In this document: positions 1-64,000 of the stretch, piece by piece | Position numbering within the stretch: the first letter of the stretch is position 1 | Layout: each line of letters opens with the position of its first letter | Source of the DNA: Protonemura montana | Lineage: Eukaryota > Arthropoda > Insecta > Plecoptera > Nemouridae | Length of the DNA stretch: 64,000 bases | Reading direction: 5' to 3' | NCBI GenBank assembly: GCA_947568835.1 | Contig: OX387602.1 | Coordinates: 12,017,021-12,081,020 of the forward strand | Made by a program: the position numbers and the translations under genes | Notes under the pieces: model-generated | Seen by the model: the letters and a program-made list of their open reading frames with translations, nothing else | The model's database searches: none | Told to the model about the DNA's origin: nothing

Positions 1-2224
1 GATGTTATCGCACTCTGTTGATTATTAAAGTTTTCTCTGTCCTAATATGATGCAAATAACACGGATCTTTTCAATCGACGTCATAATAAATTTATCCACC
101 GATGTGATGATCATTTAACTGGGTTTTAATATGCGTAACGATATTTATGTTTATATTAAAAGCCTATCAAAGTTATTTTATAAGCAATCGATGTGCTCAG
201 GAAATGATGTCCTCGGGGGCAATTCGCACGGCGATGAAAGGTTCGGCAGCCACGTCCATGTAATTTATACAGGTTAATCTCGACGGAGAAGAAATATTTA
301 GAGGGTTTATAACCTTGTATCAGACTATATTAAGAGAGTTTTAATGGCTACCAGAATAACACGTTTATATAGTTTTATCTTGCTTTCGGGTAATCTGGGG
401 GTGATTAATAGGCATTTAGCTAAGGTTTCTGTATTCTGTTGACGGTGCATAAGTGAAACCGAAGACAAGGAAATAATTATAATCGTGGATATGTCTTGGT
501 AGAATGATGTCAGTGTGACAGATGTATGGGCCCAGTCAAAATTTCACCTCCGCCTGAGAGTGGGTTTCTTTATAGTTATTCTACGTGTACGTTAATTTCG
601 TTGCAATTTATTTCCTTGTTACTATTGGAAATTTGGTCACATCTCAGCTGTGAATCAAATGCTGCAACTCAGCTTGGCGCTTATGAGCAAAAAATATTTT
701 CAAAACCACTGTAGAGTGTGATGTGTGCGTTTTTTTAACGAGTTGGCCACTGTGAAATCCTGTTCAGTTTTTCATTATTTCAAGCTTCTTTTGAAATGAA
801 ATAAAAATGATAAGTATTTACTCAATATGAAACTAATTTGATGTGTTGACTGACAAGATAATCACAGAGTTCCGTGTCGACCGAGGTAGATAGGCAAGCA
901 AGCGGGCTCGACACAAGGTGTTTTCGACGAGGTATATCAATATCACGGCTCTCATGCCCGGCTCGGACCGGCAACAGGTTCACAGGCTCACAGCTTCTCG
1001 TGCTCGCTCCCTAATTTCAAATGCTCGGCGCGGTGGATCGACTTCATTATTTTCACCGACGATTAAAATGTGAAATTTCTCGTTTCGAATATAAGGAAGG
1101 TTCTGTTTCCTTATCAGATGCCATCAAATTGTTCGAGAAATTATTTTTACTGCTACTTTGTGCTGCGGAGTTATGTTATAAACGTCAATTTCGTGTCGCA
1201 ATAAATTGAAAATGGTTGACTATTTTCTTCTGTGATTGGATCTTTGTGCATGGATAATACCTGCGCAGTCAATCATTGATGAAGAGCATCTCGCGTCGAA
1301 ACCTTGCGCAGGTAACTACTTACCATGGAGTATCATCCTGGAGCGAGTGAGAGTATAAAGAGAGAGAGATCGAGCTCTGTTAAAGAATGCGTAGGACGAT
1401 CAAGCAGGCTCGTTTGGGGAACAATTGGACATTTTTGAGCTATTTATAGGGTCCCAGATACACGATGGTATATGTTTGCCTCTCATTCTTTGAATCTTGT
1501 CACATTATGTTATTGTTCTTTAAGGAGGGTGTCACAGTCGATGACAGCGCGTGGGCTTCATCGGGAGAGAGAGGATAGACATGGTTTATCACGTGACCTG
1601 CAGCCGAGACCTAGTCCATTCGTGAAATGCACAGTTCTTTGTCGATGACGATATTCAAATATTCGACAACGGTAGATCGGCGAGCCAGATGAGAAAGATA
1701 GTACGATGGACCAAGGTCCTACGCTCGTTTTTAGTTAATAGATATCTATGTTTTTTGTCGATTAGTTTTTTTTTTTACAAACGTATGACGGAAAACGATA
1801 GGTAACAAAATTTTTACGGAAGTCAGTACAAACAACTGCGGAAAGTTCATTGTGATGCTAAAGGTTTTGATGGTATTTCTCTGTACTTATAGGGAACTGC
1901 TGTTATTATCACACCCGATCTGATAACTTTCCCGGTGTACACACCCTTATCGTCAAAGTCCACCCCCACCAAATAGTACACACGCAGCCAACCATTTTGC
2001 GCTTTGGTAGCACGAGCAGAGTTTTGTCATCAGCAAACAAAACGTGGCGGCCAGCAAACGCGTCGTATGACTTGAACCCCTTCAGTCCCTTGATGGCTGC
2101 AACTGTTCTTCTATTTTCCATCAAGTAGCTCGCGAAATTGCTCTGTCAGCTTTCCATGACGGACTGACATTGCCAGGCAGGGCAGGACAGAGTACGGCCA
2201 CCACGGGTAGAGCGCAGCGCGACG

Positions 2225-2239
2225 ACGACGTCGACGTGG
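2225..2239 (+). repeat. ACGACGTCGACGTGG word, copy 1
   Basis: A 15-base word repeated exactly at 44974-44988. It lies in a short GAC/GTC-rich stretch and its centre, CGACGTCG, is palindromic. Low complexity may be enough to explain the match. Confidence 0.5.
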
Positions 2240-2881
2240 CCACCAGCGCCACCCGCTTATACGAGATGGATGTGAATGGTCACTGCACATTGCATGCCAA
2301 GCAATCTGGCTGGCTGACTGGCTGGTCAGGGAAAATGCCACTGAGATATTATGTAATTGAAGGGGAAATGCCCAAAGTAACAAGTCAAAATCAAATGCTC
2401 GTTTTACCAGCGCATTGTGACGTAATGTAATCAAAGTTAGTTGGACGTTTTGACGTTTGTATTTATGTTTCTCGTAGAATCATGGAGCATTTTCACCCCC
2501 CACCGCCGAACGCCATTTTTGAATCAACGTTTTGTGGCTGGGTATTTCGCGCGAGCGAGATATGAAATTGTGCGATTTCGTTAATTTTCGTTTTTATGCT
2601 AACGACTGAGTATTCCAATGAACTTTTGGCATGGACAGCTTGCGTCGGTACGTCTTTCTATCATTTTGAATAAAATAACAAGACCAGAAAGCGTCGTAGA
2701 TCACTCACAAACACACACAACATCGAAGAGAGCGGACATTGCGGAGGCGTTTTGATAATGTCGTGATGATGTACACCTGATCTCGATGCAGAAGCTTAGA
2801 GGAAGGGGGATAATTTATTCGGAAGATTCTTGGCCATCCTGGCGGGGGACCGTGGCACATGCAGTCATGCTGGGACCCAGT

Positions 2882-2904
2882 ACCGGCACCGGCACCGGCA
2901 CCGG
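2882..2904. repeat. (ACCGGC)n hexanucleotide repeat
   Basis: Nearly four ACCGGC units. A shorter version with the same unit is at 34739-34756. Confidence 0.85.
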
Positions 2905-4039
2905 TAGAAGTCACTTGCCAGGAACGAGGGCTGCATAGAAACTGCTCATTGCTTGACGTGTGCTCGACGGCGGGCGACGCGCCAAGGGCCGTGGCTGATG
3001 GGAGGGGGGAGGGGGGTAGCGTCGCTATGATGGACGGACCTAGGGCATAGCGAGCAAAATATCAGACAACGGAACAAGACAGACGGGTGCATCAACGGAG
3101 GTGCACGAAGAGGACGGAAGATGCAGAGATGAAATTTTTTGGAATATAACCGAGAGAGAAGAAAAAAAGAGTGAGAATACTTATAAACTAGTGCATGGAG
3201 ATCAGGTCTGATATAGTCGGTTTTCTTTAGATCCTGTAAAGTTTTGCCTTCGCGTGGCTAGCCCGTTTGTATAAGTAGATTCCTGTTTTATGACTCCGGT
3301 AATTACGTCTGATGGCGACGAGCTAGCAGTTAGACAGGACGCGTTGACGCGTTGGACGAGCTGCGCAGGTCCGCGTGCGCAGCCGAGGTGAGACACCGCG
3401 CCGCACCGCGCAGCGCAGCTCGACTTCTTATCACGTACTCGCGGTATTGTGCCCTGGGGAACAATTTCATCGCTTTTTATTTGTGATGGTTATGGATGCT
3501 GCTGCCGTTGCCGCTGCAACGAGGACGAGTTTAGTCAAATTTTAGACGCATGGTTGATTCTCATTTCAATCATTCGTTTGTGCCAATAAAATAATTCAAT
3601 GCAAGACAGTCAGGTCTGCGAATTCTATCGGCGAAATGGGTCAGTCACATAAAACATGGATATTTTGAAACTTAATCGGTTCATATCCCAGCTAAACTTG
3701 GAATTGTCTTTATTTTCCCTGATTTACATCGCGTCACTGCAATGTGAATGATGAAGATTAAATCGTTTAAAATGATTAGACTTGAGTTGAATTTCAATTG
3801 AACATGTCATTTCACTGACAATTTGTTTTAATAAGGAGCATATATCTGTATACATATATATGCGTGTGTGTGAGCGCCTACCAACAAAAAGTCAACTAAA
3901 ATAGTAATTAATTTATCGCTTGCACATCATCTGAGCTAGGAAAATGTCACACATGAATCACTTCTGGTAATGACTTGTCTTTGACATACACATGCGTTCC
4001 ATCACGCTGTTCTTACACTTACACCCATAGCAGCCAGTG

Positions 4040-4084
4040 AACCAGCCAACCAGCCAACCAACCAGCCAACCCAGATAGATAGAT
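4040..4084. repeat. CCAACCAG repeat joined to a GATA repeat
   Basis: About four imperfect ACCAGCCA/CCAACCAG units to 4073, followed directly by three GATA/AGAT units. A compound microsatellite. Confidence 0.8.
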
Positions 4085-7000
4085 GAATACTGGTATTTAT
4101 GAGCGGCTGTCAAACTGATGGATATGGATCGCGTCCTCAGCCTCCTTAGGGCTGTAATAAATATCATACAAGTTATTGCTCTCGCTCTTAATTCACATGA
4201 CAGTGAAGCATCTCGGGAGATAGGTAGTAGGGGCCAGTTCATGATGCCTAGTATTAATTAAATAACAACACCATGCATATACTACTGTGACTGTACATCC
4301 AGTGTGAAATGCAGAGCAAGATATATTAATTAGCTTTTTTTTTTTAATACTTGGAAGTCTTTCTCACTCGGTGTCCTGTGTGTAATCTCTTTGATGGGAC
4401 TGAATTAATATTCGTAGATAGTTTCTTTATCTTGAACATGACAGATGCATTTTTAATTTCATTCTATTGAAACGTCGTGTGGCAATTGTCGATTATCGAC
4501 GTCCATGATTGATGGAATGAGATCAAACTGCAGTCTGTCGTCGTGCTATAAGTATTCGTATCATTTGTTTGTCCAGCATCATTTTGTGTGCGTCTTCGAG
4601 TTTGTGAGAGAAAGAGAGAGAGAAGGGGCGAAGAGTTTGAAGCAGCGATGCCGAACGATTGTAGGTGGAAGGCGCTAATCCAAGCCTTCTCTTCGTCTCC
4701 TCTGCGTGCCTTCCTCTCGTCAATCACTAGCTGACCGGGATAAAGTTTTAGCCCCAGCGCTTCACAGTCGTCGGCCGGTCGTCGTGCGATATCGGCCCTT
4801 TCACATTATGTAGACGAATCGAGTCTACGCGATGGACCATTATAGATTCCGACATTGTTTCTCTGTCGCGGTTATCGTCGCCAGCCATGGCAACTAAGAG
4901 AAAACAATAGAGGAGACCAGCTTAATTGTGACGTGTATCACATTCGATAATCTCTTCATAAATTTATGGCGGATATTGGTGAGAAGAGTGAGCGGCGTTT
5001 CTGCCTGCAATGTGACAAGAGATGGATCAATGTGCGGGGGTGGTAGAGGATGGGCGTTGGGACGTTGATATCTAAAGCCGTTAGGAGGGAAACAGGCCAG
5101 GAGAAGACCGGTCATTTTGATTTACAAATCTTGTTTATGGGAAGGGTAGCTGACTCAGGCTGACTTTATGTACCCGGGTTATGGAAAATACACAGTGCAC
5201 ACTCGTAAGTTAGACAAGTTATAACCAAGTATAATATGTAAGTTATTACTCCTTCGGGGACTCATAACTTGTCGTTCATTACTTATGTTAATTTGACGCG
5301 ATCTAAAGAGATCCAGCCATCACAAAATGCATTATGCCAAGATATTTACGATACATTCATCACTATACAAAGAGGTGGAAAATGTCAAATAAGTTTGTTG
5401 CCTTCTGCAAACCATTTCATTTTTTTTCGGTCTATTTTCCAGTCCCCATCTGCGAGAGTATGAAATGAGTTTCTAATCCACGGACTTCCTTTTACCTGTG
5501 GCTTATGAAAATCACCCAACGTCTCCCTGCGCGTCTTCCGGTCCAGTAGCTAGATTATTGAAGCTGTTTGATGCACCTTTGATTACTCTATCCGATAATG
5601 TCATAGCCGTTTCTTTCTCAACTCTTCTGTCGAATCGCGTTTGCCTGCTTGCTTCTGAACCTCCATTCTTTCCACGCACTACTTCACAGGAGCCCACAAT
5701 TCGGCAGCTGCCGGTCCTAGAACTTACGAAGACACCGAAGACGTCTTTCGTCGTTGTTGTCCTCATGTTTCGACCACTTGAACTTCGTGCGCAGATCGAT
5801 TCAAATCGTAACAGTAGTTGCAGGCCGGATAAACGCACCCTTCTTATCTTTGCGGGCGATCTTGACGATCACGTAGCAATTTGGAACACTGCTCTGTGTG
5901 CCCCCCAGATTGTCCACTGCCGCGAAAGGATTGGCGAACGATTGTCGTAAAACATAAAATGGCCTCCGAAATGGGCTCTAAAAAGCTCGTATAAGCAGTT
6001 ACCCTGTCTGGTACTTGCGAACTTGGGCCCTGTCCTACCGTGACGGTTGGTGTGACTAGCCATTGTTGTGCCCCGATAAAAGGGAGCTCGCTCGATCGGC
6101 GAAGATTCTTTTATCAACGATTTAATCCTGCTGAAATTACCGCTCCATTAAATTATTTTGATATTTGTAGCAAATTGTTATTTGCCGATATTAAATTTCG
6201 TTCGCTGCGTTTCCTCCGCTTTGAATATTTGTTTCGTATTGATCAACTTCGTAATTAAATGTTATTTCAACTCAATTTCTTCTGGAAATTATAATGCCCT
6301 TTACCGTCCACCGCTAATTCTAACTGACAACGAAATGAAATTTTAATCGCAGCTATAATGTTTTAACATTTTTATCTATGGCATCACGTAATTAATAGCG
6401 AATCTAATCAGATTAGTGCATCGTATTGACCATCACGCTTAGTTCTTGGAAGTGCAGACAAAGTCAGTGTTACACGTTCCCACGTTGTGATGCAGTCCTG
6501 CGATGGATTAAAACTACTGCTTACTCCGTAGGGCGGGGTAGTATTACCTACTCTTTTACCACCAACCAGTTACCCGCAAGTACCATAAGACTTCAGCACG
6601 ATTCCGAGCACACCATACAGAGATTAATGAAACGCTTGACAAAATGTTTAACTTGATTTCTCTGCCTTAACTCGTGCTAAAACATCTTGAAACTTGACCA
6701 ATATCTGTACTTGTGTATTATAATCAACCAAAGCATCTTGTAACTATTTTCATTTCATTGGTAATTGCTCATTAACGTGTTTCGTATACTAAAAGTGATT
6801 TAATTACTACGTACACGTGACAACAGTACAAAGTTAACTGGTTTCCATGCAAACAAGATTTTCAGATATTTGCTCTGTACAGTTACATCGGTTACATGCT
6901 TCATCTGTTTCTTTAAGATGCAGATTGTTATCTGTTCAATTTGATTTTCATATAACCTACCTGAGACCGAATTATGCTGAGCATTGACACACGCCCGACA

Positions 7001-10000
7001 TGATTTGTTGGTTTCGTGCGCCAAGGGAACCAAAATCATTACAACTCCTTTTGAAGTCATCAGACAGAAGTCGATGGTGACTACCATACTAATTGCATTG
7101 CGTTTCCGACTCTTCGACGAGGATAACACGCAACGAATGATACAAAGCGTCCAGCGAGCAATTAAATTCACATGCCTAAAGATTTTTTTTCATTTAAATG
7201 CAAGGTGGCACTTAAACTTATATCACAATTGATGCAAAAAAATACACTTTTGTATACCTGGAGTTCCCAAATCGTTTTCTACGTCTGTCGAGAGGCATGG
7301 GCAGCGAGACGAGACTTAGACAGAGAGGTGTTGATGCCGAATGGGCAATCGACGAAACGAATTAATTCCGAGTGCTCTCAATAGCCCCGCGAGAACTGAG
7401 AAGGTTTTCGCCATAGATTCAAGAGCGGTGGCCTCGTGGGTCTTCTTCGTTAGCGACCATCTATCGTGGGCCGTCAGCTCTTGCCCGTCGTGAATCCCGT
7501 AAATCAGTATCGCCATTTTACTCCTAATCGTCGTCGTCGTCGTGGTCGTCGTCATCCTCGTTGGCATCGCTCTAAGCATCGTGGAGATCCGAAAATCTGC
7601 AATGGGTCCTGTCGCCTATCCATGGGCTATTTATTGCCGAAAAAACATGTCCATTATTAGTATTTATGGAGAAATCCTTCAGTTTGTTGTTGTGAGTAAA
7701 CAAGAATAGAAAAATAGAGATCTTGATAGGACATTTGATAGGATAGGAACAGATTCGATATTGATTTTTGGTTTGATTGTTTATGAGCACGTTTTTGAAT
7801 GCTTGCTTTGTTGCTACCTTACACTGACTAACAAACGCAAGACTCAAAAATAGTTTTAACTAGTTTCTAAATCTTGTCTTAATACGAATTTGTTACAATT
7901 TGTATGCCCAACCTCTCATCGCCTTAACGCTTACACAATTTGATAAAATTAAATATAATCTAGATTTATGATTATTGTCGCTAAGAGACCAAGCGTAGTG
8001 CGTGTCTGAGGATGAGTGCTCTTCGGGAGAGTCTCTCGCCGGATGGAGGTATGATGTCTGTGCAGAGGTCTCCCCAGTGCCTCGTCTGCTAGCTGACATG
8101 GTGACTGCTGATTTATCTAGCGTCGCTTGTTGGCGTCTGTGCGCGTCGTGGGTGGGTGGGGGTTTCAACCGGTGCCACTGCGTGGCTGGGGCCAGGGAGA
8201 GCTGCACTGTGTGTGAGCTGGGATCAGCTTGGCCAGTATGAGGAGAATGTGTGGTGACAACGACTCTAAAAGTCTAAGAGACAGACAGCCAACTTGGTCA
8301 TACGGTCGAACCATCTTGGATTTTATTTTACTGTCTCTTGTAGGAGTTGACCACTTGATATCTGTAAACGGTTTTAACTTGTGAAGCATTGTCTTTGTTA
8401 CATCATGGATATCTTTGGTCTATTAGATTGGTCCGCGGAGGATAGTGTGCCATGTACTTTACCAATCGAAACGTGCTCAAGATAAATGGATAGACCTTGG
8501 CGTGGTTGAAACTTCAAAGGGTCTGCATAAGGATATTTTACTGCACTATACCTACCTCTATAAGTTGCCGATAGCTGATAATTATTTTATGGCCATGCTT
8601 TAAATGCTCGTATCAAAAAATATATGTGTTATAAAGATTTAAATTAAAAAAAAGCGAAACTTCTTCTGGGCATTTGTATGAATTATTTTTATTAGGTGGC
8701 TTCGTTTGTTCTGTTTTTTATATCGTACTCTCATAAATATAAATGACGCTTGGCATGTCTTCGATACCTGAGACACGACACACTTGAGGTTTCTTTGGAA
8801 GCTTGGCCCTACCTTGGCTCGGATGATTTAGCGCGGCATTTCACAGAGACAGGAAAGAATCAGGACTTATTGACGAATTCTAAGCAAACCAATAAATTAG
8901 CTTAGAGAATGCGCAAAAACATGTGAATAGAACATTTTTCACACATAACTGTGACTTGTATGGCAAAGGGCGAAAGCCGTTCGCGCTTTTGTTACGGGAT
9001 ACAGGTATAATGAAATGTTGCGTGGAGCACTATTTCCAATGTCCACATTGTCAAAGAATCGGGAGAGTCGAAGCTCTGCGGGCGCGTTCTTCGGTCACTT
9101 TACTGCAACGGTTCGTTGCATGTTTCCCTATACCGAAGTTAAATTCAATGAACAATGAAATTGGTCGAAGATGCTATTACCGCGATATAAATAACCATTT
9201 TTAATAGCACTTTTAGTCTGGAGTGGGCAATAGTGCAAAAAGTTGGCCTGCGACGTCTTGCACGTTCGCCAGCGTGGCTGGTAATTACGCAAGACGTTCC
9301 TACCTACGACAGACGTGACGGACGGTGATCGCACGTTTATTTTGACTCAGCTTTTGATTTCTCTATCATTTGGTGTTATTATATTATACCTTCTTTGGTA
9401 GTCAATCGTGACGGAATTTTCGGATTTCGAGGTCAGGTACAGTGATTATTGGAGAAAAAGAGGGTCTTTGTGCAAGGAAAAAAGCGGCAGGGCTTCTTTT
9501 GTTGATTCATATTTCCGTTCGTCATTGACACTTTCGGATGAATCGACACTGTATTGCAACGACAAATTGAAGATATCCTTTTATTTGGTGCTTCAGAGAA
9601 AACTTTGATATGACAAATTAATATTCGATGTACTGTGTAAAAGTCAGGGTAATTGCAATTTGAGTCAAGTTTCCTAACAAGTAACAAACCATTGTTAACT
9701 TGCTGAAATTATGGTTCACGCCTGGTCGCGTACTTTGGTTAGATGGATTTCATCCTGCGCCGGAAGAGGGCTCTTGTCTCCTGCCACCTTTTCTCACCTT
9801 ATGCTATTCTAGCTGCTCTTGTCGCGGTCACATTGAGTTTATGCACATTTGTGGAGTTACATTATCTCATCGGTTTCATACTACACACGTTTTCGCCATT
9901 ACTTTTGTCAGTTTTGTAGTATTTTGCTTTCAGTAACGAACGCTACGGGGCTGAAACACCAAGAAAGAAAGAGATGACATTTAGATAAATAGCTTGTTCA

Positions 10001-10973
10001 TTCACGCTAATCTTTCATCTTTTGTAAAAAAAATATATATCCAAGTTTTTGATACTAGACCTTCGTTCGGTTATAGTTACCGTACCATTCTTCTTTCCCG
10101 CCCCCGGACACCCCAATATACGTTCATCTCATTCAATCATGAATTGAAGTATATTTTTCAGAGCAAATCCCCTGGTTCTAGATTTAATGGTTTTCCCTTT
10201 CTAGCTTCAACCAAGCCATAGGTGGATATAATCGGCGCGGGCAATACAAGATTGGGACCCCCATTTCGGCATTGGCACTCTCTTGTCAAACGCCATGTGC
10301 CCTGACCCGCTGTCATGCGGCCGTCCATCAAAACTTGAACTCGTGAAAGGAATACACAGCGCAGACAAAGTTTGCCCCAAATGCTGCTGAGTCGGATTTA
10401 TCTATCGCCTTTTGATTTATGGATTGATATTGTATTCTGTCACTTTGCAAAAGGGTAGTTTCGTTACAATGCTGTCCACATTTATCAACTACTGCGCAAG
10501 ATCGGTTCGGTTCCACGTGCTCGCATTTAGCAGCTTGCTGCGCACGAACTCTCTCTGTACGCGCTGAATTAACTGCAATCATACGCACCTTTTTCTCGAT
10601 CGACGCCAGACGAGAGATGAACTATTCGAGTACAACCATTTTCAATTAATGCAGCAGCCAGACAATAGTTCTATCATTTTTGTTTGTTCTAATTTTATTT
10701 CATTAGAGTCTTGCTCGATGCCCTACCTACCCTCTCTTTGAGTCTTTGATGTGTGTGCAGTGTGCCCTATGTCTCTACTAAGGTGGAATGATACGTGCCG
10801 CACAGGGAAGGGAAACAAGACCGTGAGGTCTTACTGCAAGCAAGCACACATAGATTCGACGGTCGGTCGCATGTGCCGTCATCCGTGCTCCTCACAGCGC
10901 CGCGGCGACCGGATAAGCCTTGTGATTGGCGAGTTTCTAAGAGTTGATCCTTTTCCGGATGACATACGCTGGA

Positions 10974-10995
10974 TGCAGCAACAGCAGCAACAGCA
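10974..10995. repeat. CAG/CAA triplet repeat
   Basis: Seven CAG or CAA triplets. They give a short glutamine run in one frame of a 148-codon open frame, but nothing else supports that frame as coding. Confidence 0.75.
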
Positions 10996-11161
10996 TCATA
11001 GGCGGCAATGCTGCCGCCGCTTTGTCATCGTCTCCCAGTCCATACAGTTGCTACTCTACCTCGCTGGCTGTCAGGGCGTCGTCACTCAGTACACTGATGA
11101 ATACGGATCAACTCGTGATTGTCGGCCAGACATACCCTCCCGTCACCTGGAGGCAAAGCTA

Positions 11162-11175
11162 CCCCCCCCCCCCCC
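11162..11175. repeat. C14 homopolymer
   Basis: Fourteen uninterrupted C residues, one of four G or C runs of at least 13 in the window. Confidence 0.85.
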
Positions 11176-12100
11176 TCACCACGATTGCCGAGAATAGGCT
11201 TATCCAATATTGATTCACGCTTTGCGACACAATCTTTCGGACACGTTATACTTGTAGAAGTAAAACAAATCATCCCCTCTTGAAATGATCGTATTGAAAT
11301 TTGTTTAATGTTTTTGTAAACATTTGATCCATGAGCAACCCCTGATATTAGCATACATGATACACTCTTAGTATATCATTCAATTCTCTCCGTGGGTCTT
11401 CTTCTTGTATTCCTGTCTATGTGTCTGCGTATATCTATCTCATATTCATCGAGCCTCTCGCCTTTCTTCGTAGCCACCAAGAGACTCAAGGAACAAGGAT
11501 CCTCCTCGTAGATATAAAGAGTTTATCCCCTATTCTTATAAACATCCCCCAGTGGCGAAAATGAAGGGCATCTCTCCGTGGTATCGCATGTATACACGTG
11601 TTCGCCTCTTTATGGGGTACGTCTGGAGGGACTGGGGGATGGGTCAGTTCGGGATAAGCCTATAGTAAAAAGGCAGAGGCCAGAAAATTGGCGGCTTTGT
11701 CATGTGTGAAGAAGAGTTAGGTTCGTGCGAACGAGCGAGTGCACAGTGTTGTGTAACCCATTCGAATCTCGTTCGGAACACGTTAGCCACTCATTCAACG
11801 AATATATTAAAAAACTCTGCACAGATACAATGAATTGTATTTTGAATTTTAATAGGATTCTTTTATGTGTCTCGATGGGATGCATTATGTCTACCCTTTT
11901 ACTTAGGATTTAGTTAGCTAAACTAGTTACTTAATCGGTGAATTTTTGCATTTTTATTCGAAATAACCAGTTTAAATTTTCTACCGGATTTCGATTTAGT
12001 GCTGTTTCGTTTACATAGTTACGAGTCATGGACTACGACAGGAGTAGGCTACGTGCCAGCACTGGTGTTTACCTTCCTCAATTCTAAGATAGGTTAGGTT

Positions 12101-12125
12101 CATCATCATCCTCATCATCATCATC
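12101..12125. repeat. (CAT)n triplet repeat
   Basis: About eight CAT/ATC triplets with one CCT interruption. Two TTAGG-like units just upstream are too few to be telomeric. Confidence 0.8.
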
Positions 12126-14297
12126 CACTCATTCACCGACGCCATTAGACCAGTGGCACACGGTCAGTTGTCAAAACAGTGCATCGTTGAACACAATAAT
12201 CAACGAATCATAGAATTATCATTATCCAAGTGCTTTTTAAATCAAACCAATTCGTCTGGTTTCACTAATTACTCAGTCGATACAGCAGAAAAACATTGAT
12301 CTCTTAAAATAATCTTATGTAGTTATTCGTGTTTTCATAACGCATAATAATTGAAACAAGTCGAGCCCCGAAATGAAATTGAAAATGATCACATCCTGCA
12401 AATAGATCTCAGTGAATCATAGTGCGACAGCTATCTATCCGGCGTGAAATTTTTGGGCGCAAGAGAATGATCGACGCTGGCCGAGACTTGCCGCCCTTGC
12501 ATAAAGCCCTAAATTACACGCGTGTGTCAGATTGGTTAGATTGGAGATCGTGATCTGACGTAACAGCCGTAACAGAGTCCGTCGTCAGTCTTCGACGGTC
12601 CATGGCTCGGAAGGAGGGGTAGTGATAATGATGCATTAGCCTTTTCTTATTAGGCATCAATCAATGTTATTTATTGTAACAGCCTAGCCTCATATGGATA
12701 TGGATGTCAGGGGAATTAAATAATTTATTGTAATATAAGTTCCAATGATGAAAAAACCCACCATGTAATCAAGTGTTGATTTATATGACATAAATTGTAT
12801 GCAAAGCACATTCCTTCCACGCCTTTCACAATTTCAAATTGCTACTTATATCTTAGTGAGAGTGTTTTTTTCGGTTTCAGTTTTTATCAATGACGAATGC
12901 TCAAATGTCAAATTGATTTTTATTTTCTGTTAGAAAGTGAGTTTCTCTGGACATCGATATCGACAGACAGGCACATACTAAATAATGCTATTGAGCAATT
13001 GAAAATGTATCTTGCTGATAATTTATACGTTGTGTTTTGGATGCACAATTGACGTAACTTCCTTCACGGATGCGGTTTGATGGAAACACCACAGAGGATC
13101 ACAGTTTTTCAGGTTTTCCCATTTGTAAAGAGTTTTTTCATAACTCAGCTATCACAGGTAAAGTTTAAAAAAGACTAACACTTTCACACATTAGGGAATT
13201 GCCCTGTAATTCACAACGTTTTGAGTCCCAACAAGTAAAAAATTCATCCATTACGGATTTTTCCCCAAGTGCGGAGAATTCAATCATAATATTTCATGAG
13301 AATTGCCACAAAAGAATTTGAAACTTCTCGAACTGGTTTGAGTAAGTCATAGATACTTTGATTATTGATCACGTAATCAGGAGGAGAAGGACATTCGAGG
13401 AGGAAATCTGCATCTTAAATCACTGAAGTCGAGCTATAGTATGGTGTCAGCGAGATTGCCCATAGATCAGGGGTTAGCGGTTGACATTAGTTAGTCGAAA
13501 CCAACCGATTTATAGGAAACCGAGTTTAAGAAAGGCAACTTTTCTGAGGCGATGAAACGTGAATTAATGACCTAGATGTTTGCTCAACATCATCAGGTAT
13601 AAAACTGCGAACACGTTACCCCCGACTCGGCAGCGCTTCATCATGATCGTGGACCCGAATAATTTATGAAGATGTTTATCTGGTCATCCAGGTTGTTGCG
13701 ACCAAAGCAGACGAAGACGCTTGTGGAGTGAGGATCTTAGCTGCCAGGATCGAACCTCCAATAGACCATTGAGCAGCCCGCTATTTCTTTGATATCTGAG
13801 AGTTCGAACAACCGTAGGTCCTTCGGATGAACATTTTCAAATTCTAGTCCAATGTCCCCTGATGATTTTTCTATTTAGTGACGAAATGGTTTGATGTTTT
13901 GCCTGAGGAGATTAATTTCATGCTATTCCGTCCTGGACAATGCCGAAGTGCTAATAGATATACTGGATGACCTTGCCAATTTTGCAGAAAAGTTCTGTCG
14001 CTAAACTATGCAATATATGATTTGCTTGTTATTCACCTCATCGTTGATCCATCAATTTCTCAACATACTTATTTTTCAAAAAATTTCCTTCAAAATCTCA
14101 GCGACTTGCTTTGCTTAAAGCATGAATGCCCAATATAAAGTTACTATCACGTAACACGATACGTGAACGTGATCAACACACTTTATACTTATGCAGCGCA
14201 GTGCATCTAAAACCTTAGCGAGTCGGTAAGAAGTAAGTTGCTTCTTAGAGTTCCTATCCGAAGTTCGCTACTCGCGTGCATTTATTATCACGGCATC

Positions 14298-14330
14298 GCG
14301 GCGGCGGCGGTAGCGGCGGCGGCGGCGGTG
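14298..14330. repeat. CGG triplet island
   Basis: About nine CGG/GGC triplets with a single TAG interruption. A strongly GC-rich microsatellite in AT-rich flanks. Confidence 0.85.
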
Positions 14331-14693
14331 CTGAAGGGACGGCGCTAGTAGACAGGAGAGACGCGAGAGACGAGAAGGGTTAGGTTACTGCCATGGTTTC
14401 TGCTCTAGTGAAGCACACAGCATCTCATCTGTCAACTCACGTCATTTCACGTCACGTCAAACTTATGCAATGTCGGTCTGACATGACATGACTGACTGCT
14501 AAGTCAGCTAGATTTGCATGCTGCCTCTGGCTACAGCCATTTGCGCTCAACTATCGGGTGACTTAACGCATAGGTATTCTAATCAGAAATCACCATGGCA
14601 GACTTAGGGGTGACCTTTATTGCGGTATAAGGTGTTTGGTTGTAATTTTGTTCTGACATGACGTCTTATTTTTGTATTGCTCTTTGGTCGCGT

Positions 14694-14705
14694 GGCACCT
14701 CCACC
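14694..14705 (+). repeat. GGCACCTCCACC word, copy 1
   Basis: First of four exact + strand copies of a 12-base word. Here it is preceded by CGT, whereas the other three are preceded by CCT or CCC. There is no wider similarity around the copies that I could see, which argues against an ordinary transposon family. Confidence 0.7.
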
Positions 14706-15225
14706 GGCTAGAAATAGGAAGGAAAGGCTGTTCGTCTTTTGCTAATGTTTCTGATGTTAGTTCAAAATAAAAACAAATATGAATATCCGCGGCTAAATTG
14801 TGTATGTCAGACTCATATCCTTGACTGGTAGCGGCAAATTTTCATTTAATAACGTCCCCCAGGATCGCATGTTTTCCTTGATTGTTTTACAAGAAAAACA
14901 TCACTTATTTTGCTGGAGGCTAGACGTTTACCAAAGAAAATCTTTGGCCGTTCATTCCTTATGGGTTTGACAATGATTTTTCAAAGATTAACCATTTGAT
15001 TCTTCCAGTACAGAAGTAATCTAAATAAATACAGCAAAGGGAGTATAACTTGAAATATCGTAAAATCTGTCACTAAATGTAAATTTTCTCAACAAGTCTT
15101 TGATATGAAAACGAAATTGGATTTGTTAATATACATATAATGCAGGAACGTTTGTTTTAAAATGTAATATAACGTGATGTAATGAATATACAGTAGGTTG
15201 GTGGTCGAGTGAGTTAGGGGTTTTT

Positions 15226-15244
15226 GGCGGGCGGGCGGGCGAGC
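15226..15244. repeat. (GGGC)n tetranucleotide repeat
   Basis: Four to five GGCG/GGGC units followed by GAGCG. A GA-rich and then a CAG/CGG-rich stretch (15311-15330) follows within 100 bases. Confidence 0.8.
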
Positions 15245-18200
15245 GATGCAGGAAGATGGTGGACTTGCCGGCACTCGAGAGAGAGTCGAGGGTGAGGGGG
15301 TGCAGCGATGGCAGCAGCGGCAGCAGCGGCCTCATCTCTTGCTTTGGTATATATACGTCAAGGCACGTCCTCTTTGGTCCCACTACTCCCAATGCATCAC
15401 GCAGTTGACACTTTGTGTCCCATATATCACCGACACCGCCGCCTATGTCGCCCGGATAGTTGCAAGTATTTGCATACAGCAACGAGCAACACACCAAAAC
15501 CAAGTGTGCTTTTTTTTTCTCTTGGTTAGATTTATTACCGGACTAATGTAGGGAGAATACAACCCCCCACCCCTCTCTTTACTCCATCTCTTCTTTTAGC
15601 AGTGCCTTTTTCTCCATGCCAAGCCGCTGCCGCGCTACGAGTATACCAACCCCTTTTGCTATAGTCACAGTATTAATCCGAACACCCACCCAAATTCGCT
15701 CGCTCCTATTCTAGTCGTGGCTCCAAAGAGTCCATTTAAAAGACAAACGTCCTATTGAATAATAGTCAGTACCAATCCCCTTTCGTCCATAAAAGAATCG
15801 CCGATAAATTTCTGCAGATGTGTGCATTAAATGCGATCCACGGGGCGAAATGAGGGGAGCGGGTGGACGGGGGATAAAGGTCAGGTCTTTAAAATGTCAG
15901 CTCATAATGGCAGATATCAATCACGTGATTCAATCAGAGAGATTCATGCTGCTTGATGCTGATTTGTCTAGGAATCTGACTCACTCGTGCGGCCGTATTG
16001 ACGGATTGTGTCACTTCGCTGCTGTGGGCTATGACAATATTACCCCAAGGTGGCGTTTTCGGTCTTGCCACGTGCATATCTGCATTACCTACATATACAA
16101 GGCCATGGTGCCAACATCACCGGAGCCGCATTTCAATGCCCTCGAACCAACGGCTCGGGATGCATAATTGAATTGTGAACTCTTGACATGGTGTAAAAAA
16201 GTTTGAGCGGATCAATCTTGAAGACATACATGCATAAACCGGCTTTTCCTGACCATTATTTTTAATAAAATATTAAAATAATCAGTCGGCAAGGAAATTA
16301 TCGTTGTGATGGACCTCACATGTTGCCAATCACGGAATCGCGTTCTAATTAAGTTTACTCATCATTTATGATTACATTCTCAAATAATTACACCTTTATA
16401 AATAGTAATACTCGACAATACCGTATGAGAACTCAATCTTGATTGGCCTCGGCCTCTGGTCATTTACTGCGAGACGCAAGGCGAGTAGTGAGCTTGGTGT
16501 GGTGAAGAACGCATTGGTCTCTAGCACATGTAATCTACGTGGACTCCGGTTGAAATGTACCTGTCGAGATGCGGACAATAGAGCAGTGAGGGGACAGAGC
16601 ACCAGCAGCCGTCGGTGTCTGCCGCGACGAGTGAATGAGACAGAAAAGAGAATGAAGAGAAGCGCGAGACAAGGAGAGGGATGGCCCCCAAAGTGGTGTC
16701 CGTGACAGGAAAATGGATCCCCACATTGCCCATCGATCAATTCTAACTTATGCATTGTTTAAGAGCTACGAAAATCTGTGGTCCAGACGATATTACTGCT
16801 CTTTGCTTGTGACAGAAAGAAGGCTTTGCGGAGAGTCATTACTCATTATGCTGAAAGAATACGCGCATACACACTCACATCAGAAGACAGTTTAAATCAA
16901 CCCTATGAGCCCGTTCTCCAAGGGGTCGAAGTGATAGTTTGGTCTGGGCTTGCAAATCAGTATGCGACAAAGTTTTTTCCTACTTCGAGCAAAGCGTCAT
17001 CTGGACGGTGAGAAGCCGATGTGAATTCGGGTCCAAATCGCAGAGTATTCAGATTATCAAAGCAAAGATCCGTTGTGGAATCTAGCTCGCGGGTGCGGGT
17101 GGAGGCTGTAGTCTTGAGAGAGATGTCTTGTTTGGTAGATTTTGAAGGATGACCGTTGGTTGTCTTTGGGGATGGATACTTCCCTGGATGACAATAATAC
17201 ATCTTCCCTCTTATCCGAGAGAGAGCGGTGAGCTCACGTGTGGACCGTGATGGATGGGTTATCAGGGCTGAGTGAGCGACCACGACTAGGAAATGGACCT
17301 CATATTTGATTCTCTTAGTTCGCCCCGTACACCCTTCCCCTTGCGCACCCCCGCCGGGCACCTTCGGCCCCACCTTCATCTACGCGCTCTCGACGTGGAG
17401 AGGTGCTGCCTGAGTTTTGATCAATCAATACAACTCACGCTGGACGCCGCCACTCGATGGCATATTCACGCTTTTGACAAATACTTGCTATAGTTGGACA
17501 TGTCACTTCATAGAATTAGTGCCTTTGCAAGCGGAATCGATTTTATTCGTTTTTTATGCTTTTTTTTAAGGAACTAAGACCCATTGATAGAGTTGAGTTT
17601 GAAATTTGTTACCAACCATGTTTTGATGTGATTTGTCTCGAGTGGTTTTGACAGCATTTCAAAGCGAGCTGTAGGGGAAACGTTCATTATCTAAATGTGA
17701 AAATATACTTTATTGAGTACTGACTAGCTACTGAATGTATGACGAATACGTCAGCCTGTAAAACATTTGTATAATAAGGATTTCACCTGGAGGGGTTGTC
17801 TAATTGTATACCGCGTCAAAATTAATTGAGGTTACGGCAGCCAGAGCTGATACAATTATTCACAAAGAGAGCATTTTGATCCAGGACTAGGCGCCCGTTG
17901 CCGGTGCCGTTGCCTGGATCCCTTTAGGGGTTCTATTCGAGTTCAGACAATACCAATAATCATCCTGGATAGACATCTGAGTGAAGATGAACATGGGATA
18001 AAACATTTACAAAATACTATGTTATATACATCTCTTTGTTTGCATAGCCCGAGGTAAACAGAATAACCGATTTTCAAATCAAATTACCCGTAAGCCGTAA
18101 CTATGTTTAAACAGCATAAATGATCGATAAAGGCTTTTGTTTGTGCAAACAATTATTGCAATTTTTCATGGATCGTCAATTTTAATGCAGTGCGCCAATT

Positions 18201-18536
18201 TCGATAATTGTTTCTCATTTAAAATCATGTGTGCTGCATTTTTTTTTTGGATAATTTGCAATTTTAATTAACTTTGAGTAGTAAATGAAGTGAAACAACA
18301 AGCGATTAGATCTTTGGTTGTCCAATCACTCAAAAACACCACTCAGTAGCAAACACACACATATGCACAAAAACACGATGAAAATTTGTCGGGGCTAATT
18401 TGGGCCGACGAGCTCGTCAGCTTGGACAGAGGGAGGATGCGAGGGGATGGGGTAATTACAAAATGCATGCACGCAGTTGATTATCTCTTTCACGTGTACT
18501 TGCAACCATTCAATTACAATTTACATCAGTGTTGTT

Positions 18537-18553
18537 ACACACACACACACACA
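18537..18553. repeat. (AC)8 microsatellite
   Basis: Seventeen bases of AC repeat about 85 bases upstream of ratchet point 1. Confidence 0.9.
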
Positions 18554-18607
18554 TACAGATTTAAAATGGCTAAACTGGCTCAATTTTCTGTGTCATTGAA
18601 GCAAATT

Positions 18608-18646
18608 GTTCTTTACCTGTTTTTTGTTTCTTTTTCAGGTAAGTAC
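18608..18646 (+). promoter_or_regulatory. Recursive splice site (ratchet point) 1, junction 18638|18639
   Basis: A pyrimidine-rich tract from about 18608 to 18636 ends in TTTTTCAG and is followed at once by GTAAGTAC, so a complete 3' splice site abuts a near-perfect U1-pairing 5' splice site with no exon between. In recursive splicing the upstream exon joins at this AG, which rebuilds CAG|GTAAGT and allows the next intron segment to be removed. Possible branch sequences are CTCAAT near 18580 and CTAAACT near 18570; neither is ideal in distance. The motif and its position are seen directly; use in splicing is inferred. Confidence 0.82.
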
Positions 18647-18717
18647 CTCTATCTACTTGACCTCTTGTCTTACGGAAAACGATGAAATTCACAACTCAAT
18701 CTGACTGGCAACAGAAG
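18639..18717 (+). other. Candidate recursive-splice exon 1 (79 nt, stops in all frames)
   Basis: This stretch runs from the ratchet junction to a second 5' splice site, AAG|GTAAGC, whose GT is at 18718-18719. Such an exon can let the 3' splice site be recognised by exon definition before the regenerated donor at 18639 wins and removes the exon again. All frames are closed: TGA at 18702 in frame 1, TAA at 18640 in frame 2 (part of the donor itself) and TGA at 18683 in frame 3. Its length is not a multiple of three. If kept in the mRNA it would truncate the protein and probably trigger nonsense-mediated decay. Splice signals and stops are seen; the exon's use is inferred. Confidence 0.6.
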
Positions 18718-21360
18718 GTAAGCGCTACTGTTTTGTCTGGCACAACAATTATCATTGCGCTGCAAACAAAAAGGGCCGTTTGCCTCACAACGGCGAGCAT
18801 GTCGAGAAAAAATTCGCGATGGACTCTAGCGACATTTCGTCGACGCCAAACAAGCGGAGCAAAAACATCGTCACAATTTACCGGAAACGAAATGACAAGC
18901 GACAAATTGAATATTGTGTAACTAACAATCATCCAAGTCCTGAGAACACGACGGCACCTTGTTCCAATCTCTCTTTTTTACTCCATTTTGGTTCCTCCAC
19001 GCGAAGGTAGTGTCTCTGGTAATTTCTTGATGCGACTAAATTGGCCGTGACGAAAGATTGTTTCAGAATAAGCAGAACCCTAAAGTATATTTGGCCCATT
19101 AAAACTGTTGCCATCATCGACCACCAGCTCGAAATATTGATTCTATCAAGCTTTGTTCTGGTTCTGATGGCACCAAAATGTCTTTGTCGCGTCTGTCGCT
19201 TGCCGCAGTGTCTATCGTATTTGATATGGCGTCACTGTCATCAGACAAATGAGAACGAAACTCACAAAAATAGTGACGTTCTTGTATAGATGACACTGAG
19301 ACAGCTTATTTCAGTTTTTATCTTTTTCTTTGTCGAGCTTTTGTCATTCGCTCTGTTCTCTTCGTGCGCGCCGCGCCGAGCGTCCTTCTTTTCTGCTGGT
19401 GCTGGTGGAAGATGTTCTCCTGTCACTCGGCCGTCTTGACGTGTGTTACAACGCAGACAAGAAGCGTAATAATGTTCAGTGACAGTTGTCAGTCGCTCGC
19501 GTTTCTTTTTCCGACGTTTTCCTCCTTTTCTTTCGTAAAACTTCGCGTAATGGAGTCAAGTTTTATTCCTGATTTCCTAACTCTTTTGGTCCGAAACTGT
19601 CAAGCAAAGCAATGGTTTTGTTTATTTATTTTTTCCTCATCTCTCTTATGAATCACGAACTTTCTTACAATGAAAACCGCAAATTCGTGATTTGTATCGT
19701 GCAAAATAGTCTCAGCACTATCTGGTTTGTGCCCCTGCATATCGGTGGGTGAACAGAGATGTAAACCTTTGAATTTAGAATTAGGCCAATTGCGAGCGTC
19801 AGGAGCAGTGCGTATACAGCTCGGGTCTAATTGCCGATTGAGATTCATACGAAACAAGTCGTCGTCTGTCGTTGTGAATCCTCTGCACGATGTCCCTTAT
19901 TCGTCACCCGAGCGACATGCCGTGGGTCCCAACCGAAAGGGACATATCCGACGTGCTACCCTCACGCGGGTTGCGTCGACGGCCACTGTCGCGAACAGGG
20001 TTTCATTTTACGGTTGAACGGTTGATCAGTTTGTTTGCATGACTGGGGGCTTGTCAAAGGGTTTGAGTGTAAGTGTCAACCATATGAAACTCAACAAGAC
20101 GAGAGGTTGCAGGACGGCACTACTGGTCGGCGTACATCCGCCTTCGTTCTGCCTCCGTTCTGCCTCCTCTTTACAACTGTTAGATTCTTCCACGACGCAC
20201 CCGACAACAGCGTCTCAACTTGACACGACGCGACGCAAATTTTCAAACATAAAGTTTCAAAGAGAGTGTGAGAACTTTTCCTATCTCTTAATTGAATAGA
20301 AAAGAAACTGGGTGGATTTTCATCACCTATGCTTTTATTGCGGCTGTGGGTCTCTGACATTAATTGTCTTTGAGTGAATCACCCTACAGCTTTTGAGTTC
20401 CATGGTTTCGACAACCTAGCGGTTGAACGTATAACGCCCATCCCCCTCATTCTCTTTTCGCAAATTGCAATTAGCTTGGCTTCCATTACAAGAAGAAATG
20501 CTATTTGAATTAATATAACCGTGTTAACATGGGGGATGGTACCTACCTTTAGGTAGCATGGAACAGTAGCAGCACATTTATTGAAGTGCTCAGCAATTAG
20601 GCAGACCTATCTTCATGTCTGCTTGGTGGCCAGCCTGTGGATGATTACCGTTCACGTCCGAGGCCACCATTTTGAGAAACAATCGATGCTCGTGATTATA
20701 TTGCTTAATGAGTAAGGTAATAGGATATGAGCTGGGCTTCATTACATACACCTGATACTAGTGGGTAGTGTGATTTCGTACCTTCAAGAAGAGCACGTGC
20801 TTTTGGTGTTGTACTGACCGTTAAAATCGAACATAAAACCGGCGCACACTGCAGATCATGTTCTAATAACGCGACACAAATGTTATGAAATGAAAAAATA
20901 ACAAGTACATTGTTCAATGCACAATCTGACACCTTTTGTTGGTTGTCTTATGTAAGCGAAATAACGGACGTGATCGGACAGCTGCATTTTAAAAGTAATT
21001 TAAAGAAAACGTGCGATTATCGAGACAAATGCTATCTCTTGAGCGAACAGAAATAGCCGCCAGAATGCGTGTAATCATGCGTGAATTGTGCATCACGGCA
21101 CGTCTTACATAATCCCTACCCTGAGAGCCGGGATAATTCTGTTCGTCTTCATTCTTTCCGGTCTCTCGTCTCTCAGTCTCGGAACTTCTTGATGACAGCT
21201 GTGAAGAAACAAACTAATTCAGGACCACAAACAATTGGCTGATCGGGTTGATTCTATAGAGAGTCTCTTTCATCATTGTCCGTGCCGTCTGCTTTAGGAG
21301 TAGAGACAGATCCGAGGAGCGAGTTGGTTCTCTGATGGATCCTTCGTGCACGTCGCTGCC

Positions 21361-21373
21361 TTCGTCGTCGTCG

Positions 21374-21407
<34 letters not shown>

Positions 21408-21409
21408 TG
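21361..21409. repeat. CGT/CGC trinucleotide island
   Basis: An almost pure run of CGT and CGC triplets, roughly 16 units, standing in otherwise AT-richer DNA. It is one of many short CpG-rich triplet islands in the window and is best read as a microsatellite. The arginine-rich frame it could encode is not part of a convincing ORF. Confidence 0.8.
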
Positions 21410-24400
21410 TAGTCTCTGTCCCGACTACCCCAATATTGCGCTGCAAAGCGACAATGGAGCAGACGCCTTAGAGGCTATCCCCTCAATCATGCAATGATCT
21501 GCTATGCGAAAACTTGCTCAAGCGAAGACGAGTGATACTCAACAATGGTGATTAACCAAAAGTGCATTGTATCCTATTCTAAACCCAGAGTATTGAAATA
21601 AACTATCGAGGCAATAATTGTAAATGATCGTTAACGTAGATTTATTTTTGTTTCTCTAAGTTATTATACGACATTCTAATAAGCACAAGATAAGTAATAG
21701 TCAATAGACATTGTGGTGTAGTGATTGCAGTACGCAGGTATCGCCGTAATCATAAAGTCTTTCATCAAAACATTCTGCGAGTCAGTTCCTGAGCGATCTT
21801 TTCAAAAGGCGCTTTGTCGGCGTACGTGGATACAATTAGGAGTGAGCGACATCTTGTAGCCCGTCAAGATGGTGAATGATGATTGCTTGTCATTTTCATA
21901 AGCAACAACATTTTGTTCGATGACGCTGCATGATCTGCTCCTATTGTTCAAGAGAATGGTGAAATTTTAAGATTCCGATACAATGGCTGGCATCATCTTT
22001 GAATGTACGAAAACTTGGAGCAAACAATTGTGTGATAAGTAACTGATGAACCAGAGAGCGAATGATTGCTGGAAACCATGGGGATAGAAGGAAAAGGGCG
22101 GATCCCGTCTGCGAACTCGGCACCTCCATCGGCAATTAGAATGGGCAAGCGGTATTGGACATGTTTCGCGCATGCGGGTATCATGCAAAAACGCTGTAAA
22201 ATCAAACTTGCTTCGATTTTGAACAGTCTTATTTTCAAAATAATACATGTTTTGTGCACATTACGAAAAATAAAAATTCTGTATATTGCAAAAATCACAA
22301 CATAAGCGTGAACTCAAGCTTAACCGCGTTTCTTTTCTATTCCGTTTCGCTACTTTTCAAGAGAATACTTGAAACGAAATCGTGGACCTCATTCTGAATG
22401 ACATCTTAATAACTCATTTGCCAGGTAGCCGATATTTCTTTGAATGTAGATCTTTGCGAAGTCTTGACGGCCTGTGCTGCTTCGTCGTCAGCAACACATG
22501 GACTTGAAAGTGACTCGCGCGACTCTCTTGAGGTTTCCACTGCGGTCTTTTCGTGTTCCCCGCAATTCGCCACGTCACCGTGCACCGGGCCGTTCTGCCG
22601 CCCCGGCCTCAGCCCCGGCCCATGCCACCTGATGGATTGTAGCTGAGTCTCGAAAATGACGAACCAGCCATCAATCATCTTCAACTCATCCAGCTTTGCT
22701 GAATCATGTATTGGGAACAGAAAGACTTCGGCATATGCTTCTTATCCTCCTCACCCCTCGGTCCTCTTGTACTCTCGCGGCTAACTTATTAATGACTTGG
22801 CAAATATTCAATAGATGAGATGCGATCCATTACGTCTCAAAGTCGTGCTGTTTGCACCGTCTACGGTCACACAAGCTACAAACAGAGCAGCGTACTTCGA
22901 TTAGAGGACAAAATCATGATTCACGTTTATTTTTGTCGAATTATACCTCATAAGCTTTTCCCCTGAAGTTGCCAGTTCTTGATTCATTTTGCTCATTTCA
23001 TATGTTACTGACAGTTAAAGATATAACTTCATTAGACCGTCGACAGACTTTGACTTAAAATCGAAAATGCATTTTATTGTTCAGCTGTTCATTTTGTCTG
23101 CAGAACTCGATCATTCTCAGTTCGAGTCTGAGAGCTGAAACAATGGACCCAACGCTCAGCTCGGCAATAAACTCAACGGAGATTTCATTATCAATTGACA
23201 TTGAATGAAGCTTGAATTTGATTGCCTGTCTATTCGTCCTCAGTTCATCAGTGCTTGATTGGCGGTATTGAAGACCTTCTTTCTATAACGAGCCGATTCC
23301 GAGGTAATGCGACTAGAATCATCTAGCGCAGTTCTTTACCTTCCACACCGCAAAAGAGATTCGAATGGTTCTGCTGAAACTGACAACCCAATATGACGAA
23401 CGGACATGCTTACGTCCATAAAACACTTCCGCGAAAATAGTGCAACAAAATTTGCGATTTTGGCAAACGTTCAATACTTAGCAATATAATCAATTTTGAA
23501 TTTCGTACGCACATCAGTGGCCGATGATTTATATTTTTGACGGTATAGCATGCAACGCTAAAACTTGATGGACACGTATTTGGCTGGCACCTCTCTTGTG
23601 CAAGTACGGGAATAAATTTCACGCATGCGAATCAATAATGACTGCAATGTGTGATTGCCTGACGTAAGAAAGAGTGACGTAACGCTATCAGGTGTCGTGT
23701 CTTGGAACTGTATCACGTGTCAATCCGTCGTCCTGACGATAGTCTTCCTGCCTTGTGTGCTAGGGGGCTTAGCTAGAGGTACCTGCGTTGGACCTGCTTT
23801 TTGTCGTGTCAGCTTTTCAGTTTTCTTGATCAATACAAGCGTAGAGAGTGCCACGAAACCTGCAATCTAGTGGCCATTATACCACCCGATTGGTAAATCA
23901 TCAGAACCTAATATTTCCCGAAGGTTTAATTCAACAATTTACATGTATAAATAGAACGAAAATTATGCTTCGCTAGCACGATTGGCTACTTTGTACGCAA
24001 CATGGTTGCCCCCGAAATCAAAATGTAATATTTATGGTCAAGATTTTGGTAAATGATATGCATTGGCATGTGGGCAATGTGAGACTGGCAGCACAGTACA
24101 GCACACGCGAATCACTCTAATGTATAAAGTGTCTTGATGGCCGAATGAATGACTCCTGGTGTCGATGGGTTTTCCCTCCTGCTCTCCCAAGGGAGCGCTA
24201 ACGCAACATTATAATGCTCGGCTTGCATAATGAGAGTGCAGAGACGCATTCCCGCCAAATGGCACAATACGAATGGTTATCTTTAATAAGACAAAGTGCA
24301 TTTGAGTCATTCAATGAAACAACCGACTAGACCCTCGTCTTTCCTCGACGCCCCATGTCTTCGGTAGATTTCCCACTTCCAGTTTGCAAACGAATCAATG

Positions 24401-24744
24401 CTCTCAGGTGGAGAGTTGAGTTCAAAGATCTACTGATGTTATACCGGACGGTTTTTCTACGTTACATGCGTGCTACAGTACAAGTACAATTACTTTTCTA
24501 GTAATAACACTCAGCCGAAAACAATTGAAGTGGAGCACGTTTTTCTTGTTGTTGCTATATTTAATTATATTAGCAGGAACTTCGTGTCGGAGGGCACTTG
24601 CCTGGAAGTCGGGTCGGGGCGCTCGTATCGGCCGATGGGCGATTAGCTTGATCGTCGGTACGGACTATTGGGCTTCGTTTAAAACACAAATAACGCCGGA
24701 TGAGGCTCGCGTTCCGCCTTACAATATGGTTATTGTTTTGTGCC

Positions 24745-24785
24745 TACACCGACGCCGACGCCGCGAGTCGGCCGTCGACTCCTTT
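24745..24785. repeat. CpG-rich GACGCC island
   Basis: Contains CGACGCCGACG at 24750-24760, the reverse complement of an 11-base word found six times in the second half of the window. Local composition is sharply more GC-rich than the flanks. Confidence 0.6.
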
Positions 24786-26084
24786 ACATTGAAAGCGGCA
24801 ACGGGGGAGGCTTTCTATGACCCATACAGAACGATTCATTCTGCAAATGAGAACTTTTCGAACAGAAACTGAAGTATTTGTATGCTGATTAGTAGCAGCG
24901 TAAACGCGCATAGTGTTTGGAATCGTCTTCTTAGCACGTGGGCACGAAGCGTCTACGCACTCCACAGGTTACGCGGGGGAGAGGAGCTTCAATGAACACT
25001 CGAACGTAATTTGTTTTAATAGCGAGACTTACTTAAATTAACGTGCGATAGGCACTAAAATTTGTATTCCAGCAAGGATGCGTACTAATGCACGCTACAT
25101 GTTCTTTGTGTTGATGCGTAACAACTAGACAAGTGCGTATACTCACAGTGTTACATCACAGATATACAATACCTTTACACAAACATGAAACAAAACAGGT
25201 CACTCAACACGATAAGCTAAAGATATTGCTACTAGGGGCGCAAAAGAGAAGAAATATATACGATAAGAATAAGTTATTTTTTTTTATATTGAATATTAAA
25301 GCGAAATGTGCCCTCCAGTTCACGTGCTATTGGCCCTCTGATAGTTATTACGGGCAATAGAAGGTTTCAGAACGTATTAGGTATGAAAGAGTGCACCTGA
25401 GATGGTGGCATCGCAGGACCTCCGCGCGACGCTGTGTACAGGGGTGAGCTCTTGGGTTCACAATACACAGTGTGTCTCGAATGGACCTCTGGACCAATAT
25501 CATCGCGCATCAGCATCCGAATGATGCAATTACCTATGGCAACTGCTCGCTTCCCTTTATCACCACTTGGAGCGAAACGCGGGCAAGTGAACAGAAGAAA
25601 TGAAAATGTGTTGGTTGGCAAATGTTTCAGAGGACCGGCCTCAGCCAGCCCCTGTATCGCCATCACACTGTTTATATTGACAACCGACATGCGCCATTCG
25701 TAATAGACAAAACGTGACGGTATCAAAAGAATTACTCCCAGCCGGCGAGATGTTTAAAAAAAATTTTCATGTAAGCTTTTGAAACATGAAAAAAAAAAAT
25801 CGTTTCAAATTTATTATAATTCTTATATATAGAAAGTAGAATTTGAGTTGTCAAAGGGAAAAAGGACATTTAACGTTGACAGTCAATTAAAACGGATTAT
25901 TTTCAGTGTGCGTTTTATATTTAATCAAGACGGATGGATTGATGCAGACATGCAGGCAAGAGGTTGAGGTATGTTTCTCAGCTAGCGGGCAGGAATAAGA
26001 GCAGATCTGTGCTCTGGGTGATCCGTTGGTTCCTAGCACGATATATGTGTGTCACATTGCAGTGTCGCGCTCTCTATTCTTAGC

Positions 26085-26135
26085 GAAGCCGACGCCGCAG
26101 ACGACGTCGAAGTCGGCGACGACGCCACGTGCTGC
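26085..26135. repeat. CpG-rich GACGCC/GACGTC island
   Basis: Fifty bases of interleaved GCCGAC, GACGTC and GGCGAC triplets ending next to a CACGTG-type E-box. It is low complexity and imperfect, of the same kind as the islands at 24.7, 45 and 54 kb. Confidence 0.6.
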
Positions 26136-29100
26136 CAACGAATCAATCAAGGCGACGCTATAATTTAGCTCTTTGTGAATAGGATATTAACGACGGATGG
26201 ATAGAAGCGTAATTCCTTGATTGGTCACGGAGCGCTGGCGTCCTATTCCTCCTGAAGCTCATTCCTGAATCCCAACGGAGCTATGAAAACTGCGAGTACA
26301 ATGGTCGCGCGTTGGGCTCAAGTCGAGGAGGGTCGCGGACGCGCAGATTCAGCGATTTGACGAATCCACCAGCACACAATGAGAAGATGAAAAACATTTC
26401 AGTCGTGTCCACAGGAGCAGTTGTCGACGTGTTTACTCATTAGCCAGGAAATCATTTTCAATATAAATTCGCTTGGCACATGTAGCGAGCTCACGAGCGC
26501 CAACTGGTGTAGCCAACGCCAAGACATTTTCCTTTCAATCAGCTCGTAGCACTCGGCAGGCGTAACTCATTCGGTGATATAATCAATACCGAGCTAATCT
26601 GAAATTCTATAGAAAGAGGGATCCTTAATCAACCGAAATCTTGCACGTTAGAGCTCAGCTACCCTTAGATTGACTGTCTGCAGTGGATCTCGTCACGTTA
26701 ATGATGAGCGACAGGTTGACAATGGTTGCCACGGTAACGTTCGGTGTGTTGTATGGCAAGCAATGTTTGTTGTATGGTGGATTTTCTTCTTGAAATAGGA
26801 GACAAGTTCGATGCAAATGTTTCGTCCGACACGTCTTCGCTTATTAGCTCGTAATTAGAAAATAATTATCTTTGGTAAGCAGAGCTGGGAAACTCTGTTA
26901 GGAGTTTATCAACATTAGGTTGTGTACGCGAGAAAGGGGGTGGTTGGGCGGGCTAACGGGTTGCGCTGGAATGGGGGGCGGGGGTAAGTTAGAAGGGCGA
27001 ACTGGTTGAATCACTAATATGACGTAAATCAAAGGGGTTGAATCATACTTCGTTACTATCCTCTGACAGTTAATGATGATTAAAAAGATTATATAAATTT
27101 ATTGTTTACCAGTGTTATCTCTCAGAAGGATTCGTATGTTAATTCACACCCTCCCACTCTGAAGTAATATATTAAAATATCCTATTTACTCCAATTAGAA
27201 ATGGTCTGCATATAAAATATCATGTTATTGCTACGGGGACACAAAAATACCACTCATCGTAACTCAAAACGCTCTAAAGAAAATTAGCTACAGAGTCGGG
27301 CAATCCTTTTTCCTCTTAAATCCCCAAACATACCACGTGTCTATCTCTTTCTCACTCTCCTTCGGCACCGCTCGACAAGGAACCTGCATCCCCGCTGTCC
27401 AATTACAGCTCCACATCATAGAGATATGCAAATACCTCTCACTTCACCCTCATGCTAGCTTTGAGATACCTACTTTATTTGCCTTAATCTCAGCGGTCAT
27501 ATTGTCTTTCCCGCGTTTCTACTTAGACACTTAATGCATCGCTGGTTGTCGGACGTGGGGAGCCCACCGCTGGTCATCTCCGGCCATGCTAATGCTCTTG
27601 TATGGGAAGCGACTAGATGTTGAATGCAATTAGCGCTATGTCTCTATCCATACGAGCCGAGCTCATTGAGTGTCCAGGCGAGCAGACCAAGCGGTCACCT
27701 GAGCTGACCAAAGTCCTTTCCACTTACTTATCAACCGGCAACCTCTTTCGAAACGTCGCCACGGACAATTCGATCGCGCGAATTTACGCTCATTTGGTTG
27801 AAATTGGGATGACAACGGTAACTAGATTTGCGTCCCCCTGATGAAGGACCTGCTATCGGCGCCACAGGCCCTGGCCCGCCTGGATGCGCCGAGACGCGGG
27901 CAAGGCACTGGGAAAATAACCAAAACATGCTTACACAGAGATGAGTTCTTGTCGCAGCTTGCCCGGCCACGGATGATCACTGGAGGAACAATAGCTGTTT
28001 GTGAAATTTGTGGCTGTCGGATGCTCTACAAGCGACCTCCTCAATCAAAATTATGACAAATTCGTTAATTTTAATTGTGGATTCAACGTTCTGGATCGGG
28101 CTGGGTAGAACGGTTCCCCCTTCCAGAATGTCGGTGGTGAGATGGCGTTTGGGCAGTGATGACGTATTGATAGCAACAGCCAGCCAAAAGGAATGGGGAC
28201 GAGTGGCAACAGCAGCCGAGAAGAGTCAAGACTCACGTAGAGAAAAGCGAGATAAGCAGCAGATACGAGACAAACACGCGCACAAGGCAGTCACACACAC
28301 ATACACACAATTTACTCTCGGTTCGGACATAAATCTCTCTGCTGGAGCGATTCATCAGCCCCTCATTCGAAGTATTGTGTAGCAAACAGACTGCTACCAC
28401 GGCAAGGCTTCAGCGAAATGGCAGAAAACCGAACGGCCAATATTTTACAAGTTTTTGACAACCGGGATGGCTTTTCCATCTTTGTGAGACTCGGATAGAT
28501 GCCGGACACCTGTGCTTTTTTGAGGGGTACTCCGGGCGGGGTTGAAGGGAGGCTGAGTATGGGTGGCAGGAGGGGTTAGAGTGGGGGCAACGGGCCCGTT
28601 CGTTTATATGAGTGAGTTACGAGAGAGAAGGAAACATCGAGCTTTATCCATTGAAAGAATGAAGAAAAGTATAGAAAAACCCCTTAAAATCTCTCCCAGT
28701 TACCCACTTTCGGGGTGTGTGTAGTATAGGCACCTCTCTATCGCACGCACAGCGATCGGGTATACTCCTGTTTCTTACTACCTTATAAACCCCCCCGGTA
28801 GCCCCCACTCCTGGCCCTGATTTATGTGATTCTGGAATCATGGCTCGGAGGAGAGCAAGCATACAGCTTGGATATTTATTTTATACATCTGTTCCCCTTG
28901 ACATAATGTCCCTCTATATATCGTGTGCATGCTTTTAGAGTGAAGGCTGTTAGTGAGAGAGATATGCCGACATTGAGCATTGCCAGCAAGAGACAGACAG
29001 TAGACGCCGCTGGAAGGGATGGATAGATGGCATCTAAAGGGATGAAATGGCTACGGGAGTGCAGCAATAACGAAATACGTATATATAGTACTACAATGCA

Positions 29101-29222
29101 GCATACCATTCCACGTTGTTTAGCACTTGGCAATTGCAACCAATGATGATGGCATGCTTCTTTAGGCAGCTATTATTTTAAGTTTCCAACTCATAAAACG
29201 CGAAATCTTCTCTGTACTTTGA

Positions 29223-29260
29223 CTAATGATGTGTTGTTTTCTCTTTTTTCAGGTAAGTAC
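29223..29260 (+). promoter_or_regulatory. Recursive splice site (ratchet point) 2, junction 29252|29253
   Basis: The best formed of the three sites. CTAAT at 29223-29227 is a good branch-point match with its branch A about 26 nt before the AG. It is followed by a T-rich tract ending TTTTTTCAG at 29252 and then directly by GTAAGTAC. Branch point, pyrimidine tract, acceptor AG and donor are therefore all present and ordered as in a ratchet point. Motifs are seen; function is inferred from the known architecture of recursive splice sites. Confidence 0.87.
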
Positions 29261-29370
29261 TGCGCTGAGCGACTCGATAAGAGATTCATTTGACGAGCCT
29301 TCTTAGCGGGGCAATTAAAACGGGCCTAATTCGTGATAGCTGGCCTCGCCAGTGGCAAGCGTTTCATCAG
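29253..29370 (+). other. Candidate recursive-splice exon 2 (118 nt, stops in all frames)
   Basis: This stretch is bounded by ratchet junction 2 and by a second donor, TCATCAG|GTAAGTACC, with GT at 29371-29372. The downstream donor matches the regenerated donor over CAG|GTAAGTAC, so the two should compete on nearly equal terms, unlike at sites 1 and 3. Stops close every frame: TAG at 29304 in frame 1, TAA at 29254 in frame 2 and TGA at 29291 in frame 3. The length is not a multiple of three. This is the most likely of the three to appear as a real alternative poison exon. Confidence 0.68.
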
Positions 29371-29832
29371 GTAAGTACCTCAGGACAAAGCCCAGGAGGA
29401 TTTGCCTTTACCCGCGGTCGACGCTTGGACAGTGTCGTCGCTGCTGAAGGTCACCAGTCACCGCGCAGACCGCGACCGTTAAACGGGCCGCCAAAAAGCA
29501 ACCTCGCCCTTTCTTTAGCCGACGGGGGAAATAAAATTCCTGTTCATCTTGACAACTTCGGCACGCTGTCATTGATAAATGTACAAATATTTATTTAAAT
29601 TTAAATTTGACATTCCAAGCGGTGATTGGAAATAATTGAAAAACAACGGATATTGTTAATTATCTGCAATGCCATAGTTCAGATCTCGTGTTTCACTTCC
29701 GGGGGACTTAACTTTTTTTTATCTTTCGTGACCCAAGAGCATGTGTTGTCATTCGTCTAAGTTTCTAAGCGCTTCGGAGCGGGGATGGGGACGACTGCCG
29801 AGGGTTTTTAGCATATTGACGCCCGGCGGAGG

Positions 29833-29887
29833 GTCGTGTCAGCGTCGTGTCAGCGCCACGTCAGCGCCGTGTCAGCGCCGTGTCAGC
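29833..29887. repeat. 11-bp minisatellite, five units
   Basis: Five head-to-tail units of GYCGTGTCAGC at 29833, 29844, 29855, 29866 and 29877. The third unit has CACGTCAGC in place of CGTGTCAGC. A further partial GTCAGCG follows, then a CGCCGGCGGCGTC stretch. The 11-bp period breaks the reading frame, so this is a minisatellite and not a protein repeat. It lies about 460 nt downstream of recursive exon 2. Confidence 0.85.
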
Positions 29888-30402
29888 GTCAGCGTAGGCG
29901 TCGCCGGCGGCGTCTCTCCATACGACTGTGTCAACTGTCACATATTTGCGCTGAGTTAAGACTTTCGCTCAAAAACTGTCGCACGGGATGTAAAACTGAT
30001 GCAGCTTTGAAAAAAAAAAGGAATTGAGATATACTTAACGCGCTTTCGTCGTCACGGGATGACACGGGTGAAGAAAAAGCGTGCCTTTTGCTCGTGAAAA
30101 GGAAAAATAAAACTTTAATTTCGTTCCATCAGGCAATGTCGTTGGCCCGTGAGTTTTCTTCTACGTTTTCGGGCACAAAAACAACAACAAAACGGTGCAA
30201 TAATCATTACACTTTACAGGAAAAAAAAATTAGCCAAATCACACGAATGTTTCTTCTACAAGGAGTTTGGTTATCGATCTGTTGGAAGGGTGGATGGGGG
30301 GTGAGACCATGTATTTTGATCGGCGTCCTGTTGAGTTACACGACAGATTTCAAACTTAAATACGCGGCACAATCGTTGTAAGTAGCAACGAGCACGCGAA
30401 TG

Positions 30403-30416
30403 TATATAAAAGGAGC
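30403..30416 (+). promoter_or_regulatory. TATA-like word TATATAAAAGGAGC, copy 1
   Basis: A good TATA-box match. The nearest initiator-like sequence, TTTAGTG near 30441, is a few bases farther away than usual. The same 14 bases recur at 50666-50679. Promoter activity is only a possibility, since AT-rich introns produce such words by chance. Confidence 0.2.
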
Positions 30417-30555
30417 AGCAGCATACCTTCGTATAGGTTTAGTGCAAGTCACATTATATAGAGACGATATTGTATAAGTGGTACTTAAACTTCTTGTTGT
30501 CGTATATAAAGGCTTAGAGCCCGTGCCACGGTTTTGATGCCATGGAACTGTAATA

Positions 30556-30571
30556 TGTGTGTGTGTGTGTG
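30556..30571. repeat. (TG)8 microsatellite
   Basis: Eight uninterrupted TG dinucleotides. A common intronic simple repeat. Confidence 0.9.
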
Positions 30572-30747
30572 CAGCCTTTGGCTTTACGATCATTGTTCTC
30601 TACCCCACCGAGGTCTATCGCCGTCGTGGATGGGTCCCGCACGTTTATGGCTGAGCGCATTTCGTACTCTTTACTGCATTTTGATAACTTGTCCCGCGAC
30701 TAAAGGTATTTGATGTTTCAGGTATTACTTTCAAAGGATGTAAGGTT

Positions 30748-30765
30748 AAAAAAAAAAAAAAAAAA
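30748..30765. repeat. A18 homopolymer
   Basis: Eighteen uninterrupted A residues. There is no recognisable SINE or LINE body upstream, so it is not clearly a retroposon tail. Confidence 0.9.
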
Positions 30766-31099
30766 TGACTTGAAGAAAAAGTGGATCTGGTTTAGAATAA
30801 GTGTGATGGTTCTTTTACGCAGTTGAAAGTTATTTCATGCAGCAAAATATGAAGTATTTTCTAAGTATTGCCGTTGTCATACTTTTCCCTGTATTTTGAC
30901 TTTTACCGTGTTTTTAATAGTGAACTCTCATATCTGTGGGTTCTAGCATCTATACCTTTAATTGCTGAACAATTATCGATAGTCTTGTTTCTTCCGTAAA
31001 TCTTGCCGCTTGACACAGGCTTTACATTTTGAATCCACCTTTCTTCTTTCAACCAAAGTAAACGTTACATAGCCCGACGCCTGGCGCAAACACTTTTTC

Positions 31100-31180
31100 C
31101 TATGTCGCGTTGCGTCAGCGTCGTCTTTGGCGTCGCGTGTCGCGTCGGTTTCGCTCGAGACGCGTCGCGACGCGCGACGA
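31100..31180. repeat. CpG-rich GCGTCG stretch
   Basis: About 80 bases dominated by GCGTC, GCGTCG and CGCGAC words. CpG density is far above the surroundings. It resembles the other CGTCG islands but is less regular. Confidence 0.55.
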
Positions 31181-31397
31181 GTATCGCGTCTCAGCCGTCA
31201 ATATCGCGCCTGGAATTGTATTGATTCTCTGTCATCGAAATGTCTCAGACTAGAGCAGATTCCGTCTTGGCCAGGATATATCGCGATAAAGCGATTCGAA
31301 ACTGCAGTAAAGGCAACGGCTATACGACGGGGAGAGAGAGACCCGTATCAATAAATATTCGGTTATGTCTTTGATATGCTGAAGTCGTGGTTCGTAC

Positions 31398-31422
31398 TCC
31401 CCCCGGATTTTGGGCGGGGGGA
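31398..31422. repeat. C6/G6 inverted repeat
   Basis: TCCCCCC at 31398-31404 and GGGGGGA at 31416-31422 form a seven-base-pair stem around an 11-nt loop. Each strand carries one C-rich and one G-rich arm. Confidence 0.6.
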
Positions 31423-31624
31423 TCGGTCGGTGTTGTGTAAAAGCGAACTTCGCGTCTATCGTAGAGTTTTATGTGCAGTCTGTGAATTGGCAGGCGAAGT
31501 GTACAGCTGAAATGCTACAACCGCTGGGATCTGCAAGACGATTCTCATAAAGCAAATGTCATATTTATCAACGCGGATAGGTTGCATCGATTGCTGCGTT
31601 TTTTTACGACGGTGCGTCAATCCT

Positions 31625-31636
31625 GGCACCTCCACC
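31625..31636 (+). repeat. GGCACCTCCACC word, copy 2
   Basis: Second exact copy. With its upstream bases it reads CCTGGCACCTCCACC from 31622, identical over 15 bases to the copy at 53350. Flanking TGCGT and ACGCA could pair and place the word in a loop. Confidence 0.7.
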
Positions 31637-33221
31637 GAAAAGAAAATCAACGCAATGTCGTAAGATTGCTGGTGTTTTGATAGCTACATTGTTTACAAAT
31701 CCCTCCAGATATTCCTCCACTCAAAGACAGAGATTTGATCCAGTTTTTGGTGATGTTAGCAATTAACTCACTCGATTGCGCTAAGAAAATGGTCTTTGGT
31801 CCTCCCATTTCGTTACTTATCTAACTAATTGCTTTTTCTACTCTTAGCTGCTTTACATTAGCTTTTTATCTGGTAATTGCATCGCAAAAATGCCTGAGAA
31901 TTATTTCAATTGGTGTCACGTGACCGCATCAGCAGCTAGGTGAGGGGTGAATCTGTTCAGCGGCTACGGCGGTGGTAGTAGCGGAGCGGAGGGGGCAGGC
32001 ACCGACTTCCTGCGGGGAGGCTTCTAAGACGCTCAAACTGCTCGTAAACTACGGTTTATCTCGTTCCGTAGCGACGCGAAACTGCTCCGAAGCGCCGCGA
32101 CGCTGGGCGAGGGAGGCGACGGGGGTAGGGAGGACTGGACCACACTATTCCCGTCTCAATTCTGTCCATCTTTTAGGATCAGTCAACCTCTAGCTCTTTC
32201 CCGCTCGACATGCGCCAATATCTTAGGATCTAGATACGACGAGAATTATACGACTGACCCTATTTTCCCAAACACCCAAGAGCCGGAAAACTCTACCGGC
32301 GTCAGATTTGCGGAGAAGTTTTCATGTTCATCTTTGGTTTAATAGCTCTTTTGGTTATATAGATGGTGAAAAATTCTGTCAATAATTCATCAACGTTCTT
32401 TTTTCGAAAGAACTAGAAAATATTGAGCATAGTTTAGTGGGAGGAAGAAGGTGTGAGAAAGCAAGACTGCAAGGGGGGAATTCTTGGATATCTATTCGAT
32501 TTCTTTCATTTTTCATTCCCAGCCCCTTTCAACTGCTATATGGCTGTCTTTTATATATATGCACCACGTTAACGTGCACTATAGGCCTTAGCAGCCAAAC
32601 GATGCCACGGGGTAGAATTAAAATTCTGCAATTCCGACCTGGCTTTGATGCTCGCCTGCCAGTGTGCCGCGTTCGCTGAACAATAGTGTCACTCATCCTG
32701 TCACTTAAAAACAAAGATGCCAGATGAGGTAGTGACGAATCAAATGCCTTCCATACCAATTTTCTCTCATTTCGGTGGGCCGGGTCGCTCCCCAATCTAT
32801 GCTACGCGCCGCTAGAGCTGCGAACATCCAGAGCGAACGTCGGCCGCCCGAGCGCCAAAATTCTGGCATCGTGTCTAATCTTAAACCATCATAATGTGGC
32901 GTGCGAAAAGACTGGGCCCGTCGAACGAAACATCTGGAAATGTGTCCGATTATAAAAACGAAGCAAAACTTCGATCAACCGACGTTTCGAGAAAGTCATG
33001 GATTCAGGTTTTCTGGCAAGTTTGGGTTTTGAAGGAATACGGTGAAATTACATGCCGTTAACCTCAAACTTCTCATTGCGTTTTGATAATAGTGTCTCTC
33101 GTGGCTAACTTGAACTTGACTCTAAAAGTTATTCAAAATCAGTTCGCTACTGAAAATGAGGTGTGGGTGAATAATCTTGAGAAATCTCACCCACATGCGG
33201 CCCGGTCGGTAGATGGGGGGT

Positions 33222-33241
33222 GGGGGGGGGGGGGGGGGGGG
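33222..33241. repeat. G20 homopolymer
   Basis: Twenty uninterrupted G residues, preceded by a further G6 and a T. G runs of this length are rare and may form quadruplex structures in DNA or in a + strand transcript. The exact length is a likely site of sequencing or assembly error. Confidence 0.85.
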
Positions 33242-33580
33242 AGGGTGCTAAGCATAACTAAGTCGAGACATGTGCCTCGATCTTCCATCTCTGTTCTCGC
33301 GAGAGCTGTCCATCCCACCCATAGCACTACTCGTCTGTCAGGAGATCAATCATCTCTCGCCGAGGGATGAAAATTTCCGATTCACACAACAAACGAGGAA
33401 ATCTTCTTTATCCTCAGTTTTCTTCGCTCGTTTCCTTCTTCTATTGTGGCTAATTTGATCGTTTTTACACAACTGGTGAATATTTTTCTGGTCCGAGATG
33501 GCCTATATTTGATCGAAAAGAAATGCGAATCAAATGATCTTGTTGTTAAGGGGTGCCATTATTTGTTTTGGTAATTTGTG

Positions 33581-33641
33581 TATAAAAGCGATAAGTTCGG
33601 GGTATAGGATGTTCAGTAACTTTCTAGTAGTTTGTGCAAAG
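33581..33641 (+). promoter_or_regulatory. Possible internal promoter: TATA box, initiator and short leader with donor
   Basis: TATAAAAG at 33581-33588 is followed by the arthropod-type initiator TTCAGT with its A at 33615, about 34 bases from the first T of the TATA box. That is slightly longer than the usual 28-32. A leader of 27 nt would then end at AAG|GTAAAT, GT at 33642, which could splice to downstream exons. No downstream promoter element is obvious. An alternative first exon inside a giant intron is common in such genes, but here it rests on three short matches only. Confidence 0.27.
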
Positions 33642-34738
33642 GTAAATTCAATTCTTTTACTTTCTTGTTACTTAGCCCCTTCCTTACACCTTGCTTGGCA
33701 GGCGCCCTAAGCGTCTCGTTGCAAGTTATTAATCGAAGGCAGACGCCAGTTTTTTTCAAACGGCACGCCGGTTTTTCGCTGGTTAACCGCGAGCAGTCTG
33801 TTGAATGGTGGTCCCCATAGCTGTGCGCGCATCATTAGCTCGAATCTGAATAATTGTCGGCGGGAGGGTGATGACATACTCCCAAAGGGAGTCTTGGCCG
33901 AGGGAATCACTCAATCCAGCGCAGTCGACAGGTACATATACCGTCGTCAGGGGTCTACAACGCTTTTTTGTCATCATTGCAGCGAAGGTATTCGGCAAAA
34001 TTTGGGTAGCTCATTTTAAACGGAGAATTTATTTTCTCTTTCCTTGAAATAATTTCTCTTTTTGCGGTTGACAAACAACAAAATACACTAGAAGATAAAA
34101 AAAAACCTAACATTTTTAAAAATGATTTTTACTAACGAAACTCTTTTTGCAAAGCTTCTAAAAAAAAAACGTTTAAAATTTAATTCGTATATAAATCTGA
34201 CAGAGATTAAATGGAAGATGTTAACGGACGATTAGTCTAGATTAAGTTGTTAAAAGTTTGTGATGCAGGCGCGTGTTAGGCTTGCTTATCGTTCATGTGA
34301 ACTAGGGTCAGCGCGTCTATTGTGAACCCCTGTCCGGGACCGAGGTGCTACGGGACAGCTTCTCTCCGCCACGGCAGCCAGCCTCCTTACAATTCCTTGC
34401 TGGTACATCAATGATGTTGACTGATGAGCCATCTTTATACTCACACGATGTTACACTCAATCATTAGGGTTAGATTAGAGTTAAATAATTGCGCTCTCAC
34501 AAAACGAAATTGTGAAAGGTTGACCAACAAGTTTCTTAACACACAATGGTTTAAATAATGTTGTCTACTTCTGTGTTTTGAATTTCGAATGACACGGTTC
34601 GAACTCTGTCTGCTGACACGTGAGCTCAGTTAAGAAAATTGATGGGGAGTAATTTAAGTATGCATATATTTTTTCCTCTATTTGCCAAGCGTCATTGTGA
34701 ACGAGCTATGTTTAAGGGTTGGATGAAGGGTATACACG

Positions 34739-34756
34739 CGGCACCGGCACCGGCAC
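34739..34756. repeat. (CGGCAC)3 hexanucleotide repeat
   Basis: Three units of CGGCAC, the same unit in another register as the repeat at 2882-2904. Confidence 0.8.
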
Positions 34757-35044
34757 TTGCAGACCACCACCGTCACATGACAGCAGTGCGAGCATTCAAG
34801 ATGACGTGACGTGGACCTCTTTCTCTTCATCCCATTCTGTCCCACTCATTCTTGCGCTTTCATTAGCATCCATCAAGTCGTGAAACAAAAGAGCGTTCCA
34901 CCTCCGTCCACCACCCACTGTCCTACGAACCGAATTGCATCTCTCCGGCGGAGAGGACAGCGAGCGAAGGGTTATTAGCGACAAAAGCACACAAAAACGG
35001 CGGGACTGATTGACCTGTGTGTGGAATACAAACCACGAAACGCA

Positions 35045-35073
35045 ACACACACACACACACACTACACACACAA
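35045..35073. repeat. (CA)n microsatellite
   Basis: CA repeats interrupted once by a T. A simple repeat with no other content. Confidence 0.9.
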
Positions 35074-35836
35074 GCGGGAATGAATTGCTGGCACATGCAT
35101 TAATTAGTTTGCCCGACAGCACGTCTTGGGCACAGTCTCCAAAACGGATTTGATTTGGTTGTACTTCTTCGATTGATAGCTGCCGCTGCTAATGGAAACG
35201 ACAGAAAGACTCTTGAACAATCTAGAAAGTCTATTTTAACACTGATGACCATAATTTTTTATCACCTCTCTCACTATTAGTTAGAATTAATTTCGGTTTC
35301 ATTTGCGGATTCCGTTTGATTTCACGCGGGATTGGTCGCCTCAGATGAGTGCATTTGTTGTATGGAACGCTTCCGAGAAGACGAATAGCGATCGCAACAG
35401 CATGGGCCGAAGCCTAATTAACCAACAGCAGGCAGACAACCTTCCGCCACTTTCCCGCTCACTACGCCACAAACAGTAGGTACACATTTCAGATCCTAAA
35501 TGGACACGGCCTCTTGGTTCAGATTTTATAACCTCACTTTTCGATCGCCGCGATCGCGTGCCTTTTAATCCTCAGCAACCTCATCAGCATCTTCATCATC
35601 ATCCATTGCGAATCCCAAAGCACATTACAAGACTTACGCGTGTGCTTAAACGCACCGGCCTTCTCATATGTTACCTTACGACGTACAACAATGCGTATAG
35701 TTATGTTTTGGTCATTAGCAGAATAATATGTGAGACAAGCCATGATGTGATTAAAACCGGCACGGACGCAGCTGTTCCTTCTCCACAAACAATTACGATA
35801 TCTGTCTGTCTGTCCAAACACACACACAAAGTAAAC

Positions 35837-35882
35837 GGGCGGCGGCGGCGGCGGCGGCGTCAGCGTCGGCGGCGGCGGCGCG
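35837..35882. repeat. CGG triplet island
   Basis: Two blocks of GGC/CGG triplets joined by TCAGCGTCGG. On the opposite strand the six-residue proline and similar runs in translated frames are artefacts of this repeat. Similar to the CGG island at 14298-14330. Confidence 0.85.
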
Positions 35883-36318
35883 TTGTTGCCCATACTGAAG
35901 AGACGTAATTCACAGTACGCTGCACATGTTTGGAATTGGCGACACAGATTAATACGCTGCTTGCCCGGGAACGCCAGGGACACATCTTTGTCATACGTCC
36001 TCATGTTCGAAGCTTTTTCAACAAAATCTATAGGTTTTATTGTTCAATATTTTGATTATGGTAATGCACAAGGTTTTCGTATCATGGCCACTGAATTTTG
36101 AATTTTATTAAATTATTTTTATCGTCTTTTGATTTCCCGCAGTGTAATTATGAACGTTCTCGTGACATGTTTTGCTCGGACTATGGGCCATAGGCAGGTG
36201 GGGAGGTTGACATTCAGTTTGCATGTGATGCGGTGCAGTGCAGCAGGACGGCGAGTAGTCCTGCGGCGACCAGTCTCTTGCTCTCTTGCACTTGTCAGGG
36301 GTGATGGCCCTCTTGTCA

Positions 36319-36332
36319 GGGGGGGGGGGGGG
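36319..36332. repeat. G14 homopolymer
   Basis: Fourteen uninterrupted G residues inside a CAGG...GGCGTCG context. Confidence 0.85.
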
Positions 36333-38615
36333 CGTCGAGACCTCTTCGTCTCGCAGTGCAGACCTGCTGCAGCTAGCGTTTCAACGGAGATGTCTGTCAC
36401 TGCTGTTGGACGTCAGATTAAGAGCTGTGGCTACCACCCACTCAACCGCAAGGACCAGTCGATCAAATTTCTTTGAATTTTTAAACAGGAACGTTTCAAG
36501 GACGACTGAAAAAAAAAATTGATAAAAAAGTAAATTGTGGACGTAAACAAAGACCGGTGGTGAAAAGGATTGTGAATAGCTTTTAGTTTTGGCGTTTTGA
36601 ATAATATCTCATATTTCGTGATGCATGCTAGTGTGTGGGGGCATGAGCAAACCAGACTCCCATTAAAAACGTTTATGGTAACGAATCCATGAAATTTTAT
36701 GGTTTTATTACTTTTACATGATGATTATCATACCTGCATAGAAACCACCGATGCTAAATTCGCCATTTACTTGCCGTTTCTTCTAAAAGCAATTAATTAC
36801 AAGAAAATTTGCGTACACCTTGCATTGTAATAAATAAATTGACCTTCCTTTAATCACGCGGGCAATGACCACTGCAATGACATGCAAAGAAGTCGCTACG
36901 CATTTTCCTACCAGATCTTAGAAAAGAATCTGACCGAATACGACCGAGCGAAAGGTCGCTTATGTCACCAATTTCAAAGTAATGGCACATTGACGTTTCT
37001 TACACATTTTTGTTCGCACCAACGTTTGATCCTTTGTCTCTGCGTCCTTCCACTCAATTCTTTCTATCCAAGCGTAAAAATAAAACTAAACCCTAATAGA
37101 CACCGGTTTTTCTTTACGTTTTTTTCGTCTCTTTTGCCCACTAGTTAAAATCGCATGAACCTATCAGTTTGTCGGGACCTATAGCTTGACCGGGTCACTC
37201 TTCGCTCCATGAATGATGACCGAGGACACTTCCATGGCGCCCTGTCACCCTGTCCGTGACCCGACTTGACCTGATCCGCCGTCAGGCGCAGGCTCATAAC
37301 TGCAAGACAAGTGCATCCACAATGAGGAGAGCAACTTTCTCAATTACTCATATGCCCCTATTCAGCGCAAATCCACGTGTTTTATCTGTGAAATGCTAAT
37401 TAGTACTAAGTACAACTCGGCCTGTCAACCAGTTCATTTATTAAATTGTTAATTTATGCAGTTTGGATAAAATTCTCAACAGAATTGACACTGGTTTCAT
37501 TGCTAGTTTATAGTTCGACCCATTAAATTTTATATCTCCTTAGAAACAATGACACAATCAGCTGGTCATAATATTAAAAATGCGTTACAATTATCAAGAC
37601 TTAGATCAAATTACAATTATACCATAATATGAATATTCTTCTCGTGCGTTGAATCGTAACGTGCAATCGTTATCAAGTAGGTGAATTACAATGCTTGATT
37701 ATTGTCACACTTGGCAAGTTTACAGCCCACCTACCTAGCCACTTCCTTTGGCTCGCACTGCACCACTAGAAGCGTACATGAGCCATACTAAAAATCAATC
37801 TTTCTGCTCTATGCTAGCCACTGAATTATACCACATATCTTTGAAAATATGTGCCTGTGTTTAGTATGTTTTCTCAGGAAGGATGAAGGAGTGTGCTCGT
37901 GTGTAAATGTGCAGGAGTGGCCAAGATTTACGACCTATTTTGACCTTAGCATAAAGGAGGAGGTCAGCAGGAGCTATACTCCCCCGTAGGGGGGCCATTG
38001 GAGACTCGACAATGCTGACGATGTCACTCATGCTCAGAGAGTATCGAACAAGATGCGGTTTCGACAATAATTCTCGAAATCTGACATATGCAAATTATGC
38101 TGTTTCGTTAGTTTCTTATAAATTGTATCTCGGTATGTTTAAGAATGTGGACGTTAATAAGTGGACTACAATTAATTTTAACTAAAAAAGTACATCTTTA
38201 TTATTTTTGTGCAATCAATTATGTTCCCACTGATGCAATATCGAAATAATTATATCAACTGTATGATAATAAAAATAGGCAAATAGTGTGGGCAATAAAC
38301 GGCGTTTATGCAGCCCATGAATTGCATTCTCCGCCATCAGAACTTGTTGGACAGGAATAGAAAATCATGTTTACGACATCAATACTTATTGCATTCATTA
38401 TTTTACCATAAAAACCCGACACATCTCTCTGCAGTGAAGTTCTGGCTCATACACAAGGAGAGATAGTTAATCATAGCTGGAGGTATCATAAGATATCAAA
38501 TGTTCATCTCGAACGCTTTCTCATTACATCGCTCAGAGTGACCTTTCGTTTATTGCTAATCATGAGTAAGCAATCGCCGAGCGTGATAGACAAGGAAGCG
38601 CGTCTAATCAGACCC

Positions 38616-38627
38616 GGCACCTCCACC
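38616..38627 (+). repeat. GGCACCTCCACC word, copy 3
   Basis: Third exact copy, preceded by CCC. AGACCC just before it and GGGTCT at 38648-38653 are complementary, so an RNA could present the word in a loop. The pairing is only six bases and may be chance. Confidence 0.7.
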
Positions 38628-40368
38628 ACGATCATCGCATTCTGATTGGGTCTAGCGCCGATCGAAATACGGCCACAAACTTAATGCAATATCCTTAAAA
38701 GTCATTGCTTGAGATTAGATATAAGGTAATTTCGCTGAACCATTTGACTTTCTGTATAAAATAAAGCTGAATCGTCTCTTTCCAATCCTTTGCGTGACGG
38801 CAACAGCCGATATGAGAATGAATGTGATGTTCATGCTAGCTGTTCTGATAGATCCACACAGAAAAGCAATGCCATCTCGGGAATCCTGGACCTGTTCTAT
38901 CAAACTTGATGGTTAGTTCCGCTCTTGAAAGTCGTCTTTACGACTCCGCTCTGGCATCCACTTTAAAACCGTAGATCGGTGTAATTTCAAGTCATAAGAT
39001 CATCTTGAATAAAACTTGCCCAGACCTGAATAAATATTGTCAAAACCTAACGACAAAGTCAGAGGGTCAATGAGAGTTCATTCGTTCAATTTAATAAAAA
39101 TTGCTAAACACGGCGAGTCTCGTAAATATATTTTGAACCCTTATACGGTGTCTTGAGGCGAGCCAGGATTCGTGCAGTGTTAACATTGCTATCGAATAAT
39201 GCAATTTACAACATGCCTTGCGTCCACATATTGCTTGCTCAACGATCACCTTCGAACGTTCACATTTACATGGAAATTTCTCAAAATATGCCAAAAAAAT
39301 ACCGAGAATACTCAAAAAACCGAGGCCCGTTTTGGATGCTCGCTTTTATTGAGTTGAATCGTAGCCAAGAATTTAACAAACCCTAAACTATGTGAAATAT
39401 TCAGGTTAAACTTCATCTTAATGGAGCGTTCAAGGCAAAAAAAAAAAATCCCTTAAAACAGATATCAACACACTTAGTGCGCGTGCTATTTCCGATTATT
39501 TTCCAAATGCAGGGGACTGTGACCCCTAACGAGGGGTATTCGTGCGGAGCGTCGTGACATTTTCAACTGTCGCAGACGTAGGAAGGGATGCATGGTCTTG
39601 ACATGACTCCCATACACTGAATTAGTACACAGTGTCGGTAAATTAACAGTCACCTGTCACAGGGTTTCACCTCAGACTTGACAGTCATCTTCTTCTAGCT
39701 TCTTCCCTATCCAGCCCGAAGCAATTCATTTCTCCTGTCGTGTATCCCAACGAAACAGGACTTTGTCATCCCATCTCATCTCGCTATGATTGCCTAAGCA
39801 CACTACGACCGTGGCACATCATCTATGATATCTTTACAGCTTCTTGCAACATTTACTTTATACGATGTCATATTTGTGTTTGTTGGCCAAATTCCAGTCC
39901 AGAGAGAGGTACAGAAGTGTCTGCTAATACACTGCAATTTTGAGGTGTATCACTAGTGCACTTCTCAAATAGAATTACAATAACTGCGTTCTTTTTTGGT
40001 TGCAGAGCATAGGAATGATGACATAAGGTTACTCCAAGTCAAATGTGCCCAAAGATGGGCTAGTTTCCACTTTTAGCCTCTCTTTCTTAAAGTCCAAAGC
40101 ATAATGGAGATAAATTGTCAGAAATTTTATTGTTCAAAATCTTCTTTTGCCCACGTGAAATATTGTTTTAGAAAGAATTGGATTGGAGCTGAGATATCGA
40201 GTATAATCGATGTCCATATGTCTCTTAAGATTTCGGTGAGAAAGCGAGTAAGAGATGAAGATATCTTATTATGGGAATCTCTGCGTGTAGGAGTGAGAGA
40301 TTCGCAATCTCTTTCTCTTCCATCTAAAGGATAGCCCGACGGCGTCCCTCGGCACGTTGCTGCAGAAG

Positions 40369-40379
40369 CGTCGGCGTCG
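40369..40379 (+). repeat. CGTCGGCGTCG word in a CpG-rich stretch
   Basis: First + strand copy of the 11-base word shared by the islands of the right half. GTCGTCGTTGGCGTC follows, so the rich stretch spans roughly 40365-40425. Confidence 0.65.
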
Positions 40380-40698
40380 GTGTCGTCGTTGGCGTCCACG
40401 GGCAAGGGACGGCGGCGCCCACGACGCGGTCTTTATTATTAGCGGGTTGGAGACAAAGTTATGATGACTGGGTCTCTTCTTCGCTCCCTGCAGCCAGGCA
40501 GGTTCCTTGTCATTTGGGGACATGACGCAAGATGTATGTGACTTGCTCCCATCCTGCAATAATCCTTCGGAGCGAGAAGAAGACGTGATTGTTTCGAACT
40601 CGGTTCGCCGCCGTGGAAGGAGGCCATCAATAATAACTTTTAGAGTAAAAATGTCACGTGGATATGAGTATGATATAAATCTCACACGTGTACCTCTA

Positions 40699-40722
40699 TG
40701 TGTGTGAGAGTGTGTGTGTGTG
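40699..40722. repeat. (TG)n microsatellite
   Basis: TG repeat interrupted by AGAG in the middle. Confidence 0.85.
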
Positions 40723-42380
40723 CCTGTTTGGAAAATAATATACGACGACATTTCATCCAGTTAGTGTTAGTACAAAATAATTCTTAATACCGTTTCATTA
40801 TGTTGAACCATTTGCAAATGTAAGAAAAGAATCTTTTATACTGTCCAACGATCAAAGATGTCTTCTGTCGAAAGAACTGGACATCTCTTATATCGTTAGC
40901 TGAACATTTTCACGATTTCAATAGCATGATTTAAAGATTAGAACTAATGTGTGCATGCCAGCTTGTCCAATCCGTTGTACTTAACAATTACATGCGTTAT
41001 TACTTATTACGCTGTCCAATCTTAGAGCCAAAATATATTTCCCTACACTCCTCAAGCAAGGCATTTTGCAATGTCACCCGTTTGCAGAGTGGTAAATTGC
41101 ACATAGCACGTTAGTTGACTTGTTGCTTTAGTTCTCCACATGAACTTGCTCGAAGACAGTGATATTACTGGCTATAGAGCTTGCATGGCCATGGCACCTA
41201 GGTCCCGCGAACTGCGACAAGCAGGAACAAACAGCACCTACCGCACCGTGAGACGCATGACTAAAAGAGGGTGCGGAGGGGAGCTGCTTCTGCTGCTGCT
41301 CTGCTCTGTTGTTGACTGTTTCTATCACATTACGATACAACACTCATACACATCATATATATGTTGGATAATATAACGTCTCATGAAAATATAAGCCAAC
41401 AATCTGCAAGAGACACCTTCCTTAGCTTGTGTTCCGTGTCTCGGTGTTGTCTCAGCTGCCTACAGCAACTATTTCACAAAGAAACTCTGCTGGCTGCTCT
41501 GCACACCCCAATTAGAACCTGATGACAAAGTTTCACAAACACATACACACACATCAAAACACCAAACTCTTAGCTTGAGTTGAATCTTCTTGGTGAAGTT
41601 ACATCAGCTTAGCTTGATTTGTTTTAAATAATGTCTGGGTGTAATTAAACTGTGGATAAGAAAGGTGATGGGCACCTGCGTGTAGCTCTTGTTTTCTTTT
41701 GTCGTTGCGGGCAGGTGCAGTGGGTGGGTGGTGCTTTCTTGTTGGTTACCTCCTCTTGGCTGTCACTGACTTTCGGAATTGTTGGGAACCTGTGAACGTC
41801 TTCGAAATCTACGCACTGACACAGATCGTAAATTTGACGAAATATATTGAAACTATCAGCTGAGATGCTATTTCCATTAAATTTATAACTGATAGTCGAG
41901 TAGAGACCGGCCAAGTTCATATTATTCTAATCCGAAGTCTTGAAAGTGTTTTACCGGACTGTGGCTCTTGAGAAAGATTTTTTTTTCAAGTGAGCTTATA
42001 ATGAAGCCCGTGATCCGAGATGCTATCCATCTTGCAGCGTCTTCATAAGACATTCTTTCACATTCTCACATCTTCGCAGGAACGTCGCGAGAAAGAATCT
42101 CACCAGAATATACTTGTCGGACGGAATCCGACGACGGGGATAAATAGCGATAATTAGGAGACACCGATGCTGAAGCCAGCCAAACTCGCTTCAGCCGACG
42201 ACCTTATCAATAAACCCTTTCTTTAGTCTCTTCTCTCGCTAGTGATGAGCACTCCTGATTTTCTAATTATGAACCAAGCAGACAATCAAATAGTTAAGTT
42301 TATTATCTTGTTTCAATTCTCAAAGATGGCAGTCGTTGTTTGGCTTGACCTATCCATCAAGCATGCCTCGCATCGGTTTG

Positions 42381-42392
42381 GCCGCCATGTTG
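42381..42392 (+). promoter_or_regulatory. PHO/YY1-type binding site
   Basis: GCCGCCATGTTG contains the GCCGCCAT core bound by YY1 and the fly Polycomb recruiter Pho. One site does not make a Polycomb response element, and I saw no cluster of GAGAG or further GCCAT sites around it. Confidence 0.22.
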
Positions 42393-42538
42393 TTTGATGG
42401 GCGTGTGTTTTATAGAAGGTTTCGAGCCTGGTGGCTGTTGCCCTTGGGATAGTCACACTGTTTCTGCAATGTCTGCAACCTGTCCACATAAATCTGTCAT
42501 CCGGAGCGGAGCGGCTCCGCGAGCGGCCCGCTAGGTTG

Positions 42539-42567
42539 GTGCTAGCTACTAGCTAGCTAGCTAGCAC
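42539..42567. repeat. (CTAG)n repeat forming a palindrome
   Basis: GTGCTAGCTA at 42539-42548 is complementary to TAGCTAGCAC at 42558-42567. The intervening bases continue the CTAG repeat. A GC-rich hairpin, GCGGAGC/GCTCCGC, lies just upstream at 42506-42520. Confidence 0.75.
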
Positions 42568-44465
42568 ACGCTGGCTGCCGGAGCGCGCGTCAGGATAAAC
42601 GAGGCGATATTCGCGGGGTGCTAAAAGCAAACCCGTGTGTGCTGCGATGGGCACAACTTAAGCGGTAGCACACACTATTTATACCCCTTCGTTTATAAGT
42701 CGGTGTTCCGCACTTTTTTTTGTGTGACGGCCGAGCTTTTTTTTGTGCTGTTTTTTTGTTCCTTTTGGTGACAAGGAGTTCGAGGTCTAAAACCTGCAAA
42801 GACGTTTTGTTACTCAGCGGTCATCAGGAATCTCATGTTACACATTGCTTTAATTGATTATTCATGAGAGTTATTGGGCGACAAACTTTTTGCGACTGGC
42901 ATTTTGAGTTTTTTCTTTTAGGGCGCTTAAATTCATGTGGCTCAATTTGGGATCGAACGCTTTTTATTTGATGAAACCTTTAACTTTGTTGCGAAAATTA
43001 TTCATTGGCCTTGTTATCAACAAACGTTCAAAAGCTGAGAAGATTCCTAACAATAATTCTGTTTCAAATCTCAAGGTCAAATGACGCATGGTGATTGGCT
43101 AGACTAGAGACGGGCTCTCATTGGCTGTTGCCTAAGTTTCAAAACACATAGAAAGCGAAACATTAGTTTAACTATTTCTAAATGATATATGAATTCTAAT
43201 GTAAATAATTATTTGATACAATGTTGAGAATTTCTGTGACTAAAACTGATTCCGTTACTCTTGGACATCTCCCTCATGTCCGTCAAAAATGTTGTATCCC
43301 CGTAAATAAGTCTGCATCTCTCTGTCAAGCCCCAAGTCACCCCTTTCATTACCAAAGTAAACAACTCGATCAGATATTCTTATCTTTCACAGATGCTTCT
43401 CTCTTTAATATGCATTTATACAAACTTTGAGCTCCCTTTGAAATATGCCAATACCATTACCACATTTCCATTAAAACAACGTAAAAGTAAGTTCCATCAC
43501 AACATTGTCCCATTTTATGAATAAACTCCAATGATTACCTCGTGCCAATTATAAAATACAATTTCCTCACACAAAATTTCCACCTCTTACCCCCTAAATA
43601 GTCTCCCCCTTGTCATTGTGCCTATGTATACCCATTCCACCACCCTGTCCCGCCCCCATTCCGTTCACGGAGGGGTGGGGTATGTCAAATAACATGAGGA
43701 GGGGTAGAGTCGATCGAGATCCAATCAAACCATAACAGTGTAACCCTGAAATTCGAAACCTGTAGTTCAAACCAAACAATTATATTACAATACAATAGAT
43801 GATCGGTTATTTGACTTGAATATTTTGTAAACATTTCAATAGACATTGCTTAACAAAGCAATTATATTAAAAAACGCGATTTTTTTTCTGACGCTATATA
43901 ACCTCACTTTTTCTTAGTTAAAACGGTTCAAGTGTTTCTTTGTTTGAAATCTAGATAGTACTTGATATATCACTCCACTTATTCAAGACTTATGGTACAG
44001 TTTCTAGTCTGTACCTTCATAACTATACGATGTGAATTATCGTGGTAGTGCGTGCATGGACGCAATCATCTAGCCGCTGTGATCCACGACCCCTGGATGC
44101 TGATTGCCTTCCGATACGAATTACTATCCGTGATTGAACAATCGCCGTGATTGCAGCACTGATGCAGCGCATTAGCACCTGGCCTTACCGTAGATCCAGA
44201 TCAGAACAGAAAGACAACTTAGTTATTACGTGCTGCCTATGTTTCACGCCAGAGTACCTGTTATTTCTCATCTTACTCTAAGGTTTATGTGTCGATAATT
44301 TAAGTGTTTGATATGAGAAAATATAACTGCGTGATATTATTATATTTATAATTACACAAAATTGGCTGCAATTTCTCAGGGCACTCGTTTACCATATGCT
44401 GGGGACAAAATGCACGTCTTTAACGTATCTTCGTTGCATGATCTCGTTTCACAAAATGACTTGTG

Positions 44466-44501
44466 TTTAATTCATTTATTTCTTCTTTTTTAGGTAAGTA
44501 C
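44466..44501 (+). promoter_or_regulatory. Recursive splice site (ratchet point) 3, junction 44493|44494
   Basis: TTAAT at 44467-44471 is a fair branch-point match, about 23 nt before the acceptor. The tract TTTATTTCTTCTTTTTTAG then abuts GTAAGTAC. The acceptor is TAG here, CAG at sites 1 and 2. The order branch point, pyrimidine tract, AG, GTAAGT is again complete. Orientation matches the other two sites. Confidence 0.83.
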
Positions 44502-44571
44502 CGAGACCGACCGCAGTTTAGTCTGTTGTGTATAGCGTCTAATCGGGAGAGATGAAAAACAGTGTCAGTAC
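44494..44571 (+). other. Candidate recursive-splice exon 3 (78 nt, stops in all frames)
   Basis: This stretch runs from ratchet junction 3 to TAC|GTGAGT, GT at 44572-44573. The intronic half of that donor is strong but the base before the cut is C, so it is the weakest of the three downstream donors. Stops: TAG at 44533 in frame 1, TAA at 44495 in frame 2 and TGA at 44553 in frame 3. The length is a multiple of three, yet no frame is open. By its weaker second donor this exon should be skipped more completely than exon 2. Confidence 0.48.
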
Positions 44572-44910
44572 GTGAGTATCTGTAGTAAAATTACTGCTTC
44601 TGCATAAAACGTTTTGATCGTAACAATATTCTGAATCAGAAGCTACCGAAGAGAAACCAAATCCCACCTCGAAGCAATCAATTTATTAAAAAAGACGATG
44701 TGAGTCTAAAGGATAAAATAAAACAATCGCCATGACGCGGATATAGGCGACGCCGCTTTTGAAAAACACCAAAATAATTCGACGCTCGCCGGCGATTCCA
44801 TCTCACGCACCTCCACGCAGAACACATCGAAAAGTTTTTCAATCACGCGCTTGCCACCGAATGGAAAACGTTCATTAAACGAGTCCACCCGCGTAGTGTG
44901 ATCCATACGC

Positions 44911-45000
44911 GACGCCCGGCGTCGGCGTCGGCGGGCGCATCTTGCCGTCGCGTAGCATGTGGGCATCGCTGGAACGACGTCGACGTGGACAGGGCGTCGC
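44911..45000 (+). repeat. CpG-rich island with CGTCGGCGTCG
   Basis: Contains CGTCGGCGTCG at 44920-44930 and ACGACGTCGACGTGG at 44974-44988. The latter 15-mer also occurs at 2225-2239. Several frames stay open here because CpG-rich triplets lack stops, which explains the overlapping arginine-rich frames. Confidence 0.65.
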
Positions 45001-45039
45001 GACGTGCCTGCGCCGGACAGGCGTCCTCGTCACACCGGC

Positions 45040-45071
45040 AGACAGGCGAGATGCAGGCAGCTCGCCTGTCT
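45040..45071. repeat. Perfect 11-bp hairpin
   Basis: AGACAGGCGAG at 45040-45050 is perfectly complementary to CTCGCCTGTCT at 45061-45071, with a 10-nt loop. It sits at the edge of the CpG-rich island. Confidence 0.8.
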
Positions 45072-45727
45072 ACCCCCACCCGCTCTTGTTCCTGTTCCTG
45101 GCCTTGCCTTGGATGACTGCCGGACCGTACGGAACAATAACAACGCATCCTTGCATGTGTCACTGACATTACGAGAAAACTAACTCTCATGCGTGCCCTT
45201 TCTGGTATAAAGATGTACCTCAACTTGCTTGGTAGCTGACCACTGCGGCGCGGTAGGCAGCAACAGAATGAACAGCGTTCTGTAGAAATTTACATATGTT
45301 AAAGAAATATACACATTGTTTATTCGCGTCCGTTTTTTACTCTGTTTTTATGGCGAATAGGTTAAAAAAATTACTTGCCATATTTCGGTACGCAACGGAG
45401 CAATTAAATAACATTGTTGCTATGACATTTTCTTTTCTGGAGGAATTGCAGCGGTCAGACCCAGCAACGAGTTTCCTTGCACCAAGAGCTCGTACACTCG
45501 TCGAAGACGTCGTAACGTCATACAGTCAAAGTTCTCGAGATGCACGCGTCCATCTTATTACACTTACACCCCCGAGGGATGTATAATAGTTGACGCTATA
45601 TTAAGTTTACCCGTTGTGTGGGTAGCAAGGGGGTGGAGGGGTGGACGGTAGGAAGGGCGATGTCCTGGGTCTGTGACATTCTCCTCAGTCATTTCATCTC
45701 TGGAGACGACATCTCCACCCTCATCCG

Positions 45728-45760
45728 GCAAGCGACGTCGGCGACGTCGGCGTCGACCAA
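45728..45760 (+). repeat. GACGTCGGC triplet island
   Basis: Two and a half units of GCGACGTCG followed by CGTCGGCGTCG at 45745-45755. A CGCCGCCGACGCCGCC stretch in the opposite sense lies 200 bases downstream near 45945. Confidence 0.7.
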
Positions 45761-47941
45761 CTCTTTGCTCTACTGTCCTCGCCCTGTCACTCTGCTGTCC
45801 TGTCCTCCCTCCCACTAGCGCGCCCTACACTCTCTTGCGCTCACTCGCGTTCCACTCTCCAGCAATACCAAACCACCCTCTAGAGGACCAACAATAGCCA
45901 TCCCACTTCGCGAACACTCCCTTAAATTTAGCATCGCCGCCGCCGACGCCGCCGCGTGGACTTTGTGACTTCGCCGAACATAATATAGTACGCTTTGTTA
46001 TTACACTGCTGCGCGTGCTCTTGACGCGATCTTCTTAGTCACATCGCATGTCTCCTCTCTTCTTGGATTTTGTCAAAATACGAAAGAGCATTCCTCGCGG
46101 ACAAGTTGGCTCAAGTCGAAATCCTCACCCAGATACATCATTGAATATGCAATGAGCCGGAGCAGCGGGTCGGGGGGCCGGGGGCCGGGTGGAGTTGGGG
46201 GTGCATCCCTTAACTGTTGCTGCCACGGCATAGCGCGGCCTGGCCACGGGCAGATGGATTCCCCGGGACACATTGCGCCTCGACTTCTTTGGACTTTGCC
46301 GGGATATTGCCTTTTAAAAAACTCTGTAAAACCGACGTCAGTCACTTGGAAATGAACTCTCTTGTCAAGCCACCGCCGCCGTCGCCCACCCCCCGTCACC
46401 CATCAAACGAAATTAAAGTAAATCCATGGCTTCTAGAGCTCCGTTTCTCTAGCAATTACGAGGTTCATTTCATGAATGTATTTATAGGAGGTTAGTTTAT
46501 CTGTAGTCGTGGCTGTCACACGGTAAACCCCTATTTAGTGCTTGTCCTTCCATTATGTGAAGGTCCAGAAACTGTCACGTATCGCATGAAGGAGACTAAA
46601 GGGATGGGGGTTTTGATCCAATCTTCTTGCGTCACACACACACGTGTATAGACACGCACACAAGAATACACATATTCCCTACCATCACCGTCTTGTCAGT
46701 CTCTCTGTCCCCTTCGGGTCTCCTTGTTCTTCCCGCGGCCGACCGCCCAACCCTTCTCGCTCTGTCTCAATGGATCTCTATCCACAGTTCAACATTGATC
46801 TGTCCGTGTCGGATTCTGGACACATCAGCCAGTTGGACTTGATATGGGGGTGGGGCAAGGTGGGGGCCGGGGGTTGGAATCCCTCCTGGGACACATTCTC
46901 CTACGTAGCCATCTTCAACGTCTCTAGTGATACGATCTTTACACACTCCATCGAAGCCGATAGTTTATATAGAAAAAGAGGTTAGGGGATGTCGGCAGCT
47001 AGAGAAAAAAATCATATTTTTGTTTATTTCTTTCCGTCATGCAGCCATTGATACACCAAAGATTCTTTGGTTTTATTTTTAAACCCTTTTCTCTGCCGTT
47101 TGTTTGCGAATAAGGCCGTTTTGAGCTTAAAGTCGTAATGAAAACAGAATCGTTTGCTACGTAGAAGGTTCCAGCGAACCTCCGCTGCAACGCATGCACC
47201 GACTGACTGTCTGCATCGATTTCTGAACGTCATACCTAACATGGTACACGCTCGGTTCTCTGCGCGTCGCGTTTCGTCAAGTTACCAAGTTGACACATTT
47301 TGTTCTTGCTCAATCAATGCCGTCGCCTCCGCCGCCGTCGCCGCCCGCCGCGCGTCTTGCATTTTCTTGCGCAATGGCAAGTGCAGTTGTCAGAGCATGA
47401 CGCAGTAAGTGCTAGACGGGATTGACCCGCACGACGCCGTGAGCTGACAATCGATTGATGGGTGTCGGTCGCCCCTCGTTCCCTGTTCCCCCGTCCCCGG
47501 GACGCCCCACCTTGCGTCGCGACGTCGGTCGCGGAGACTTGCTTGGCCCAGTTAGACTCTCGGGCTGGGCTCTGGACGTTGCAGCCTCAGGCTAACTGGC
47601 TTCGCTTGCTCGTCGCGGTACGACTTCATTTGACCAGGCGGTCCCTCAGGCTCAGAAGATCTCATTGGGAATGAAATGGCCGGTCGACGTTTGATCTTTT
47701 TGTTCGTTTTAGATGAAAATCTGGTTTAAGAAATGTAGCGAGACAAACCAGAAGCAAATTATAGCGAGTTTTTAGCTACGTCGATATACTTTCTATAAAG
47801 AGTTTTTGATATTTATGCTAACGAGCTGTTAACACTGTAGCAAATCAGATGGCAAAATGCAGTGATGTAGTTGATTTGTTCTTAAAGCCAATTGAAATGC
47901 AGCAAATCGATAAAATCATCACTTATCTGCTTACGAAAACT

Positions 47942-47966
47942 GTGCGTATACCTACGGTATACGCAC
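47942..47966. repeat. Perfect 11-bp hairpin with a 3-nt loop
   Basis: GTGCGTATACC, loop TAC, GGTATACGCAC. Counting a G-T wobble and a C-G pair just outside, the stem reaches 13 pairs. It is a near-perfect palindrome that would cruciform in DNA or fold tightly in RNA. It is too short for a microRNA precursor. Confidence 0.85.
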
Positions 47967-48913
47967 GGTCGCTCTGAGTAGACATTGTCACAAAGTGCGT
48001 GGTCCCGTTGGTCAGGTTTCTCATCCCGAATAAAGCACGGGATTTGAGATGAGGCGACGGAGTGACTAAACGCTGGGAGATGATCGCATGTCAGCGCAGT
48101 GGATTGAGATGGGTGCGGTAGCTCAGTACACACGCACAGTACATCTCCTCCCCCCTCCTCTCCCACCCTCTTTGACCCCCCTCGGCATGTCGCTGTCAGC
48201 ATGACATCACTCAGCCTCTCCATTGTTTCATGATGCCACGACACAACATAATAAGTATCCTGAGATACGTGTGCCACCTGTCACGTGATCCGTGATGTGA
48301 CTGGCATTAGCCCACTGAGCAGTGTCGATCCTTTACTGTTTAACCACCAATCTGCATATTTACTCCCTGTTATGACTGCAGTCGGAGTATTTGTGCATCT
48401 TTTTCCACACACAACAAAACGATCACATGCAAAAACGTTTCCATCGTCTTTTTGTGTAACCATTTTCGTGGAAAATTGTTATGACGTAATGCGTGATTGT
48501 TGGGTAGTTGTCAGTTAATCAATAACGTGTCGTGAACAAATTTATCGTCACCGTTAAGATATAATGAAACAGTTCGTGATCATTAAAAATGAAATTTATG
48601 ACAAGTGGGTCCAATAACTCTTTGGAAACTTCATGCATGAAACGTTCTGGCCGCGCGATCGCATAACCGAGTTGCAGGAAAATTGAAAGTACAAACTCGC
48701 AAAGCTCGATAGAAATTTACTTGATTGGTTTTCAATTCCTTTTCACGATACGAAGAGCGAATCGAGCGTAACCCTGGTTTAACGAACGCTTTGACGGGAA
48801 TAATACATTTGTGAATATAAATATTTTTAATTCTAGCCATTCTAATCACTTACACGCATGCAAAAGAAAACGCATTGAGTGCGAGACAGATGACAGCTTC
48901 ACAGGGAATTGCT

Positions 48914-48926
48914 CCCCCCCCCCCCC
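48914..48926. repeat. C13 homopolymer
   Basis: Thirteen uninterrupted C residues, preceded by CT. Confidence 0.85.
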
Positions 48927-49466
48927 GCTCCACCCTTCTCACACCATATGACCGAACGCGCGAGAATTGAGCGACATAATTAGGGTGAAACGGGTTGTTA
49001 CACGGTGTGCGGGCTGCAGACGCATTAAAGGGTTGATGATGTGTGCTATGGCATCCAGCAGTGAGAGCAAATGACGCAATCTATTGACGAGCACGTGGTG
49101 CTCCAGCTCGCAGCGTCTGTGCACGCACTGCGTAGTGCGTGTACGCATTTCAAGCGGTGCCCCACGTAGTCAAGCGCTCTCACACGCGGGAAATCCATCC
49201 CCCCCGCCTGCCCGAACCCCCCTCGCACCCTAGCCGATATTATTTCACTTAGCTGCATTATTAGCATCGTTTGTGTTGCCTATTCACCCGTAAGACGGCG
49301 ATTTGTCGTCGACGTTGACGCATTTATTCAAAGCGATGTGCGTGTACATGTGCGTGGCGTTTTTGTGATTACATATCGAGGGTGTCAATAATGATTTGTG
49401 CGGGTTAATAGCGTTGGACGATCGACGCAATCAATGTAGTCGTGGTGTAAGTTGAGCTTGGCGTCG

Positions 49467-49487
49467 TCGACGTCGGCGTCGTCGGCA
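49467..49487 (+). repeat. CGTCGGCGTCG island
   Basis: A short GTCGACGTCGGCGTCGTCGGC stretch with the shared 11-base word at 49471-49481. Confidence 0.7.
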
Positions 49488-49537
49488 CATCAACTGAGAA
49501 CAGCAGGTGATGTCAGACGTCGGTTGTTCCCACGACT

Positions 49538-49556
49538 CGGCGCGGCGCGGCGCGGC
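49538..49556. repeat. (CGGCG)n pentanucleotide repeat
   Basis: Nearly four units of CGGCG. The (CCGA)5 repeat follows 50 bases downstream. Confidence 0.85.
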
Positions 49557-49603
49557 CTATGATTTATGTCGGACAGAGAATGAGAACTGCGCCACGCCGC
49601 CGC

Positions 49604-49623
49604 CCGACCGACCGACCGACCGA
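49604..49623. repeat. (CCGA)5 tetranucleotide repeat
   Basis: Five exact CCGA units. Confidence 0.9.
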
Positions 49624-50355
49624 TGGGGCCTGCTGCAGTATCAGTGACCCAGGGTATGAGCACCCTCGACAATTTATGGTCAATCAGTGACTGGGGACAC
49701 TGACATGGCGTGGACGGTCAGAGATTGATGGCAGGCGGAGGCCGGAGCTGGTCCAAGATGATTGCACGCCGACCGGGACGACTAGGCATTAGTTTCAGAG
49801 AGTCAGCCCATCAGGATGTGTGGTATTAAGTAAAGAAAATGCCAGGGGAGTACAAAATTGAGATCGTCGTGATCGACGCTAGCTGCGACGGACGTTTTTT
49901 CGCGGGGAAAAGTCATAAAAATCTGATCACTTGTACATTATTCTTCGCGACGTTAGGGGGGTCTTTGTTGGTTCAATCCTTGGCGAAGCAATTTGACGAT
50001 AAGAAAAGTTTTCATGGATGGTTCCCTTCGGTTGTACCTATTTTGTCAAAGCCATCAATCTAGAGATGTGTGTAAAGATGATCGATTATGACGCGCAATG
50101 ATGACAATATCATGGGAAGGATGACCGTCACTTGGACGCTCGTCGACGGACAGAATATTGGTTTCTTGTATAGTAACGGTGTTTTGGGAAGTGGTTTACA
50201 CAGGACGTTTGATTCGTCCGAACAAAGAGATGATTGATGTTTCCCTCATAATGTTCCTCGGGGAACAAACAGCCACGTTTAAAACATATGAAAAAAAGGA
50301 GGAATAATGCATAATTCGCTCATAAAGTACGTCGTATGGACCGGGGTGGCAGAGA

Positions 50356-50373
50356 GTGTGTGTGTGTGTGTGT
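50356..50373. repeat. (GT)9 microsatellite
   Basis: Nine uninterrupted GT units. Confidence 0.9.
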
Positions 50374-50665
50374 CGCAGAATTGAACGCCGCCGCGCGTCC
50401 TTCAAAGCTATAGGGGACCCTAAGGTTCTGATTTATTGGGCAATAAAGTATTATAATTAAACGCGCTCCAAGCTCCAATGATGTCACTCCGTCCTAGATC
50501 TATAAATCTCCCCCGGGGGCACTGACGATGGTCGCGGGGATGGAGGCGGTCTTTGGGCTCGGAGTCAGCCAGGGTGCTGCCCTGCGGGGGCTGGGGTGCG
50601 CGATAGGCAAAGCAAAGGTGAGGAACGACTCTCGCCGACTCGCTGTATGAAACATATTATATTAT

Positions 50666-50679
50666 TATATAAAAGGAGC
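50666..50679 (+). promoter_or_regulatory. TATA-like word TATATAAAAGGAGC, copy 2
   Basis: Identical over 14 bases to 30403-30416. The nearest initiator-like bases, ATCACGA near 50695, are a weak match. A GGCGGCGTC triplet island begins about 20 bases further on. Confidence 0.2.
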
Positions 50680-50696
50680 TGTGAGACGTAAATCAC

Positions 50697-50722
50697 GACG
50701 GCGGCGGCGTCGGCGGCGTCGG
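50697..50722 (+). repeat. GGCGGCGTC triplet island
   Basis: Two to three units of GGCGGCGTC. Same class as the other CGTCGGC islands. Confidence 0.75.
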
Positions 50723-50832
50723 CCATAGATTGTCGAGGCTTGCCCGCCCTCTAGCGCCCGGGAGAAGGTACTCGTTGGAAGGTGGAAGCTGCAAGCGTCA
50801 TCCATGCTGACCACACAGCTTATGTAATAGAT

Positions 50833-50852
50833 AATATCCTCGGCAGGATATT
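50833..50852. repeat. 8-bp hairpin with CGGC loop
   Basis: AATATCCT and AGGATATT are fully complementary around a 4-nt CGGC loop. Short; listed for completeness. Confidence 0.6.
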
Positions 50853-51914
50853 TTGTCATTTCGACCCTTGTTTATCACTTGGCCTAGCCGAGCGCTATAG
50901 GTACCAGCAGCAAACTTCAAATCTGCTTACTGCACGTGAATTATTCGACCGACAGCGTCCAGTTTTGGGCAAAGTTATTAGCGGATATCGTCGATACGTG
51001 ATTGCAGCACCATGGTCACGAGTCAAACGATTCGATGGGTTCAGTTTAGTAGCCAGAGACAAAGTCAATATGTGAAATCATTATTCATCATTGATTGTGA
51101 TTGTATCATGATGGATGATGATGACGATTGACTTTGACGGTTTGGATGGCGAGTTGTACAATAGAATCTTTACTTTTAAATAGTTAGATTGCGGTCTGCA
51201 TAGTAATCAATTAGCTTGGTATTATTGCGCCTGACAAAGGTGGGTGGGCTAATGGTCTACGACTACAATGTGCACGAACTATGGTCTACAGGTGACAGAG
51301 CTGCAAGTCAGTCAGGACAACAGCTACCAATTGAATCGTTTTGGAACTTTGTGCCACTCATTATTTAATTTATAAGGAAAGAAAGTGTTTTCGTCCAAGG
51401 TTAATATTTTTAGGTTTTCCCGTTTACGAAAATTATCTAAAAACTCATTAACTTTTAGATATACCTGCATTTTACGGTCCTTTCCTTAAATAACATTTTT
51501 TTATGATCGAGCAATTAATAACCTGACAAGTCACAATTAGCATCTGCCCCAGCGCTATTTGCTTTGCTCAAGGTTTTCGAAATCCATCTCGTCTCAGCTG
51601 CATGTAAAGGGAACATACCTACTATCTCACTCTTTTTTATACGTCATGCAAGCAATCTTAATTTTGGTAATAATTCAAGTCCCTCGCAGTGAAGCAGACA
51701 CTTTCATCCCACTTTTCCGTGACAAAAACCAATGCGGTATCACATCAGGAGAGACTCGAATATTATTCGAATTGTCTTTCTTTTTATAGGCAATGACGTG
51801 AGTGTTGGGTGCTGCGTAGTGGGAGGTGAGGCAGGGTGGGGTGGAGAGGGGCCTGTCAGTTCGGGTGACGGACGACTGGCAGGTGGTAGTTTTCCTGTCC
51901 ACTGTCCACGAAGA

Positions 51915-51938
51915 CCTGACGAATGTGTCTTCGTCAGG
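51915..51938. repeat. Perfect 9-bp hairpin
   Basis: CCTGACGAA at 51915-51923 pairs with TTCGTCAGG at 51930-51938 across a 6-nt loop. Confidence 0.7.
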
Positions 51939-52264
51939 CGACCCATGTCTCTCCGTTCTAAGCACTCCGCCTGCCGACTGTCTTGTCGCGTCGCCTTTCA
52001 TAAAGCCCCCCTCCTCCCTCGGTTCATAGCGCCCCACCCCACGTACCTTTGGCCATCTGCATGAAAGCTGCTCGTCACAAATTATATGGAGGCGACAATT
52101 AATTTATTCGACCGGTACTAGCCAGACGCGCCGAGGGTCATTATGAGCTAATTAGAAAGAAATTACTTGGAAATCAACTCTAGTGGATTCTCAATGGGTG
52201 AGGTGACATATCTTTTTATTTACTAAATGCGCCGTTGCAAGTGTCTTGGAGTAGACTTGTAAAT

Positions 52265-52461
52265 AAGAAAAACTATTTGAAATGGGGTTTGAAAGCTAAG
52301 TAAAGGACAACTAAAATTTCCTGACGTTTCGTAACATGTACTAGTTACTTCTTCAAGGGTTAGAGAGGCTTGAAGAAGTAGCTAGTACAAGTTACGAAAT
52401 GTCGGGAAATTTTAGTTGTCCTTTACTTAGCATTCAAAACCCATTTCAAATAGTTTTTCTT
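52265..52461. repeat. 197-bp foldback (MITE-like) element
   Basis: Two 93-base arms, 52265-52357 and 52369-52461, are reverse complements with six differences (about 94% identity) around an 11-nt centre. It has no coding capacity. In an RNA, three of the six differences become G-U pairs, so a transcript would form a nearly continuous 93-bp duplex. AGACTTGTAAAT occurs immediately before the left arm (52253-52264) and again at 52515-52526, 53 bases past the right arm. This could be a target duplication around a 250-bp insert or a chance match. No known transposon family is recognisable from the ends. The arm identity suggests a fairly young insertion or inverted duplication. Confidence 0.85.
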
Positions 52462-52786
52462 AAAACTAGTGCTAAGGATAAATCAAGTAGACATGAGTCT
52501 AAAAACCATCATAAAGACTTGTAAATGATTTCCAAAACGCATTGTTGGCGTCTTACGTTAGAAAAGATCACAACCTACTTTACAGTGGCGAAACTTGTTT
52601 TCATTTTGCCTAATGAGGAGGATACTAAACTGTTAACTGACACTAAACTTCCTTGGATCTTTCTCATAACAGCATTTACACTATAAGACAACTCACAGTC
52701 ACCAATAAATTAAACTAATCAAGCTAATTAATAATCTTTGTCGTGTTAGGCTCAAGTTGTATTTTATTGCTCGGCGCCATTTTCAG

Positions 52787-52829
52787 GTATGGAACATCAT
52801 TTTGATAAGGTTTTAAACTTTTCGACAAG
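52787..52829 (+). other. Weak AG|GT site with a 43-nt splice-bounded unit
   Basis: CCATTTTCAG|GTATGG at 52786|52787 is followed by ACAAG|GTGAGT, GT at 52830. The layout resembles the three recursive exons, but the donor at the junction (GTATGG) is poor and the pyrimidine tract is broken by AG dinucleotides at 52749 and 52755. The third frame is open, 13 complete codons starting with ATG at 52789, so a microexon is an alternative. The downstream donor is strong. Confidence 0.22.
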
Positions 52830-53352
52830 GTGAGTTAGTGGTTGCGTGCGTGTCCCTATGTTACTGAGCTATATATTTCGTGGCCCCTGTCCAAACGCAG
52901 TTCCAATTCACATAAATCTGCATGTCACTTCTTTGAGCGAAATGTAGTCGACATTTTCCTTCTGAAAGATCTTGCCCATTTTATTAGAATCCTTATCATG
53001 CGCTGCAGACAGCTAATTAAATTTAATTGTTACGTCGCAATTGATCTTCTTGCAAAGTAAATAAAAAGGTTTTGTAGAAACGGTCTTTGTTTTGAATTGT
53101 TGCGACACGTGTGGGACTGGCGACGAGGGATTTTATCTAAGCGCCATCCGACGAGACATTTGGTCCAGTGTAGGGCAAGAGTTTTCCAATAGAATTCGTT
53201 AGTAGTGCTGGCGCTAGCGCGTTCGCGTCGCTGTATCTGGAAGAGAATTGTCGAGCATTTCCATGCGAAGATCGAGCGAAACTGACTCTTATTTTTTTGT
53301 GTGGATTGTAGTGTTGGAAGATTCAAGACAAAAGGTGTCAAGCTTTAAACCT

Positions 53353-53364
53353 GGCACCTCCACC
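53353..53364 (+). repeat. GGCACCTCCACC word, copy 4
   Basis: Fourth exact copy, extended to CCTGGCACCTCCACC from 53350. AAGCTT words lie on both sides. All four copies share one orientation, the orientation of the inferred transcript. Confidence 0.7.
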
Positions 53365-53660
53365 TAAATCGAGCTCGAATGCTTCAAGCTTTTCAAGCTT
53401 AGGTCTGGTAAATTCGTATGCGCAGCTAAATTACTACAAATTTTAGATTCGATTGGAAGCATTGTGCTTGATTCGAAGTACCGCTACGCGTTTCCTTGTG
53501 ATTGCGCGTTGCGTTGATCTCGGAGAGGTAGGTTATGGTTTTCATCTCCATACGCTCCTCTGTGAGGAGCGAAACTCGCGCCACGGCGAGAGCGTAAAGT
53601 GTGAACCTCGCAGGCCAAACAAGATCATGGACCACATGCTGTTCGCTTCATATGTGTGCC

Positions 53661-53720
53661 CGAGAGAGAGAGAAGTGAGAGAGAACGAGGCAGCGAGATT
53701 GGAGCACAGCGAGGAAGAGA
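53661..53720. repeat. GA-rich stretch
   Basis: Sixty bases of GAGA repeats with interruptions. In flies GAGAG is the GAGA-factor site, but a plain purine microsatellite is sufficient to explain it. Confidence 0.6.
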
Positions 53721-53900
53721 GAGACAGGGATCTAGCGTTTGAGAGAGGGGAGTCCCTATGCCTCGACCCGTTCCACTCATGAAATACACATGGTTGGTGA
53801 AAAAAAAAAAATGGGGGAATCCTCTTCTTTATTTTTTTCTCTTCAACGACGTCCTTGCCCTTTGCGCACACGTCCTTGACGGGGCTTGATAAAGGCGTGG

Positions 53901-53916
53901 AGGCGTCGGCGTCGGC
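53901..53916 (+). repeat. CGTCGGCGTCG word
   Basis: Shared 11-base word at 53904-53914 within AGGCGTCGGCGTCGGC. Confidence 0.65.
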
Positions 53917-54639
53917 ATCGTATCACTTTGAGCTCGTGCATGCTTAGAAAAGGCTCGCGCTCGGCCGCTTTATTTGCATGAAGTCGCGAGCGTCGTTTTG
54001 GCGGCGTCGCTTAGCTTTGAAAAGTAAATTAAAATGAGCCGGTGGAAAACGTTTAGTGTGGAATGTGTGTCCGAAAATAAATGACGCTCGAGTCTACCTT
54101 CGTGTTTTGGTGCAGACTACTTGCTCTTCAGATGTCACCATTCGTTTGAAATGTAGTTCCGTGATTCACCTTACTGCGCATGCTTGTCAGTGAAAGGACC
54201 ACTCTTTTTTTTTTTTCCTACCGCTTTTCTCCGTGTGAAATGTGCAAGAAATAACGTGTAAATGGAATTAGAAAATGATGGCCAACGATATAATAAAAGC
54301 GTTTCCGCTCAAATAAAAATCAACGCCCGACCGAACATTTTTACCATTTAATGAAACCCATGTGCAGTCACGACAAGATTGTTCCTTGTGACGAGATCAA
54401 AAGGAACTCGAGACCGCGGAGAGTTTTCTAAATATACGACTAATAAATAACTTGAGCCGTAACTCGTCTGTGTGTGTATGTCTAAATGTATCTTCCACCC
54501 ATCAACATCAGCATCTTGCAATCAAACACACTGCGTTTATTTGGTCCGTTCGGCGACGGCTTCGCACACTCTTGACGGAAGATATACGAGGGGCGATAGT
54601 GAATCTCAGCCAAAGGACGCGGTTCGACGCCGGAGATGG

Positions 54640-54678
54640 GCGTCGTGCGTCGAGCGTCGGCGTCGCGGGCGTCGTGAC
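54640..54678 (+). repeat. CGTCG-rich island
   Basis: GCGTCGTGCGTCGAGCGTCG-type DNA with the shared word at 54655-54665. Its lack of stop codons explains the four overlapping open frames of 65-112 codons here. Confidence 0.65.
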
Positions 54679-54947
54679 CTGCACACCTGCTTCCCTCTCC
54701 ATCACGCAGACTAATCAGCGTCGCGAACATGTTCGCCGGACGCCACTCAAACTTGGAATAAATCTGACGCAGCGTCTAACATCGAATTAAGACCGCGATA
54801 ATTATAAAGGCCGACAATCCATGGCTGGGAAAAATCTGGTCACAGGAAAGGGTGGGGAGGTGAGAATCTGAAGTTGATATGCGTTTTCATAATTGTTGTG
54901 TATTGGCATGTATTTTGGTTGCATCTCGGCGAGGTTGCTTTCTTCGT

Positions 54948-55009
54948 TTTCTTTAGTTTCTTAGTTGATTTCTTAGTTTTTTCATTAGTTCTTAGTCATT
55001 AGTTTTTCT
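54948..55009 (+). repeat. Degenerate TTCTTAGTT repeat
   Basis: About six imperfect units of 8-13 bases built on TTYTTAGTT and TCATTAGTT. On the + strand this is a pyrimidine-rich tract with repeated TAG, so it offers several acceptor-like sites in a row, but no donor follows any of them. Confidence 0.6.
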
Positions 55010-58000
55010 GAATCTCTTTAGGCCAAATTATATCCTAATTCAAAATGACACTCTTTACTCGCAGCGCACTCAAAATGTCCACCGATCTCATGACATGAGG
55101 CATACTAGATAATTTCTTTGCTGCGTATCGTTTCTGAATTTTTTTCCCCCCATTTCTTTTTCATCTTAGCTACAGCGCCACACATGGACAGGATTTTATT
55201 GATACTTAACCGTTTTATGGGCAGCGTAAGTGCAGACTTGTAAAGCGATATAAATTGTCGGTATGTGTGATTTCTCAGTCACTCTTTAAAAGCTTTGCTA
55301 TCGTCTATCTGCGCAAGACGCTATTAGAATATAATTAAAAAATATATGCAGTTTCATAAAAACATGACTTTGTTAGTTGTAGGTCGGGGTAGGCGATAAG
55401 AATGGCTGCGCTTCGCTTCACCGAGCTTGCTGATCGAGCTGGATAATTTATCCCCCCTCCTCCCTAAGTAAGATATTGATATATTCTCGTGGTCGAGATC
55501 GCAGAGGTAAATCGTAGACTCAGGTCAATTACGGGTGGCTCAAATCACAAGGAAACGCTGAATTACGTGGCGAGTTCGTACCTTAATGGAAATTGTGGTA
55601 TAGGAAGTTCACCGGGGAGAACAACAAAAAAAAACTATTAGATTGGTATTCGAGAGAATCTGATTCGACACGCCTCTACAGACACCAAATTACACGTATT
55701 CCTATACTTTCACGTATGGGTAACGACGATGGCTTCTAGCTCCGATATATTGAACTACATTATAAATATCAAAGCGATTAGAATTTCCATTTAATATCGT
55801 ATCGATACTATTTATCTATACTTTGTCGTACCATTCTATAATAAGAGGTTGAATCTCTTTTATAGCTCAAGATTTTAGGTTTTGTCTTCACGATCAAGTT
55901 ATTTTGTTATATAATTTGCGCTAGTTTTTCGTCCTTTCCTTTGTTTTTTTTAGCCAATTAACTGTAAGGAACATCGTTCAGCTAATTATATTTAATCATG
56001 ATGTTCTATTCTATGTGGATGTATTTAATACCGAAGTCCAAGCATAATTACAATAGGGTCAACTTTTTTTCACGACTTGGCTTCAAGCTCAGCGCTAGTT
56101 TTGATTGATGTGTTTCCCGCTCGGACAATTCGTATAGCTATTGGCAGTGAGTGAATTGCAGGTAGATTTTCTTTTGTGTCCCTCTTTTATAAATTGTAAC
56201 TTGCAAATAGTTGTGAGAAAATAACTTTTATGTGGCGTTGGGTAAGATGCATTGCATTGGCCTAAAGTATAGCCTTAGTATTATTTTCTCTAAGGTATAG
56301 CAGTCAAAGCAATTGCTGGCAAGGAAGGAATTTCTTTGGACTAAAGGAAGACTGCTACACACTCTAGTATATCTTTTCACATGCATTGCATGCGCATACC
56401 CTTCGGATCGGAAAACAATAGCTTTCTCTAGAATGAGATGGCAAATGGCAATGTTCTCCTGCCTTGTATATATCTCGTATGTAGATTCATCTTCCAAATG
56501 TCTGTTAATAAAGGTCATGCCCCTCCAAGTTTCGCTCTTTATGTAGCAAATGTAAAGCTACCTTAGCTACCATTTGATCAAACAATGTGTTACAAAGATT
56601 TAAGCATGGCAATAGTTTGAGTTTAATTACTGGAAACAATTAAACAAGAATGAATTAACGACTAACGGGCAGAGTTGCGCGTTAGGCCTATGTAGTCTAG
56701 TACCAGACCAACCGACATGCTTACTTGTTACGCGAATGTACTGCAATTTAATGCAGGTTTATTTACCGACCGGGTGTTAATCACAAGATGCTAACAACGT
56801 CTTGCACATGTATATCCTTGTACGGCTACAGATTTTTTTACCTTTTATAATGCGGCTAGAACATAATGCAAAACAGAAAATCAGGATTAATAAATATCAA
56901 CAGAAAACATTGTATTGGTGTAAATGGTGCTGTTTGCATTGCTACCTATGTGACAGTGCGTTTCAGATGTGCTTTAACATCCTTATTTTAAAATAATTCG
57001 TGGAGAATTTATTGCGTTGTCAACTGGCAAGACACAATGTGTGTAACATTCATTACAAGGAGAGCAAGAACTCGTAAGCTTCTGCATGCTTTAGAAGTTA
57101 AGCTTCTCGATGGCGTGTTGAAGACGCCAAGAGTACCACGAGCGGTAGCAGGAGCACCAGCATCCGAAGCTATTCCAAGTCGTCGTGTCCCATGGACGTA
57201 AACCAGAAGTCTAAACAAGATGCATATCGACCAGCCATTCTGCGAACTACACTCGAGTGCACAGATATCGGTGCAATCTCCCAAAACCCCTTGCTATATT
57301 GCTTCTTTGCTGCTTTATGCTTATATACTAAGAGAGAGAAAAAACTCCATCGCGTATTACCAACACCAAGAATGGGCATAAATATTGTCAACTCTTTCGT
57401 ATGCGGGGACGTTGGAAAAAAAGCAGACAGCATGCAGATAAACGTGTCTTTCTTTGAATGTGAGAGAGCATTCGCGAGTCCGATCGAAAGAATTATACCA
57501 ACGGGTATTTCGCGTGGGCTGCAGTGTTACCCTGTCCCAGCGACTGCTATATGGGTACCACGTGACAGTCTAACAATGGCCGGTGCTGACGATGTCAACA
57601 CCTGAGGCAGCCTCCGGTTGACATGTGGACAGAACCGTGGTCGAGTATGCTTGCAGATGCATCAGCAATGCTCGCGATTCTCGCTTTTTTTCCTTCGAGC
57701 AAAAAAACATTCTTACAAAAAAGTCTTCGAACAGGATTTAGGGGAGACGGTTTTGCAGTAGAGTTGCAAGGGCTACTAGGTTTTTTTTGTATTGCGTAAG
57801 CATGACGAGTGCAGAGAATAGGTGAACCGTATGACTGTGAATTAACGTGAGGAGTTGCATGAAATTGTCGCCCATTGACAGCTGTCATCAACTTGATGGG
57901 GATTCAGTCACCCTTTAAAAAAAAACTAGAATTATATGTCACTCGGGGATTAGAAGTGGATGAGGAGTTGCTGCATGCTCTCGTCACCGGTCGCCAGTCG

Positions 58001-61000
58001 TCGGTCGGCGGTCGCACCTTCATCAAAATGTAATATTCTTTATATTGTAAGGGTTATGATGGTTTGCTTCATGTGCACAAGAATGGAAAAGTGTATATTT
58101 GATTCGAGTAATTCAGTTTGAATTATGAATGACTAAAGGCCCTAACCGCGATCTACTTAGAATCCATAACGTCTGAAATGAAACTCACATCACGTTAATA
58201 TGATGTGGTGTGAGAATCTCTTTTTGGACAAAAGAAGACCTCTTTTGTCGATGAAAAAATGCAGAATATAGGCCTCGTTATAGAAGAAATGACAGGTTGT
58301 CATCTAGCTAGAAGTCACCTAGCGAAATAGAATGCGATGCATAGAAGAGAATGTGCTGAAAGCTGCATCGTCGTGCAAAGACCAAACAGGACTAAGTAAC
58401 CCTTGCTCTTGCCAAAACTGAACAAGAAAGAACCCCTGTCCACCCCACCCCCCACACAAACAAACTAACTGAATGTTAATACTGGCTTCGCTCGTCGGAT
58501 TATTTTGTCATTCATTAAAAACAATGGTATTGATGAAAGTAAGGAGCTTATGTAAATGCATGCAGGAGGATTTAGATTAGCTAGTTTATGTTTCGAGTGG
58601 GTTATCTGGTGGCTGTGGCGGCGACACCTTGGCCGAGACTGGCTAGCAGGGTTGATGATACACCAGGAGAATGATGGGGCATTGTTCCCACGCTTGATAG
58701 CTAGTTGTCATTGCTTATTCCTATTGAACCTACAACTGGCCTAGCTAATAACAGCGACGTGCAATCTGCATATCCATGTTGTACGTGAACTAAACCAGAA
58801 CAGCCAGGTATATGTAGGATAATAATAAATGGTCATTTCTAGAATTCGTGAATAAAAATACATTAACATGATACCATTTTCACTTTCTATAAATACCAGG
58901 AAATATCAAATGGATTTCTGTTTCACGAAGATCAATCAATATTCGTTGGCACCTAGTCTCATAAATAATCCGAAAGGTGTTTCTTTCCGCGGCTATTGTG
59001 GTAGCGTGGTGCGGAAACGCCCTTGCGGAAAGCGTCGGAATTCAAAGACATGACCATAACGATGGTTTCACTAGCTTATATTGTTGACTTTAGCGTTAAG
59101 GATGACAAAAGATGATCATTTGTCATTGCATTTCTGTCACTCTCTCAATTATCATGCTAACTGTCCAAGGATTGTGCCGCCGTTGGCCGGCCGATGCAGC
59201 TTGCAGCGTCTTATCGGTGCGTACAGGGGGCTACTGTTGTCGTTCACCACTCTCCACGTTTCCTGGGATCATTCCGTTTGGACATCTCAGATTTTCGCTT
59301 CATTCGATTGAAATGTCACATGTGAAAAATCGTTTTCTTCACGGAAAAAAAAAATCGCTTATAGACTTGGCTTATAAAGTATGCATAGCAATGAAAAGTA
59401 TCAGTAACCAATCAAAGGTTGAGAGTCCTTAGGGAACGAAGGGGATGGATTCTATATTGAGAATGTTGATTTGGCATGCCAAAACTTCCCCTACCTGGTT
59501 CGACTTGTAGGGTTACATTTCTCATAAATTTCCATTTAAATATAAGCAAAGCCAATCGAATTGCGCATGAATCTTGCACTTCAATTTTCTTGATCCTTGA
59601 GTTTTCGCGTTCGCTGCTGACAAACAAATCAGATACGCTTGTGACACCACTTTTCAATAAGAATCAGACCCCTTCCTGAGACAATTAATAACGAAAACCC
59701 TACACACCAGTCCTGACAAATCCCGATTACTTGGTTCATATCTTCTGCCATTCATCAATCAGTAAGCCAAATCCCTGATGGTCATCCCACCATAATCATC
59801 ACCAGACCTTTGCGCTGTCATTTCGCCAGGATCATCGTGTCCTGATTGGCTAGCTCACAGCTTAAGGATGATGATGATAATAATAATACAACAGCCAAGA
59901 TCTTGTGAATAGTTGGGCATTCATTCTTATTTGGACCGATCACTGCTGCATCATTAAAGTGACGTGCAGGTCCGCGGCTGGTCTGTGCTTACTGCTGAAG
60001 CAGGGGAAATGACTCCCTGGAGAGATCATGAGAGGGGCTCTCCTAAATGAGATGTCGAAGAGGTCATCGGCGATGTGACGAGTCTATCAGTCAAGACAGG
60101 CAACATCACATTTTATTCTACACATTTCCTCGCTGAATAGGCGTCATACTGAGATTGCATTTACCAAGTCATCTAATACCTGCCCCCCGTATATATTATT
60201 ATATTATGTAGTTAGATTGAATAGCCTAAAGCTTGGTATACTGAAGACTTTGATAGACTATCGAATAACGTTCAGGAATATCCACTGCAGCCCCTCTCTT
60301 TGATCTGTAATTAAATCTTTCAAGAACTATGCTAAAGTTTCAAGTCTCATCATCAAAGGAATCTCAAAATGGGATTAGCCTACACGTTTTATATTCCAAC
60401 TGAGAGGCCCCTACTCTGCGATCAATCGAACTTAATCCTAGTTTTAATCAATATTCTTAAAACCATCAAATTCTCACGTTGCAATTTCTGAAACGCTCGG
60501 AGGAGTGGAGAGATTTTTGCGGTCTGTTGCACTTGCAGGGACACAACACCCCTCCGTGATCTAGGGAAAATATGTCGACGACTCGACAACCCCTTGTTTG
60601 CAGGAGGTTCTACAAAAGAAGCCCGTAATATTGCCGTCGAGTGGATACGAGAGTGCAGGAGAAGTTGTGTAGATTGAATGGAAGCGTGGAGGTCCTAAGT
60701 AAATATCCCTTATGAATGTCAATAACTCCTTGCAGGTCTGAAATTTAAGTTACAGGTAAACCTTGAAGTAGCTTTACCTAACGTCAACCCACGGGATGGA
60801 TGGGTAGATGCAACGCCAATAATAAATAACATCAGATTATTGCATTTCAATGCACTGTTAAACTGTAGATCCCGATAAACCTAACTTGGTATTTGCATAA
60901 TCGCGCATATATACCTAGTAATGATCTGTAATGGATTGTACACAAATCGTATAACGTATGGTATTTGTGGAATTAAATCAAACCATTTACGAGCCGGTCG

Positions 61001-64000
61001 GTGTGCAGGCCAGAACCTTTGATCTTCGTACACGAGAACTCCATCAAAGTTAGGCGTTGCTCGAATGTTTGAGATCCTCGACGATGAGTGACAAGGCGAC
61101 CGCAAACAAACAGCCATTACTAAAACAGGCAAGAGATGCGATGTAAAGGTATGATGGGGTATATACTACACTTCAATATTATATTATGTGCGTTAAACCA
61201 AGCATGCCTTTCGTCAAAGTCTGCACAGTCATCCCATTACTTAGTTTTGAGAACAACTTATCACTGAGACCTACCCTCTTCAATTGAGTGCGTGATGAGC
61301 GATCACTCAAAAACTCAAATAAGCGTGGATTTAACGTTCCACAATATATCGATGAAAAGTCACGCTAAAATCATATAACCTTACTCGGCAATGACGCGAA
61401 ATCATTCCAACACCAGAGCAGAACGGTTGATACCTGAGCCGAAAAGTGTTTTCAATAGACCTATTGATTGAAGTGCACGCGGTCTAGGTCTCTTTTTCCA
61501 TGACGCGAACATCGCCGTGTTATTCAACGTTAATGATATGATGATGTGAGATGATGGGTTATAAATAAAATATGGGAATAGGCAATCACGCCACACCTCA
61601 CGTCACCGCGCCGTAGCAGCATCGTTCGTTCGTCGTTCCCCTCCAAGGAACATCCCGTCCCGTCCCGGCTCTCAGCACAGCCAGGCTCAGCCATGGGAGA
61701 TGCATGCCTTACAAGTTATTCAGCTGCCACTCATACCAACAATGAAACCTGCCACTCTGTCTAACTTGACAAGTCTGTCTCGTCATCAACCTCCTCCACT
61801 TCTTTGTTTCCGAACGTGAAACACTCGTTCTCTTACTCCTTCCCATTTCCACTCGATTGTCAGCCGCCTTTTTATCCTTGTCGTCGCCGCGGCGTCATCC
61901 TCTTTTTAACACACGCCGCTCTGATTATGATAAGCTCACGCCGCTTCACATTAACACTGCCGCTATCGGTATTGACATGCACCGATCGTTACATTATATA
62001 GCCTGCCATTGCATTCATTATTTATTCCTATGTGCATCACGACCTGTAATTCGGCAAATAATTCCCGTCTCCGTCACCGCAAGCAGCTCTAGCGAGCGGC
62101 GTGAGATGCTGGGAGAGATTTGAAACTGCTTAAGTATGCGAGGAGGCATCCCCTGATTATCACCTCTGCGCTCGGGGAGTTGTTGGGATTTGGCTTCTCA
62201 GTTCATTGATGGCTGACCAGTCGTCCAATTTGATGATGCTGCACCAGGACTGCCGATGCTTACTTTGCCTCGGTCCATAGCGATACATATACGTGGTTTA
62301 GGGAGAAGACCTCCACTACAGGGCAAAAGGTGGGGTGGATAGGGGGGAGGAAGATCAGGAAAAAGGGCGAGAAATCTTATTTTCTCATCTCGAATCGTGC
62401 TAGCCGCATCGCAGTATCAAGCTAATCGAAAGGCAAGCCAAGCAGTCAGCACTTCCACACATCGTCGGTCGGTTGGCCGGTCGGCTGCGGCTAATGAAGT
62501 TTTGCTAGATGGCTATGGACATTGGAATGAGTCTACGCGAGCCCGAGATCCGGTGATTTTCAACACACTGCAGGCTGGACCATCTCGCGTGATGATTCTT
62601 GGCTCTCACTAACAATCTCTTTCTAACTGACGTGTACTCTTATTTTCTTGCTCTCTCACTCGTGGCTCTCGTTTGATCCCCCGAGGAAGGTAGGGGGGGC
62701 GATGGTCAATGCGGTGGGTTAGCCGGAAATTAAGAGTGCGGGCTTTGAAATGAGCAGCGGAATCGTGATAGACATAATGATGAGAGTCTTGTCTATCAAA
62801 CTGACGAGTGGAGCAGCGTGACAATCACGTCTGATAGCTGGTTCGATGACTGACTCGAGAGCTGGTGTAGGCGCGATCCGCGCTCATGTCGCGGGATTAG
62901 ATCATTAGGTACGATCATCCACTTGCGTCTCATTGCCACGTGTAATGCAATATGATCACAGTGTTAATCGGGTAACAAGGCAAATATTAGCCTCTCGGTC
63001 GAACCGGGGTGATTTCGGTTGACAATTGACAAGGGGTGGAGGGTGGAGGGTGGCTTGGCCGCTCCGAGGTAATCGGTACAGCGATAGGTTGTGTGCAGAG
63101 TCGAGTGACAAATCGACGGATACTCTCTACGTACTTGCTACATATGTGTGTACAGCTATAGACGGAAGGGTATAGTCAGTCGAGAGGGGGTGGTCAGTTT
63201 AATTATTTAGTTTAGTGTCGTTGCTTGTCGAGTCATTTGGGAAACTTTATCGCCTCATCAGAAGTGGAATTACATTCATGTATTATAGTGAAGTTTAACC
63301 TCGGAGCTATTTACACGTGTTAGCTTTAACAAATCGCTTGGGATGCGGGAGCTGTTGTCTGAATACATTTTTGTTTGAAGTGAATATTCAATGCAAACAG
63401 AGGAACCAGCAAAAATCACAATTTGTGTACTGGTATTTTCCAATTTTTCATTGATGTCAGAGTTCTTCATTTACGAATCACCACATTTAATTTCAAAATT
63501 GAAGTGCAATGAATTAAAATGATTTGACTTCTTCGCTCCCTTGAATAGAAAAATAAGTTGATAACGCTCATTTTTCGCCTGGTTCAATGCAAATTACTAG
63601 CTCTGATTGAATACCAATCGAACAACGCAACTTACAAAAGTGGACCAAAATCAAAGCAAATTTGTTCACATTGATCGATGCTTTTACAACAGCAAGCCGA
63701 GTCTCCTGTCTCACAGGGAACATGTGCGACAAAATGGTGAGTGCATAGGGGCGACTCTCCCAGCGACGTGCTTTAAACAAATACATTAATTCGTGGCCGC
63801 CTTTATCTCGTTTAAAGGCTAATATTGTGCCATTTAGATCGGTGTCCGCGATCTTCCTTCATTGGTCCAGCCAGAGCTGATTGTGCAGGTTCTGGACCTT
63901 ACAGAAGGCAACGCGTCTGCTGTAGGATGGGGCGGAAATAGATACATAGAGGAGAGACGACTAGATGCTTAGCGGTGCAAGTGCAAGGAGGATCGAGGAT

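Follow-up and report, generated by a model that had tools for sequence, protein, structure and literature searches.

Three juxtaposed splice sites on one strand point to a probable stepwise removal of a giant intron

A 64-kb stretch of DNA, called the window when its whole length is meant, carries three copies of YAG/GTAAGTAC (the slash marks the junction), each behind a long pyrimidine tract, at 18638/18639, 29252/29253 and 44493/44494. The arrangement raises the question of whether a very long intron is removed here in steps, by recursive splicing at ratchet points (RPs). All three sites lie on the + strand, exactly where a preliminary description had placed them, with 17–18 pyrimidines in the 20 nt before YAG (Table 1). 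That list of three was incomplete, since the window holds four exact matches to YAGGTAAGTAC, all on the + strand (18636, 29250, 29368 and 44491), and since possible short exons below the sites (RS-exons) were missed as well. Shuffled sequence contains a mean of 0.01 such matches, and none of 100 shuffles had four. The additional copy (29368–29378) lies 118 nt downstream of site 2 and is preceded by only 10 pyrimidines in 20 nt; thus, it looks like a donor and not a ratchet point. The claim that the motif is confined to one strand was borne out: the reverse core ACTTACCT is absent from the window, AG/GTRAG[TC] occurs six times on the + strand and never on the − strand, and AGGTRAG occurs 11 times and once, respectively.

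Juxtaposed splice sites were scored (RP score) with approximate splice matrices that had no training on the species of this DNA. Site 1 is the window maximum, and outside the three sites the score does not exceed 0.821 on the + strand or 0.808 on the − strand. Each of the three scores at least 0.85, and the motif score of fly ratchet points is described as generally >0.85 (PMC6110457), with matrices that differ from ours. Ratchet points should exceed chance and keep to one strand, and the three sites do both. Branch-like sequence is present, as first described, upstream of sites 2 and 3 (CTAAT, with its A at −27, and TTAAT, with its A at −24). No YTRAY is found in the 70 nt upstream of site 1, where inspection by eye gives only CTTTAC (A at −24). 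The intersite distances of 10,614 and 15,241 nt are near the 9–15 kb reported as typical of fly recursive segments (PMC6110457), in agreement with the original remark on spacing. A candidate fourth ratchet point at 52786 is doubtful, as its RP score of 0.782 is inside the background; the 43-nt stretch below it has one open frame and may be an exon.

Table 1. Coordinates of the candidate ratchet points, putative RS-exons and predicted segments (ranks among 3462 AG or 3802 GT of the + strand).
Feature	Position	Strand	Evidence
Ratchet point 1, acceptor half, pyrimidine tract and CAG	18616..18638	+	18/20 pyrimidines; AG rank 1/3462; RP 0.966
Ratchet point 1, donor half, GTAAGTAC	18639..18646	+	motif match, donor score
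Putative cryptic RS-exon 1, 79 nt, then AAG/GTAAGC	18639..18717	+	donor rank 5/3802
Ratchet point 2, acceptor half, CTAAT just upstream	29230..29252	+	17/20 pyrimidines; AG rank 2/3462; RP 0.956
Ratchet point 2, donor half, GTAAGTAC	29253..29260	+	motif match, donor score
Putative RS-exon 2, 118 nt, then CAG/GTAAGTAC at 29371	29253..29370	+	top donor score of 3802
Ratchet point 3, acceptor half, TTAAT (A −24)	44471..44493	+	18/20 pyrimidines; AG rank 7/3462; RP 0.946
Ratchet point 3, donor half, GTAAGTAC	44494..44501	+	motif match, donor score
Weak putative RS-exon 3, 78 nt, then TAC/GTGAGT	44494..44571	+	donor rank 116/3802
Alternative RS-exon 3 donor	44699	+	exon would be 206 nt; donor rank 36/3802
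Predicted recursive segment, 10.6 kb	18639..29252	+	delimited by sites 1 and 2
Predicted recursive segment, 15.2 kb	29253..44493	+	delimited by sites 2 and 3
Doubtful 43-nt exon-like stretch, TTTTCAG/GTATGG ... ACAAG/GTGAGT	52787..52829	+	acceptor 6.6 bits; donor rank 4/3802

Cryptic RS-exons have been reported as required at fly ratchet points, and the stretches between the present sites and their second donors are similar to them. The two highest-scoring exon candidates of the + strand are the stretches from site 1 to 18717 and from site 2 to 29370. The donor at 29371, identical to that of ratchet point 2 over 11 nt, ties the donors of ratchet points 1 and 2 for the highest score on the strand. 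In simulated DNA (three Markov orders, 40 strands per order), a donor as good as the second donor of site 1 occurred 30–150 nt below a position at a frequency of 0.004–0.005, and one as good as that of site 2 at 0.0002–0.0004. For the 78-nt form at site 3 the frequency was 0.18–0.20, which is chance level. The real + strand, with the sites kept in, gives 0.0056, 0.0106 and 0.201 for the same three thresholds, the first two values reflecting mostly the sites themselves; all + strand donors of at least 12.85 bits lie within 400 nt of the sites, and one of at least 10.9 bits is found farther off. A downstream donor that could bound an RS-exon is present beyond chance level at two of the three sites (1 and 2), the exons themselves being putative. 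The RP donor outscores the second donor at two sites and ties with it at site 2, and RP donors are described as stronger than RS-exon donors in general, not strictly (PMC8605326). Stops interrupt all three frames of putative RS-exons 1 and 2 and of the 78-nt form of RS-exon 3, and two of the three lengths are not divisible by 3; stops in all frames and lengths that are not multiples of 3 are also reported for fly RS-exons (PMC8605326). Stop codons are frequent by chance in stretches this short, and GTAAGT itself contains one.

Ratchet points explain the three sites best, in support of the first reading: the scores stand clear of the background, only one strand is involved, and strong second donors follow sites 1 and 2 after 79 and 118 nt. 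We consider it very likely that transcription of the + strand runs through a giant intron in an invertebrate gene and that this intron is excised stepwise. At every ratchet point the spliceosome would recognise a cryptic exon of small size (79 nt, 118 nt and, at site 3, perhaps 78 nt) through its strong acceptor and downstream donor, and the upstream exon would be joined at the ratchet AG, recreating a donor (exon/GTAAGTAC). The recreated donor would then be preferred over that of the cryptic exon, so that the cryptic exon would be lost along with the next segment. That the region is transcribed, that the sites are used and that the cryptic exons are skipped is what we infer from the sites, their scores, their common strand and the second donors of sites 1 and 2. 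The order of removal, which the preliminary description had also derived from the motifs, is not readable from sequence; a 5′ to 3′ order would match fly nascent RNA, where removal is reported to proceed mostly in that direction (PMC6110457). The unrelated flanks (see below), the spacing and the closed frames also count for ratcheting, and the chance-level donor of site 3, the donor tie at site 2, the lack of YTRAY at site 1 and putative exons that exceed the ∼50 nt cited for flies (PMC8605326) count against it.

Alternatively, the elements could be RS-exons that are expressed, as the Ubx m1/m2 microexons are, or ordinary cassette exons starting with GTAAGT; at least one would then be retained in part of the mRNAs, perhaps as a poison exon. 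We regard this as decidedly unlikely. The two top exon candidates do have full exon signals, and the donors of site 2 match one another throughout the 11 nt compared, but every frame is closed in all three elements and, judged by their intronic parts, the ratchet donors of sites 1 and 3 look stronger than the second donors (GTAAGTAC versus GTAAGCGC and GTGAGTAT). Moreover, ordinary exons seldom start with GTAAGT. Expression of these exons would accord with reporters in which inclusion was not always in line with donor strength (PMC8605326).

Both intronic donor halves at site 2 are GTAAGTAC, so donor strength would be nearly balanced in the second step. RS-exon 2 may thus be a natural toggle, in which complete skipping and inclusion of the 118-nt exon with its stops are regulated alternatives, a tentative suggestion that we consider unlikely. 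The outcome would depend on how the upstream exon ends, on exonic elements or on the history of splicing, and the other two ratchets of the intron would lean to skipping. The behaviour of fly kuz mutants, in which inclusion is reported to have begun only once the RP donor was significantly weaker (PMC8605326), argues against the toggle, as tied donors may simply skip.

It is very improbable that the sites are unused look-alikes in DNA that is untranscribed or transcribed in the opposite direction. The motif was picked after inspection of the sequence, the gene search of the window (a partial Pfam scan) was without result, and AGGTAAGT by itself is not rare, with four copies observed, none of them on the − strand of the window, versus 1.43 expected (6 of 100 shuffles reach four). 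RP sites of at least 0.85 also arise 0.35–0.75 times per simulated strand. What is improbable is the combination of AGGTAAGT with tract, strand and extension: no site of at least 0.945 appeared in 120 simulated strands (60 of Markov order 3 and 60 of order 5; best 0.911), and the strand bias and the second donors of sites 1 and 2 also speak against chance. Independent pairing of the window's real acceptor and donor halves predicts 0.00014 sites this good, an estimate that depends on a single acceptor among 7127 and a single donor among 373. The best site in 200 first-order simulations had 22.9 bits, slightly more than site 3 (22.7 bits), and sites of this quality arose at 0.01 per strand, so that site 3, taken alone, would be less secure. 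Spread of the sites within a repeat or transposon, to which four identical copies of the 10-mer AGGTAAGTAC in one window might point, has a negligible probability and was rejected, since a search of the window for direct repeats of at least 40 nt (exact seed 16) gave none and the flanks show no similarity between sites (six comparisons, P 0.085–0.905), which means that no single repeat gave rise to them.

No convincing Pfam match indicating a host gene was found in all 205 + strand ORFs of at least 55 aa, in 133 of the 207 such ORFs of the − strand or in 10 shorter + strand stretches, namely 8 of the 301 + strand ORFs of 36–54 aa and two stretches of 30 and 31 aa. The matches taken as chance, each family in one ORF, comprised 11 families at E ≤ 0.1 in 100 ORFs (best 0.0033, Flu_M1), six in 105 ORFs (best 0.028) and seven in 133 ORFs (best 0.013, Dishevelled); the 10 shorter stretches gave none. 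This outcome allows an intron but does not prove one, and the window could contain an exon that is short or lacks any recognisable domain. The preliminary description took the whole window as intronic; the argument covers at most ∼18.6–44.5 kb, and an intronic nature of the flanks is extrapolated, the partial search having given no host exon. Searches of the window for tRNAs and, up to E = 1, for Rfam families found none, and the exact 21-mer of site 2 was not found in viral contigs.

The CpG observed/expected ratio of 1.075 hints at no more than a lineage whose CpG is not depleted, such as dipterans and certain mites, and does not establish a fly origin. Counts of AATAAA (44 on the + strand, 63 on the − strand) and TTTTCAG (8 and 2) agree with + strand transcription, and T exceeds A on that strand. 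Pyrimidine runs of 12 (79 and 112), CTRAY (207 and 262) and AGGT (177 and 199) do not favour it.

Like the ratchet points known from Drosophila introns (Ubx, kuz, Bx, Ten-m and others), the sites have a juxtaposed acceptor and donor, a pyrimidine tract, the CAG/GTAAGT core and a probable sense-strand position; the predicted segments also resemble those reported in flies (∼9–15 kb), as do the putative cryptic exons, which are short, lie downstream and end at a donor of their own. They differ in that the putative RS-exons (79, 118 and 78 nt) exceed the fly length, the RS-exon 2 donor is the same as that of its ratchet point, and each of the three ratchet donors reads on to GTAAGTAC. PMC2773006 (Table 2) covers five invertebrates (fly, mosquito, bee, beetle and sea urchin), and in all of them introns >50 kb are enriched in RP-sites on the sense strand (0.48–2.2 per 100 kb) relative to the complement (0–0.12 per 100 kb). 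The excess here is alike (3 per 64 kb on the + strand, 0 on the − strand), although the rates are not comparable because the window was picked for its sites and the matrices differ. Competition between RP and RS-exon donors is common to vertebrate RS-exons, such as those regulated by the exon junction complex (PMC8605326). In mammals, however, mostly expressed RS-exons are described, with only nine fully suppressed intronic ratchet points definitively noted in that account (PMC8605326), whereas three strong putative sites lie in one window here.

Recursive splicing at this locus is best read as a further case of a known phenomenon, whose mechanism the finding leaves unchanged. If the reading is true, sequence alone has found a multi-step intron, and its transcribed strand, in an unannotated stretch. 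The locus would then offer three natural pairs of ratchet and second donor in a graded series (RP donor stronger, equal, and stronger with a poor second donor), on which the donor-competition model could be tested, perhaps in an animal other than a fly.

YAGGTAAGTAC is found at four positions in the window, compared with an expectation of 0.01, and every copy is on the + strand. The coordinates and long pyrimidine tracts of three copies agree with the preliminary description, which had read them as ratchet points (juxtaposed acceptor and donor sites inside a long intron). The core motif is also one-stranded, as proposed: AGGTAAGT is absent from the - strand of the whole window, and all six occurrences of AG|GTRAG[TC] are on the + strand (the three ratchet points, two of the second donors downstream of them, and one at 52829). 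Among 24 GTAAGT on both strands, GTAAGTAC is confined to the three ratchet points and 29371, although this comparison was made post hoc, the extension having been part of the motif as originally proposed.

Putative ratchet points and associated donors (ranks among the 3802 GT on the + strand)
Feature	Position	Strand	Sequence	Context
Ratchet point 1	18638|18639	+	YAGGTAAGTAC	18/20 nt before YAG pyrimidine
Ratchet point 2	29252|29253	+	YAGGTAAGTAC	17/20 nt before YAG pyrimidine
Ratchet point 3	44493|44494	+	YAGGTAAGTAC	18/20 nt before YAG pyrimidine
Fourth motif copy (the same element as the second donor of site 2)	29368-29378	+	YAGGTAAGTAC	10/20 pyrimidines, no long tract
Second donor, site 1	79 nt downstream	+	AAG|GTAAGC	rank 5
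Second donor, site 2	118 nt downstream	+	CAG|GTAAGTAC	top score, equal to that of ratchet points 1 and 2
Second donor, site 3	78 nt downstream	+	TAC|GTGAGT	rank 116
Further donor, site 3	206 nt downstream	+		rank 36

With approximate splice matrices, the combined scores are 26.9 bits for site 1, 26.4 for site 2 and 22.7 for site 3, with runners-up at 15.1 (+) and 14.2 (-). Normalised juxtaposed-site scoring as applied to fly sites, here with our own matrices, gives 0.966, 0.956 and 0.946 (best others 0.821 on + and 0.808 on -). First-order simulations (n=200, one strand) yielded 0.01 sites per strand at the level of the weakest site (maximum 22.9 bits), and no site reached 0.945 in 120 higher-order simulations (60 each of third and fifth order; maximum 0.911). 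Scores of at least 0.85 arose at 0.35 (third-order) and 0.75 (fifth-order) sites per strand; thus, a lone site barely above 0.85 would be unconvincing. If the acceptor and donor halves actually present in the window are paired independently, 0.00014 sites are predicted, a value that depends on 1/7127 acceptors and 1/373 donors. A common repeat is an unlikely source of the sites, since their flanks are mutually unrelated (six comparisons, P 0.085 to 0.905).

The inner segments measure 10.6 kb (sites 1-2) and 15.2 kb (sites 2-3), near the typical 9-15 kb or so of fly recursive segments (PMC6110457), as had been suggested. The outer parts (18.6 and 19.5 kb) contain no further strong site. Pfam gave no convincing match in 205/205 + strand ORFs of at least 55 aa or 10 shorter stretches, nor in 133 of the 207 such - strand ORFs (those of at least 64 aa). 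No RNA genes were reported in the window, and an exact 21-mer of site 2 has no match in viral contigs. The G+C content is 43.7% and CpG observed/expected is 1.075, which we take to fit an animal without CpG depletion.

Several other features were observed. At 3380-3400, where the sequence is GC-rich, the donor-like GAG|GTGAGAC is a possible end of an upstream exon; it precedes ratchet point 1 by 15.25 kb. A tandem repeat of CGTGTCAGCGC (29835-29888, 4.9 copies) begins the list of features downstream of ratchet point 2, at a distance of roughly 0.6 kb. A 43-nt exon-like stretch (52787-52829, TTTTCAG|GTATGG...ACAAG|GTGAGT, one frame open) lies 8.3 kb below ratchet point 3. An inverted repeat at 52264-52462 (94-nt arms, 11-nt spacer, 94% complementary; RNA fold of 52255-52475 -140.8 kcal/mol, z -24.8) is foldback- or MITE-like and has no Rfam match. 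AATAAA occurs 44 times on + and 63 on - (1-64000; raw counts), which would fit poly(A)-signal avoidance in a + strand intron.

The ratchet reading can be extended by second donors, overlooked in the preliminary description, that would bound putative cryptic exons. Fly ratchet points reportedly require such an exon, recognised and then skipped (PMC8605326). In 40 simulated strands per Markov order (1, 3, 5), a donor as good as that of site 1 was found 30-150 nt below a position at a frequency of 0.004-0.005, and one as good as that of site 2 at 0.0002-0.0004; the site 3 donor at 78 nt is at chance level (0.18-0.20, and 0.196 in separate sampling). Second donors, which are not part of the motif score, support exon-defined ratchet points at sites 1 and 2. 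The putative exons (79, 118 and 78 nt) are longer than the ~50 nt of fly RS-exons in that source. All their frames are closed, which is only consistent with cryptic exons, since one stop is inherent in GTAAGT and the rest are common by chance.

In the proposed mechanism, the cryptic exon would be defined, the ratchet AG would receive the upstream exon, the recreated donor exon|GTAAGTAC would be favoured over the donor of the cryptic exon, and removal of the next segment would follow. At the second step, the ratchet donor would keep its intronic half only, with exonic bases supplied by the upstream exon. Comparison of intronic halves (ratchet versus second donor: GTAAGTAC versus GTAAGCGC at site 1, GTAAGTAC versus GTAAGTAC at site 2, and GTAAGTAC versus GTGAGTAT at site 3) predicts skipping at sites 1 and 3 and balance at site 2, which is where inclusion would be sought. 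According to PMC8605326, the exon is included in fly Bx mutants whose ratchet donor is weaker than the second donor; in kuz, inclusion followed only once the ratchet donor was significantly weaker, which argues against inclusion at a tie; and other factors can override donor strength.

Transcription direction and removal order had also been claimed; the sequence demonstrates neither transcription itself nor the order. A 5' to 3' order is assumed here from fly nascent RNA, where removal is mostly 5' to 3' (junction reads 60 vs 5 and 829 vs 13 at two sites; PMC6110457). The observation itself is real, and the high scores, single strand and second donors at two of three sites make stepwise intron removal at three putative ratchet points the best explanation, and very probably the right one. 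Recursive splicing is already known in flies (PMC8605326); what is added here to the preliminary reading of the window is the putative cryptic exons.
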